A stretch of DNA of 64,000 nucleotides from Liopterus haemorrhoidalis (Eukaryota > Arthropoda > Insecta > Coleoptera > Dytiscidae): the NCBI GenBank assembly GCA_963971575.1, contig OZ020625.1, forward strand, positions 19,498,829-19,562,828, written 5' to 3'. Position numbers and translations under genes: made by a program. Positions 1-64,000 of this stretch are shown in pieces (position 1 is the first letter of the stretch; each line of letters opens with the position of its first letter). Below the pieces are notes generated by a model. The model was not told the DNA's origin and searched no databases. It saw only the letters and a program-made list of their open reading frames with translations.

Positions 1-2306
1 GAAAAAGGGAATGATAGTTTTGAAAAGTAGTCTTTTGAATTTGGTATTCATGAGCCTAGACGCCTTGTGCGAATTCGACCCCTATTCGTTGATTGTGACA
101 GTTCTTCAGGACTTTCTTTAACGTCCAATATGTTGAAATCCTGTTAGGATATTTTGAAAACCTTTCGCTTGGAAGATTTTAGATTGTCATCGGACACTTG
201 TAGTTGTCCTCTTTGTTAAGTAAAGGGGGAATTGTTACGTAAATTATTTCGTAACACAATATTCCTATATTTTGAATATTGATACTAGTGCTGCCATCTA
301 TGTAGAACGTGTGAACTAACCGATCTTTGGATCGATAAAATAGATTGCTTAGAAACAAAATCGCACTTGTGTTCTTGTCGTCGGTCGAAGCGGTACACGT
401 TTATCTTATCTTGGATCATCCCTTCAACTGGCCGGATTTAATTCAACTAAAAGGCATAAATTGATCGAGATATAGTTCTTCCATCGACTGACATAAGCAT
501 TTTGTCATATTGAAGGCGTGTTACATCTAAACGCGTAAGTTTTTCATTTTCAAGATATAGCACATGGTTATCAGTTGTTTTCGTTAATTTTCTAGCGTTA
601 TTTTGGACCGGTAGGATCATTTGGAAACTGTTATTGTACCCTGCTGAGTACGTGAAAAGCATTTATAGAGTCGTTGTTTGTCTGGGAGACGAAATATTAT
701 TCCGTTGGAGTTATTTTGGGGCTAGCGGAGATACATCAGGCAATGTTTCACTGGAGCATCTGGAAGACTCAACCGTAGTTATATTTTATGCAAAATCGTT
801 ATCTAGAAGACGACTTGTATACAGATAAGTGTTTACCGAAAGTTTTAAGCTCATTTGTACGTGGTTATAGAACTTGTGACACACGTTTTTGGCGTGTATT
901 TGTGTTTATTTAGTGTAAACGAGTTAATTTGTTTGTGATTTGTTTGTTGCCACGTTCAAACGACCTTAACTTTCTAAATAGATCTATGTAAGAGAGCTCT
1001 CAGGTTCTAATTTAAGTGTAATTAAGGTTAGTCTCTCCAAATACTGTCGTAGAGCCATTTTGTCAGTGAAATTTGAGTTACATTTCGGTTCGTGTTAGTA
1101 CGATTTCGGTTTATTTGTACATTTGTTGTCCGTGGTTTAGAGTAGTGAAGATATATTATTGTTCATTTGGGGAAGGAGGTAGTCTGACGTTACTGTGTAT
1201 CGTTCAGTTACGGGATATCGCATCCGTTCTCTCCCCAAGCGACCACTTTTATATCAGGGATACATCCGAAAGGATAGTGTTTGATTTGCGAGCCGTACCT
1301 TTGGTTTACGTGCTATTTTGATTTGACGTTTCGAATATTTGTTTTGATTTCGATTCGTAAACGTCTTGTTTTGACACAATCGTGGATTGTTGGTTACGAT
1401 TTGGTACCTACCATTGCAACCTGTGCGTTTCGCATCCCGGCGTGCGGTTAAATTAGCCGAGTGGCTAGGGTGTAAATAAAGGTCTCATTTTATGAACCTT
1501 CGTCGTAGATAATAGAACTTGTATGCTTACATTTCGGCATCACAGTTAAAACAGCCTATTGGTTAGGAATTGTACCATTTCACTTGTCGTAATGACAGTT
1601 AAACTTTGTTTGTTATTTTTGGGTCATTAGATATTTCGATTAGAATTTAAGTTCAGAATTGATCTGATGTAGTTTAAGTTAAGACTCCGGTCTTATTATT
1701 TGACAATTTTGTTATCACATTATTTAGATAGATCGAGACGTGGTCTCGAATTGTTTGACAATATTGATTAATAGTTATTGTATTATTTGTGAATTGATTC
1801 AGTATTCGTGTATTTAGACTTTCCACTCTGGAAAGCCTAATCTGTTTAACTTCAAGTTCATTTATTAAATCTCACATTTTCTTTATTTTTTTATGGAAAT
1901 TTATGATGTACGATACTCTTTAATAAAGATTACTTTATATCATATTTGTCGAGTATTGCTTGTTAGTCCTTTTGAGTCACAATGTATTAATCTTGATTTG
2001 GGGATAATTGGTAAGAACTACTTCTACTAGAAAAAGATTTAAGTTTATCTCCGGTTTAGTGACGTCAATCTAAACTTATGGCGCCCTTATAAATAAATAT
2101 AGACTGTTAAAATTTCATCTCCCAGTCCTTGAGAATAGAATCTCTAACTTTACCCAGCTAGTCGCTAACCGGTCTAGTGAATGCGTTTTTGGTGGAACCT
2201 CCTATTTTGGATAACGCTTTACTTGCCAGATCAACTAACATCTACTTGATCATTTTAGTTATTGTTGATTTTGATTGATTTTTATTTTATTTTATTATTC
2301 GTTACA
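1..2306 (+). mobile_element. Candidate 3' end and long LTR of an LTR retrotransposon
   Basis: A polypurine run (TAAAGGGGGA, 221-230) is followed by TGTTACG at 233. A stretch of about 2.07 kb ends with GTTACA at 2301-2306, and TGG-starting motifs follow (TGGCGTTCAGCGCC, then TGGCGCCCAAC at 2347). PPT, TG...CA boundaries and a TGGCGCC primer-site-like motif are the pattern of an LTR border. Bases 1-220 would be the end of the internal region. No protein family is recognised, and the second LTR is not in the window. Confidence 0.35.
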
Positions 2307-2399
2307 AAAATGGCGTTCAGCGCCTCGTCTAAATTTGTTACAAATTTGGCGCCCAACCCATTTTTTAATTTGTTACAAGGCCTAGGGGAATAAAGAATA

Positions 2400-2880
2400 T
2401 ATATAATATATTTACCATATTTTTGTTGATATCATATTGACAGACAGTCAAAAAGAATTAAAAATGCAATGAAAAACTAAAACTTTCCATGAAATTTCTT
2501 TAGAATAGTAAATGATTACATATCTTGTAAATCGTAGATTACCTTTAAATAAGAAAAAAGGCACAAAAGAACTTAGAAAATAGAAAAATACAACTCGTGT
2601 TCATTTTCACCAGGTAATCAAATACACAGTTTAATGTCATTCTCAAGTGTTCCAGCTTTTGCCGCATATGGCGCTGCGATCTTAAAAAGTTTCCCCTATT
2701 GATATAATGCGGTTGTCATTTGTAAGGTGACTGCTATTGAGATTTTTTTGCTAAGTAATTTTGAATTTTAAAGCGGTTTTTGTAATTTGATTTTCTTTAT
2801 CCCGACAATTTTTAACATAAACACGATCGAAGAGCAGCGTTTAGAAAAGAAATTCCTAGTCTGACTGCGTGCTTTAAGTG
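2400..2880. other. No recognised feature
   Basis: AT-rich sequence between the candidate LTR and the hAT MITE. No coding frame, inverted ends or tandem repeat seen. Confidence 0.4.
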
Positions 2881-2888
2881 GTTCGTGC

Positions 2889-3152
2889 CAGTGACGGACT
2901 TTCGCCTTAGACAAAAAAGACATTTGTCTTGGGCCCGTAATTTTGAAGGGCCCGGATTTGGGAAGTGAGGTCCTTTTTTTTTTGCTCTTCACTTGGATTT
3001 GGGAGGTGAGGTCCTTTTTTTTCTTTTGCTCTTCACTTGGATTTGGCTGGTGAGGACCTTTTTTGTTTTTGCTCTTCACTTTGAACGCCTCTAGGTTGAG
3101 GGCCCGTAAATCAAAAATGTCTTGGGCCCGGCGAAGGCTTAATCCGCCACTG
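2889..3152. mobile_element. hAT-type MITE with internal tandem repeats
   Basis: Terminal inverted repeats start CAGTGACGGA (left) and CAGTGGCGGA (right, reverse complement). The flanking 8 bases match 7/8 (GTTCGTGC at 2881-2888, GTTCGGGC at 3153-3160), a hAT-style duplication. The interior holds three copies of a roughly 45-bp unit (GGATTTGGGAGGTGAGGTCC...CTCTTCACTT). The apparent lysine-rich ORF across it is just this repeat translated. Confidence 0.8.
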
Positions 3153-3402
3153 GTTCGGGCGTATTAAAGATGGTAGAAATTCGATGATGAGAGACTGGCT
3201 AGGCTATCAATTTCTAAAATTTAGCGGTAATGAGTACTAAATAGTGTCAGAGTAAATTAACAGGTAAAATTTTATCTTGGGGTTTTAAAGTGATTCTGTG
3301 AGCTTATAAAATTATAAAATGATACCTGCAAGTCTCCATTTATTACATTTTTAATAATAACATATTTTAACAATATATAAACTATTTAAAATCATTTAAC
3401 TA

Positions 3403-5096
3403 CGAGGGTCATTTTTTAAATAAGAACCGTTTGCGCATCCATACCGCGCGTAGCGTTCCCCGCAGTCGTTTTACTGACTAATGCCTTGTCTGATCATTTG
3501 CTAACGTTGTCAGTCAGTCTGAAGTTGCTAGCGGAGGTAGACGCAATTGTGCGGCAATTTAATATCAGCTATGTCCATTACTAATCCCGCCGATTGCGAG
3601 GTACGCGCTGTGATTCGGTTTTTAAATGCAAAAAACACTCGTTTTGCCAAAATTCATCAGCAACTCGTTGAAGTGTATGGGGAAGATTTGACGAATGAAG
3701 GGAATGTGCGAAAGTGGTGTAGTTTATTTAATATTGCCCGCCCGCATACTACAATCACAACGCAAGTGTTGCTAGCAGGGACGTAGCAAGAATTTCAACT
3801 GGGGGGGGGGGCAAAAATAACAAAATATTCTAAATTGGTCGGTACGACCTTAATTACATGGCTTGGGTAGAAAATAACAGTGTTCTAGGTCTTTTGTAGT
3901 ATATTAAATAATAAAAGTCCGGTAAAGTTATAAATTTTCTTCACCTCCGGTGAAGAAAACTGCATTAATTTATCACATTTATGATCAATAAATAACAAGG
4001 AAAGTCCTATAAGATCAACAAATTTATAAAAATGAGTTTTTAATAATAAAATTAAATTCTTAAATTCATCCTATTATTAAAAGATGAAAGTTATATGACG
4101 ATTTCAAGATATTTTTATTTTTTTAAATTTGATATGAGCTTCATATGTTTTTAAATGTGGCAATTGCCATGGTTAATTTTGACTAATATTTCCAAAAATG
4201 CAAAATAAGGCGATACAGTAAAATCTATTCCAAACGATTAGGCGGAACTAACCGCAATTTGCATTTTTGTAAGTTGTCATTAGCTATTTTTTTATATATT
4301 GAAGTTGGTTTTTCCTGAACAAAATGATCTAGAGCTTCAATCAATCGGTAAAAGTAACTAAAATTGAAAATCTAGTTCCGCCTAAACCAAAAGAACAGAC
4401 TTTACATAATTATTTTTTAATTACTGACAATAAATCCAAAAAAATTGTTGTATCTACGACTTTTATTAAAAAGTGAAAAGTGCCGTAATGTATCATTATT
4501 TTACTCTTGCCATAAGCCCAATATAAATGCCAACGATACATTTTTGGGGTTCTAAACGCGTCTTCCGTAGGAAGAGGCGTCCAACCGAAGATTTTATATT
4601 CACGCGGATATTGCGGATATGATATAAAATCCGCATCCGCACCATTTAAATGATAATTTATCCGCATCCGCAGCATATTTTATGTAAGGTAAACTATCCT
4701 GGGGGGGGGGGCAAATGCCCCCTATGCCCCCCTGGCTACGTCCCTGGTTGCTAGAGAAGATTAAATGGGAATTTCTTGACTACTCACCTTATAGCCTGGA
4801 ACTGGACCCTTCCGACTATCACCTCTTTACAAAATTGAAGAGATTTTTAGCCGAAAAACGGATGCAAACAGATGATGTCAAAGACACTGCCAACTGTTGG
4901 TTGCATGGACTGGCGGCCGACTTCTATGACGAGGGGATCGTCAACCTCATCACCCGTTTGGAAAAATGTCTCGAGCGGAACGGGGATTACGTAAACAAAT
5001 AACGAAAAGATGTTGGTTAACGTAGAATTAAAAATTTTGAATAAAACGTTAATGTTTGCTTTTAAAGCAGAACGGTTCTTATTTAAAAAATGATCT
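3403..5096 (+). mobile_element. Mariner element, internally deleted and split by a hAT insertion
   Basis: Inverted ends carry ATTTTTTAAATAAGAACCGT on both sides, with TA flanks. The transposase start (from 3571: MSITNPADCEVRAVIRFLNA) gives the HTH region up to VRKWCSLF, then jumps to NIARPHTTITTQ and, beyond the nested insert, to SPYSLELDPSDYHLF and the C-terminus (WLHGLAADFYDEGI) ending at 5002. Most of the catalytic core is deleted and the DN of DNARPH is lost. Not functional. Two more fragments of the same family lie near 21.4 and 36.6 kb. Confidence 0.85.
3776..4746. mobile_element. hAT-type MITE nested in the mariner
   Basis: Ends are CAGGGACGTAGC inverted at both sides, and an exact 8-bp duplication GTTGCTAG flanks it (3768-3775, 4747-4754). 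Poly-G runs lie near both ends. No coding capacity. A second copy is at 6184-7544. Confidence 0.9.
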
Positions 5097-5323
5097 TACA
5101 ATAATGTGTATTAAAACTTATGACATAAAACTCTTATTCTAATTCTATCACTAAGAAGAACTGACTGAATACATGAACTTCCTATTATGTAATAATAGCA
5201 CTAATTCTCTGTACCTCTCTGGCACAATTTGAACGCTAGGTGGTAAGCGTTACGTCTCGACCAGTGCTTTTAACCCTGTACAAGCAGTGTTGTAATGTAT
5301 CTAGTTATAATAAGTATCTAGAT

Positions 5324-5622
5324 CAGTATTTCTCAAACGAAAACGTACCACGGACCAGTAGAATATTTAATTTTCTATCGCGGACCACAAGAAGTAAATG
5401 TACTATTAAACAATTTTATTGTATGTATAGGTAGGCTCTACATATAATATCTCAGCAATAAAAAATCACTGAAAAATGAACAAAGATCACAGAAAATTAA
5501 CAAAATATCATAAAAAAATTAACAAAAAATCTCAAAAATAATCATTTATAAGCTTTTACCGGACAACTAAAATTTTGCTAAGGGCCACCAGTGGTCCGCG
5601 GACCACCTGTTGAGAAACACTG
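5324..5622. mobile_element. hAT-type MITE (CAGTGTTTCTCAA ends)
   Basis: Inverted ends CAGTATTTCTCAA / CAGTGTTTCTCAA are each followed by GGACCAC-rich sequence. Flanking octamers match 7/8 (ATCTAGAT, ATCTAGAA). About 300 bp, no coding sequence. Confidence 0.8.
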
Positions 5623-6183
5623 ATCTAGAAATAGTAACTAGATACTTTTCCAAGTATCTAGATACAAATTAGATACTTTTTGAAATATGTATCTGTATCT
5701 GTATCTAGATATTTAAATTTAAGTATCTTGTATCTATATTTCAGATACTTTGCTCGTTACTTTATTTTTATACCGTGATACCGAGCTGATATAACAGTTA
5801 AATTATAAATTGTCATTTTTAATATTTTATTTTTGCTATAAACAAAATACTATAAACAAAATTCGATCGAAATTCTGACCTTTACAAATTAAATTTATAT
5901 GGAATGTCAAAAAAATATATGTTAATATCACTTGTTTTTCGTAGCTTTTGAACGGCCGTAAACATAATAGGTATTATATGCAACACTTAAGAAAATGGGC
6001 CATTATTAATGAAAACTAAGCTTTTGAATAAATATTGATAATATTTTAATGACCAATTTACTAAAAACATATGAAATATATCCACACAAGTGGTTTGGGA
6101 GAGGACCGTGGTTTTGTGAGGCCTTGGGCAACACAAATTAACATCTTTCAAAAGTATCCAGTGATTTAAAGTACACTTTGATA

Positions 6184-7544
6184 CAGGGACGTAGCCAGGA
6201 TTTCAGCTTGTGGGGGGGGGGGCAAAAATAAAAAAATATTCTAAACTGGTCGGTACGACCTTAATTACATGGCTTGGGTAGAAAATAACAGCGTTCTAGG
6301 TCAAGGGTCGGCAACCTTTCAGTGACAAAGAGCCAAATCTATATTGAAAAAAAAACACAATAACATGAAAAAGCCGCTAAAAAATATATGCTATATTTAA
6401 GAAAAAAACGTAAAAATTGTTTATTTGTTTTAAAATAATCAAGTATTACAATAAATTAATATTTACTTATACATTTAGTTTGTGATACCTATTGTAGTTG
6501 CCAGTATATTACAATATAATAATTTTTTAATGGGACGATTGCTCCTCTATAGTGTTCTATAAGACTTCAATATTTGGTGAATATTTAGTAATCTTTAACT
6601 TAAGGCAGCACTCTAGTTTCAGGTCAGTAAGATTACTTCTTAACTGACTCTTTATTAATTTCATATGTGAAAAGATTTGCTTACAGTAATATGTGGATCC
6701 GAAAATTGTCACTAGCCCAAAAGCATAATTTTTTAAAAGATTGAACGATTCTGGAAGACGGTTCCAAGCTTCGAAAAGAACTTTATCTACATTTTGAAGA
6801 TTGCGAATTTCGGTCCACTTATGCTGATAAAATTCCTTTTTTCTTTCAAAATTTTCCAGTTCAGAATTAAGTTTTAAGAATATATAATTCCATAAACCTT
6901 TGGATTTCAAATCCACTAATTGAAGATGATAAATGTAATTGCTACATATCTACTTCAATTGGTTTTTCAAAAAATCTAGTGTAGCTTTATATTTTCTAAA
7001 CTCTTTAAATCTATCTCGAAAAGCTTCTTTCATGTTAACAATAGTTTGTCCAAAAAAAAAATTACATTAATAACATGTTTTTGTAAATTAATAAAATGTA
7101 AAAATATTTTTGCACGTAAATCATTCACAAATACAGATAACTTTTTTTCGAAACAAATAACTTCTTCTAAAAGGGAATATGCAGTAACTCGGGGAATTAC
7201 CGGGCGCGAATTGCACCGTAAAACATTCTGAAAAATTCAAAACCTGTATAGTACAGGCAGAAAGATGAAAATTAGAAAATAGATTATATTAAAATAAAAA
7301 CCAGCCCATTTTCAAAGAGCCACAAAATTTACTAAAAGAGCCGCAGGTTGCCGACCCCTGTTCTAGGTCTTTTGTAGTATATTAAATAATAAAAGTCCGG
7401 TAAATTTATAAATTTTCTACTCCTCCGGTGAAAAAAACTTCTAACAACCTAAATTATATTTTATATAAGGTAAACTAACCAGGATTTAAACTTTCCTGGG
7501 GGGGGGGGCAAATGCCCCCTATGCCCCCCCTGGCTACGTCCCTG
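6184..7544. mobile_element. Second CAGGGACGTAGCC hAT MITE, split by another hAT
   Basis: Same terminal and internal sequence as 3776-4746, flanked by the exact duplication CTTTGATA (6176-6183, 7545-7552). The shared text breaks at TTCTAGGT, where the element 6302-7360 is inserted. Confidence 0.9.
6302..7360 (-). mobile_element. Charlie-like hAT remnant with transposase C-terminus
   Basis: Inverted ends GGGTCGGCAACCT, with the exact 8-bp duplication TTCTAGGT (6294-6301, 7361-7368). A minus-strand ORF of 119 codons (6916-6557) encodes GSTYYCKQIFSHMKLIKSQL then LTDLKLECCLKL, the hAT dimerisation domain of the GTF2IRD2/Charlie8 type. The N-terminal and catalytic parts are missing, so this is an internally deleted, inactive copy. 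Confidence 0.85.
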
Positions 7545-8156
7545 CTTTGATATATATTTTTTAAGCATTTCATCACTTGAGGTCTAATTAGAGCTAGTCT
7601 AATTTGGCTAAAATTTGATTGAAAGGTTGAAACATACTTGAAATATCCCCTTAATAAGAACATAGCTGCGTATCTATTAGACTAACATTAGTCTTATACG
7701 TTGGCACATATGACTAACATAATACATACGTTATTTAGTACAAAATTGTTCCGTAGAATAGTGTTTCACCTTGAATTTGGTGGGCTTTTTGTGACGTCAC
7801 GGTCATTTTTGAATAGTCTGTATAATACTGTTTATTCGGCAAAAAAAACGGTATTTTAATTTTCAGAGTTTTTTTTCAAAAGTATCTAGCTTTATCTAGA
7901 TATAAATTTGTTTGGCATGTATCTGTTCTAGATACATTTTTTCTTAGGTATCTGTATCTAGATATTGTTTTAAATGTATTTATTACAACAGTGTATAAGA
8001 ATCTGCTTATCCTTATTATTATAAAATGAGTATCTACTCATTTTATTTATTAAATACTGGAGATCTATCCCGCAGAGCAGTATCAGCAGTTCAAAAATCC
8101 GAAATATTTTAAATTTATATTCACAAACACATTAATGTTGGGTTGTAAGAGTTTTC

Positions 8157-8226
8157 TCTAACTCAAGTTAAAATCATTTGTTTTTATATGTTACAAATTA
8201 CAAAACAAATGATTTTAACTTGAATT
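8157..8226. repeat. Hairpin-forming inverted repeat
   Basis: Arms of about 28 bases (AACTCAAGTTAAAATCATTT... and its complement AAATGATTTTAACTTGAATT) flank a spacer of about 15 bases. They could fold in RNA or single-stranded DNA. No gene is adjacent; probably the remains of a small MITE. Confidence 0.6.
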
Positions 8227-8861
8227 AGGGATAATTCTTACTTTAGCAACCGGCCATAATATAAACAAATTAGAGCTGCCACTTCTTTGGTTTACACCCA
8301 GACATCTGTTTTTTGTTGTCTGTGTACGGTATTATTTCATAATTTCCATTTTTTAAAAAACTCTTAATATGTTTTTGTTTATTCGTGAATATTTTAAAAT
8401 CTTACGAAAAATAGCCTAGAAAAATAAAATAGCAAAAAAAAGTATTTCTTAATTTTGAAAGATGTAAATTCCAACTGAATTTTGAGAAAAAAACGTCGAC
8501 TCTATGGATTTTTAAAAATGAAGAGGTAGATTCTATAGATTTTGAAAAATGAAAAGATATACTAATTTTTAATGATGAAAAGGTGGACTATTTGAATTTT
8601 GAAACATTAAAAGGCAGATTCTCTGGATTTTAAGAAATGTAAAAGTGGACTATCTGGATCAAATATTCAGTAAAAGTATTTCAAATACTTTAAATGTATT
8701 TGCAATACTAGGGAAATTTTTGAAATATTAAGTTATATTTGAAATGATAGGAAAATATTTGAAATAAGTGGAAATATTTGAAATAATAGAGAATTGTTTG
8801 AAATAAAAAGGAAATATTTAAAATACTAAGGAAATATTCAAATTAGAAAATATTTGAATGC

Positions 8862-9208
8862 TATAAGCAGTTCAATTTTGTAAGAACAAATTAGATCTGG
8901 TTATTTTGGTGATTTTTATAGTGTATTATTGACTTTTATAAACTTGGTTATATTGTAAAAAAGGCTTTACTGTTGTGGGTTATGTTTGTATTATTTTAGG
9001 TTAGTATTATATTTACAAAATATTTAAGATGTCACTATTCAAAATGAAATATGACAAATGATATTTTTTGAAATGACATATTTATAATCTAACTTTTCAA
9101 ATTATTTTTCTATAATACCAACATGACATACAGTTTCAATGGTGCAAACTGTTTAAAAATGAACAAAATTTCCTTTTAGTTTGTTCTTACAAAAGTAAAC
9201 TGCTTATA
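8862..9208. mobile_element. MITE with TATAAGCAGTTCA ends
   Basis: Inverted ends TATAAGCAGTT...TTTTGTAAGAACAAA, inserted in the minisatellite. Related copies: 42345-42596 and the nested pair at 42917-46079. No coding sequence; TA-rich ends suggest a Tc1/mariner-like TA target. Confidence 0.8.
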
Positions 9209-9507
9209 GGGAAATATTCAAAATAATAGGAAATATTTGAAATACTAGGGAAATATTTGAAACAATAAGAAAATGTTTGAAATACTAGGGAAATATTTGA
9301 AATATTAGGAAATATTTGAAATAACACGGAAATATATGAAATGCTAGGAAAATATTTGAAATATTTATTAAGGACATATTCAAATTAGGAAATATTTTGA
9401 ATGTTAGGGAAATATTCAAAATATTTACTAAGGAAATATTTGAAATATTAGGGAAATATTAAAAATATTAGGAAATATTTGAAATACTAAGAAAATATTT
9501 GAAATAT

Positions 9508-9950
9508 ATTGTCATCTGACACTACCGATAGAGGCGCCACTGCATTGTACATCATGGCTGACGCAGATAGGATATTTTTGACAGGTTCAATGATATCTTC
9601 ATGTGATATTTATGGAAATTAATTTATTATTCAATATGAGGGTTGCGTTAAATGAAATTTTTCGTTTTCTCAGTGCCCAAGTAACCTCTAGGGTTATAAC
9701 TGAAGGTAATAAGGCTTTTTTGCCACGTTTCGGACCACGATGAAAACTTAGGTTTCTATCACGACTTACTTTTGTATTGCAAAGATAAACACAACAATTC
9801 ATGTTGCATTTAATTTTTTCTTGCAATTTTAAAGATATTTTTTAAAAACTCGCTATGAAAACAACAGTAAACAAACTCGACTATAATCCACCTGTCAGTT
9901 TCGCAAAATCTCACCAGAGGCGCTTCAGTTATTGTCGGTTGACAATACTT
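9508..9950 (-). mobile_element. Small element carrying a THAP-domain fragment
   Basis: Ends TATTGTCA-x-C-x-GACA are inverted at both sides of a 440-bp insert in the minisatellite. Minus strand 9826-9599 encodes MNCCVYLCNTKVSRDRNLSF then HRGPKRG, the start of a THAP (C2CH) zinc finger as found in P-element-type and ISL2EU-type transposases. The rest of the transposase is absent. Confidence 0.6.
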
Positions 9951-10198
9951 GGGAAATATTTGAAATACTAGGGAAACATTTGAAATACTAGGGAAAGAAT
10001 TGAAACACTAGGAAATATTTGAAATATGTACTAGGGCAATATTTGAAATATGTACTGGGGAAATATTTGAAATCCTAGGGAAATGTTTAAAATACTTTTA
10101 AAGTATTTAGAAAGATGAAAAGGTGTAATTTCCGTATTTGATTTGAAGTATCTCCGAGATAAAAAAGTGGCAACACTAAATCATTTAGATGTGTAGTA

Positions 10199-10836
10199 TT
10201 ATTCTTCGGATGTATGAAGTTTACGCCTGTGTCTGTTAAGCTGGACTGATTGCGTGAAACTCGCTTCGCAAACGGTACAGACGTAGGGTCGTTCTCCGGT
10301 ATGTGTCCTCATGTGACTCTTCAGGTGTCCGTTCCTCTTAAACCCTGCCCCGCACTCAATACATTCATGTGGTTTCTCATCGGAGTGCACTGACATATGT
10401 TCACTGAGGTGACTGCTACGTTTAAACCTTGCGCCGCAATCATCACATTGGTATTGTTTGAGGTCAGAGTGAACATGTTCATGCCTCACCAAGTCATGTT
10501 TAGTCGCGAACTTGTTACCGCACTGGCCACACGTGTACGCGTTATCACCATGTAGACGTTTATGACTCTGTAGACTATCCTTATGTCTAAAGACCCTGTC
10601 GCAATCATCACATCGGAATTGTGTGAAGCTGGAGTGAACATATTCATGCCTCGCCAATGCATGTTTACTCCCGAACTTGTTACCGCACTGGTCACAGGTG
10701 TACGCATTATCACCATGTATACGTCGATGTCTCTGTAGATTCCTCTTATGTACATAGCTTCTGTCGCATTGGTCACATTTATATTGGTTGTCAGTGACGC
10801 TCTTCTTCTCCAGGACACACTTCTTTCGTTCTTTAC
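10199..10836 (-). CDS. Prdm9: PRDM9-like exon 9 (seven-finger C2H2 array, stop)
   Basis: A single open frame from the acceptor TTTGTAG to TAA encodes seven canonical C2H2 fingers at residues 415-604 (bases 10214-10783), joined by GDNA, SSFTQ, SDLKQ, SDEKP and TGERP-type linkers. Fingers 1-2 (10619-10783) and 3-4 (10454-10618) are a tandem 165-bp repeat. Presumed DNA-contact residues differ between the copies at several positions (finger 1 versus 3: R/N/R to D/S/S at helix 2, 3, 6). The exon ends four residues after the last finger. Confidence 0.94.
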
Positions 10837-13800
10837 CTACAAATATTATATTATTAGAAAACTATCTGCTAGATGTGAGAAAGACCAGTGTTTATCAATG
10901 AGAGGATAAATGTGACGCTCGATTCACACGTACCATATACGCATGCGTCCCAGTCTACCGGGAAACGAGCATTTTAAAATAAGGTTATGTGTTTACCACT
11001 GGGTAACTAGACAATTCGGGCCGTTCACAATTGGGGCCTTTCACAACTGGCGCCATTAACAACTGCATTAGAGATGGGAATTTCGGCTCAAACTTTCGGA
11101 ACCGGATCAGTGGAGGTCGTTCAGTTTGTTGAGCCGGTTCATTGATCCGGCTCAGTGATCCGGTTAAGTAAACATGTTTCCGAGAAACAGGTCAGTCATT
11201 ATTTCGTAGGTAGAACGTCGCTTAGAGCCGGTTCTTGCAATATATGAACTGTAAACATGATCCCGAGACACAGGTCGGTCGGTCGTTCGGTCGTAGGTAG
11301 AACGTCGCTTAGAGCCGGTTCTTGCAATATATGAACTGTAAACATGATCCCGAGACACAGGTCAGTCAGTTGTCGGTCGTTCGCTCGTAGGTAGAATGTC
11401 GCTTAGCCCCGGCTCTTATCTAACATTTTTGAAATAAAATATTCACTTTATTTAGCTACTGTATTTTAAACCAAATGTGTTAAGTTTATGGCGATGTTTA
11501 TTGCCCTTATAAATCGGACATCTGGGATTTGGGCAATATTTTTAATATTTTTATATAGTATGGTTGTAAGAAAATACAGACTAAGCCTATTAGTTTCAAA
11601 TAAACTGCCCTACAAATTGATGACAAAATACACTTTATGATAATACATTACAAGCCGAGTTCTCGCGACGTTCAACATGACATCGATCCAGGATCCGGAG
11701 GATCACTCCGGTCACAGCTCACAATCGCCCGACTAATCGTATCCTTGAAACTTGAAACTATACAGTGAGCCGTAAGCCGGCTCATTTCAATTTGGTGAAC
11801 CGTGTCACTTCGGTTTTTAGGATTTCCTAGGTATAATCAAGAAACGTTTTTGTTTTGTTAATATCATGCAAATTTTAATAATTAATTCCTGCTTATATTG
11901 ATTTTTATTCGATATCAGTTTGCCAACGTTGTTGGCAACGGGGTCTGCTAGTTCTGTAATAATATTCATCCTGTTTTAAAATGTTTTGTTTTTCATTTAT
12001 TTCATATTTTTTTGTAACTTTAAATTTTGTTTTTCATTTATTGATTTTTTCTCTTTACATAATAAATTTACTATTATAAATTTTCTCACTTGTTTGACTT
12101 TAAAACTTCCATCAACAGAGACGCAGGTAAATTCAGACAAATTTATTTTCCTAGTTTTATCTAAACTAGTGGTGGCAACCTTCCCCCTTGTTTTTACAGT
12201 TTATTAAATTCATCCCCCCCCCCCCCTGTTTTTACATCTTGGTAAATTTATCTTCATCTGGTAGCAGCGGTGGGATTTTTTAATTAAGACATTCTTTAGT
12301 AACTTTTGATTGTTACATCCTGTTTATAATACGACTGCAGAACAAAGACACACAACTTCATAACATAAAACTTCACCAAGTTGAACATTCATGTTTGTAG
12401 AGGCTATGCGTAGCCAATCACAAATGGGATTTTCAGTTCTTATGTGTTATAATAGCTACATAACATAACGCATGGCATATGACATAGCATGTCTCCACAC
12501 CACAACGCACAAGCCATAACTATGGTGTTTATAACAGAACCAGTGTACCTCATTGGTACATTAATCGGTACGCGGAACTCTTCTTGATTTGTCATACAAT
12601 ATTGGATTATTTTCCATTAGTTCAACCAACCTCACTTCTTTTTCCATTTTTAATAAGTTGTAAACACAATAATAACCAGAAAATATACAAAAACTGATGA
12701 CAATTGTGAAGCACAGCGCATGCTCGCCACTCTCTTCTCTGATTGGCTACGCATAGCCTCCACAAACATGAATGTGCAACTTGGTGAATTTTTATGTTAT
12801 GGAGTTGTGTGTCTGTGTTGTGCCGTCGTATTATAAACAGGACAACGATAGTACTATGTTCCAACTTCATTAAGTTATGGAACCATACTATGCATATGCT
12901 TTGCGTTATGTTATGAGTCTATTATAAACCAGGCTTTACGGTCGACGTCTTGGCCATCCCTGCTGTAATACATCGCGTAAAACCCCGTATGCACTAGGGC
13001 AGTGTTTCTTATTCTTTACTGGCTTGGGACCCCCCCAAATTACGTATATATTATATGTGGCTCCTTATATATTTTTAAACACGCATGCCCGCGCTCTCTC
13101 ACACATACAAAAATATATATATTTTTTCCTATATCAAAATACATATGTACAAAACTGAAATTGTTCTTGAATAAAAGAGCGCATTTTGACTGACTTAGCC
13201 CCGGGCGACAATAGAGCTAGCGCCTGCTCTGTAAACGCTATTTGCATTACCCTTATGTACAAAATTTCACTAAAACCATCATTTTCATTTTCCAAGATTT
13301 TTCATGGATTCATACTTTATCCCAACACTTTTTTTATGGAACCTATGGCGTTTTATTATTGAAATGAAAAAAGGTTTTATTCTGATTTCAATGATATAAA
13401 CAGTATTTATCACTATAAATAAAATAAAATTCTGTATTATACATACCTGGATCATTTACTGGATACAGACACCTCTTCTTGCAGAATTTTTTGTGCTTTT
13501 CAAGATATTTATCAGAACTAAAGCCAAATTTGCAGTATTCACAAATGTAACAGGAACCTGTAATAGAAATAAATATATAAGTAAGCATAAGAACTAGTGA
13601 CATAGCTAAAAAAATCAGGAGCCCCGGCTCATTTTTCTATTTTAATAATAATAATAATGTTTATTGGAATTTAGCATTAGCCTTACATTCATGTCATACA
13701 AGAAAAAAATATATATCTATATATATATATATACATACATATGTATGTATATACTAAATACAGGGAATAACTGTTAAATTACAATTAGTAAATTCTTCAA

Positions 13801-16800
13801 TGGTGTATAGTGCCTTTTCTACTAAGAATGATTTCAATCTGGTTCTTAATTGATTTCTTGATAATTTTCTTAGTTGTACTGGAATTTTATTATACAGTCT
13901 ATACCCTGTATGTAGTGTAGCTGTTGTTTTCAGTCTTGTAAATGGTATCCGTATTTGCTCTCTGGTCCTGGTTCCATAGTTGTGCACCTGCGATACATTA
14001 CGAGTATCACCAAAATGTTCATGAACTTGCAGCACATGTTGTAGAATGTAGATACTGGGTAGGGTAAGAATTCTGTTTTTTATGAATAGAGGCTTGCAGT
14101 GTGTATGACTGTTAACTCCTTCTATCGCTCGTATGGCTTTTTTTTGCAATATAAATATCTTGGGTGTGTGAGCCGAATTTCCCCACGCAATCAGTGCATA
14201 TGAGATGAGTGAATGACACAGAGCAAAATAAGCTACTCTCCCAGCTTCTGCACTTACGCATTTTGATATGCGCCTAATGGCAAAGATTGCTGTTGATAGT
14301 CGCTGAGATAGCTGTTCTATATGTGGTAGCCAAGTAAGGCGCGAGTCAAGTGTAACTCCTAGGAACCGTGCTCTTTCAGATTCGGCTTCTATCCTTCTAG
14401 AAGTGAAGAAACGCAGTAGCATTGTTTTATCTTCATTTAAACATAATTCATTTGCATTGAACCACTCTTTGGATGTTGTCATAAGATCTTCGGTATCGTC
14501 TCTTGTTGCTATTGAAGTATCATCTGCGTATTGTATCACATGGCAGTTATGCAAGTTATTAGAAAAGTCATTCATGTACAATATAAAGAATAATGGTCCC
14601 AATATTGAGCCTTGTGGAATACCTCTATTTGATATCTTTATTGCACTACATTGTCCACCACATTCCACAGTTTGTTGCCTGTTCTGTAGATATGAAGTGA
14701 TCAATTGACTTGGTTGTCCTCGAAGACCATAGTGATTTAACTTCTCTAAAAGTAAGGCGTGTGACATACAGTCGAATGCTTTACTCAAATCGCATAATAA
14801 TAAACTACAGTCTCCATGATTTTCAAATGCGCTTGATATATATTGTACTAAGTTGAATATTGCATCCTTCGTACCTTTGTTTTTACGGAATCCATATTGA
14901 TGTTCGTAGAAAATGTCTTTTTTCTCAATATAGAATATGTAACTGTCTGCAATTATAGATTCAATAACCTTTGAAAAGACAGGAAGTAGCGTTATTGGCC
15001 TGTAATTCGTTGGATTTTTAGAGTCTCCTTTTTTATTTATTGGAACTATTTTTCCTGCTTTCAATTTTTCTGGAAAGACTCCCATCTCAATACATGAGTT
15101 TATTATATCTGTAAGGGGCAAAGCTATAATATCTGCTACCAATTTAATTGTGATGGTACTGAGACCGTAGATGTATGTTGTTTTTTTGCTTTTTAATCGA
15201 TTGATGTGCAGAATTAAAACATGGATGTAAACTCAGTATTGATCTCCATATTTTCCATAGGCTCAGTATTAGTAGCAGGTATATTTGCCAGTAGCTGTTC
15301 AATTATTCAATTATGTTTTGAGTGAGAATTGTTCAATTATGTTTTGAGTCACCTAAATTATTATTTAATTTTTTTTAATTTGCCAAATATTCAGGAAAAA
15401 TAAAGTTCTTAAGGAATTTATTAATATGTTATCAACATGTAAACAGTTGAAGTGATTTTGTTATTAATAATGTTATTGGCAGCTTCTCCAGTCCGAAATC
15501 AATATGTCTTCACAGGAAAAGGTAGCTATTTCTGCAACTTATGTAGTGATTGTTTAGCGCAGGGGTCGGCAACACGGCGCCCTCTGTGTGATTTTTAGGC
15601 GCCCTCGAGGACCTTTTTTGTTTTGCTCGTCACGTTTTATGCGCCCTCAATAATATTTGAATTTATATTGCGCCCTTATTGACAAAAAGGTTGCCGACCC
15701 CTGGTTTAAGAATATTTTTTCTATAACATCAATATCAACAGTTTTTTGATAATCGTTTTGGTTAGGCATATGTTCTGTATGTTTACACATGTATAGTTGC
15801 ATAATAAATATTATTTCTCAAAGGACTCCACACCTAAGTACAAGATCCACCGCACATCATTGCTCATGAAAAAGGAAGTTAAAAAAACTACACAAACTTG
15901 CACGTTACAATACATTACCTGAAGCTGGCTTTTTGGATTTGTGTTTTAAGACAAGTTCTTTTCTTTCCTTCATAATGCAGTTAACAATATGCTGGTCAAG
16001 GTAGATTGGACTAGCGAAGTTATTATGGCAATCTGGACATTGAAATACGTTCTCTGTAAAACAAATATAACAGTGTTAAATTTCTGCAATCCTATTATTC
16101 GCAAACTTATACACATTACGGTAGGCATATGCAATTACGTCTTCACAGGTAAACCTGACGGTCATATTGTCACAAAGACCTAGGATTAGCCTAGGTCAGG
16201 ATTGCGACATCTAGACATTGTGACGTTCAGCTGTCTGATTGAAAAACTATTTGTCAGCGTCTGACGTATGTTGCCTGATTACGAAATGCATATGCCGCAT
16301 TTTCGTAATGAGGAAATATTTGTCATGACGAATGAATATTGGAACTGGGTCAACCATCAGTACAAATACTTGGACGTCGTACAGTAGCGAGGCAGAGGAA
16401 CCTAGCCAAGTCCTCTACAGATACTAGTCCACACGGTGACGACCAAGACATCGACGCCAGATATTCGTACCGCCGGTGAGCCAAGCAAGCAGTCACCATG
16501 TGAGTGGGAGAAGACTTCTCCAGGCTCCTCGACTACCTGATGGGCAGTCCCCGCCTCGGAGATAGGTCCAAGCCGATCCTGGCCAACACGGGGAGAACCG
16601 AACACTTCCCCAACTCCATGGGCAAATTCATACCATTACATTGTAAATTGGATATATAATTTATAAATTTATATTGTTAAAACCAGGAATTGTCTTTCAA
16701 TCAAACCACCCACGTGACAATATAAGCTCCGTACAACTCTATTAAACTGGAAAATCACCGTTTATTATCACTTGATAAAATGGAAAAAAAACGTAGTGTT

Positions 16801-19800
16801 TAAACAGGCCATTACACATCAATATGAATGAGACTCAGTAAATGCTCATGCATGTTACATCTGCGGATAAAATAACGTATAGAAATGTCTAGGGTTTCGT
16901 AGGCATAAACAAGAATTTCTAGACACTCCTATATCCTATGATCGATATGAAAAATATTTTGCAGATTTCTTTCCTAAGAATCTGCGGGAAAAAAGACGTA
17001 CAGAAATGTCTAGAATTTCGTAGGCATAAACAAGAAACTCGATACACTCCTATATCCTATGATCGATATGAAAAATATTTTGCAGATTTATTCTCTAAGA
17101 AACTGCGGATAAAACTGCATATATAAATGTTTAGGATTTCGTAGGCATAAAATAGAAACTTTAGACACTCTTGTATCCTTTGACCGATATGAACAATATT
17201 TTGCAGATTTATTCTCTAAGAATCTGCGAATATAATTATATATAGAAATATCTAGGATTTCGTAGGCATAAAAAAGAAACTTTAGACACTCTTATATCCT
17301 TTGACCGATATGAACAATATTTTGCAGATTTATTCTCTAAGAAACTGCGGATAAAATTGCATATAGAAATGTTTAGGGCTTCGTAGGCATAAAAGAGACA
17401 CTCTAGACACGCCTATATCCTTTGACCGATATGAAAAATATTTTGCAGATTTATTCTCTAAGAATCTACGAGTATAATTATATATAGAAATATCTAGGAT
17501 TTCGTAGGCATAAAAAATAAACTTTAGACATTCTTATATCCTTTGACCGATATGAACAATATTTTGGAGATTTATTCTCGAAGAATCTGCGAATATAATT
17601 ACATACATAAATGTCTAGGGTTTCGTAAGCATAAATTAACGTCTCAAATTAATTTTAGTTTTAACAATATAAATGTAATGTACTGAGTAAAAATGAATCG
17701 TTTTCCCATCTTGAATAAATAATCTAACTATATAATTAACAAGTGTATGTATGTAGTGTCGGTAACATTAATGACATGACGCCGATTTTTCTTAAGGTTC
17801 TCATGATTGGCTAACTGGGGACACCCTGTTTTTTGATTGGCTGACAGGTGACACCCTCTATCATGATTGGCTAACGGGTGATATCCTATCCCGTGATCCG
17901 CTGACCGGCAATGAAATTAAGATACGTTAAAAAATAAAACCAAATACAAATACAAACAATTGAAATTTTTATGTTATAAATTCGTCATTGTTGACGGGTA
18001 GTAACCTAGAATTATTAATATTATTAATCCCAATGTTCATAGACAGAAAAATTACGCAGTTATGGAATCTACATATTCCATTTTACCTGCGACGTTATCC
18101 GTAAGCATACCGTAATATGTGTAGCAGGAATAACTCGGATACTAGAGACTGTTACTAAAACTTACCTGGGAACGGTTTCTCCAAAGGAGCATTATACATC
18201 TTGCAGTCAATGCCTAACTGTTTGGCAAACTTAGTCCCATACCACACTAATAGCTCGGTGTGAGGCTTGATCTCATACAATGTCCGGTAATATATTACGC
18301 CACAATACTGATAGGCCATCAAGTTCTGTTCAGCCTTATTTCTGGCGCAGTTCACGTACCTCATCCAGTTAGACAGTCCGGGATTGTAAGCATCGATACA
18401 TTTCTTCACTTTACCACGCAACTGAATGCAAAAGAAATACGAATTTATTATAAAATGGTTTACTTTTTCTTGTCCGAAAATATGATATACATTTGCAATT
18501 TTAATTAATTAGAATGATTTTATTTATGAAATAGTTACAAATATCTAGAAAAACAAAGAATAATACAAAAAGTTTAAATTTAACAAGGACGTGTCTGTCT
18601 CCACAGCTTGTATGCAACATGATAACGTTGTTTGTAATCGTCCCTTACGATGAAGTTTTGCCTTATTAATGAGCGGAATCTTATAGGAAATCCCCCCTTT
18701 TGCTAACATGGTTGCTTCTAGACAAGTTTGCAATGTTAGAAAAACATTATCATTGGTTTTTATGTTTATTGCATTAAATGCGTTTTGAACGTATTTAATC
18801 AATTCGGCGATTCTATTCGGTGAAGCTGTATGTTGTAAGGATTGTATAGAAGTGAAGAAGCCAAGATCCAATACATTAAAATCTGGACCGGCCGGCGTGA
18901 ACTTGACCAAACGACATAACAAATATAACATTGATAAGTCCAAAAATTAAAAAAGTTATAGTTATTTAAATAGGGATCTCAGTACCTATGTCCTAGTATC
19001 AAAAAAATAAAACAATTATAAAATATTAACGTTCCCAAAGATATGATAATTTGAAACTGGTCAAGTTCACCCTGTTTTACAGTACTTTTAAAATTAAAGT
19101 AATTGTATTTGTACTTAATTACATTTTTTAGAAAAGTAAAATACTTATACTTAAGTACACTTTTTTGTACTTGTGTGCAGTTCTGTGTAGAAAGAATCTA
19201 TCTGTAATAATATTATTAAGTAATGTTATCAAGTTCCTTACCTCCCAGCAATATCCCTCGTCATTGCCCTCAGTTTGAATCTCACCCTCATAAGGCCCAA
19301 AACGGATTCCTTCAGGAATGTATTCCAGAGACCAGACTCCTTCTCCATTGATGCGGCTCTGTTTCACTGTCATCCAACCTTTGGGGATGGTCTTCTTGGC
19401 CCTCTCGGGGTCATCAGGGTCTTTGGGGACTGGGAAATCCCTTATTATGATGAGGTCACCGTGGACCTTACAGTAATCCTCCCATTCGAACATACAGTCG
19501 TCACAATCTGCACAACATAATAATATTAAGCAACTAAATAAGACGAAGGAATTTTCCTGGGTCCCCAAATAAGGATATAAAAGACTAGAATTAACAAGAG
19601 AAGATCTGGAAAGAGCCAAATTGTCTCATTTTCTAGAAATACAAATAAGTTTATATTTGATTATAAATTAAATGGCAATTTATTAAATAGGATGGAAATT
19701 GTGAAGGATCTTGGGGTGTATATTGACACAAAATTATCATCTGAAGCTCATATATCAATATAGTTTCTAAAGCCTGGAGAATGCTGGGTTTTATTATTCG

Positions 19801-22800
19801 TAGCACAAAAAAATTGAAATCGTTCATTCCTATTAAAAATCTTTATTTTGCCTATGTTTATAGTCTACTAAATTTTGCATCCGTTATTTGGAACCCCCAG
19901 TATGATAAGTACCGTATTTCTCGGACCACAATGCGCACCAGACAATAAGACGAACCCCAAATTTATGAGACAATTTTTAGAAAAGTATTATTACGATAAC
20001 TTGCAACATTCTGTTCTTCACTTTCTATACTATATCTCGTATCGTTAATGTCACTGTTCGTATTATTTTTGTCTGAACTATTGTTGTCAATCTCTTCAAA
20101 AACCAAGTCATCTTCCATCTTCGATACTATCAAATGCGTTGCTTATACCGCATTGCTTTAAAAACTTTATAATCGTCTTTTCTTTTACAGCTAACTATGA
20201 ATTTTTTACCCAGGTACATACTTCTGAAATTATCGGGCATTTCATATGTCCTGTTGCTGTATCATCGTGATTTGGCTTTATCATTCATTTGTTCCACTCT
20301 TCCCGCATAAAATTATTAAAAGATTTATTAATCGACACATACAAGGGTTGTCGTTGACTTTTAAGACCTCCAGAAATGACAGATAATTCTGTATTCATTT
20401 CTATAATATTTTCTTGGTTGATTCTGTTTAATGCGCTCTGAATTGATTCCACACTAACATCGCACACTTTTTAAACAACGCACCTATAGCGTCGGACCAT
20501 AAGACGCACGCCAATTTAAACCGATTTTTCTGCGTAAAAAGTGCGTCTTATGGTCCGAAAAATACGGTATGTAAATAAAATTGAAAGAACTCAGATTAAA
20601 GCTTTAAAATACCTTTGCTATAAAACAGACACCCTTTATGAAAATTATGAATCTGCCAGTGCTACTTTTAATATTAAAAAATCGTCGTGTGCTAGCGGAC
20701 ATGCTCTTTCTTTATAAGATTGTTAATAGCATCACTGAAAGCAGTGACCTGCTACAACTTTTTGATCTTCATGTTCCCTCATATCAGACCCGCAACCAAA
20801 CGTTATTTCACTTAACAAATTTTAATACTAATTCCTTCTGTAGTTCACCCCCATCAGATTGGTATCTACTTATAATATGAACTTTGGGACCATTGATATT
20901 TTCAATTCTGCCAAACTTCTGTTCCGCCGAATGTGCATTGAAATTCTAAGATAAACCTTACGTCGTGCAATAAATTGCATATTTCATTACTTTTATCTAT
21001 AACATTCTGTATTTGTTTACTCTCTGATTATGTACTTTAATTACTAATGGTTTAAACATATACCGTGTATTTAACAGAGAACACTTTACTGGGCTTGTCC
21101 TGTGTGTGTTCCAGTCCAATAAATAAAAAATAATAAAAAAAAGAGAAGCTTGCATAGGGTAATATGTTATCAACAAGTTTTTATCATATTGCAAATATCC
21201 ACATTATCGTTAAACCCCCTTACACTATGAGGCATGCATCGATTCCGAGTCATCATGAAACAGGCATCACTGGCCGTTGGACACACACTACTGACGCATG
21301 CCTCGATGCAAAACATTGAGTCGACGGTTGTACACAGATTTTTTTAGTATACAACTCGACGTTTATTTCATTGTCACCAGTTTTGAATAAAATATAGAAA
21401 AAAATAGTGATTTACCATTCGCGCATAGCATTCGCTGCAGTCGTTTTTCCGACTAATGCCTTTTCTGATCATTTATCAACGTTGTCAGTCAGTCTGAAGT
21501 TTGCAACTTCAGTTTTAGCTTTAGTTTAATTCACTGTATTGATATCTGACCGAAAACAACTGATGACTGGGTAGATAGAACAACACCACAGTATATTGTA
21601 AGAGAGGAACTGAAAAGGGATAAGATGAAAGTGGATATAGGAAGGCGGTTAAGCACAAGGAGAAAGTTAGAAGAGAAACAGACAAAAGAATAGTGAGGGA
21701 ATGCTGGGAGCAAAGAGCCAGAGAGGAACAGAAAGGAAGACGGTACGCATGGGAAAAGATGAGAAAGGAGTATTACTGGTGATGCGGAGTGGATGCGACA
21801 GAGGTGGAAAGGAGAAGAAATGAAGGAATAAGAGTGATTGAGGAGGTGTGGAGGAAGGATAAGGAAGTGGGGGAACAAGAAAGGATAGTCAGAGTAGACA
21901 AATCAAGGAGCGCAGGGAGATATAAGGAAGTTAGAACTATAGGGGTACCAAGCTACTTGAAGAGAGAAAGAGGAAGGCCAGGAGGGAAAGTTAGGAGGAT
22001 TGCGAGGCTAAGGTGCGGGAACGAAGAGAGAGGAAATAGATTATTAGAGGAAATCAGCATTACAACATGCTAGAAATGTAATGCGTTCTTTGCTTATTTT
22101 TCGACTTGGTGCGGTCTTTTCCTGAGAACGAACCAGCGTTTATTCAGGCATAATTTTCCAATATAGGGTAGATTCATCTGCATTGTATATATAATTATGA
22201 CGGAATCGACGTCGCTTTGATCGTTGGATAGTTTTTAGCCACACACTTTCAAAGAACGCAGACTATGCATTTTTCTGAAATTACAAATCTAGCCCCTGCT
22301 AGCTTGAAAGTTATCATTTCCATAGATTTTTAGTATAAAACTGTTTTGCTTTGGCAGATAAAATTTCATAGGAAATCAGGACGTGCCTTGATCGTTGTGT
22401 ACTAAACCATGCATACAAACGTGTTTCTATTACTGGATATTTGTCCTTTCTCAACGTTTTTCTGGAGCCGGGACCGGACATCTGATCCGATCGAATTTCG
22501 TATATTAGGAAATTAGGGGAACCCTACACAGTCGATTTCAGTTTCCTTCATTCATTTGTACGAAGTAGACGTCTGGAATTACCAGGTCTACAAGTATGAA
22601 ATGCGGATTTTTTTAAAAAAATTAAACACATTAAACTCAAAAGAACAGTAAAAGTTTATTTATTCAAAGTATTCTCCATTAGAAGTTATACATTTTTCCC
22701 ATCTTTCAGGCAATTTGTGAATACCTCGCCAGTAGAACTCTTCCCCTTGCCCCGCAAACCATTCATCTAGCCATTCTTTCACATTTTCATAAGAACAAAA

Positions 22801-25800
22801 GTGCTGCTCGGCAAGTGCGTGACCCATCGATGCGAACAAGTGGTAATCTGAAGGGGCCAAGTCTAGTGAGTAAGCGGCATGGGGTAGCACTTCCCACTTG
22901 AGTGCCTCCAATGTGTTGCAAACTGCTTTTGCCTTATGTGAAAGAGCATTATTGTGAAGAAAGATTACCTTGTAGTGTCTTCTTTCGTATTCTGGTCGTT
23001 TTATGAGCAGCGAATGGTTCAATTCGATCAGTTGTTGTTGGTAGCGTTGGGTATTAACTGTTTCACCAGGTTTTAACAATTCATAATAGACCACACCCTT
23101 TTGGTCCATCCAAGTACAGAGCATTGTCTTTTTGCCAAAGCGATGCGGTCTTGCAGTTGATGTGGATGGTGAGCCTGGGTTCACCCATGATTTTTTGCGT
23201 TTGGGATTTTCAAAATAAATCCATATTTCATCGCCAGTAATGATACGATGCAAAAAAGACTTTCTTTTGTATCGTGCATTTCACAAGTGTTTTTGCGTTT
23301 TTCCATCTGCCTCTTATTCAATGCATGTAGAACCCATCTGCCGACTTTCTGGAGCTTACCCATCTCTCGTATGCGATTGGAAACAGCTTGTTGACTAACG
23401 CCTAACTGCTCTGCTAGTTGTTTTTGTGATTGACTATCGTCTTTCTGTAGCAATGTTTCCAATTTTGTATCTTCATATTTTTTAGGAAGTTTTCCATGTT
23501 CTTTGTCTGTAAGATCAAAGTCACCACTTTTGAAACGCCGAAACCATCGTTCACACGTATCTTGCGATGGAGCATATTCACCATAAGCTTTTCGAAGCAG
23601 TCGGTAGGATTCAGCAGCAGTTTTTTTCTAATGAAAACAAAACAGTAGTACTGTCCGCGAATGCTCTTTATTTGGCACAAAATTTGACATTTTTAACACA
23701 GTAAAACAAAACTATATGATCACTTTTCAAATTATAACCTATACGCATTTGACACTTAATGATAACTTAACAAAACGCCACATGTGTTGAAACTTTGAAC
23801 TATATACTCTGTTTGCGCGGCAAGCTTGAAAAAAATCCGCATTTCATACTTGTAGACCTGGTAAAAACGCAGGTCCGGATTAACGATTACTATCAAATCC
23901 AGATTATAAACTATACAATGCAATTGAAATGCTTGGCCGGATTACCGAAAAATCCGATCTTCTGAGGCTCCGGATTATTGAGGTTGCACTGTAACAATGT
24001 TTATAAGTCGGGGCCCTACTCTTGATTTAACTACACACTTTGTTTATGTATTTAACTGTCATCAGATATCAGTATTTTGGGCCCCTTTGTGGCGTTTTGA
24101 TCGGTAGCTTGCTCATGGACAATAGGCACGTCACGTTAACATATTTCATATATTATATTTCAGAAAAAAAAAAGAAAAGTTTATATCAACGTGAAATGTT
24201 TATCTGTTATCCTTTCATTAACGTCTCCCGAGGGTACGGGTTCGCTTTCAGCGCCCCTGAGAATATTTATCAACCTGCTCGAAATATTTTGAACACACCA
24301 CTGTAATAGAGCTTCAATAGGCTATCTACTCAATTAATGAGTAAGAACAAAATATACTTACATATGTAACGATCGTCCGGTAGTATTTCTTCTTCGTAGT
24401 AATTTTTCTTTGCTACGTTTCTTTTAGGGTAGCGTCTGACACAGGCTTAAAAAAAATTAAAAAATCAGTTTATCCTATAAATCATTAGATGCGATATGCA
24501 CTTACTTTTTGATGTGCTAGGCGTATCTTTGGTATTCACTCTGTGAATAAATAATACAAAAATATAGCATAAATAATTTAAAAATATAAATTTTCGTTCC
24601 AATAATAAAATCATAAGTTCCAAAAGAAAATTTTAAAATAATACTATTAAATGAAAAATGATTTTTTTTTTACCTCACCACTTGAAAGTAATCAAAAAGT
24701 TGCCTAAAGAAAGTTCAGTTTAAAATATTTTGATTTTTAATAAAAAAGTTATAAGGGAAAATTAAATTTGGCGAATTTTAATATTTTACTTATATATAGC
24801 GTGCATTTTATCTAGAACTGGCAAGTAAAACCAGTTTTTTGGGTACACAGTTCCGGCCAGTGTTGAATCCAAGGGGGTCACCCCCCGGGTGACAAAAATA
24901 CCCCCCCGGAGAAAATTTTCAGTTATAGTTACAGTTCTGTAGTGAAATATTACCTACTACAAAAATATCGAAATCAATAAAATATCGATAAAAAAAATAT
25001 CGAATACTAAAATATTCGTATCAAAAGAAGCTTTAGTAAGCTTTTGATTGCGTATGTCCCACTATATTACTAGAGAAACTTTCGTTGTATGGTTTCACAC
25101 TTGAGAGTTGCTCCCTTTTAAAATCATATCTTTTAAATAGAATTCAATATGTTAAATTTAATAATAAATTATCTGGAATTTAGTCTCTTTTGTATGGAGT
25201 TCCACAGGGATCAATTCTAGGACCTCTCTTGTTTATTATATACATTAATGACCTACCTTCATCAATTTCCACAAATTCCAAATCTATTTTATATGCAGAT
25301 GACTCTAATTTTGTTTTGAGATCATCAGACTATGATCAGCTATGAAATGATACCGATCACTGTTTCAAGGAAGCTAAGCTCTGTTTTATATCTAATAAAC
25401 TCTCTATGAACGATGACAAACATTTATGTAGTACTTTGGGTAAATCAATTTACTTGCTAAGGCAACTGGCTAATTCGGTTTCCAAGCCCATTCTCCTGAT
25501 GGCATATTTTGGGTTGTTTCAGCCACACATGTCTTATGGCATATTAGCCTGGGGACATGCATCATTGTCATATAGTTTTTAGGCTACAGCGCCGGGCTTT
25601 GAGAATAATTGCACGCATTTCCTATAGCGCTGATTGCCGTTTAGTGTCGTAGCTAGCATGGGTGACACCCGGGGCGGATATCGATGGTGTCACCCCTCAA
25701 AAACGGTTAAAATCAACATTATGTAACAGAAAAAAATCAGGTAAGCGTGAAGTATAATTTTAACAATTTAAATACACATTTAAAAAATTATAAGTCATTG

Positions 25801-28800
25801 ATCATCAAATTGCAAAATTATCAATCAAGTATCATAAACATATATAGAAGAAACTTGCAAACACTTTTAATTTAAAAATATTTTAAATATTATAATCTCT
25901 TCTTTCTAACTTTGACAGCTGCAAACACGGAAATCACATCTTCAAAATTAATAGTTTGTGTTGCCGCGTGTTCGATCGCTAACATTGCAAGATTGTTAAG
26001 TCTCGTGTTGCTCATTGTTGACCCTAAGTAGTTTTTGACTAATTTTAATTTACTAAAGCTCCTCTCGCACGAAACTACTGATACGCAAATTGTCATAAAT
26101 AACTGTAGTGCGACCATAAGATTTGGAAGGGATTCTGTAAAATCCCATTTCACGATTTTCAAGAGGTCTACGGATACTCAATCAGACACTATAACATTGG
26201 CTGCTTTTAAATGTCTTCTCAACCTTGATATCTCTAGGAGGAGTTCTGCTTCAGACACCTCATCATAAAAACCAGTAAATTTTGATACAGCTAATTTCAA
26301 TTTCTCGATGTTCGCCGAAAGCAAAGTATTTGTCTGGACTTTGATCTAGTTCGAAGGTCCCTAACCGGTCGAGACATTCCAACATATCCTTTCGATTTTC
26401 AGCTGTCAGTGTGAGTTCTGCATCGGTAACAATCTCCCTGGCCATTCTTTTTTTACGATGAATTCGCTTTTCTATTGGAATGTCGTAGTCGTCCGATTTT
26501 TTCGCAGCAAGTCCTATTGCCTCTTCTACAATATGATCCCTTTTTTCTGGAAATAAAGACGAAGTGCCTCTATTTTTATAGCTAATTGATCAAGACTCAA
26601 ACCTTTACTTTGCAATAAAATCTAAGCGCAATTTATTTTCTTTAGTACGTCATTGCAAAAGAAAAGATATCAAAGAAAAGTGAAATTACATACAGCAGGT
26701 ATAAGGTTCTGGGCAGCACCTCTGGTGTCTATATTTTCCTGTCGATCACATAATTCCCAAATTGCAGCCACAATTTCATCAAAAATTTCTGCTAGTATTT
26801 TTACTGCAGCATACTGAGCACTCCAAAGCGTTGTTGAAAGTCTTTTAACAGATGCTTTACTGTGTTTGATAAGCACTTCCCAGCGGCTAGTGGAAGCAGA
26901 GAAAAATGTGCGTCTGTATACTGGGATACACTATGTGACCTCCAGTACTAAAAATTTCTATGGTAACGCTACGCATAGTATATTGAAAACCAGTGTTTTA
27001 ATGTATCTAGGTATTTGTATCTAACCAATCAGCGACCAGTAAACTCTTTCTTACTTGGTGGGAGTAAAAACATGATTCACTCTGAATCTAAACATGAGTG
27101 TGATATGGTATAGTTTTGCAATCTATATATATAAAATCGTAACTAAGCTACCTACTCATAATGAACGCCCAGCCCAAACCACTGAACCTACAATCATGAA
27201 ATTCGGCGAGTATATTCCCTCCATGACGTAAGCACCCACTAAGAACGGATTTTTCGAAACTCATCCTCTAAGTGGGTGAAAAGAGGGTTAAAAGGGGTAA
27301 AATATGGTTTTCACGGTTTTCTTAATATCTCTTAGGTCCAATAAAATATCGACTTGGTTTTTGCTCACAATGATTACTCATATAAATATTAAAAAACTTA
27401 TTTCAGGATTTTATTCTAATCGACCCCTAAAGGGGTGAATCTACAATCAGGGTGAATTATAGAACCCTTCGCATCTTCTGTGATTATTGTGTTATAAAAT
27501 TCCTTTTTGGCATATAGGTGCCTTTTTAAAATATTTAGAAAGTGTTTTGACCGTTTTTTTAATTTTCACCCCTAAAGGGGTAAATTGGTATTTTTAATTC
27601 GATGGAATTTCGTCTAGACAAAGAAACATAAAATTCGGGGATTATATCCCTTTTATGACTTAAGAACCCCCTAAGAAATGATTTTTCGAAATTGGACCTC
27701 TCAGGGGTGACAAGGGGTGAAATGTGTTTACACGGATTCCTCAATTTCTTTTAGGTCGATAATATATCGCCTTGGTTTTTGCTTATAAAGATTATCCTTA
27801 TAAATGTTAAAAAACTTATTTCAGGATTTTATTCTAATCGACCCCTAAAGGGGTGAATCTACAATCAGGGTGAATTATAGAACCCTTCGCATCTTCTGTG
27901 ATTATTGTGTTATAAAATTCCTTTTTGGCATATAGGTGCCTTTTTAAAATATTTAGAAAGTGTTTTGACCGTTTTTTTAATTTTCACCCCTAAAGGGGTA
28001 AATTGGTATTTTTTATTCGATGGAATTTCGTCTAGACAAAGAAACATAAAATTCGGGGATTATATCCCTTTTATGACTTAAGAACCCCCTAAGAAATGAT
28101 TTTTCGAAATTCGACCTCTCAGGGGTGACAAGGGGTGAAATGTATTTACACGGATTCCTCAATTTCTTTTAGGTCAATAATATATCGCCTTGGTTTTTGC
28201 TTATAAAGATTATCCTTATAAATGTTAAAAAACTTATTTCAAGATTTTGTCCTAATCATCCCCTAAAAGGGTGAATCTACAATCAGAAACAATAATAGAA
28301 ACCACCGTATTTTCTGTGTTGGTTGAGTTATAAAATTCCTATTTGGAATATAGATGTCTTTTTAAAATATCTCCAAATGGTTTTGACAGTTTTTCAAAAT
28401 TTCACCCCTAAAGGGGTAAAAAGTTATTTTTTATTTGATAGAACATCCCTTGGACATAGATACATGATATTCGCAAAGTATATTCCCTTCATGAGGTAAG
28501 CATACACTAAGACGGAATTTTTCGAAATTCAACCCCTAAGGGGTGAAATATAATTTCAAGGATTCCTAAATATCTCTACGGACCAATAAGATATCGTCTT
28601 GGTTTTTACTTACAAAGATTACCCATATAACTGTGAAATTACCCCTAAAGTGGTGAATTTCCGAACAGAGTTAATTATACAACCCACCATATTCCCTGTG
28701 TTTGTTGAGTTATAAAATTCTTTTTGGCGTATAGGTGTCTTCAAAATATCTCGAAATGGTATTGACAGTTTTAAAAATTTCACCCTAAGGGGTAAATGGG

Positions 28801-31800
28801 AATTTTGTATTCGATTGAACATCCCTTCATGACGTAAGCACCCACTAAGACGGGATTTTTCGAAATTCCACCCCTAAGAAGTGAAATATGATTTCAAGGA
28901 TTCCTCAATACCTCTTAGGACCAATAAGATATCGGCTTGGATTTTGCTTACAAAGATTACACATACAAATGCCGAAAAACTTATTTCAGGATGTTGTCCG
29001 AATCAACCCCTATAAGGGTCTACAATCGGAGTGAATTATACAACCCTTCGTATTTCCCGTGTTTATTGAGTTATAATATTCCTTTTTGGCATATCGGTGT
29101 CTTTTTAAAATATCTCGAAATTGTTTTGACAGTTTTTAAAAATTTCACCCGTAAAGGGGGTAATGGGTATTTTTTACTCGATAGAACGTCCTCTGGACAA
29201 GATACATGATATTCGTAAAGTATATTCCCTGTATGACGTAACTACCCACTTAGACGGAATTTTTCGAAATTCAATCCCTAAGGGCTGAAATGTGATACCA
29301 AGGATTCCTTAATATCTTTTAGTACCAATAAGATATCGACTTGGCTTTTGTTTATAAAGATTAACCATACAAATGCCGAAAATTTTATTTCTGGATTCTT
29401 TCTTAATCAACCCCTAAAGGGGTAAATCTATAATCGGGGTGAATTATACAACCCGTCGTATTTCCTGTGTTTATTAAGTTATAACATTCATTTTTGGCAC
29501 ACCGGTGTCTTTTTCAAATATCTCGAGATAGTTTTGACAGTCTTTTAAAATTTCATCTCTAAATGTAAATGGGGGGGGGGGGGTATAAATGGGTATTTTT
29601 ATTCGATAGAACTTCCCTTGGATATAGAGACATGAAATTCGGTATATTCCTTCCGTGATGTAAGCACCCACTAAGAAGAGATTTTTCTAAATTCGAGCCC
29701 TAAGGGGTGAAATGTGATTTGAAGGATTCCTCAATATACCTTAGGACCAATGAGATATTGACTTGGTTTTTGATTATAAAGGTTACCCATACAAATTTTT
29801 GAAACAGTAATTAAGGATTTTGCCCTAATCAACCCCTAAAGTGGTAAATCTACATTTGGGGTAAATTATAGAAACCTTTGTAATTCCTGAGTTATAACAT
29901 TCCATTTTGGTACATTATTTTCTATTTAAAATATTTAGAAAGCGTTTTGAAAGTTTTTTAAATTTCATCCGTAAAGGGGTAAATTCAATAGTAAATTAAT
30001 AATTGCCGATGATGGCAAACCGTCAATAAACCGTAGCGAAGCACGGGTACTCAGCTAGTACCTATATAAAATTTTAAATATTTTATGGTTTAGTTATCAA
30101 AATTATAGTGTAAAATAAAATATTGGGTATTAATATTTATAATAATAAGTTTAAGAGATGTCAACTTTACAAAATTAACTCATATCGCAATTGTGTTAGG
30201 TTCAGAGTCACTACAAGGTTAACGGTTAAAATTAAAACGTACAATGTAAATTACACTGTAATTTTATTAATAACGGTTAAGTAAAACAACCATTAAGTAA
30301 TTATCTAATCTAAGAATAAGAATTAATTTTATAAATGTGAATTAAATAAAGAAAAATATAATAAATAAAATTGTTGTTTTATTTTTGTCATCCTAAATAC
30401 TCATTTAATAATCAGTAATTTATTAGCGAGCAAAAAATGTTCGAGATATCCGCTGAAATTGGAATAAAAAAGTGTTTTTTTTAAAGATTACATAGGTATA
30501 TAGTTAGTTAATATTTCTGACACACAGCTTCAAAGGCTATTTGTGTTTATTTTAAGAGTAATAATAGTGCATAACTTATTTTTTATTGTGAACAAATATA
30601 TTCCTTGCTCTAGTTATTTCTTTTTTTTTTTGTGGTGTTTTCATTTTTCCGAAAGTATCTTAAAAGTATCTTGAAGTATCTAGATACATTGTAAAAAAAA
30701 TGTATCTGTATCTAGATACTTTTTAAATTTTGTATCTGTATCTGCATCTAGATACATTTTTCCTCAAGTATCTGTATCTATATATATTTTCAAATGTATC
30801 TATTACAACACTGTTGAAAACACAAAAAGCCCTAGAGATTGACATAATTTAATTAAAGATAAAAAATATATATATAGTTTCTTTTTTAGATTTTAGTTAT
30901 TTCATTTCACGGAGTTTTTGTAGGATATATATTTTTTTTCAATCGCGGCCGGATGTCACCCCCAAACGGGTGACACCCGGTGCGGCCCGCCCCCGCCGCC
31001 CCCTTCGTTGATCTTAATATTATGATCCTGCCTTCTATGTACATTTTTCAGTCTACTGTATGTACACAAAAAAAATTCAGATCTATCTACATATGAAGAA
31101 AATCATAGTTACAACACAAGGAGTAAAGGTAACATCTACCCAACATTTTTACGTCTTGATTGATAAAAAAATAGTGAAAATTATTATGGCATTAAATTTT
31201 ATAATTCATTACCCAGCATGTTCAAAACTCTAAATTTTACAAACTTTAAAAAAGTAATAAATGATATTTTGACAAAAAACTCGATGTATTCGATAAGGGA
31301 GTTCCTAGAATATTTTAAACAACAGTGATATTTTATCCAATTGACTATTTTCTTATACCTCTGCATATTTGATGTTATTATATTTTATATTTATATTTAT
31401 ATCTATGTCCTCCATTCTGTGTAAACTTTATATATTTGTAATTTTGACTGACTAAAAACAGTCTTTGTAATTGTAATTTAGTCCATAAATATATTATTAT
31501 TATTGTATCTACAATTACCTGTTTCTTATACGTAAACTTTTTTTAAACTTCTTAGTTGGTATTTGTTCCTCATCGCTCGTATCTTCACTTTCATCTGATT
31601 TCTCCTCATTAGAATCATTTGCTTTATTTCCCATCATTCGAAGCATGAAATTTGGTGGCGGTGTATCAAATCCTGTTCGAAAAACATTATTAATGCAATT
31701 CACATATATGTACATTATCAAAAAAATTAACAAAATACCTTCTTTGATCATTTCCGAGTGATTTTTATACATTTGTAGGTACTTTTGTTTCTCATATAAG

Positions 31801-31886
31801 GGCATTTTACTCCAGCGATCAGCATCAAAATACTTCATGATATCGGAGATATCATACTTTGCAGAAGAATTACCTTCGTTATCCAT
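10199..31886 (-). CDS. Prdm9: PRDM9-like histone methyltransferase with zinc-finger array (complete, nine exons)
   Basis: Spliced gene; exons in coding order: 31886-31739, 31672-31519, 24540-24506, 24445-24362, 19507-19242, 18421-18166, 16053-15919, 13557-13447, 10836-10199. Every junction is GT-AG, phases agree, and the total of 1827 bp gives 608 aa with no internal stop. Domains: KRAB-like about 12-60, acidic linker with EDTSDEE near 80, SSXRD-like about 113-135, zinc site C142/C145/C153/H156 with the spacing seen in PRDM9, PR/SET about 182-300 ([22 protein letters not shown]), two C2HC single fingers (about 319-341 and 362-384), and seven C2H2 fingers at 415-604. In vertebrates PRDM9 trimethylates H3K4/K36 and places meiotic recombination breaks at sites bound by its fingers. 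The tyrosine of LLVWYG (about 290) matches the PRDM9 catalytic tyrosine. Inferred: an active nuclear methyltransferase; a meiotic role is not shown. Most introns are large and full of transposons. Confidence 0.93.
11160..11410. repeat. Tandem repeat of about 115 bp (intron 8)
   Basis: Two to three units each contain TAGGTAGAACGTCGCTTAGA, GCCGGTTCTTGCAATATATG and AACATGATCCCGAGACACAG. GGTCAGTCAGT-type microrepeats lie between units. Flanking CCGGCTC/GAGCCGG motifs suggest it sits in a MITE that ends near 11810. Confidence 0.75.
11811..11951 (+). mobile_element. Helitron 3' end
   Basis: It ends with a strong hairpin (TTGCCAAC-GTT-GTTGGCAA, 11920-11938), then CGGGGTCTG and CTAG (11948-11951) followed by T, the classic Helitron terminus. 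The sequence from 11811 matches the Helitron at 57757-58267. The 5' end was not found here. Confidence 0.75.
12319..12841. mobile_element. Foldback element with about 102-bp inverted arms
   Basis: The left arm 12319-12420 (CCTGTTTATAATACGAC...GCGTAGCCAATCA) and right arm 12740-12841 are inverted and nearly identical. The spacer is about 320 bp without coding potential. In intron 8 of the PRDM9-like gene. Confidence 0.8.
13447..13557 (-). CDS. Prdm9: PRDM9-like exon 8 (second single zinc finger)
   Basis: It encodes GSCYICEYC then [17 protein letters not shown] and [12 protein letters not shown]. It is another CCHC finger in a 111-bp phase 1 to phase 1 exon, so exons 7 and 8 may be duplicates. 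Acceptor TTATTACAG, donor GTATGT. Confidence 0.84.
13640..15240 (-). pseudogene. 5'-truncated LINE: reverse transcriptase (CR1/Jockey type)
   Basis: The open frame from 15142 to 13754 (462 codons, extending in frame to about 15235) covers most RT blocks: [53 protein letters not shown], and the thumb region. The catalytic YADD is intact, but endonuclease and ORF1 are missing. The 3' end carries AATAAACATTATTATTATTA, a short-repeat LINE tail. It lies in intron 7 in the same orientation as the gene. Confidence 0.9.
15560..15703. mobile_element. 144-bp hAT MITE (CAGGGGTCGGCAAC ends)
   Basis: Terminal CAGGGGTCGGCAAC repeats are inverted; flanks GTTTAGCG / GTTTAAGA are partly matching. Same end sequence as the Charlie-like element at 6302-7360, so likely mobilised by that family. 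Confidence 0.8.
15919..16053 (-). CDS. Prdm9: PRDM9-like exon 7 (single post-SET zinc finger)
   Basis: It encodes ENVFQCPDC then [16 protein letters not shown] and a basic tail ending KSKKPAS. The finger is CCHC rather than CCHH and sits where PRDM9 has its isolated finger between SET and the array. The 135 bp keep phase 1 to phase 1. Acceptor TTTTACAG, donor GTAATG. Confidence 0.86.
16168..16719. mobile_element. Solo LTR (552 bp)
   Basis: It starts TGTCACAAAGACC and ends CCACGTGACA (TG...CA with TGTCAC/GTGACA inverted), flanked by a 4-bp ATAT duplication (16164-16167, 16720-16723). This is the footprint of a Gypsy-type element removed by LTR recombination. In intron 6. Confidence 0.7.
16850..17640 (+). 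repeat. 121-bp satellite array, about 6.5 units
   Basis: The motif TTTCGTAGGCATAA recurs about every 121 bases (near 16897, 17018, 17139, 17260, 17381, 17502, 17623). Units 3 and 5 share CTGCGGATAAAA-CTGCATAT. Units 4 and 6 share GCGA-TATAATTATATATAGAAA. This indicates a 242-bp dimeric higher-order period. A related fragment lies at 46740-46790. In intron 6. Confidence 0.9.
17797..17925 (+). repeat. Short tandem repeat around TGATTGGCTAAC
   Basis: Four degenerate units of roughly 35 bases with TGATTGGCTAAC/TGACAGGTGACACCC. No coding sequence; intron 6. Confidence 0.65.
18166..18421 (-). CDS. Prdm9: PRDM9-like exon 6 (second half of PR/SET)
   Basis: It encodes the SET core with [30 protein letters not shown] and ELLVWYG. 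NWMRYVN and EQNL are near identical to PRDM9. The tyrosine of VWYG is retained, so the methyltransferase site looks intact. The exon starts at 18421 after TGCATTCAG in phase 0 and ends in phase 1 at CAG|GTAAG. Confidence 0.94.
18545..18960 (-). pseudogene. Plant-type mariner transposase C-terminus (DD39D-like)
   Basis: The minus-strand ORF contains [31 protein letters not shown], and [12 protein letters not shown]. This is the signature C-terminal region of the plant/oomycete-like mariner branch ([10 protein letters not shown]...NNVFLTLQ...NYKIPH). The third catalytic Asp (PDF) is kept, but the rest of the enzyme is missing. Lies in intron 5. Confidence 0.75.
19242..19507 (-). CDS. Prdm9: PRDM9-like exon 5 (pre-SET zinc site and first half of PR/SET)
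   Basis: It encodes [16 protein letters not shown] (zinc ligands C, C, C, H with PRDM9 spacing 3-8-3), a charged linker, then PKGWMTV...[19 protein letters not shown] and EGYCWE. These are diagnostic of the PR/SET fold and closest to the PRDM7/9 branch. Phase 1 in, phase 0 out at a GTAAGG donor. Confidence 0.93.
19640..21140 (+). pseudogene. Jockey-like LINE 3' fragment, split by a pogo element
   Basis: Translations resembling the RT C-terminal region ([15 protein letters not shown], then after the insert [33 protein letters not shown]) occur with several stops and frameshifts. It ends at AATAAATAAAAAATAATAAA near 21140. Intron 4, opposite strand to the gene (19640 to 19911 and 20568 to 21140). 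Confidence 0.75.
19912..20567 (-). mobile_element. pogo-type element remnant
   Basis: Ends CCGTATTT-TCGGACCA inverted, flanked by TA on both sides (19910-19911, 20568-20569). A minus-strand ORF (20467-20285) encodes [20 protein letters not shown], which matches the DDE_1 block of pogo/Tigger transposases (GGLTS-x-LQPLDVSINK). Most of the transposase is deleted. Confidence 0.85.
21541..22045 (+). pseudogene. Fragment of the same LINE family as 62.6-64.0 kb
   Basis: It encodes pieces such as [34 protein letters not shown] and [19 protein letters not shown] that match the minus-strand LINE at the right edge, with frameshifts. Truncated at both ends; intron 4. A mariner-end scrap (21415-21500) lies just upstream. 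Confidence 0.8.
22582..23861 (-). mobile_element. Full-length mariner, 1280 bp
   Basis: Perfect inverted repeats start CCAGGTCTACAAGTATGAAA, with TA duplications outside (22580-22581, 23862-23863). Inserted in the Tigger element. The length is standard for mariner and the transposase gene is almost whole (22660-23690). Confidence 0.93.
22660..23690 (-). pseudogene. Mariner DD34D transposase, nearly intact but dead
   Basis: Start codon at 23690, stop at 22660, about 343 residues. HTH region: [20 protein letters not shown] and [16 protein letters not shown]. Catalytic region: IITGDEIW (D1), LHNNALSH (D2 position), LAPSDYHLF (D3), with exactly 34 residues between the last two. Lesions: an amber stop about 20 codons in (TAG after FCFH), one missing base near 23264 that shifts the frame before D1, and Asp to Asn at the second catalytic position. 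Confidence 0.9.
24362..24445 (-). CDS. Prdm9: PRDM9-like exon 4 (SSXRD-like segment)
   Basis: It encodes [19 protein letters not shown] then ILPDDRYIY, entered from a poly-pyrimidine AAG acceptor and leaving at a perfect GTAAGT donor. PRDM9 has YSLRERK...YKEVSEP...DDDYLYC in the same place, the SSX repression domain region running into the first zinc ligand. The 84-bp length keeps phase 1 to phase 1. Confidence 0.86.
24506..24540 (-). CDS. Prdm9: PRDM9-like exon 3 (35-bp micro-exon)
   Basis: This micro-exon has a TTCACAG acceptor and a GTAAGT donor. It encodes [11 protein letters not shown] between exons 2 and 4 and is needed to carry phase 2 to phase 1. It was identified by phase and splice consensus rather than by similarity, so it is slightly less certain than its neighbours. 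The next intron is 60 bp. Confidence 0.78.
26991..30813. mobile_element. hAT-type repeat (CAGTGTTTTAATG ends) enclosing a Helitron
   Basis: Inverted ends CAGTGTTTTAATGTATCTAG / CAGTGTTGTAATAGATACAT, with the exact 8-bp duplication TTGAAAAC (26983-26990, 30814-30821). The interior has GTATCTAGATAC-type motifs like 5285-7991. Confidence 0.85.
27122..30058 (+). mobile_element. Helitron-like element built of about 415-bp tandem units
   Basis: Starts TCTATATATATAAAA after an A and ends CGAAGCACGGGTACTCAGCTAG before a T, the insertion pattern of Helitrons. A small hairpin (TTGCC-GATGAT-GGCAA) is at 30003-30018. Inside, about seven tandem units recur (landmark ATTTT-TCCTAATC-ACCCCTAAAGGGG near 27408, 27829, 28240, 28615, 28987, 29391, 29815). 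The first two are almost identical. No rep/helicase coding: non-autonomous. Confidence 0.8.
31519..31672 (-). CDS. Prdm9: PRDM9-like exon 2 (end of KRAB-like region, acidic linker)
   Basis: It starts after a CGAACAG acceptor and encodes [10 protein letters not shown], then a serine/aspartate/glutamate-rich stretch ([11 protein letters not shown]) and a basic patch ([12 protein letters not shown]). An acidic DSDEE motif lies at the same place after the KRAB domain in vertebrate PRDM9. Phase 1 in, phase 2 out. The following intron (24541-31518, about 7 kb) is a stack of nested transposons. Confidence 0.88.
31739..31886 (-). CDS. Prdm9: PRDM9-like exon 1 (start, KRAB-like domain)
   Basis: It encodes residues 1-49, beginning MDNEGNSS. 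The ATG at 31886-31884 sits in an AAAATGG context. The segment [14 protein letters not shown] followed by a YEKQKYL helix matches the KRAB A-box style of PRDM9 (PRDM9 has an EEW-x-x-M core at this place). The exon ends in phase 1 at a GTATTT donor, and the next intron is only 66 bp. Confidence 0.88.
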
Positions 31887-32088
31887 TTTCTGGAAGCTAT
31901 GTTAAAAAATGTATTGAAATTATAAATAAGGGATAGGCATGGTTTTTTTAATTTTTTTAATTATATTCGTTTTGTTGCATATAAACATAAAAAAACAGTT
32001 TTACATTTTTTTTTATTTTTAACTTGATGGCTTAAAAAAATCATAAATTTATGTAGCGCGCGAAATCACTCCGACTGATTACAAACTT

Positions 32089-32106
32089 GGCTGTGACGTC
32101 ACAGCC
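32089..32106. promoter_or_regulatory. 18-bp perfect palindrome centred on a CRE (TGACGTCA)
   Basis: GGCTGTGACGTCACAGCC is its own reverse complement and holds the ATF/CREB consensus. It lies about 200 bp upstream of the PRDM9-like start codon in a short transposon-poor stretch, so it is a plausible promoter element for that gene or for a divergent transcript. Function is inferred; similar GTGACGTCA sites also occur in MITEs elsewhere in the window. Confidence 0.4.
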
Positions 32107-32382
32107 TAGCCAGTCTACAGCCTACACAGTCTATTGTGAACTTATTTGCTTGTATAACTTTTATAGGTTGTGTAAAGTTAAAGTGATTTTAATTAAAACA
32201 AAGTTATTCTACATGCTTAAATTTTATATTAAAATATATAAAATATGGAAGATCCAGGGCCCAGTACTTCGTAACATCGAAAATATTGTTTAGTACCGAT
32301 GTGTATCGAGTATCGAGTACTAAAATATAGGTATTGAAAGAAAGGTATCGTTACCTTACTAGTATCGTTTAATTCCTACCTA

Positions 32383-32532
32383 GAGTGGGTTCGGGAAGCA
32401 AGCTCGGAGTACTCTGAGTCACTCTATTTAACTCCAGAGCGTTCCAGAAAATGCCTAAACGTGTATCCTTGAACGGTCTGGAGTAAAACAGAGTGAATCG
32501 GAACACTCCGAGCTTGCTTCCCGAACCCACTC
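32383..32532. mobile_element. 150-bp MITE with perfect inverted ends
   Basis: GAGTGGGTTCGGGAAGCAAG is at both ends (inverted), flanked by CTA / TTA trinucleotides, which suggests a PIF/Harbinger-type target. It lies about 500 bp upstream of the PRDM9-like start. Confidence 0.8.
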
Positions 32533-32582
32533 TTACAAGATAAAAAATAATTATATTTAAAAAAAAAAAATTAACTAAGACA

Positions 32583-32912
32583 TTGTTGGGCAAATGGAAT
32601 CTTATAAAGTTCCTCCCGCTTCATAATTTTCATCCGCCAATATTGTCTCATCAGTTCTGGGGTCGACTCGGCCTCAAAATTTTAATACTTAAAATAAAAA
32701 CCTGTTTATACAGAGATAATAGGACCTGTCGAAACGTCACATTGATCACACTATCTTTCATATCTGTGGCCAAAGTTCTTGAAACGGAGAATTTACCTTC
32801 TCTCACCTTATACGCCACCTTAGTAATTGGAATCTATTATACTATTGTAACTATTGTAGGTACATTTATTTTAAATATTATTGACTCGAGATTGTGTCGA
32901 CCCCTGAACTGA
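32583..32912 (+). other. ORF resembling a ligand-gated ion channel TM2-TM3 segment
   Basis: Part of the 109-codon frame reads SFISVAKVLETENLPSLTLY followed by ATLVIGIYYTIVTIVGTFIL and NIIDSR. The pattern (helix, E-x-x-LP-x-x-SL, second hydrophobic helix ending LNI) recalls TM2-TM3 of Cys-loop receptors. The predicted first helix is short and no clean splice sites were found. Most likely a decayed fragment or chance; uncertain. Confidence 0.22.
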
Positions 32913-35900
32913 TTTGCACAGCATCAGAAAGTAAAAATTCTTAAATTGTTACATCGGGCATTGAACTTCTGTTCTTATGTAGGCAACCAATTTACCACGG
33001 AGCCATTGCGATTAAAAAATAAAAAAACAAAATATTTAGATAAAAATACTATGATAACGTCTTCTTTTTATATATTTATAAATTAGCGATGAAATAATAA
33101 AGAATCTAAAACTTTTCAAGCCATTTTTCTTCATCTCAAATGGTCTTGTAAAACACAATGTATTAAATTGGAAAAACAGTTTATTTATATCATTTTTAAA
33201 ATAAATAAAGTTGTTAAAACACAACGAAACTATAATAGTAGTGTTAAATAATAAAATCCAATATGTTGAAAACAATTTACTCACATTATTTCGCAATATT
33301 TTAAACACAGCTACAAGAATTTTGCAGTTAAATTTGCACTGGCAAACAGTTGGATTCTCATTGGACAGGAAGTTTAAACTGTTTTAAACGTTGAGCAATA
33401 CCAACTTAACTCAATAAATTATACACGAAGTATATTAAACAAATACATTTTCAAACAAATATCTACAAAATGCATTTTTATATAAATTCAGTTAGTAAAA
33501 CTACAATTGTTCTTTTAATATTGTTTCAATTAAATATGTTTATTATAACTTTAAGATTCCGTTAAAAATTTTAACAGTTGGCAACAAATTTACTTGATAA
33601 TTTGAATTTTTGTAACTTACCTTATTAAATATTAACAATATATAGTAGGTTATCAAAATATACTATAAAATTAACACTAACAAACTTATAATCTATTAAG
33701 AAATTACTTAGAATCCTATAAAATTAGCTCTAAATAGTACTGCTACAGATGGCTGCGACAAAGATATAGGCAACTATTCAAACTTTTGTGTGACTACGTT
33801 AGTCAAACAGGCGTTGCTACAATGGCGCTAAATACAAATATTTATTATTTTAGTCATTATTAGTATAAATTAAGGTAATATACAAAACATACAAAAATAT
33901 ACGAAACATATTTTTTTCATGTAACTGATAAAGGATGAAATTGTTTCATGCTAAACTGTATATTTTGAGCCCTATTTATTAGGGCACATTTTTATATATT
34001 TCACTAAAAAGATCTTAAGCTGGATCTACATTAGCTAACCGATCCTGTAATGTATCAAGTAAGGTAATGCTCCCTTGAAATCTGTAATCGCTAACCAGTA
34101 GCGGTTCCTCATGACATTGAAAAGCTTTTATTTTTTTAAAAAATACTGATAAATTAAAATAAACATGCACTCGTTTAAGTACGGAACGCTGCTATTGCCA
34201 TGCATTTGATGCGACGAAGCACGCCTTGTATTTATTTACGCAGGCGAGCCAATTCGAAACTGGTTCCGTTTTCAGACGGTTTATAGGCCTCGGCGGAGAG
34301 TTGGCGGAAGAGTGGAATGTCAGACTATTCGCTAGAATTACATTAAAGCGGAACCAGCTGTCTCTTGGCTCGTTAGTTCGAGTTACGGTGGCATACAGAA
34401 AGCGTCGCGTATTATAGTGTGTTTTTTTACTGTATCGTGTCGTGTGTGTGTTGTTATGTGTGACTATTAGAAATGAACAGTATCAGTAACCTTTTGAAAA
34501 ACACATTTTCTTTGTATTCCTTAGGGATTTAATGCACATCTGGGAAAAAATTAAAACGCATGAGAAATCGTTTCATTTTTACGAGAAAGGGGTGAAAACA
34601 TCGGTTAAAGTCCATTAGGCAAACCATGTTAAAGTCCATATTTAACACGTTCAGTGCCGCAATGTATTCGAAAAATTAGGTCCCACAGGTCATTTTTTTA
34701 TTGTTGAAACATACAGATTTTACTTCACTGATTCAGGAACTGATATGAATTTTTTTTTACCAAAATTAGAATTGCGTTTTTTTTTGCCTTTTATTTTTTT
34801 GGTGATACATTGGTCTTAAGTGGTCTGGTACAATATTACAAGTACTAATTGGCCGTAGTGAATCCATGTGTCACCGCGAACTTGTCTGAATCTACATATT
34901 ATAGTAATAGAGTTATTGGCTGGTGTTGCGTTAATAAACGCTCATGTCGCATATATAGAAAATACAAACATAAACCGTCTTTTATTTTCCAAATAAATAG
35001 AGAAAAAATAACTGTTTTGTTTTATTTCAATATAATGTAGCCGCATGGTGACATTGTGGTCTCATATCAACAGGCAGGGTTCGTAAACATATATAGCTAG
35101 CCGTACATGTATACTTTCCGCCTGTATGTATTTCAATGCACTGTATGAGACTAGACAAATACTGCACGGCTGAATATAAAGTTGGTTGATGTGAAACCAG
35201 ATGTCCATATGTCCCAAAAATATGCGAGACAAACATGATCTGGCATGGCACTCAACGAGAACAACTTCCTTTTCCATACAGACGGCGTGTCGATGAAGCG
35301 TCAGTGCTGGCCAAGTACAAAAATAGCGAACAAGGGCCAACGTTTGGAAAATGACGTCTGAAAGTGAAAGTGAGGTTATGGTCGCAGCTTTGACCTTGTT
35401 TTTGATATTTAAATTAGATTAAAAGTATAAAAAATCACTTTTTACTTTAAGTAGACTTCATAATTAAGCAAAAATGGTTACAACCTGCCTTTTGAGCACA
35501 ACACTCTCGACTGATGTGATGACAAATGTGTGCGCGTCGTGTGTACGGTACTAATATGCATATACAAGTCTGCACCGATGTTGGTCTAACTCCTTTGACT
35601 TGTGATAAAAATACCGCCTCGGAAGCGAACATTGGTCAGTGTCAAGCTCAGCGTACGTTGGCTGTTATTTGTGACTTGTTGCCCATACACACGATCCGCG
35701 GAGCTAGACGAATGTAAACATTGGGCGTGACTTGCCACGCCATCTGTAAGCGCCTTAAGAAGAGACATCCTAATATCGTTGTTCTGAAACGCTCCCTGAT
35801 GGAGTTAGCGGCTTTCCTGTAGAAACCCTTCGTAATTCTATTGACGAGTGTCCGCAGAGACTCAGATGTATAACGACCAAAAGTGGTCAATATGAAAACT

Positions 35901-36062
35901 GATTGATGTTTCTTGTTTAAGATGCAACTATGTATTAAGTATTAAAGGAAAACTAAAATATCTTGAAGCATTTTGGAGAAATTCATTTAAAAACTTTGGA
36001 ACACGTGTTTATTAACTTATTAATAATTATATGTATGGGCAGTGATTTTTAAATTGTCTAAC
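32913..36062. other. Unassigned region, no gene recognised
   Basis: AT-rich DNA without a convincing coding frame. Notes: a TTAACACGTTCAGTGCCG motif at about 34650 looks like a piggyBac-type MITE end without a partner. The stretch 34190-34440 is more G+C-rich than its surroundings, as is 35040-35900; neither resembles a known family. Confidence 0.4.
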
Positions 36063-36396
36063 TATAGTGCGTTCGAAGGTGAGTTTGCAGTATAGCTCTT
36101 ATGGCAAATGGGAGCGGTGTTGCCAAATGTTGTAAAAGTGTCAAATGTGTCAATTATAATAATATGAAAAACTTGTATTATTTACAAAAATCAACTCTTA
36201 TAAAACTCAATATAACACTCAACAAAAACAAATGGCCATTTGTAGAATACTGCGTCTTCACACATCAGCGCGTTTTAGAGCTGGCAACGTCGACTAGCAA
36301 GAAAAGGATAGCGTCATTCTGTAAACCCATTAGAGAGTATGAAAAAGAACTACTCCATATGCCCTGTACTGCAAACTCACCTTCGAACGCACTATA
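36063..36396. mobile_element. MITE with perfect TATAGTGCGTTCGAAGG ends
   Basis: Inverted ends of about 30 bases (TATAGTGCGTTCGAAGGTGA...) surround 270 bp with no homology. A TA duplication is likely. The 135-codon ORF across it (36101-36508) runs out of the element and is not a gene. Confidence 0.85.
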
Positions 36397-36578
36397 CCTT
36401 ATTCTTTCAGAATGGTATCAATCAATAGCAGTGATAACCTCTCTTCTGGGTTACGCCGTTACGAAGTTCACTTTGTGCAAAGCAGACAACATGTGGTACA
36501 ACCAATGAATTTCATTCAGTGGACGCTTGTTATATGGTCTAAGAAGCGCGATACCAGTTGCAACTAAACTTAATTCTA

Positions 36579-36798
36579 CGAGGATAATTTTTTAAATAAG
36601 AACCGTTTGCGCATCTTATCCGCGCATAACGATCCCTGCAGTCGTTTTACCGATTAATGCCTTCTCTAATCATTTGCCAATGTTGTCAGTCAGTCTGAAG
36701 TTGCTAGCGGAGTCAGAATGTCAGCCATGTCCATTACTAATCCTGCCGATTGCGAAGTACACGCTGTGATTCAGTTTTTAAATGCAAAAAAACACGTA
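36579..36798 (+). mobile_element. Mariner 5' fragment
   Basis: Same family as 3403-5096: TACGAGG...ATTTTTTAAATAAGAACCGT, then a transposase start (MSAMSITNPADCEVHAVIQF) that breaks off after about 30 codons. No right end. Confidence 0.75.
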
Positions 36799-37165
36799 AG
36801 ATGTGACGCTTTGATAAATGTACTACATTTCACAAATAAAGATTTATTGTTATCATCAAGTGCAGTGTGTGTCTTTTGACTTAGGCACTAGACTAGTATA
36901 TAACTCTTCTCTGACTGGAATCTTGTTTTAAGTACATAGTTGTTACGTTTCAGGTTGTCGATCCCAGTGATGGGCGTTTACGCGTAAACTTTGATTGTTT
37001 ACTTTTACGTGTAAACTTATGTAAATTGGTAAACTTGTAAACAATGGAAACAACGTAAACTATGTAAACTGTCAAATATTGAGGTTAGTTTTTGTTATTT
37101 AGTATCAATAATAGAGAGCTTAATGAACAAGTAATTCAGTTCAAAATAATAAATATAAATAAAAA

Positions 37166-39149
37166 ATGGTGGGAAGAAACCGAAGGAATATCTATGAAGA
37201 ACTAGGTTTTGTTTTAATTAAAGAAAAGGAAAGAAAATATACGGCGTTATGCAAAATTTGCAATAAAACTTTGCAAAACATTGCAGAAAACCGTTTAAAG
37301 TCACACAGGTAAGAAAAAAATTATTAACAAAATATTTAGTATGATTTCGAAATTAATACACCACCTAATTTATTAAATTATGTGTATGCATTTCAGAAAC
37401 ATTTGTCAAGAAAATAAGTTTAACCGTAGTCGTAGCTCTATGTAAACTGTTTCAATTAGTAATGATGAAATAACTGAAGGAGGATCCTCAAGCCAAAACT
37501 GGCGAGAATTAGACATGGACATTTTATCTGATGGAAGTCTGAATTTAATTACCATTGATGCCGATCCAGTACCTACTCAGTCCGTTATAGAATATGTTGC
37601 ATCGTCACAGAATATAAATGTGCTATCTCCAGTACCTAGCAGTAGCACTTTTAGTTCCAAATCTAATTCTATCGAAGAATCAGCTTTTGTTTACGGTACT
37701 GACAGCACCAGTAGCAGTGTCAGTCGAATCAAAAATAGAAATGTGAAACCGCAAACAAAAAAAATTGCAACATTCCTTGACAAGCTAAATGAAAATGAAG
37801 AAACTGAATTAAATAGTGTTTTAGCAGATTTCATTTTTGGTTGCAATATACCTTTCAGTATTATTGAATCGATGCACTTCAAAAAATGTATTAAAAAAAT
37901 AAGACCTGCATATTTTGATAAAATACCGAGTAGAAAAACTTTATCTACTACCTTATTGGATAAAAGTTATGAAAAATGTATAGCTAATGCAAACATATCG
38001 CTTAATTCAGAATCTGTACTTTTGATAGACGGATGGAAAAATTCATCTAGTAACACGAAGACTGTGGTGACCATGCTCCATAACTCGAACGGTTCTCAAG
38101 TATTCCTTAATGCTTGGGATTTATCTGGCGAACAAGAAACTGGAGAAAAGTTGACAGAAATAGTTAATTCATGCAGTGACCTAGCAAAAGAAATGTATAG
38201 TGCAAACATTTATGCCGTAGTTTCAGATAATGCCAGTAATATGATAAGAATGGGTCACCTACTTAATTCCCTGATTTGGTACAGCACTTTTAATAGACAT
38301 ATAGGTAATTTATTAGCAAAAGATGTAATAGATACAAATTTAACTGAGAATGTTACTACCGTTCTAAAGCTTATTATAGATAGAGGTGGGCATAGAATAA
38401 AATTACCTTGTGAAACACGATGGTGTTCATATAGAAACGCATACTTTTGTTTGCTTGAGAACCTACACTTTATGAAATTGATTGCTGTTGATTCAGAAAA
38501 ATTGAAGCCTGAAATTACGCGATTAATATTTGACGACACATTTATTATCAATGTTAGGGATAGCATTGAAGTATTGGATCCAATCTGTCAATTAATAAAT
38601 ACATGCCAAAGCTCTACATGTTCAGTTGCAGATGCTGTACATCAATGGCTAAATCTGAAACTACCAGAAAAATTTGAAAGAAAATTGAAGCATCGCAAAG
38701 AAATGGCATTCAACAATTATGCATTGTCATCATATTATTTACACCCACTTTACAACAATAATTTGCTAAATACTGATCAACATAGCAAAATACAGAAGTT
38801 CTTGCTAGATCAGCTAAGTGCTGATGGAATTGAAGATCTATATTCATACGAAACCCGAAAAGGTGTTTTTGAAACACTGTTCAATAAAAATATTCAAAAG
38901 CCAATTGTATTTTGGAGCACAGCCGAGATAGATCATCCAAATCTATCAAAGCTTGCCATCAAATTATTATTGATTCCTGCTTCTTCAGGCCAATTGGAAC
39001 GAGTGTTCTCCAACTGGGCTCAAATCCACACGCCTGTTAGAAACAGACTAGTTTTTGAAAGATCTAAAAAACTAATGCATGTCTACTATCAACTGCGATT
39101 AATGGATGCCGATCAAAAAAATATTGGTTTTAATGAGGATAAAATTTAA
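37166..39149 (+). pseudogene. hAT transposase (BED finger plus catalytic core), one premature stop
   Basis: Exon 1 (37166-37308) encodes a BED-type zinc finger (CKICNKTL...NRLKSHR). The intron is GT-AG to 37396, and exon 2 starts at 37397. In the spliced frame a single TAA (37443-37445) precedes a 544-codon open frame from 37515. That frame has the hAT DDE residues: LLIDGWK (Asp about 172), VVSDNASNM (Asp about 238), SGQLERVFSNW (Glu about 495). It also has LPCETRWCSYRNA and a complete dimerisation region. Apart from the one stop the gene looks functional; the 544-aa product alone would lack the BED finger. Confidence 0.85.
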
Positions 39150-39162
39150 TGTATTTTCTTGC

Positions 39163-39345
39163 ATTAAAAAATATAGACTGATTTTATTTAAGTTGAAATT
39201 TAATTAATTTATTTAGTTATTAAAAAATATAGACTGATTTTATTTAAGTTGAAATTTAATGAATTTATTTTGTTATTAAAAAATAAAGACTGATTTTATT
39301 TAAGTTGAAATTTAATGTATTTTGTTATTAAAAATAAAGACTGAT
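39163..39345 (+). repeat. 62-bp tandem repeat, 3 units, in the hAT 3' region
   Basis: Unit: ATTAAAAAATATAGACTGAT then TTTATTTAAGTTGAAATTTAAT..., repeated about three times just after the transposase stop. Probably replication slippage; may serve as subterminal sequence. Confidence 0.8.
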
Positions 39346-39898
39346 TTTCTAAAGAAAAAATGTTTTTTATTTTTCATATTCGTATTTACTAACTTGTAAC
39401 ACCTATATAATGATACATATTCGATTTTTATTTATATTTATATTGGCTTGTTCTAATTTTATATGTTATACTTACTGTTTCTTTTAAAATTCTATTATTT
39501 ATAAAAATGTTTTACGGGGTTCTGTAGTTCAGTGCGCATGTCTAAATCATTATTTACGTTTACATTGTTTACAAGAGTTTTGGTGTTTACTTTACATCAA
39601 TTGTTTACACGTCAACAATGAGGTAACTTACACCATGTAACTTACGCGCCCATCACTGATGTTATTGTATAATATAATTTGTTATATATCGTTTATTACT
39701 ATAACCATTATAACTATTAAAATAATAAATGTTTTTGATTGTTAATAAAGAAAATGCGATTTTTCCTAACTTAGGGGTACACAGATGTCAACACTTTGGG
39801 AAACACTGCTATAAACAATTAATAAAATCATTTTTCCACCTTTGTAATTTAGGAAAAACTTAAATTTATACTAAAATGCGGTAAAGATGCAATTTAGT

Positions 39899-40367
39899 AA
39901 GGTGACCATATTTTTTAGTTCAAAATTCGGGACGGGAGCTCATAGCCCGGGGGGGGGGGGGGTTGATTATTCAAATGTAATTGTTTAATTCATTTTTTTT
40001 AAATAAATAATTATAATTTATAATAAATAAAAATTTCCTATCTATGGATCTTTTTGAAGCATTTTATAAAAATCGACACAGTTTTCTTCATAATTTACTT
40101 TAATCAGTAATATTGCTTTCAATGTGTCTACATCAAGTTGAGTCTTGTCACTTGTCCAAAAACTGTTCATCAAGGAAAATACCCTTTCGGTAGATTGAAA
40201 GTTTGGTTAAAAATAATTTTAGTTGAAATATATTAAAAATAAGTATCTTTTCTAAAATTCGGGACAAAAAACCCGAATTCCGGACAAATATTGCCTCTGA
40301 CAAAATTCGGGACGCAAGGCGGAAATTCGGGACTATCCCGGCCAATTCGGGACGTATGGCCACCTTA
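39899..40367. mobile_element. hAT-like MITE (AAGGTGRCCATA ends)
   Basis: Left AAGGTGACCATA and right (reverse complement) AAGGTGGCCATACGTCCCGA, with several GGGAC/CCCGAATT motifs and a poly-G run near 39950. A similar CAGTGTTGCCATCTGTCCCC end lies at 40457 without a partner. No target duplication confirmed. Confidence 0.5.
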
Positions 40368-41560
40368 AGTTTAGTTAGCTACTAATACGCATGGCGCACA
40401 AGAGTTCATCTGCACACCAGATTTTCCAGCGAAAGACCGGAAAACCCTTCTCTAAACAGTGTTGCCATCTGTCCCCGGGTTTGACCAGGACAGTCCGGGT
40501 TTTGCGCCACGTGTCCGGGTGTCCGGGCGAAGCCCAAAAATGTCCGGGAATATAGAAAATTTAGCAAAACGTCAGTAATTATTTATTTTTAAAAATACAT
40601 TAATAATTTTGTAAATTTTATTTCCTTTTTTCAATATTTTGCGTTGGCAGTAATGAGATAGCTGATAGTGGAGACCCACATGATATTATTAAACCAATTG
40701 TGCTATTGGCGACTCAACTTAACGCGTATCCCTCTAGCGGCAAAAAAGCGAACACTTCGAAAAAGGTTACTGTCATTGTTTACGTATAATTCACCATGTG
40801 TTTTATTGTTTCTGTCCATTCTCACTCCATTTTTACAGCGAATAAAGTGATAAATTTAAGAAAAAATGATTAAATACTCCTTGTTGTGTGTATGGTAGTC
40901 AATCACAGGAAGAACATCTTCGAATATTAGATTGAAAGATTATCACTGATTCTAAAATTTTGTTTCTATTGAAGGGAATTTATACTGTTCAGATGATTTT
41001 AAACAAGTTTTTAACGTTGAATTTCTCATTTTCCCTGTCTCACATGTGCAAGAAAATCGTTTAATGTTGTGTAAATTATTGTTAATATAATTAAAACCCC
41101 TTGTTATTTCATGGGAGTGTTCCATAACTGTGTTAGTTTGCAAATATTTGACAGTTTTCTTGTGTAGAATAAATTACAAGTTCTCTTTCTATAAAATTTC
41201 TTGAGATATGTGTAGATATTAAGTATTCAAATAAATGTTTTAAGTTCAAAGTATAACATTTTATTTTCTCTGTGAGTATAAGCCGGCACCAACATTATAA
41301 CCTCTAAAAATATTCATTTACAAGCAGCAAATTTTATCATAAAATGGATTCACATATATTTATACACTTTTATAATACTAGGTAATAATTTAAATATACT
41401 GTATACAGCAAGAAAACGTAAATTAGACCAAAAATTGATTATAAACCAATACTGTTTACATACGTTGACAGCTGACTATCCTTTATCGTGTCAAAAGTTC
41501 ACAAGGCGATAGTGGCGCCGTTTCGGTAATTATAGTCGCGAATAGTAACTTGAGTGAGTT

Positions 41561-42157
41561 CAGTGGCGTAGCGTGGGGAGGGCGGGGGGTGCGGCCCGCC
41601 CCGAGCGGCACTTTTTTGGGGCGGCAAAAATTCACAATAAATAATATCTTGAAATTTGAACCATTTCTTTTCATATTTTTGTCGCACCTACAATTCGGAC
41701 CGATTAAAATGAGCACGGAACTTTTTATTATTTAATCTGTGACGGAACCAGGGAATACCATTTCTTTAAGTGAGTGTAGTTATCTCGCTCGCTCTAGCGA
41801 CTGGACACACCATCTGTACTAACCAGTTACCTTGCGGTAATTCCCCGTGTTTTATTTTGTGCTCGGATTGTTTTGTGCTATTGAGTTCAATATTGTCTAA
41901 TAGCACCTGCAACATCAGTCGTCCAATTCACATTGACTCAATTAACTTGCTAACTGCGTGTTGTGATTTGTGATTGTTAAATTATTGAATTTTGTCGAAA
42001 AATTGTATGTAATCTCAGTGGCGTAACATAGCGGGGGCGGCCCGCCCCGGGCGGCAAATTCTGTAAATTTTGGAGCCTTTTAGATTTAAATACCTAAATA
42101 AGGTGGCGGCGAAATTGGCCTCCGCCCCGGGCGGCTGAAACCCACGCTACGCCACTG
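41561..42157. mobile_element. hAT-type MITE (CAGTGGCGTAGCGTGGG ends)
   Basis: Inverted ends CAGTGGCGTAGCGTGGG, with the exact 8-bp duplication AGTGAGTT (41553-41560, 42158-42165). A second CAGTGGCGTA end at 42010 inside suggests a related copy inserted or rearranged within. Confidence 0.88.
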
Positions 42158-42344
42158 AGTGAGTTTTGAGCGTTCATTAGAACTTCTAATTTGTAATAAT
42201 TTAAAAATTAAATCTGATGAATTTCTGTGTACAGTAATAGGCAATAAGAAGCTTTTAGAAGCGACACGTGCCAATATGAGATACAGTTTTAAAGAGAAAA
42301 AATAAATATTTTGTTGACAAAATTTTGTGATTTTATGATGTTGA

Positions 42345-42596
42345 TATATGCTGTTCACTTTGGTAAGGACAAACCAGTGCTGCTTATTTTGGTGACTTAT
42401 AGTGTATTACTGACTTTACATGTCAATTAAAAATATTCTTTACCCTGTAAAACCGACTTTAGATTTGTAGGACATTTTAAGAAAATGACATTTTTTATAT
42501 ATATTTAATATCAACATGATATACCATTTCAAAGGTGTAAACTATTGAAATCAAAATTTCCTCTTAGTTTGTTTTTACAAAATTTAACAGCATATA
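42345..42596. mobile_element. Copy of the TATAAGCAGTTCA-type MITE
   Basis: Diverged ends TATATGCTGTTCACTTT-GTAAGGACAAA and TTTGTTTTTACAAAATTTAA-CAGCATATA, with the same interior as 8862-9208 (TTATTTTGGTGACTTATAGT...). Confidence 0.7.
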
Positions 42597-43280
42597 TGAA
42601 TATTAATATTATAACAAAAATGTATTTATTGTATATAGATTAATAAACTTATGTATGTTTCATTAATTTATGATATTGGAATGATTAATTTCAACTTTTT
42701 TTTGCTCGCAAAATTTTTATGTCCGAGTGAACAACATTTGAAAGGTGGCAACACTGTCTCAAAATGTTTATTATTTATTATCGTTTTTCTAATTCTGCTG
42801 TCCTAGATTTTTACTAGTTAAACCTAACCTTATTACCAAAATTGATCATATTTACTGGAGTCTATTAAACTAGTTTTTTGGGCACCATTTCAAAATAGTT
42901 CTTTTTCATCATTTAGTATAAGCAGTTCAATTTTGTAAGAACAAACTATAAGCTGTTCACTTTTGTAAGAACACACTAGATCTGGTTATTTTGGTTACTT
43001 TTATGGTGTGTTACTGACTTTAAATGTCAATTAAAAATATTCCTTACGCTGTAAAACCGATTTTAGGTTGCTAAGGTTATGAATATTATAATTAATACAA
43101 TGTTCCGTAACTGCACACCTAACTACCGCGGTCACGGTTACGGTAAAGTCGTGGTAAGTTGTGGTTACCTGAAAACGCGTTTTTGTTACGGAACGGTCTT
43201 CACCTCACAGTTGATAAAACAGACAACTGAACTGTCATTTTATGGACGTTATAGATTCTCTTACAAACTTATTAATAAAT

Positions 43281-44497
43281 CAGTGGCGTGCCGTGACTTT
43301 TTACAATGGGCAGCAGATATTTTTTTGACTCTTTCCTTATTTTAATTAACTTTCTTTTTATTTTGTTATTTTTACAACTATTTAAATACTACTTCAATAC
43401 GCCTGTTTTTCTTACAAAAATTTTCCGGCACTCTATCATAAAAATCTGCAATTCGCAGTAACTGTAATAGTTCTTTTTCTATTGAAAATAATGATATGAT
43501 TTGATAACCTGTCTTGCTCTGTTGAATTTCTGGCATACGTCTTCACTCGTTTTAAAGTAGAAAATGTTCTTTCTACTGAAGCTGCGCTGTGAGGTATAAA
43601 AGGTACAAACAAGGCCAGCAAAACATTTTATTAATTTTTTCACAACCACATAGCCATACATTTTTGTCCTAATAAAAGTTTTGAAAATGTTTTGTGTTGT
43701 TTTTATTTTTAACTTTAATTTCATTTTTTAATTGCGACATATGTGGTGTTGGTCGTGGATATTTTTTTATTTCGGCCTTTTCTTCTAAAGAAAAACGAGG
43801 AAACGGCTTCTGCAGTAAGAGTTCAATAATACAACCCTTCCCACTGCAGGACAAATTGGACTAATCCGGTGACAATATTTCAGTGTAACAATTTTGATTT
43901 AAATGCACAGAAAAAAATTAAAAGAAAAAACAACAGTACATATTTAAAAACCAATGAAACTGGATTAGCAACTAGAACAGTCCTAACAACAATTTAAACT
44001 AAATAAATATACTCTAACTCAACAAGAAATCAATTAATACAAAATACAATGAGCTTATTGCTTTCTAAAGTATGCGATACTCCATAAATCAAGCTAGAAC
44101 ACTACTCGAATGAGTTCGACTGGACGTCAGAAGCAGAGAAATTTCTGCTTGCATAGTATGTTAAATTCCGTGCTACAGATAACTCGTCACAGACGTGACG
44201 TCATACAACTAACCAATCATATTCCCTATATCGCACTGTTAGGTAGACAGAAAATATTCTGCTTGCTTGTAAGACTTGTGGCCTAGTGAAATCTTTTCAA
44301 GCGATGTGAATAAAATAGATTTGTACTAGCCATAATATAATAAACTAAATAATGTCATGATAATAACTACATGTATTTATTAAAATTGTTGTAAATCAGT
44401 TTTAATGTTATATATTTTAATGATATTTACTTTTATCACATTAATAAAATGATTGGGCAGCAGAGCTTACCCTGCTGCCCTGGACCGCACGCCACTG
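43281..44497 (-). mobile_element. hAT remnant with dimerisation domain
   Basis: Ends CAGTGGCGTGC inverted, with the exact 8-bp duplication TAATAAAT (43273-43280, 44498-44505). A minus-strand ORF (43621-43436) reads IPHSAASVERTFSTLKRVKT, the hAT C-terminal motif; the rest is decayed. Confidence 0.88.
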
Positions 44498-45132
44498 TAA
44501 TAAATATATTTGTTTTATTAGTATTTGTTTACAATGGTACATTATATAAGAACATACAAAAATATATGATTTTTCCCGATATTATTTTTCACGACATCAA
44601 TCAATATTACTAAAAAACAGTTATGTACTTACACTCATTCATACTGTTTTAATTATAGAGTATAGTAAAATAATATTATAATTTGCTACTTGCACTACAA
44701 AGAAACGATTAATTCCCTCCACTTAACTCTCGCCTTATTGTAATTGTTTTGAAATTCCCGCCTTTTGTAGTTTACATTAGATCTGAAGTTTGTAGTCGGA
44801 GGAAATAACCACACTAACCGCGATATTTCCACGGTTAGTTTGGTTACAAAAAAGTTACCAAAATTTTCAGTAACCGCGTTCCGAAACTTAACAATTTTCC
44901 TGAAAAGGTTAATGTCGTACACTTTCGGAACGGGAAACTTCAACCGCGGTTACTTTCGTCGAGTAATGGAACATTGTATAAGATATCATTTTTCAATATG
45001 ACATATGTCAAATGGATCGACATTTTAAAAAAGTGACATTTTTTAATACCAACATGACATACAGCTTCAAAGGTGCAAACTATTAAAAACAAAATTCCCT
45101 CTTAGTTTGTTCTTACAAAAGTGAACAGCTTA

Positions 45133-45783
45133 GTTGCATTCAAGTTGTACAGAGTAGAGCGAGCGCTGAGCGAACAGTTGATGGTGACGTCATGAATAGA
45201 ACACTAACGGAGCGAGCATTCTTGTGACGTAATGTTTATAAAATCTAACCCTACAATTTTAGGCGGCGTTTTTACTGTCAGATTAGTTCACGTCAGTCAT
45301 GAATCAAAATTATATACCTCGGTTTTTCCTTGGTTTTTTTTCAATGATGAAGAAATGAAATTAATTAAAAATTAAATAATAATGAATGAATCAATTTAAT
45401 GATTTTTTTCCATTTTAATTTTATGCACGGTGTATTTTAATAATTTTTTTGCTGTTTACAGAACGTCACAAATACATAAAATGGCCGTGCTCTGTAGCCA
45501 TAGATAAATAACAATATTATTTGTCTATTGTTATTTGTCTAAGGCTATTATTTTTATTTTATTTATAATTTAATTTTAAACTTTCTTTTCTTTCCCGCCG
45601 TTCACCCACTTTTTAAATCATACTCCATATACTCGGTCTTAAAACCCCGAACACATAGAGCGCACTCTAAATGCTCGCTCGATCGCAAAACGAATGCAAT
45701 TGAGTGTACTCCGAGCGTCAAATCGAACACGTTTGAGTGTACAAAACGTGCTCGGAACGCTCGGAGCGTCAAATCGAATGTAC
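45133..45783 (+). mobile_element. MITE related to the segment at 58990-59440 (opposite strand)
   Basis: It shares long stretches with the reverse complement of 58990-59440 (GTAGAGCGAGCGCTGAG, GTTGATGGTGACGTCAT, CTAACCCTACAATTT, ATGAATCAAAATTAT...CCTCGGTTTTTC, GCACGGTGTATTTTAATAAT). The right half has repeated GCTCGGAGCGTCAAATCGAA motifs. Ends resemble GTACATTCGATTTG. Confidence 0.6.
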
Positions 45784-46411
45784 TGCTTATAGATTGTACT
45801 GCTAACTTTTAGAAACTTGGTTATATTGTAAAAGAGGCTTTACAGTTTTGGTTCATGTTTGTATTATTTTAGGTTAGTATTATATTTACAAAATATTTAA
45901 GATGTCACTATTCAAAATGAAATATGACAAATGATATTTTTTAAATGACACATTTACAATCTGACTTTTCATGTTATTTTTCTGTAATATATACCAACAT
46001 GACATACTGTTTCAATGGTGCAAACTGTTGAAAACAAAATTTCCTCTTAGTTTGTTCTTACAAGAGTGAACTGCTTATATTAGACAAAAAGCAAATCTTT
46101 TTCGGTCTAGGCCGATTAGCATATTTTTTTTGCCGCTGGAAGCTAGAGCCATCTATGTCATATCTTAAGTTACAAGATCTCCATGGTTACCCGGAAACAA
46201 CTGACAGTCAAACAATAATAATAGTAATTATTGTTCAATAACCATAAATTATCCAGTGTTAATAAATAAATTTAATTTTTCTAATAAAAATTATTTTTGG
46301 TTGCCAAAAAATATAATGTGCACCTTGGCAAATAAGATCCTTTTCGTCCTTATCTTTTTTTCGTATCCCAAACAATTCATAGTAATGTTTAAATATATAA
46401 TATTTTTTTAG

Positions 46412-46487
46412 GCAGTCATATGGCATTGTCTGAATCATTATGCTTATTCCGATGCAGTATTTTTGGCTGAACGATTATATGCGGAAG
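46412..46487 (+). CDS. Cdc27: CDC27/APC3 exon (N-terminal TPR)
   Basis: After a poly-T AG acceptor the frame reads AVIWHCLNHYAYSDAVFLAERLYAE and stops in phase 1 at GTAAAT. The match to the start of metazoan CDC27 (AAIW-x-x-LNHYAY-x-DAVFLAERLYAEV) is near exact. CDC27 is a TPR scaffold subunit of the anaphase-promoting complex, which ubiquitinates mitotic regulators. The first few codons of the protein should lie in an upstream exon that I did not find. Confidence 0.85.
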
Positions 46488-46544
46488 GTAAATATTTGGG
46501 TTACATATATATGTATAAGTTTCTATCCGAACATTTTTTTGTAG

Positions 46545-46692
46545 TTCAATCAGATGAAAGCTTGTTCCTGCTTGCGACATCTTACTATAGATCAGGATCG
46601 AGGTATCACGCATATTCTTTACTAAAAAATCACCCAGGTTATTCTCCGCAATGTCGTTATTTATATGCTTGCTGCGCTTTTGAGTTAGACAA
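46545..46692 (+). CDS. Cdc27: CDC27/APC3 next exon (TPR)
   Basis: It follows a 57-bp intron (acceptor TTTTTGTAG), with phase 1 completed as V. It encodes VQSDESLFLLATSYYRSG, AYSLLKNH, PQCRYLYACCAFELD and ends in phase 2 at a GTGAGT donor. It aligns with CDC27 (SEEALFLLATCYYRSG-x-x-x-x-AY-x-LLK-x-H...PQCKYL). The next coding exon is not between here and 47.5 kb. Everything beyond is transposons, so the gene either continues past the window or this is a truncated copy. Confidence 0.85.
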
Positions 46693-47490
46693 GTGAGTAA
46701 AATTATAATCCATAGTTTCCATTTGTAAGACAGAATAATTAGGGTTTCGTAGGTATATCCTATATAGAAAATATTTATACTGTCATTCGCCTGTCTATAC
46801 AGCAGGTCACATAACTGGACGTAGAGAGTAGAAATTTAGCATTAATAAACAAATCTTCAATCACTAAAAATTAAACTTCGGAAAAACATACCGCAGAAAA
46901 ATTAAACAAATTTGTTTGCAAAAAATTATATTTAAATTTTTGAGTGGTATATCAAACAAAAGCTTTATATCTGGATTAGCAAACAAAATTTTATTTTTGG
47001 AAAAATTAATACATGTATGTATTTCTTATAAATTGTAACACATTGAAAAACATAGATAAAAAAACGTTAAATCCTAATGTAGGCGCTAAAATTCTTAGTT
47101 TTAGGTAATAAAATGTAAAAATTAGTTAAAATAGGCAAAAAGGCAAAAATTAATTTGCATATAATGATAAAGGATGGTTTCCAAGTGACGTAGACGTAGA
47201 ACGTATAAATAAAACGTAGAACGTAAATTTTGTTGCTTTGGTTTCCAATAAACTTAGAATAGGAGAGATAAATGAGGTACGGACGGAAGTGTACGTGTTA
47301 AAAATGACTAGTGAATTTCCTAAGGTAAATATAATTATATTCCTTAATTATTTACTATATTTTGTCATAAAACTTACCATTTCATTCCTTAAGTTATATT
47401 AACACTATAACTTCACATTTTCACACATTTACAAATTTTAACCACACATCTGGTTTTGAATGCATGCCTGAACTATTCAAAGAAATCAGT
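46693..47490. other. Unassigned DNA downstream of the Cdc27 exons
   Basis: Probably intronic. It holds a fragment like the 121-bp satellite (GGGTTTCGTAGG, 46741). A possible short coding start lies at 47304 (ATGACTAGTGAATTTCCTAAG followed by GTAAAT), with no partner exon found. Confidence 0.35.
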
Positions 47491-47655
47491 CAGACTAACG
47501 ACATCTTATCACCAGTGGCCTGTGCAAGACCGACCCATCGGTAACGTGCAGGTTACTGCAATATCTGATAGGCAAGCATGATCCAAAGCAAGCACCGCCA
47601 AATATAAATATTATATTTAAAATTACCTTTAGAAATAAAGGTAAGAAAAACTCAA

Positions 47656-47778
47656 TGTGGTGGACCGATATTAATAATGCACAAATACCCAGAATATATA
47701 TTTATTTATTAAACTACTTTTTATTATATTTGACAAGTAACAACACAGTTGTTACTATGACATTTTAAATATATCACA
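47656..47778 (-). repeat. 3' LTR of the Gypsy element
   Basis: 123 bp, same sequence as 51916-52038; adjoins the polypurine tract on the element side. Confidence 0.95.
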
Positions 47779-47789
47779 ATTCCTTTCCC

Positions 47790-50700
47790 CTAAGCTACAA
47801 GTCCTAACCTTTTTGGAGCTTTAATAGTTCTCTTAGGTCGAGGTGTTTTAACTGTAATTATCTTTTTGCTCTGTTTGACATTGATTGGACTTGTAATCTC
47901 TTGGGACAGTACATTTCCTTCAACGCTATCATCTAAAATAACATTATCTACAATTCTTTCCTTACTTGCTATTACATTTGGTGTTGTTAGCGAATGTGAA
48001 TAGTCCTGAACGCTGGATGGCACAATTACCGGAGTGTCTGTATTTATTTCAGCTCCCGAAGTAACATTTCTTTCAAACTCTCCACCTCTTATAATCTGAT
48101 CCAAATGTCTCTTCCAGACGACTTCCTCCTGTATGAGCCTAACCAGGTAAGTCCTATCCCCTAATACTTCTTCAATTACTCCTTCTTTCCATGACTTTTT
48201 ATTAGGAATCCTGTAATCCCTTACATATACTCTCTCCCCTTCCACGAATTTTATATTTCTACCCTTGTTCTCTACCTTTCTATTACCTGCCTTTGTATAT
48301 TCAAATACTACATCTAACCTATTCCTCAAATCACGACCGAACATTCTTTTCGACGGACTGACACCTGTTATTGAATGTGGAGTATTTCTATACGTGAATA
48401 AATATCTATTAATTAGAGTATTAAACGAGTCATTTTTATCATTATCTTTTATTAATTTATAGATTCCATTTTTAAAAGATTTCACTGAATTTTCCGCCGC
48501 GCCATTCGTAGCTGGGTGAAAAGGTGGTGAAGTGGATAATTTTATACCATTTGCAAAACAAAAATTTGCAAACTCCGCTGATGTAAACTGCGGTCCATTA
48601 TCCGTATGAATCCGATAAGGCAATCCAAACCTTGAGAAAACTTCCCTTAATCTTTCAATGGTGGTTTCGGAATCCATCTTTGGAACATGCATCACTTCGA
48701 TCCATTTAGAAAAAGAATCCGTTAAAATTAAAAAATGTTTACCTTTAACTGGACCTAAGAAATCTAAATGCACCCGTTCAAAAACTTTATGAGTTTCAGA
48801 CCACCTTGTAATACTTGCGATAGGCGGCTCTGCCCTTGATTGCGTACATATTTCACAATTTTTTACCTTTTCTTCAATGTCCTGATCTAACTTAGGCCAC
48901 CAAAAACATGAGCGTGCAATTGTTTTCATTTTTGACATACCCACATGACACGTATGTACTAAGCACAAAATTTCCTTTCTGTATTTTAAAGGTACTATTA
49001 CTCTATAACCCCATAGCAAAATTCCATTTTCTATATTTAATTCACTCTTAATGTTATGGTAATTCTTAAATTCATTGTCAACTCTATCTGGCCACCCATG
49101 CTTAACAAAATAAACTACTTTACTTAGTACTTTATCCTTATTGGTTTCTACTCGAAATAACCTCAAGTCCATTGGAACTACGTTTTGCACTAAATTTACA
49201 TACTGTACTTCATCCTCACTACTTTCCTCATTACAAAGTAACGGCAGCCTAGATAAACTATCTGCAACGCAGTTCTTGTCCCCGTTAATATGTTTTAAAA
49301 CGTAATTAAATTCTGAAAGGAAAATAGCCCACCTTTGCAGCCTACTGGCCGTCATTTGAGGTACCCCCTTGTGTTCCCCGAATAACGCCAATAGCGGCTT
49401 GTGGTCGCTTACTAATTCAAACTTGCGTCCTAGCACATATTGACTGAACTTTTTAACGACCCAATATAAGGCTAAAGCTTCCTTGTGAATGATCGCATAC
49501 TTTCTCTCTGCTGCGTTAAGAACTCTGGACACAAAACCAATAGGCTTTTCTGTTCCATCCGGGTAGACGTGACACAACACACCCCCTATTCCTAATTCTG
49601 AGGCATCACAATAAATTCTTACATCCAATTTTGAATTATAGTGCACAAGTACGTTATCAGACACTAAGTCTTGTTTTACCATATTGAAGGCTTCGTCACA
49701 ACGATTTGACCAAATGAACTGACAGTCTTTTCTTAAAAGCGCATACATTGGACTCAACTTAATTGACAAATTTTTTATAAATTTCCCATAATAATTAACC
49801 ATTCCAACCCAGGCTCTGAGCTCTTTTATATTTTTAGGAACCGGTTGTTTAAGTATGGCCTCTACCTTCTTATTGTCTTTTCTAATACCGTTGCTGTCTA
49901 TGACATGGCCCAAATAAGATATTTCCGTTTTAAAGAATTCACATTTTTCAAGATTCAACCTAAACCCAGCTTTATGTAATCTATCTAATACTACTCTTAA
50001 ATTCTTCAAATGATCTTCATGAGAATCCCCGGTTACTACTATGTCGTCCAAAAAGTTAACTACCCCTCTGATACCCTGTAAGGTTTTTTCTACGATTTTC
50101 TGAAAGATTGCGCACGCTGGCTTGGTACCAAAAGGTAAACGATTTACAAGGAATATACCTTGCGGTGTACTCCATGCCAACAATCTTTTTGTGTCTTCGT
50201 CTAATTCTAGTTGGTTATATGCGTTTAGAAAATTTAATTTACTAAATGTAACTCCGCCTTGTAACGCGTGAAACAACTCTTCGACTAACGGAATAGGATG
50301 CTCTACATTCTCTAAATATTTGTTGACTGTGCACTTGTAATCTGCACACACCCTTATCTTGCCGTTCGGTTTTAGCACAGGTACTAATGGTGTACCCCAT
50401 AAGCTAGTGTCTACACGAGTTATCACCCCTTCTTTTTCTAAACGTTCCAACTCTTTCCTTACCCCATCTTTAAATGCAAACGGTATCTTTCTAGGTTTAA
50501 TGAAAATGGGTCTAACCTCACCTTTAACTTCTAACTTTATCTTTTCACCCTTGTAAGTCCCTAACTCTGGTTTAAATAATTCTTTAAATTCATTAATTAA
50601 ATCTTTTGGTTCACCCTGTAAATTACTTTGTAAAGGCGTTACCTTATGCAATGTTGTCAGGTTGTTTAGATTTATTTCGAAATTACTTAACAAATCTCTC

Positions 50701-51869
50701 CCAAAGAGTGGTCGTACTCCGCTTCTTACTATTAGCAATTTGTGTCTTACTCTCTTCGACTTATATTGTATCTCAACTTCACACTCTCCGATAGGTCGGA
50801 TAATTGTGCCATCGTACGTTCTTAACTTCACTTCCGTAACTGAAACATTTAAAACATTTTTAAAGAACTTATTATAAATACTTTCGGGCAAGACGGACCT
50901 ACCAGCACCAGTGTCTATTTCAAATTCTACAGGAATTTCATTTACTAATAATTCAATTAATAACGGCTGACTAACCACATCTAAACTTAATCTAAACATT
51001 TCTACAACAGAACTACTGTCTTGAATTTCTAAATAATTAGCAGTCTCTTTTTTACAAACCACAGCTAAGTGACCCACCTTATTGCACTTTTTGCATCTAA
51101 AGGTTTTATACTTGCACTTTGCGAAAATGTGATTTGGCTTTCCACAACAAAAACATTTACTTGCTTCTTTACCTTGTGAAGACTCCTTCCTTCCGGAACT
51201 CCCTTGCCTCACTGAAACAGTTGAAGTACCTTGCTTCTTCTTTTTGTCTCCTGTTGCTCGTAACCGGTTAACATCCGCCACGGACATACTTTCGGATTGG
51301 GTGATTGTGCATTCCTTTGCCAATGCAATTTCCAACATCTCTTGCAGTGTCTTGGTTGTCGGCTCCTCGCACAGTTTGTCTAGTACTCGACCTCTGCATA
51401 AACCCGTAACGAACTTGTCCTTCAGTACTGCTTCCAACTGGCTTCCCAATTCACATATTGAAGCATTTTTTTAAATCCTGGCGTACCAATTATTTATCGA
51501 TTCCTCTTCCTTTTGCTTCATCGAATAAAATTCTATTCTCTTCCTAAATACTGCTACACGAGGCGAAAATTGTCTTCTTAGCATGTCACACAAGTCGCTG
51601 TACGACTTGGTACTGGGTGTCGCGGGATCGCATAAATCTCTAAGCACTTTATACGCCTGTTCCCCTATTACTGTCAATAGCACTGGAATTTTTCTCTCTT
51701 CAGAAATTCCATTAGCTAGAAAATATTGCTCAAGGCGTTCTTGGTAAATCCTCCAATCATCTGTCACCTTGAACTCGGCAATGCAGCCTATATTGCCAAA
51801 CACCCTTACTTCAGCCATGCTTTCTTCTATTTTTTTTTCCTTTTTCTTTTTTGCTTTTTCTTGAAGCAT
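47790..51869 (-). pseudogene. Gypsy gag-pol polyprotein with one stop and an altered RT residue
   Basis: One frame of about 1359 codons interrupted by a single TAA at 51473-51471 in gag. Gag start MLQEKAKKKK; two zinc knuckles (CFCCGKPNHIFAKCK, CKKCNKVGHLAVVCKK); protease DTGAGRS; RT with LPFGTKPA and NFLDDIVV; RNase H (YCDASELGIGG, LVSDHKPLL); integrase HHCC (HTCHVG...CEIC) and D-D-E (LDFLGP, HTDNGPQF, AAENSVKSF); a GPY/F-like tail. In RT motif A the usual catalytic Asp reads Asn (FSKLNFLNAYNQ, codon AAT). These two lesions make the copy inactive despite identical LTRs. No env gene. Confidence 0.93.
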
Positions 51870-51915
51870 CTGACACTTTTCCTCTTATTTCCTTATTAAT
51901 CAACTCGTCGCCAAT

Positions 51916-52038
51916 TGTGGTGGACCGATATTAATAATGCACAAATACCCAGAATATATATTTATTTATTAAACTACTTTTTATTATATTTGACAAGTAA
52001 CAACACAGTTGTTACTATGACATTTTAAATATATCACA
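51916..52038 (-). repeat. 5' LTR of the Gypsy element
   Basis: 123 bp. Presumed promoter for gag-pol. Its outer edge is only six bases from the start codon of the LINE ORF1 (one base beyond the CTCAA duplication). Confidence 0.95.
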
Positions 52039-52044
52039 CTCAAA

Positions 52045-53445
52045 ATGAACACAAATAACAGAAGTTACTCAACCGTTACAAAAAATAACAACACATTATT
52101 TCCTAATAAAAACTTGGCTGTATATTTAAACCATCTAGAAAATACACAAATTGAAGATTACATCTACGCTCTTGGAGACATAGTAGGGCCAGAAAATATT
52201 TCACATTATTCAAAAATTTCTTTCAACCGTATTTGCATATTCCTCACGAAAAAAGAATTAGTCGATGATTTAATTGAAAATCACCAAACCATAAACATAC
52301 ATGGACAAACAACTGAAATTAGACGGTATCAATCTACAGCGAAACGTCTGGTAATATCTAACGTGTGCCCCAGTGTGCCAAATTCGATATTAGAAGGTGC
52401 ACTTAATTCTTTAAATGTCAAAATGGTATCACCGATAACATTCTTAAAAGCTGGACTTAAAAATTCAGCGTATAAACACGTACTAAGTTTTCGCCGACAA
52501 GTATACATGAAAGAAAATACAGAAACCGAAATTCCAGGAAGCATAATGATCACACACGAAGAAACCAACTACCGTATATATTTTTCTACGGATATTACAT
52601 GTTTCTCATGTAAGAAAGTAGGACACGCAGCCAACGAATGCCCCGAACAAAATCAAGCTAAAGTCGATTTAACAAGAAACACACAAATTAATACTAACGC
52701 ACCAATACAGCAAAATAACAAAGACACACAAAGACCAAATAATGAGCAAGCAGAAGAAGTAGATAAAGAAAAAATGAATACAGAAAAAACCAACTGTTAC
52801 ACAGAACAACCATTAAAATCGTCTACGCAAGAAGAAATGCTCGTTCTCAATACTCCAATAACTGAAAACTTACATGTATCTCCATCCATGGACAAAACAA
52901 AAAGAATAGAACCAAACCAAAGTGAAAACCAACAAAACAAAACATCAAAAAGACAAATCGCCTCCGAAAGCAGCGTAGAGGACTTAACCGATCTAATAAA
53001 CAACTCTCAAGTTAATCCGCTATCCCAAACAAACTCTAAAACAACTCCTAAAAGCCAAGATAAATCCAAACAGAAAAATAAAAAATCAAAACCAGAAAAC
53101 CTAGAAAATATCGAGTCAAAATCAAAAACTCCAATCAAAGACCTTACAAGCTCTTTAAAACAAGTAATGAATAACAAACCCGAAAAATATATAATAAACT
53201 ACGAACAATTAATTGACCTATTAGAAAATATACAAGGAGCAACGGACCCAATCTCTATAGCTAGGGACTATACTTCTGACATAAACGGACTACTGCTAAC
53301 ACTAAAAGATTTGTACCCACACCTAAACAAACAGAACATCAAACATCGATTCACTAGAGTAATAAATAAAATTAAAGAACAACTAAGTAAAGAACTCGAC
53401 GCTTTAACAATTACGGACACCGACGAAAACTCACAAAATCAATAG
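52045..53445 (+). CDS. LINE ORF1: nucleic-acid-binding protein, intact
   Basis: 466 codons without lesions. Residues about 100-190 resemble the RNA-binding fold of LINE gag-like proteins (RRYQSTAKRLVISNVCPSVP, then a CCHC zinc knuckle CFSCKKVGHAANEC). The second half is polar, K/N/Q-rich and probably disordered. It would bind the element RNA for target-primed reverse transcription. The start at 52045 is six bases after the Gypsy LTR, so the original promoter has been displaced by 4.4 kb. Confidence 0.85.
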   Translation: MNTNNRSYSTVTKNNNTLFPNKNLAVYLNHLENTQIEDYIYALGDIVGPENISHYSKISFNRICIFLTKKELVDDLIENHQTINIHGQTTEIRRYQSTAKRLVISNVCPSVPNSILEGALNSLNVKMVSPITFLKAGLKNSAYKHVLSFRRQVYMKENTETEIPGSIMITHEETNYRIYFSTDITCFSCKKVGHAANECPEQNQAKVDLTRNTQINTNAPIQQNNKDTQRPNNEQAEEVDKEKMNTEKTNCYTEQPLKSSTQEEMLVLNTPITENLHVSPSMDKTKRIEPNQSENQQNKTSKRQIASESSVEDLTDLINNSQVNPLSQTNSKTTPKSQDKSKQKNKKSKPENLENIESKSKTPIKDLTSSLKQVMNNKPEKYIINYEQLIDLLENIQGATDPISIARDYTSDINGLLLTLKDLYPHLNKQNIKHRFTRVINKIKEQLSKELDALTITDTDENSQNQ

Positions 53446-53447
53446 AA

Positions 53448-56400
53448 ATGGCAATACTACAATGGAACTGTAATGGGTTTTACACCCACCTACCAGAAAT
53501 CCAAATTCTAATAAACCAAATACAACCCAAATTTATGTGTATCCAAGAAACAAGGCTACATGAAAAACAAAAAGTGAATCTAAGAAATTACGTATGTTTC
53601 AGAAAAGACAGATTAAATCTAAACATAGCCTGTGGAGGTGTCGCAATCTTTGTCTCGCAAGAATATGTAGCCAACGAAGTGCCCCTTGATACAGAACTAG
53701 AAGCAGTAGCCATAAGCTCATATATTCCAAATCTGGGTAAAATAACTATCTGTTCATTATACTTACCACCAAATAAAAATATAACACAGATTGAACTAGA
53801 AGATTTAATGCAGCAACTACCACGTCCAAGCCTACTTGTCGGTGACTTCAACGCCCACAACATCCTCTGGGGCAGCGAAAACACTGACCGAAGAGGAAAA
53901 ATTATAGAGAACATCATTGACGACAATAAAGTCCTTTTAAACGATGGATCCCATACATACCTATGTATGCGAACCGGAACATTTAGCTGTATCGATATAT
54001 CAATATGTGACGCGAACATCGCAGCCAACCTGACATGGACACCTCTTGTACATACACAAGGTGGCGGACACTTCCCAATCAACATTACATTACCCGAAGA
54101 ACCGAATACAACGTCATACAGACCAGTAAAATGGAGAATGAAAGAAGCTGACTGGGAAAAATTCGCAAGTCTAGCTTCAATAAATAAAACAGAAATTGAT
54201 AATGACGACATAACAAAAGTTGTACAAGAATTCACCGAACACATCATTAACGCAGCAGACCAAGCAGTAGGCACGAAGAACCACGCTAACAGAAAAAGAA
54301 CTAATCCGTGGTGGAACCAGGAATGTAAAAATGCTTGCCGAGCGCAAAAACGTGCACTGACCACTTATAAAAAAGAAAGAACTATAGAAAACTTTATACA
54401 TCTAAAAAAGACAAGAGCAGAAACAAGACGCATTATAGTTAAAAGCAAACAAGAATCATGGCAAAAATTTGTTTCCTCTATTAATTCTAGTACTCCTCCA
54501 CAAGAGCTATGGACGAATATAAGAAAGATAAACGGAAAAGGAACCAACCATCAAACATCTGTCCTAATTCAAGACACAACAATAATACAATCACCACAAG
54601 CAATCACTGACACGTTAGCAAAACATTTTGAACACAATTCCAGTGACGAAAATTACAGTGAAACATTTAGAAGATATAAAGAAAATAAAGAGAAAGAAAA
54701 AATAGACATAGAAGAAAATAGAGACGAGATAAGTATGCCCATCACACTTACTGAATTATTGATAGCTATCAAAGAAATGCAAGATTCAAAAGCTGCAGGT
54801 CCCGACGGAATACCAAATGAATTTATAAAACATTTACCCATAGAAACAACCAAATATCTTCTTCTTATATACAACAAAATCTGGGAATCGCACGTATATC
54901 CTGACCAATGGAAAACAGTAACCACTGTCCCAATACTAAAGCCCGGTAAAAATAAAACCCAGCCAACAAATTATCGACCTATATCCATCTCAAACAGTTT
55001 GAGTAAAACTCTTCAAAAAATCATAAATAAGAGATTAATGTGGTATTTAGAAAATAAGAACCTACTGTGTAGCATCCAGCACGGCTCTCGAAGCAAACAC
55101 TCCACCATGGACAATATACTTACATTGCAACATGACATCTTACAGGCCTTTAAAAATAAACAACATCTAATAGCAGTATTCTTCGACCTGCAGAAAGCCT
55201 ACGACATGGTATGGAAACATAATATCATCAGAACTCTAAAGGCACTTCAGCTTGATGGCAACATCTTACACTACGTAAAAAACTTTCTCACAAACCGCCG
55301 ATTCCAACTTAGATGCAACGACCACATATCAAAACAACATCCACAAGTTAACGGACTACCTCAGGGAGAAATACTTAGTGTTACTTTATTCTTAATAGCT
55401 ATCAATAATGTATACAAATCAGTAAAACTACCCGTGAAAGCATGCCTGTTCGCAGATGATCTCGTCATCTATTGTAAAGGTACAAACCCAATAAATATTA
55501 AAAACAACCTTCAAGAAGTCATCTCTGAATTAACTAACTGGAGCAACACCACAGGTTTTCAGTTCTCACCCTCTAAAACTAAAGCCGTCCATTTCAGTAA
55601 AAGACAATATAATAATTATAACCCAACTTTAAAAATAAATAGGTAACAGTCACATTGAATACGTTGATGAAATAAAGTTTCTAGGAATCACCCTCGATAA
55701 AAAGCTAACTTGGAGATCACACACTAAGAACCTGAAAAAAGAATGCATGCAAAGAATATCATTACTGAAGACTCTAGCACACCAAAAATGGGGATCCGAT
55801 AGAGATAGCTTGTTACGAATATATCAAGCACTAATAAGAAGCAAACTCGACTATGGATGTATATCATACGGAACAGCTAAAGAAACTGTACTCAAAACAT
55901 TAGAATCGATCCAAAACACAGCCATAAGGATATCAACAGGCGCATTCGGAACCAGCCCTACAAATAGCCTTCTTTGTGAATCCAGTCAAATACCCTTGAA
56001 ATACCGTAGACTACAGTTAACTCTATCCTATTTCGTAAACATAGCATCTAACCAAAACACGCCAACCCACAACCTTTTTTTCCGTCAACTCAACAATCAA
56101 CTAGCCATGCACACTTCTCTACCTCTGCTACAAAATATAGAAAACCATCTAAATAAGTATAGTATCACATTAAGTGACGTGGAAAAGCACCAATAAATTT
56201 CCACCATGGAGTCTAAATCGAGCGCAGTTCCACACAACACTAGCCAAATATCCGAAACAAGAAACGGACCTAAAAGTCTATCGGGAAAGATTCAAAGAAA
56301 TCATGACCAACTACAACAACCATGTACACATCTATACAGACGGCTCAAGAATAGGACATAATACCGGCGCAGCAATCATCATAGATAAACAGGAGTACAA

Positions 56401-57124
56401 GATCCATTTACCTTCTGTAAGCAGTGTGTACACAGCAGAAGTGTACAGCATCCTCGAAGCGACCAGACTAATCAATAAAGATCGTAGAAATAAATTCATA
56501 ATAATAACAGATTCTCTAAGTTCTGTCCAAAGTATCCAAGAAACTTACTCGAAACATCCTATGATACAAGAAACTCTAGACAATATACACAACGCATTAG
56601 CCCAAGACAAAGAAATAACCATCTTATGGATCCCATCCCATGTAGATATAGAAGGCAACAATATAGCAGACGATGCCGCAAAAAAGGCAACAACAGCAGC
56701 CACAACAGAAATACCGATGCCAATCTATGATTTCAAGAACCGGATTAAACACAAAATTAAAGAAGACTGGGACCTAGAATGGTGACTGACGAACAACAAC
56801 AAATTACGACACATAAAACAGGACACAAAGAAATGGACCCTAACCGGAAACCGACGAGACCAAATTATATTGACGAGACTACGAATTGGACATACGGCGA
56901 TTACACACCAATACGTATTCCACAGACTACAACCACCCATGTGCGAAGAATGTGCCACAGAACTGACAGTAGAACATATCCTGATGACCTGCCAGAAATA
57001 TAATAACGAAAGGAAAATACATAAAATTCCCCCCACATTACAACAAACCCTGGCTAACGACAACAAAACAATAGACACTCTTCTAAAATTCCTAGAAGAA
57101 ATATCATTAAAAAACAAATTATAA
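53448..57124 (+). pseudogene. LINE ORF2: endonuclease, reverse transcriptase, RNase H (broken)
   Basis: The ATG is two bases after the ORF1 stop. APE-type endonuclease: LQWNCNGF, QETRL, VGDFNAHN. RT: NYRPISISNSLSK, FFDLQKAYDMVW, GLPQGEILS, LFADDLVIY. RNase H: IYTDGSRIGHNTG, ITDSLSS, WIPSHVDIEGN, then a C-terminal cysteine/histidine region (CEECATELTVEH). Lesions: frameshift near 55645, frameshift near 56190, in-frame TGA at 56783-56785. The endonuclease SDH motif reads GGH (GGGHFPIN), losing the catalytic Asp. Inactive. Confidence 0.9.
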
Positions 57125-57284
57125 CTACCCTGAAAACCGAAGCGAACAATAATTTAAACCCAATATATATATTTTCCCAAATGTACTACTAATAATGTTA
57201 AACACAATGTAAAATTATAGAAATGTATTCTAATACTAATGGCCTTAGTTGCCGATGTATTTTTTGCTAAATAAAAAAAAAAAG

Positions 57285-58990
57285 CATAATTAGTCCTCTT
57301 CAATGGTAAACAAAAAATAGATCATTACTTCTGGTCGGCTCAGGGCAATCAATTTTATTATTAATAATTTTATAAAGAAAAGTCATGTCAAGTAAAGTAC
57401 GTCTGTTCTCTAGAGATAGTAACGAATGGTTATTGTAATTTGGAAATTTAAAATCGCAATATTTTAGGAATTTAGTTTGAATTTTTTCAATACGATTTAT
57501 ATATGTGAAATATTGAGGACACCAGCACATTGAGGCAAATTCTAAGCGAGTACGTACTAAAGTGAAGTAAAGAGAGAATACCGTAGAACTATTTTTGAAG
57601 GGTTCGCTCATTCTCCTTATAAATCCCAACATCTGATATGCCTTCTTTACAATATTGTTAATATGTACATTGAATATTAATTTAGAATCCAATCTAACAC
57701 CTAGATCCCTAATTTCGTTAACATTTGAGATAGGAGTATCATGAATCTTATAATTACTAGCAGACCCATTGCCAACAACGTTGGCAAACTGGTAACGAAT
57801 AAAAATCAATATAAACAGGAATCAATTATTAAAATTTGCATGATTCTGCGTATATTAACAAAACAAAAACGTTTCTTGATTATACCTAGGAAATCCTAAA
57901 AAGTTGCTTAATACGTGTCATTTCAAAATTAGTAACGCGCCGGATACGGCCCGCGGGCCATATGCTGGACATCAATAGTATAGCTGTTTCTGATTATACC
58001 TAGGTAATCCTAAAAAGCCGCTTAATGCGTGTCCTTTAAAAATTAGTATCGAACCGGTCAGTCCGCGGGCATAACATCAATTAAAACATCCTTTCGTCAG
58101 GTAACCGAACGTACTGATTTGAGAGTTCTGGTAAGTCAGCTTGTTTGTCGAGGTACGTCGTTTCCCCACTCAATTCGTGGCCGCCCGCTTGGCGCAAGAC
58201 CCGCTAGCACCCAGGAACTTAGCGTTACGATGACACACAAAAATTAGGGCTTTAATATATATAATAATTTATTACATTTCTGTTCCTGGTAAATGAAATT
58301 TTGAAACATTTAGACAAATTTAATTTTAACTTATTTTTTAAACAATATTCCTGTAATTTGTCAACATCACGTTGCATACTGATACAATCATTTGTGGTTT
58401 TAACTTCAAATCCTCAGAAAACAATTTAGAATTTGAAAAACACTCAGAAATATCATTTATAAAAATTATAAAAAGAGGTCCTAAATGAGAGCCCTGTGGA
58501 ACTCCAGAACTAATCTTTTCAAATCTTGAAGTGAATCCTTTGGTTACGACACACTGTTCACGACCACTCAAGTAAGACTTGAACCATTGAAAAAGGCGAC
58601 CATTTATGCCAGTGACAGCAAGTTTAGATAGTAAAATATTGTGATCTATTGTATCAAATGCTTTACTGAAATCTGTATAAATGGCATCGAATTGCACTCC
58701 ATCATCCATCGACTTGAGAATGAAGTCAATATAAATTGCCAGGTTTTTATCAACAGATCTGCGCGGGAAAAAGCCATGTTGGTTAATGTTAATCATTTTC
58801 CTTACAAAATTTAATAATACATCATAAACTATACGTTCAAAAAAAATTCAAATATGCATAACTTTGAAATTGGCTTGTAGTTATTAACCAAATTTCGATC
58901 ACCGCTTTTAAAAATTGGAACAACAATTGCCTTCTTCCAATACAATGGGAAGCAACCTTCACTTAAAGATTTATTAAAAATTTAAAAAAC
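57285..58990 (-). pseudogene. Jockey-like LINE RT fragment, split by a Helitron
   Basis: Minus-strand frames carry SEGCFPLYWKKAIVVPIFKS, NQHGFFPRRSVDKN, YTDFSKAFDTIDHNILLSKL, GVPQGSHLGPLF and, beyond the Helitron, NEIRDLGVRLDSKLIFNVHI. The active-site box reads FSEDL instead of (Y/F)ADD, with a frameshift just after it. Its 3' part is cut off by the I-type LINE at 57284 and its 5' part by the element starting near 58990. Confidence 0.85.
57757..58267 (-). mobile_element. Non-autonomous Helitron inserted in the LINE
   Basis: On the minus strand it ends TTGCCAAC-GTT-GTTGGCAA, TGGGTCTG, CTAG followed by T, matching 11811-11951. The 5' side begins near TTATTATATATATTAAAG. Removing it restores the reading of the surrounding LINE, which fixes the borders. 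No coding sequence. Confidence 0.85.
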
Positions 58991-59440
58991 AATAGACAAA
59001 TAACATTGTTATTTGACTATAGCTGCAGAGTATGGTCATTTTATGTATTTGTGACGTATTGTAAACAGCAAAAAAATTATTAAAATACACCGTGCATAAA
59101 ATTAAAATGGAAGAAACACACGATCAATAAAATTTGGCACCGTATTCTCTGCATAAACCCAAAATTTTTCTAAAATTACTTGTTCAAATTCAACATCTTT
59201 ATCATTGAAAAAGAAATCAACGAAAAACCGAGGTACATAATTTTGATTCATGACTGACGTGAACTAATCTGACGGTAATAACGCCGCCTTAAATTGTAGG
59301 GTTAGATTTTGTAAACATTCCGTCACAACCCAAGCTCTCTCCGTGTTCGAGTTTCTGCGCTCCGTCAATGTTCTATTTATGACGTCACCATCAACTGTTA
59401 GCTCAGCGCTCGCTCTACCCTGCACAAATCGAATGTACCC
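58991..59440 (-). mobile_element. MITE-like segment shared with 45133-45783
   Basis: The minus strand starts GTACATTCGATTTGTGCAG, passes a GTGACGTCA site, and encodes a 49-codon ORF (MNQNYVPRFFVDFFFNDKDV...). It ends by TAACATTGTTATTTGTCTAT. The ORF has no recognised family; the related copy has a frameshifted version. Confidence 0.6.
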
Positions 59441-59682
59441 ATTGTGAACAAGTTGTATTTTCCTATTTTCCGAGTTTTTTTTTGTGCTTTTTTATATTCA
59501 AAGGTAATCTACGATTAACAAGGTATGTAACAATATATTATTTTAAAGAAATTTTAATGAAATTTACAGTTTATTCTTGTATTTTTAATATTTTTGACTG
59601 TCTGTCAATATAAGATAAACTAAAATATATTAGTAAAGAATAAAAACCACATTTTGAAACTAATTCTTTTTCTGTTTTTTAG

Positions 59683-61802
59683 ATGGCTGAAGAGAACAAT
59701 GAAGCTAGTGTAGATGACAAAATATATTTTTCTAACGTAGAATATAATAACTATTTAAAATCAAGCGAAAATGCAAGAGTAGGAGAGGCAGTTTTTTTTT
59801 GCAAAACACATAATTTTATGTGGACAGCAGGACAGCATTAGACAAGATGAATTTAATATATACGCTTTATGTTTGCAGTCAAGTGCAATTCTTGCCGAAC
59901 CGCATGTGATTACAATTTAAAAACCAGTGGCGAAGAAAGACCTCCGCTAGACTTGCCCTCCCATAAAAAAATAATAATAAAAAAAATACATATTTTTTTT
60001 TTAATTTAAAAAAAGATTTAGGTAAATCTTCAAAAATACATCAAATTATGTCCAATACAATTTTTTGTCCAAGGCTTGGTTTACTAGTTACGATTTTTTT
60101 AAAATTTTAATGTTCAACAACTTCCGTTTCCGGTTTCGGATTTTAATAAAAAACAATAGGGTTCTTCCCAGGTATTAGGAGAATTTTTTAGTACCAGAAC
60201 GAACTCTTTAAGTTAAACCGTTTTTGAGTTATCGTGTATACACACACAGACACACACAGACACACACACACCGACACACACACATACGGATGGTACTTCG
60301 AAAATAGGTTTTTTGGATTCCCTGGACCATGAAACATGGTCATCAATCAAAATTTCGACATCGAAAATTTTCGCGATTACAATACTTGCCCCTTATATAT
60401 TAAGGTCGGGCAAGTAACAATAAAGCATTTGTAGACACAATTTCGTGCACCTGTAAAGCTGGAAACAGCTCTAAATGTAAGTAAACATGTTTCAGCTGTT
60501 TTATTGAATTGTACCAGGTGCTAATTGTTGCTAAATGGATTACGGAACAATTAAGCCTTTCTAATTTTTGATACTATAAAAAACTTTAGACAATGTTTTT
60601 TCTCTTTTCTGCTGGTTGTTTTGTTTTAGGAATCCCTTAAATGAATTGGACTAACTATCTCCAACTGACATAACATGGTGCCTGGTCTCGAACCAAATCA
60701 TGTACAAAAGAACAATATAGACCTGTTCAAATTTTAGAAATGGATTGTTTCAAAAAAACATATATGCCAGTTGGAGTTCTTACCAGGAGTCAACGAGAAA
60801 TTATAAAAACAAAAATTTCTATTAGATTTGCCTGATAGCCCATTTAGTTTAAACTTGTATGTATTATTTATTTATTTATTCAAAATTAGCCTACAGATTT
60901 TCGTAATTTTATATTGTACAATAATTCAATATAAATTTTTATTTTCAGCACAAGAACAAATCAAGAGGTCATAAACTACCCTCATTGTGTTCAATATCTG
61001 TACAATAATGCCTGTCAATCCGTAATAATGATGGAATTGCATTCTTTTTACGTAAATATCAAAACTTGTTGTGAAGATTTTGTAAGTAATTTTAGAGATG
61101 AATACAATACTACAATTTGTAGTAAATATTCCAAGGAAAATTGGTTTTCTGAAAGAAAATATAGAATTACGGGTTCAAGAATATATGAACTATATACGTA
61201 CAATATAAATGGAGACTGGCAAGGGAAAAGCGAGAAATATTTTAACCCTAAACATTTCACGAACAAATATGTTGAATATGGAAGGAAATATGAAAAAGAA
61301 GCAAGGGAACAGTTTTGTTTAATATGGAGTTGAATGTTGTTGAATTTGGGGTAATAACATCAAACTCAAATAAGTGGGTAGGATATTCACCAGATGGTGT
61401 TGTTTTTGATGGGATGATCCAGTGGCGTTGATTGAAATAAAATGCCCATTCATTGGTAAATAGTATGCATATTTTTATTTAATAATGTTTACATATTTAA
61501 TTTTTATTTTAGGTGCAACAGAAAATATAGACGATGTATTAAAAAAATTAAAGTACATTAATATTAAAGATGACCAAGTGGCCTTAATTAAGCGACATGC
61601 TTATTATGCTCAAATACAGACAGGAATGAGCATTCTTAACATACAAAAATGTTATTTTATTATATATTGCTCCTTTAATAAAAGTATGGCTGTGAAATGC
61701 ATAAATTTTGATTATGAATTGCTTAATTATTTATTGTTTAATGTTAAACAAAAATATTTTGAAAAAATGGTCCATTATATTTGTAATAAACATGTTTCAT
61801 AA
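59683..61802 (+). pseudogene. YqaJ-type nuclease gene of an ISL2EU-like transposon (decayed)
   Basis: Start MAEENNEASVDDKIYFSNVE, then DEFNIYALCLQSSAILAEPH, a SWIM-like zinc motif (SCTCKAGNSSKCK, 60445-60480), a TD-x-x-W-like stretch, and a 101-codon block (61028-61333) with ENWFSERKYRITGSRIYELY. The YqaJ core follows: VGYSPDGVVFDG...LIEIKCPFIG (D...E-x-K nuclease motif), a short intron (61457-61512), then ATENIDDVL and HAYYAQIQTGM. Frameshifts and stops are frequent, and a repeat (59923-60415) is inserted. Such SWIM-YqaJ proteins accompany ISL2EU/PIF-type transposases. Confidence 0.75.
59923..60415. mobile_element. Repeat inserted in the YqaJ gene, with ACAC microsatellite
   Basis: It interrupts coding text between ACAATTTAAAAA and AACAATAAAGCATTTG. 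It starts CCAGTGGCGAAGAAAGACC, contains an (AC)n/(ACAG)n run at 60238-60290, and ends GGTCGGGCAAGTAA. Family unknown; ACTTGCCC/GGGCAAGT occur near the two ends. Confidence 0.45.
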
Positions 61803-62129
61803 TACAGTGCATCTTATTTAATAACAATGTACATTGGACAACTCATTAATTTCTAGTGTCCTATTTAGAAGATAATAAGCAGGAAAATTTTTTACAAAAT
61901 AGAAATTTTATACAGTAATCTTTTATAAATATGATACTAGACTTAATGGCTACCTGTAAAGACTCTTAATAAGGTAGAAGCAAAAATATCAAAAAGTAAT
62001 TAGAAATATGCTATAAAAATTTGTCTGAAGCTAAAATTGGGGATGAAATTTGTAAGTCCTGAAATAACTAATTATTTGTTCTTTGTGGTTAATTAGATAA
62101 ATGTTTAATTTTGTGTTTAATATTTTAAA

Positions 62130-62533
62130 AACTTTCATGTGTTGATAGCTTCGCTCAACATGAACTCTAGCTGCAGCTACTTTTGTATTATAAATTGCTT
62201 CTTCCTTATTAAATTGTTTTTTTCCTCTTAAAAACGGTGGTCAATATAATTTTATGCCGTATCGTTGACACTCTTTATCAATAAAAAATCATTTGTCGGT
62301 CATAATAGCACAACTTTTGTCAATATTTTTTATTAAATTACTATGTTCAAAAATAGCCTTGTCTGAAGCTCTTCCTCCGAAAGGCTTACTTATAAAAGTA
62401 ATAAGACCGCCAGGAGATACACCTGTCAGAACTTTAATTGTTTCGGTGCCTTTATAATGCGAGTAAAATTTAATTCTGCAACACAGACATCTGGGTTTTT
62501 GTATATATATCTGTGCAGTCTAATATAATTTGC
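62130..62533 (-). pseudogene. DDE transposase fragment (ISL2EU / Harbinger-like, DDE_Tnp_4)
   Basis: The minus strand reads KFYSHYKGTETIKVL, TGVSPGGLITFISKPFGGRA, SDKAIFEHSNLI, CAIMTDK and VAAARVHVERS: the core of HARBI1-like transposases with the Asp of RASDK and the Asp of MTDK. Two in-frame TGA codons. It is convergent with the YqaJ gene, and its 5' part is cut by the (AT)n tail of the next LINE at about 62585. Confidence 0.8.
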
Positions 62534-62584
62534 GTGTCATGAAAATCACTAAAACATACCGGCATATATATATATATATATATA

Positions 62585-64000
62585 TTCTTTATTTCTCCCT
62601 AGGCCTTGCGGCGTTCAGGGCATTAGCCATTATAAATAGAAATAAAATAAATAAAATAACCAAAACAATACAAAACAATACAAATTACATAACATACAAT
62701 TTAATTTACAATATATTACATTTTCTCTCATTTCTTCCTTCTTGCTTCAGTGTCCCTCTCTTTCTTCCTATTCTCATTCTGGTTTCCCTCTCCAATCTTC
62801 TTCCTTCTTGCTTCCAGTTCTCTCGCCCATCTTTAATTTATTTTCTTCCATTCTCTTCCCTTCCAACCGTTTCTTCACCCCTCCTCCTATCTCCCTTCCT
62901 TCCTACCCATTTCCAGGTGACCTCAGCCCCCTTCCTTCCTTCAATTTCTCGCCTTCTGCCTCCCACCGGGCCTCTTCCGTCCTTCCTTTACCCCTTCCTG
63001 TTATCCTTCCCCGATCTCAATCCCTCTTGCCTTTAATTCCTTCGCCCACCTCTCCCCCCTTCCATCTTCGTGCAACAGGTCTAGTGTGCTCCCCGAGCAT
63101 ACTGTCATCTCTCTACACCTCTTCGCGAGGTGCTCTATATCTTCTTCCTCCTCCCCGCACATCTTACACATCTTATTCTCCTGTTTCCTCCAGTATCCAT
63201 TTCCTCTTTCTTCATTCCCGCACCTTAGCCTCGCAATCCTCCTAACTCTACCTCCTGACCTTCCTCTTTCTCCCTTCAAATAGCTTGGTACCCCTATAGT
63301 TCTGACCTCCTTATATCTCCCTGCGCTCCTTGATTTGTGTATTCTGACTGTGCTTTCTTGCTCCCCCACTTCCTTATCCCTCCTCCACAACTCCTCAATC
63401 ACGCTTATCCCGTCTTTTCTTCTCCTTTCCACCTCTGCCGCATCCACTCCGCATCTCCAGTAATACTCCTTTCTCATCTCCCCCCATGCGTACCATCTTC
63501 CTTTCTGTTCCTCTCTGGCTCTTTCCTCCCAGCATTCCCTCATTATTCTTTTGTCTGTTTCTATTCTTACTTTCTCCTCGTACTTAACCGCCCTCCTTCC
63601 TGTACCCACCTTCATCTTATCCCTTTTCAGTTCCTCTCTTACAATATACCCTGGTGTCGTTCTATCTACCCCTAAGATCCATCTCAAATACCTCTCCTGT
63701 ACTCGTTCTACCTTCTCCCATTCCTACCATCCCTAAATTTCCTCCCCATATAGTAGAATGTTCTTCACCACGGCGTCAAACAACCTGAATCTCCATCTAA
63801 TATCGTCATTAAACTTCCTCTCTCCTATACTCCACAGCTTCCCCATGACTATTGTTGCCTTCTTTACTCTTTCCCTTATGTGTAGTTCAGCCCCATTGTT
63901 CCTCGCTAGTACATATCCCAGGTATTTTAAAGTCTTCACTTCTTCTATTTCTCTGCCGCCCCATTCCCATTTTATCTTCTTTCTTCTCCCTCCTCCTTTA
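62585..64000 (-). pseudogene. LINE 3' portion, RT thumb and zinc region, stops present
   Basis: One minus-strand frame from the window edge to 63001 encodes YLGYVLARNNGAELHIRERV, LFDAVVKNILLYGEEI, RYLRWILGVDRTTPGYIVRE, VGTGRRAVKYEEKVR, and a CCHC-like finger (CKMCGEEEEDIEHLAKRC). Two TAG stops lie at about 63717-63734 where the family has Trp. The 3' UTR is followed by AATAAAGA and an (AT)n tail at 62562-62586. Similar LINEs are abundant in ants and other insects. The long plus-strand S/P-rich ORFs here are its antisense. Confidence 0.85.

Follow-up and report, generated by a model that had tools for sequence, protein, structure and literature searches.

PRDM9 is known from many invertebrates as well as from vertebrates. 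According to excerpts of PMC13186367, cnidarians and sponges possess full-length homologs. Oliver et al. 2009 analysed the Prdm9 fingers of a sea anemone, a snail and a polychaete; excerpts of that paper (PMC2779102) also mention a fingerless ortholog in C. elegans and describe the gene as apparently missing from Drosophila melanogaster. An earlier note on this DNA, which took both Drosophila and C. elegans to lack PRDM9, agrees with that paper on the former and differs from it on the latter. Its surprise at a full copy outside vertebrates does not hold either, given the published cnidarian and sponge genes and the numerous arthropod homologs: at least 41, including at least eight from beetles, are among the 120 matches listed, and many are already named PRDM9-like. 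Ancestral KRAB sequences are reported from insects and mussels (excerpts of PMC8835667). Among vertebrates, ruminant PRDM9 is described as having several copies whose finger arrays vary and whose contacts are under selection, one lineage being fingerless (available part of PMC5351255), and paralogs are present in salmonids (available part of PMC11703093). What is new here is a multi-copy PRDM9 family with contact-diverged arrays in a diving beetle; searches of the open-licence PMC literature listed no paper recognised as describing such a family in beetles.

The 64,000-nt window (the whole stretch of DNA analysed) contains a complete PRDM9-type gene, hereafter copy D, at 31886..10199. It lies on the minus strand, which corrects the earlier note. 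Exons were located by anchors and then joined, giving the following model:

Exon 1, 31739..31886, minus strand: start codon and first KRAB-like part (aa 1-50), found in all five genomic copies, the window's included
Exon 2, 31519..31672, minus strand: end of the KRAB-like region (to aa 59) and an acidic linker
Exon 3, 24506..24540, minus strand: 12-residue linker without outside homology support (no alignment to other PRDM9-like proteins), recurring with its splice sites in five of five copies in this genome, the window copy counted
Exon 4, 24362..24445, minus strand: SSXRD-like segment
Exon 5, 19242..19507, minus strand: C-C-C-H zinc site and first half of PR/SET, with Y213 in GPYEG
Exon 6, 18166..18421, minus strand: second half of PR/SET, with Y274, and Y290 in VWYG
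Exon 7, 15919..16053, minus strand: SET-proximal C2HC finger
Exon 8, 13447..13557, minus strand: second C2HC finger
Exon 9, 10199..10836, minus strand: seven C2H2 fingers, then the stop

Joining the exons (148+154+35+84+266+256+135+111+638 = 1827 bp) reproduced the nine GT-AG exons, total length and consistent phases of the earlier note, and yielded 608 codons plus a stop, that is, a product of 608 aa. An open frame of 1827 bp would arise by chance with p ~2e-21 at the base composition of the window. Exons 1, 2 (first part), 4, 5, 6 and 7 are backed by alignment to other PRDM9-like proteins, and exon 8 by a C2HC finger in the same place in beetle proteins. An alternative exon 2 donor gives an in-frame model with eight exons.

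The protein runs in the order KRAB-like, SSXRD-like, C-C-C-H zinc site, PR/SET, two C2HC fingers and seven C2H2 fingers. The full PRDM9 domain order that had been claimed from the window stands for the SET domain, the fingers and the KRAB-like region. Pfam found SET/PR and C2H2 on the 608-aa protein and detected neither KRAB nor SSXRD. Against a profile of the vertebrate PRDM9 KRAB region, the N-terminus scored 32.0 bits, and the best of 5000 shuffles reached 11.3. The SSXRD profile gave 14.5 bits, which the top-scoring of 5000 shuffles matched, so the SSXRD-like assignment rests on position and alignment, the segment aligning in the right place. Residue-by-residue alignment to human and mouse PRDM9 confirmed the zinc site directly before SET, with spacing identical to that of human PRDM9. 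All three catalytic tyrosines are kept: Y213, Y274 and Y290, the last being the VWYG tyrosine pointed out before, align to Y276, Y341 and Y357 of human PRDM9, positions named in excerpts of PMC5519329. Structures of PRDM9 SET domains are already in the PDB. The exon 7 finger aligns with the SET-proximal finger of human PRDM9 and is separate from the array. The second C2HC finger, in exon 8, was found in 5/7 polyphagan beetle proteins and 0/10 other arthropod proteins examined, and was not seen in the Carabus protein, which stops soon after the first C2HC finger.

By score, tree and architecture, the window gene is an ortholog of PRDM9. Its nearest PDB sequences were PRDM9 (132.8 bits), PRDM11 (102.7) and PRDM1 (77). 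In a SET tree of 55 rows (P0074 was left out, its SET match being too short), the window sequence joined two Carabus rows at 96/93, inside a group (82/89) made up of PRDM9-like rows from insects and crustaceans. In this full tree the PRDM9-like set was not monophyletic: PRDM11 fell within vertebrate PRDM9, and the position of PRDM4 was not resolved. Once six rows were dropped (PRDM4, PRDM11, P0026, P0027, P0049 and P0124), the PRDM9-like set, with the window SET in it, split from PRDM1/12/14 at 92/93, which agrees with the family membership proposed in the earlier note. It is very improbable that the gene is another PRDM member, such as PRDM11 or Blimp-1, merely resembling PRDM9. Such a reading could appeal to the nesting of PRDM11 and to the name Blimp-1 carried by the closest annotated homolog among the matches listed, a Carabus protein; against it, PRDM9 ranks first by PDB score, the genome has its own Blimp-1-like exon elsewhere (contig C1, L038), and PRDM11, a SET protein without detectable fingers according to excerpts of PMC2082429, differs from the window gene with its seven C2H2 fingers.

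Searching the genome revealed five PRDM9-like copies (A-E) and one orphan finger exon (F), all on contig C14. The mitochondrial ND2 of this genome is 99% like that of the diving beetle Liopterus haemorrhoidalis, and the five loci lie at about 16.20-16.24, 16.90-16.93, 17.17-17.19, 19.51-19.53 and 23.46-23.48 Mb of C14. Neither the five-copy family nor the divergence of its finger exons at contact residues can be seen from the window alone. In copies B, C, D and E, exons 1-8 and the finger exons are open, and every splice site of exons 1-8 is kept; in copy A, 32 bp are deleted from exon 5 (SET domain), which shifts the frame. We rejected F as a sixth gene, no match to exons 1-8 being present near its finger exon, and a second finger cassette lies 3' of the copy E stop. 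Exons 1-8 of the five copies are 96.1-98.7% identical, with a pN/pS of 0.22 pooled over 10 pairs. In the SET exons of B, C, D and E, six pairs gave 39 synonymous versus 3 nonsynonymous differences (ratio 0.018). These counts indicate that the SET domain of the four unbroken copies is frozen, under very strong purifying selection.

The finger arrays, by contrast with the frozen SET domain, diverge mainly at DNA-contact residues and also differ in how many two-finger units they contain. The exon 9 array consists of two two-finger (alpha-beta) units and three terminal fingers, and the six open finger exons, which share a splice acceptor, hold 7, 5, 5, 7, 11 and 5 fingers. When 40 fingers, sorted into five classes, are compared, the four columns with the greatest variability among the 19 that hold no zinc ligand are precisely -1, 2, 3 and 6, one quartet out of a possible 3876. 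Class by class, 16/16 contact columns vary, versus 22/60 other columns (Fisher 2e-6). The pN/pS at contacts is 2.12 (A-D), 1.54 (A-E) and 1.68 (A-F), versus 0.70, 0.60 and 0.61 at non-contact finger codons. Tested against neutrality, the nonsynonymous excess at contacts is not significant (binomial p 0.26-0.36); the same holds when contacts are compared with other codons for their share of nonsynonymous change (Fisher p 0.07-0.28). Within the window gene, fingers 1-2 and 3-4 are identical at 130/165 nt (pN 0.204, pS 0.249) and differ at 5/8 contacts versus 15/47 other codons, which is not significant alone (Fisher p 0.10). The three terminal fingers of copies A-D show 0-4 synonymous and 10-14 nonsynonymous codon differences of 69; their Nei-Gojobori pS is 0.09, versus 0.018-0.042 in exons 1-8, and intron 5 divergence among these copies is 1.0-1.7%. 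An apparent synonymous divergence of the fingers about ten times that of the introns was dropped once the comparison was restricted to these three fingers. Ordinary C2H2 families, too, are known to diverge around their contacts once duplicated, a point against the steering reading developed below.

For the window gene the published whole-array diversity statistic is 0.187. All full-architecture vertebrate genes for which Table 1 of PMC5519329 gives a value score higher, the lowest at 0.331. In a 23-column version, the six finger exons scored 0.240-0.260, and five of five other C2H2 arrays of the same genome 0.284-0.406. Pooling the whole array hides contact change, because the array mixes five finger classes. 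A slowly evolving array, as read from the 0.187, was replaced after the class-by-class comparison of paralogs; the value still counts against the reading developed below, as do the non-significant excess at contacts and the lack of Pfam matches to KRAB and SSXRD.

The architecture of the gene, its orthology, the copy number, the frozen SET domain and the contact-centred divergence of the arrays are established; on them we place a functional proposal that we consider somewhat probable: the window gene is one copy of a recently expanded diving-beetle PRDM9 family, and the copies would steer recombination via their own motifs. In the germ line, each intact copy would bind its own DNA motif through its finger array; the SET domain would methylate neighbouring nucleosomes at H3K4 and H3K36, partner contacts would be made by the KRAB/SSXRD-like N-terminus, and the machinery for meiotic breaks would be drawn to the marks. 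As motifs in use were lost, new fingers would be at an advantage, as they are in mammals, and with such a family a single genome could employ several sets of motifs simultaneously. A frozen SET domain combined with contact-diverged arrays is reminiscent of mammalian PRDM9; it is compatible with recombination steering but does not prove it. More tentatively, several active PRDM9 genes with a shared frozen methyltransferase and different motifs might direct recombination with several specificities at once, a Red Queen process run by gene duplication and two-finger-unit turnover.

Three other accounts of the family deserve weighing. It seems unlikely, though not negligibly so, that this PRDM9 ortholog does not steer recombination and acts elsewhere as a methyltransferase and transcription factor, the copies being dosage duplicates. 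A non-steering role has been suggested for fish PRDM9-beta, which is truncated and does not keep KRAB/SSXRD parts and catalytic tyrosines (excerpts of PMC5519329); the beetle gene, unlike PRDM9-beta, keeps the tyrosines and a KRAB-like part, together with an SSXRD-like segment assigned by position and alignment. The low whole-array statistic of the window gene and the six finger exons agrees with such a role, as do the divergent, non-repetitive arrays of two polyphagan beetles (Leptinotarsa 0.26 and Diabrotica 0.276, against 0.275 for the window, on 20 columns). The vertebrate mark reader points the same way: a search for zf-CW exons, which could miss an intron-split domain, found no ZCWPW1-like gene, the reader being counted as not found because the sole zf-CW exon found in the genome resembles MORC3 more than ZCWPW1/2. 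What this account handles poorly is that, between copies, contacts change far more than other columns while SET stays frozen.

Decay of duplicates around one active locus, with finger differences arising from relaxed constraint and exchange between arrays, is a rather improbable explanation. It would accommodate the deletion in copy A, the isolated finger exon F, the extra cassette after the copy E stop and the non-significant excess at contacts; it is at odds with four copies open throughout, with their SET ratio of 0.018 and with the constraint on non-contact finger codons (pN/pS 0.60-0.70). Less probable again is that the expanded copies are KRAB zinc-finger-like repressors aimed at transposable elements, their SET domain marking repeat chromatin. 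Repeat-silencing families are typically made up of C2H2 genes in multiple copies with diversified contacts, the surroundings of the window gene are repeat-rich, and the genome is rich in C2H2 fingers, with at least 192 matches to the array at E up to 1e-10 (150/5444 candidates scored). On the other hand, SET identity, the catalytic tyrosines and the strong purifying selection on SET point to active methylation. Recombination steering by a family of PRDM9 copies stays our preferred reading, and the family offers a concrete animal, coordinates and contact residues for asking whether PRDM9 steers recombination in insects.

Among insects, the cockroach and termite PRDM9-like proteins (P0007 and P0012) share a PRDM9-like SET and a finger array, but their arrays bear the classical repeat signature (0.667 and 0.65, versus 0.187 in the window gene), and P0007 as annotated lacks the KRAB-like part (0.5 bits). 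Carabus P0001 and P0124 belong to the same family, the former ending before any finger array and the latter being a 200-residue piece. The polyphagan proteins (P0011, P0015, P0030, P0034, P0036, P0088 and P0107) also belong to it; in all seven, C-C-C-C replaces the C-C-C-H site, and their finger arrays differ: matched finger by finger with Leptinotarsa and Diabrotica, the array of the window gene showed no clear orthology for its seven fingers (0.50 and 0.55 identity at best). With mammalian PRDM9 (Meisetz) the window gene shares domain order, zinc-site spacing, three catalytic tyrosines and contact-centred divergence. The mammalian finger array lies in the last exon, as does the C2H2 array in exon 9. 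Unlike its mammalian counterpart, the beetle gene has KRAB and SSXRD regions too weak for Pfam, mostly non-canonical linkers, a low whole-array statistic and a function predicted from sequence; whereas the mammalian array is one near-identical minisatellite, the beetle array comprises five finger classes with a two-finger repeat unit. Ruminant and salmonid PRDM9 are likewise multi-copy, but the beetle has five copies and an orphan exon on a single contig.

On the minus strand of the window (31886 to 10199), nine exons join into a 1827-bp frame of 608 codons plus stop, across introns 1-8 of 66, 6978, 60, 4854, 820, 2112, 2361 and 2610 bp that are all GT-AG and consistent in phase. The probability of such an open frame by chance at the base composition of the window is about 2e-21. 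Rejoining the exons reproduced exactly the coordinates and length given by the earlier note, and its observation of a complete PRDM9-like gene was confirmed. Pfam-A recovered the PR/SET domain and C2H2 fingers in the window protein, with no match for KRAB or SSXRD. Profiles were built from vertebrate PRDM9 sequences (21 for KRAB, 20 for SSXRD): residues 15-59 scored 32.0 bits for KRAB (best of 5000 shuffles, 11.3), and SSXRD scored 14.5 bits, a value also reached by the best of 5000 shuffles. When the protein is aligned to 24 further PRDM9-like proteins, several of them annotated without an N-terminal part, both segments lie at the expected places. The C-C-C-H zinc site is spaced as in human PRDM9, and three tyrosines are kept that align to Y276, Y341 and Y357, the residues named in PMC5519329. 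C-terminal of SET, two C2HC fingers (exons 7 and 8) are followed by seven C2H2 fingers (exon 9).

Coding remnants of mobile elements occupy introns 2, 4 and 7. By eye, 27150-30000 and 16860-17640 resemble direct repeats that have diverged (units with 'cccctaaaggggtgaa'; units with 'gcagatttattctctaagaa').

Mobile elements and neighbouring gene (window positions)
13754-15232, minus: reverse transcriptase ORF, 492 codons, in intron 7; Pfam RVT_1, non-LTR type by eye
22660-23627, minus: mariner-type transposase remnant in two frames, in intron 4; Pfam Transposase_1 in 22660-23280, remainder by eye only
25890-26177, minus: hAT fragment, in intron 2
37446-39149, plus: hAT-type transposase ORF, 567 codons
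46412-46696, plus: conserved exon of a CDC27/APC3-like gene (Pfam ANAPC3), the neighbour of the PRDM9 gene
47790-51470, minus: gypsy-like pol ORF, 1226 codons, adjoining the next element
52021-57124, plus: non-LTR-like element with zinc-knuckle and endonuclease/RT ORFs

Among PDB sequences the window protein ranked PRDM9 (132.8 bits) above PRDM11 (102.7) and PRDM1 (77). It matched 677 database proteins (E up to 0.001), and the best 120 of these included, by hand count, 41 arthropod proteins, 8 of them from beetles. The best among the matches listed (47% over 83%) was P0001 of Carabus blaptoides fortunei, a PRDM9 ortholog filed under the name Blimp-1; a Blimp-1-like exon of the searched genome lies on another contig, C1 (L038). 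Using the Carabus protein as query gave 73 matches, adding Lepidoptera and a second Carabus piece. A 55-row SET tree grouped the window with both Carabus rows at 96/93, inside an insect and crustacean PRDM9-like group (82/89). On the full set of rows the PRDM9-like proteins did not form a single clade, since PRDM11 fell inside vertebrate PRDM9 and PRDM4, on a long branch, could not be placed. Once six rows had been removed, PRDM4 and PRDM11 among them, the PRDM9-like set stood apart from PRDM1/12/14 at 92/93. In our judgement, orthology of the window gene to PRDM9 is hardly in doubt. The Carabus protein differs in that only the first C2HC finger was seen, against two in the window protein; a second one after SET occurs in five of seven polyphagan beetle proteins and in none of ten other arthropod proteins examined. 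The spider and tick proteins P0072, P0097, P0125 and P0065 carry seven-finger arrays with nearly equal finger spacing; Argiope and Araneus arrays are similar finger by finger, and finger order looks conserved.

The genome searched comprises 1.02 Gb in 91 contigs, the window being C14 19498829-19562828. Its ND2, on contig C91, matches that of the dytiscid diving beetle Liopterus haemorrhoidalis with 99% identity over 96%. The N-terminal 345 residues matched five exon sets, all on C14, and exons 7 and 8 each have five genomic copies, in agreement with this count. Exons 1-8 are alignable throughout among copies A-E, with conserved splice sites.

PRDM9-like copies A-E and orphan finger exon F on C14 (A, B, C and E comprise loci L039-L051 and L053-L059)
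A: about 16.20-16.24 Mb, 32-bp deletion in exon 5
B: about 16.90-16.93 Mb, exons 1-8 open
C: about 17.17-17.19 Mb, exons 1-8 open
D: the window gene, exons 1-8 open
E: about 23.46-23.48 Mb, exons 1-8 open
F: orphan finger exon at 19.70 Mb (L056, C14:19696234-19699656), open, five fingers; no match to exons 1-8 nearby

All six finger exons are open and share a splice acceptor; in each, three terminal fingers are preceded by one, two or four two-finger (alpha-beta) units (7, 5, 5, 7, 11 and 5 fingers in A-F). One genome holds several alternative DNA-reading arrays. Units a2-b2 and a4-b4 of copy E are 94-96% identical, which by sequence is a recent internal duplication. Copy E also has a second partial finger cassette, a 98-codon open frame, 3' of its finger-exon stop (L059). 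C2H2 arrays are numerous on C3, C12, C14 and C15: searching with the window array gave at least 192 matches at E up to 1e-10, 150 of 5444 first-look candidates having been scored. In addition to its site on C91, COX1 matched many sites on C27 and C49, and several of these contain frame stops; they may be copies of mitochondrial DNA that are nuclear or arose in assembly.

Between copies, exons 1-8 share 96.1-98.7% identity (pN/pS 0.22, 10 pairs), and in B-E the SET exons differ by 39 synonymous versus 3 nonsynonymous changes (ratio 0.018, six pairs). For intron 5, identity is 98.3-99.0% within A-D and 92.2-92.5% in comparisons with E; for the three terminal fingers it is 77-91% (15 pairs, A-F). 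The gene encodes a PRDM9-type protein with a strongly constrained methyltransferase domain. Across 40 fingers in five classes, the four columns of highest summed diversity were exactly the contacts (-1, 2, 3 and 6), one of 3876 possible quartets from the 19 non-zinc-ligand columns. In finger a1 and the terminal fingers, 16 of 16 contact columns varied versus 22 of 60 others (Fisher 2e-6), or 14 of 16 contacts when F was left out (p 3e-4). In the terminal fingers, pN/pS was 2.12 (A-D), 1.54 (A-E) and 1.68 (A-F) at contacts, and 0.70, 0.60 and 0.61 at non-contact codons; the minimal-change test of contacts against neutrality gave p 0.26-0.36, and contacts versus other codons p 0.07-0.28. Finger contacts therefore change much more rapidly than the positions around them, and the data suggest selection above neutral without proving it.

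By analogy with mammalian PRDM9, the finger array would bind DNA, the protein would methylate H3K4/K36 and the break machinery would be recruited, and motif erosion would then select for new fingers. Observations against such steering include the whole-array statistic of PMC5519329, which is 0.187 for the window gene, lower than for any full-architecture vertebrate gene given a value in the accessible part of that paper (0.331-1.000). In a 23-column version, the window array (0.242) also fell below all five other finger arrays of the genome (0.284-0.406), which were the top matches to it and not a random sample. Of the best 120 matches, 49 have four or more strict fingers; among these, cockroach P0007 (0.667) and termite P0012 (0.65) carry the classical signature, so high scores do occur in other insects. 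A single zf-CW exon was found in the genome (L064, C14:4618578-4618688), and it is closer to MORC3, its nearest PDB sequence, than to ZCWPW1/2. On balance, as a judgement, we lean slightly towards a recombination role for at least one copy.

The earlier note took a full PRDM9 architecture outside vertebrates as surprising. Its interpretation is supported in part: the PRDM9-architecture gene stands, but the main ground for surprise fails, since such genes were already established: PMC13186367 places full-length PRDM9 in cnidarians and sponges, PMC11703093 across many metazoans, PMC2779102 analyses how PRDM9 fingers evolve in sea anemone, snail and polychaete, and PMC8835667 describes ancestral KRAB in insects and mussels. 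With its several copies, this genome offers a way to test whether PRDM9 directs recombination in insects.
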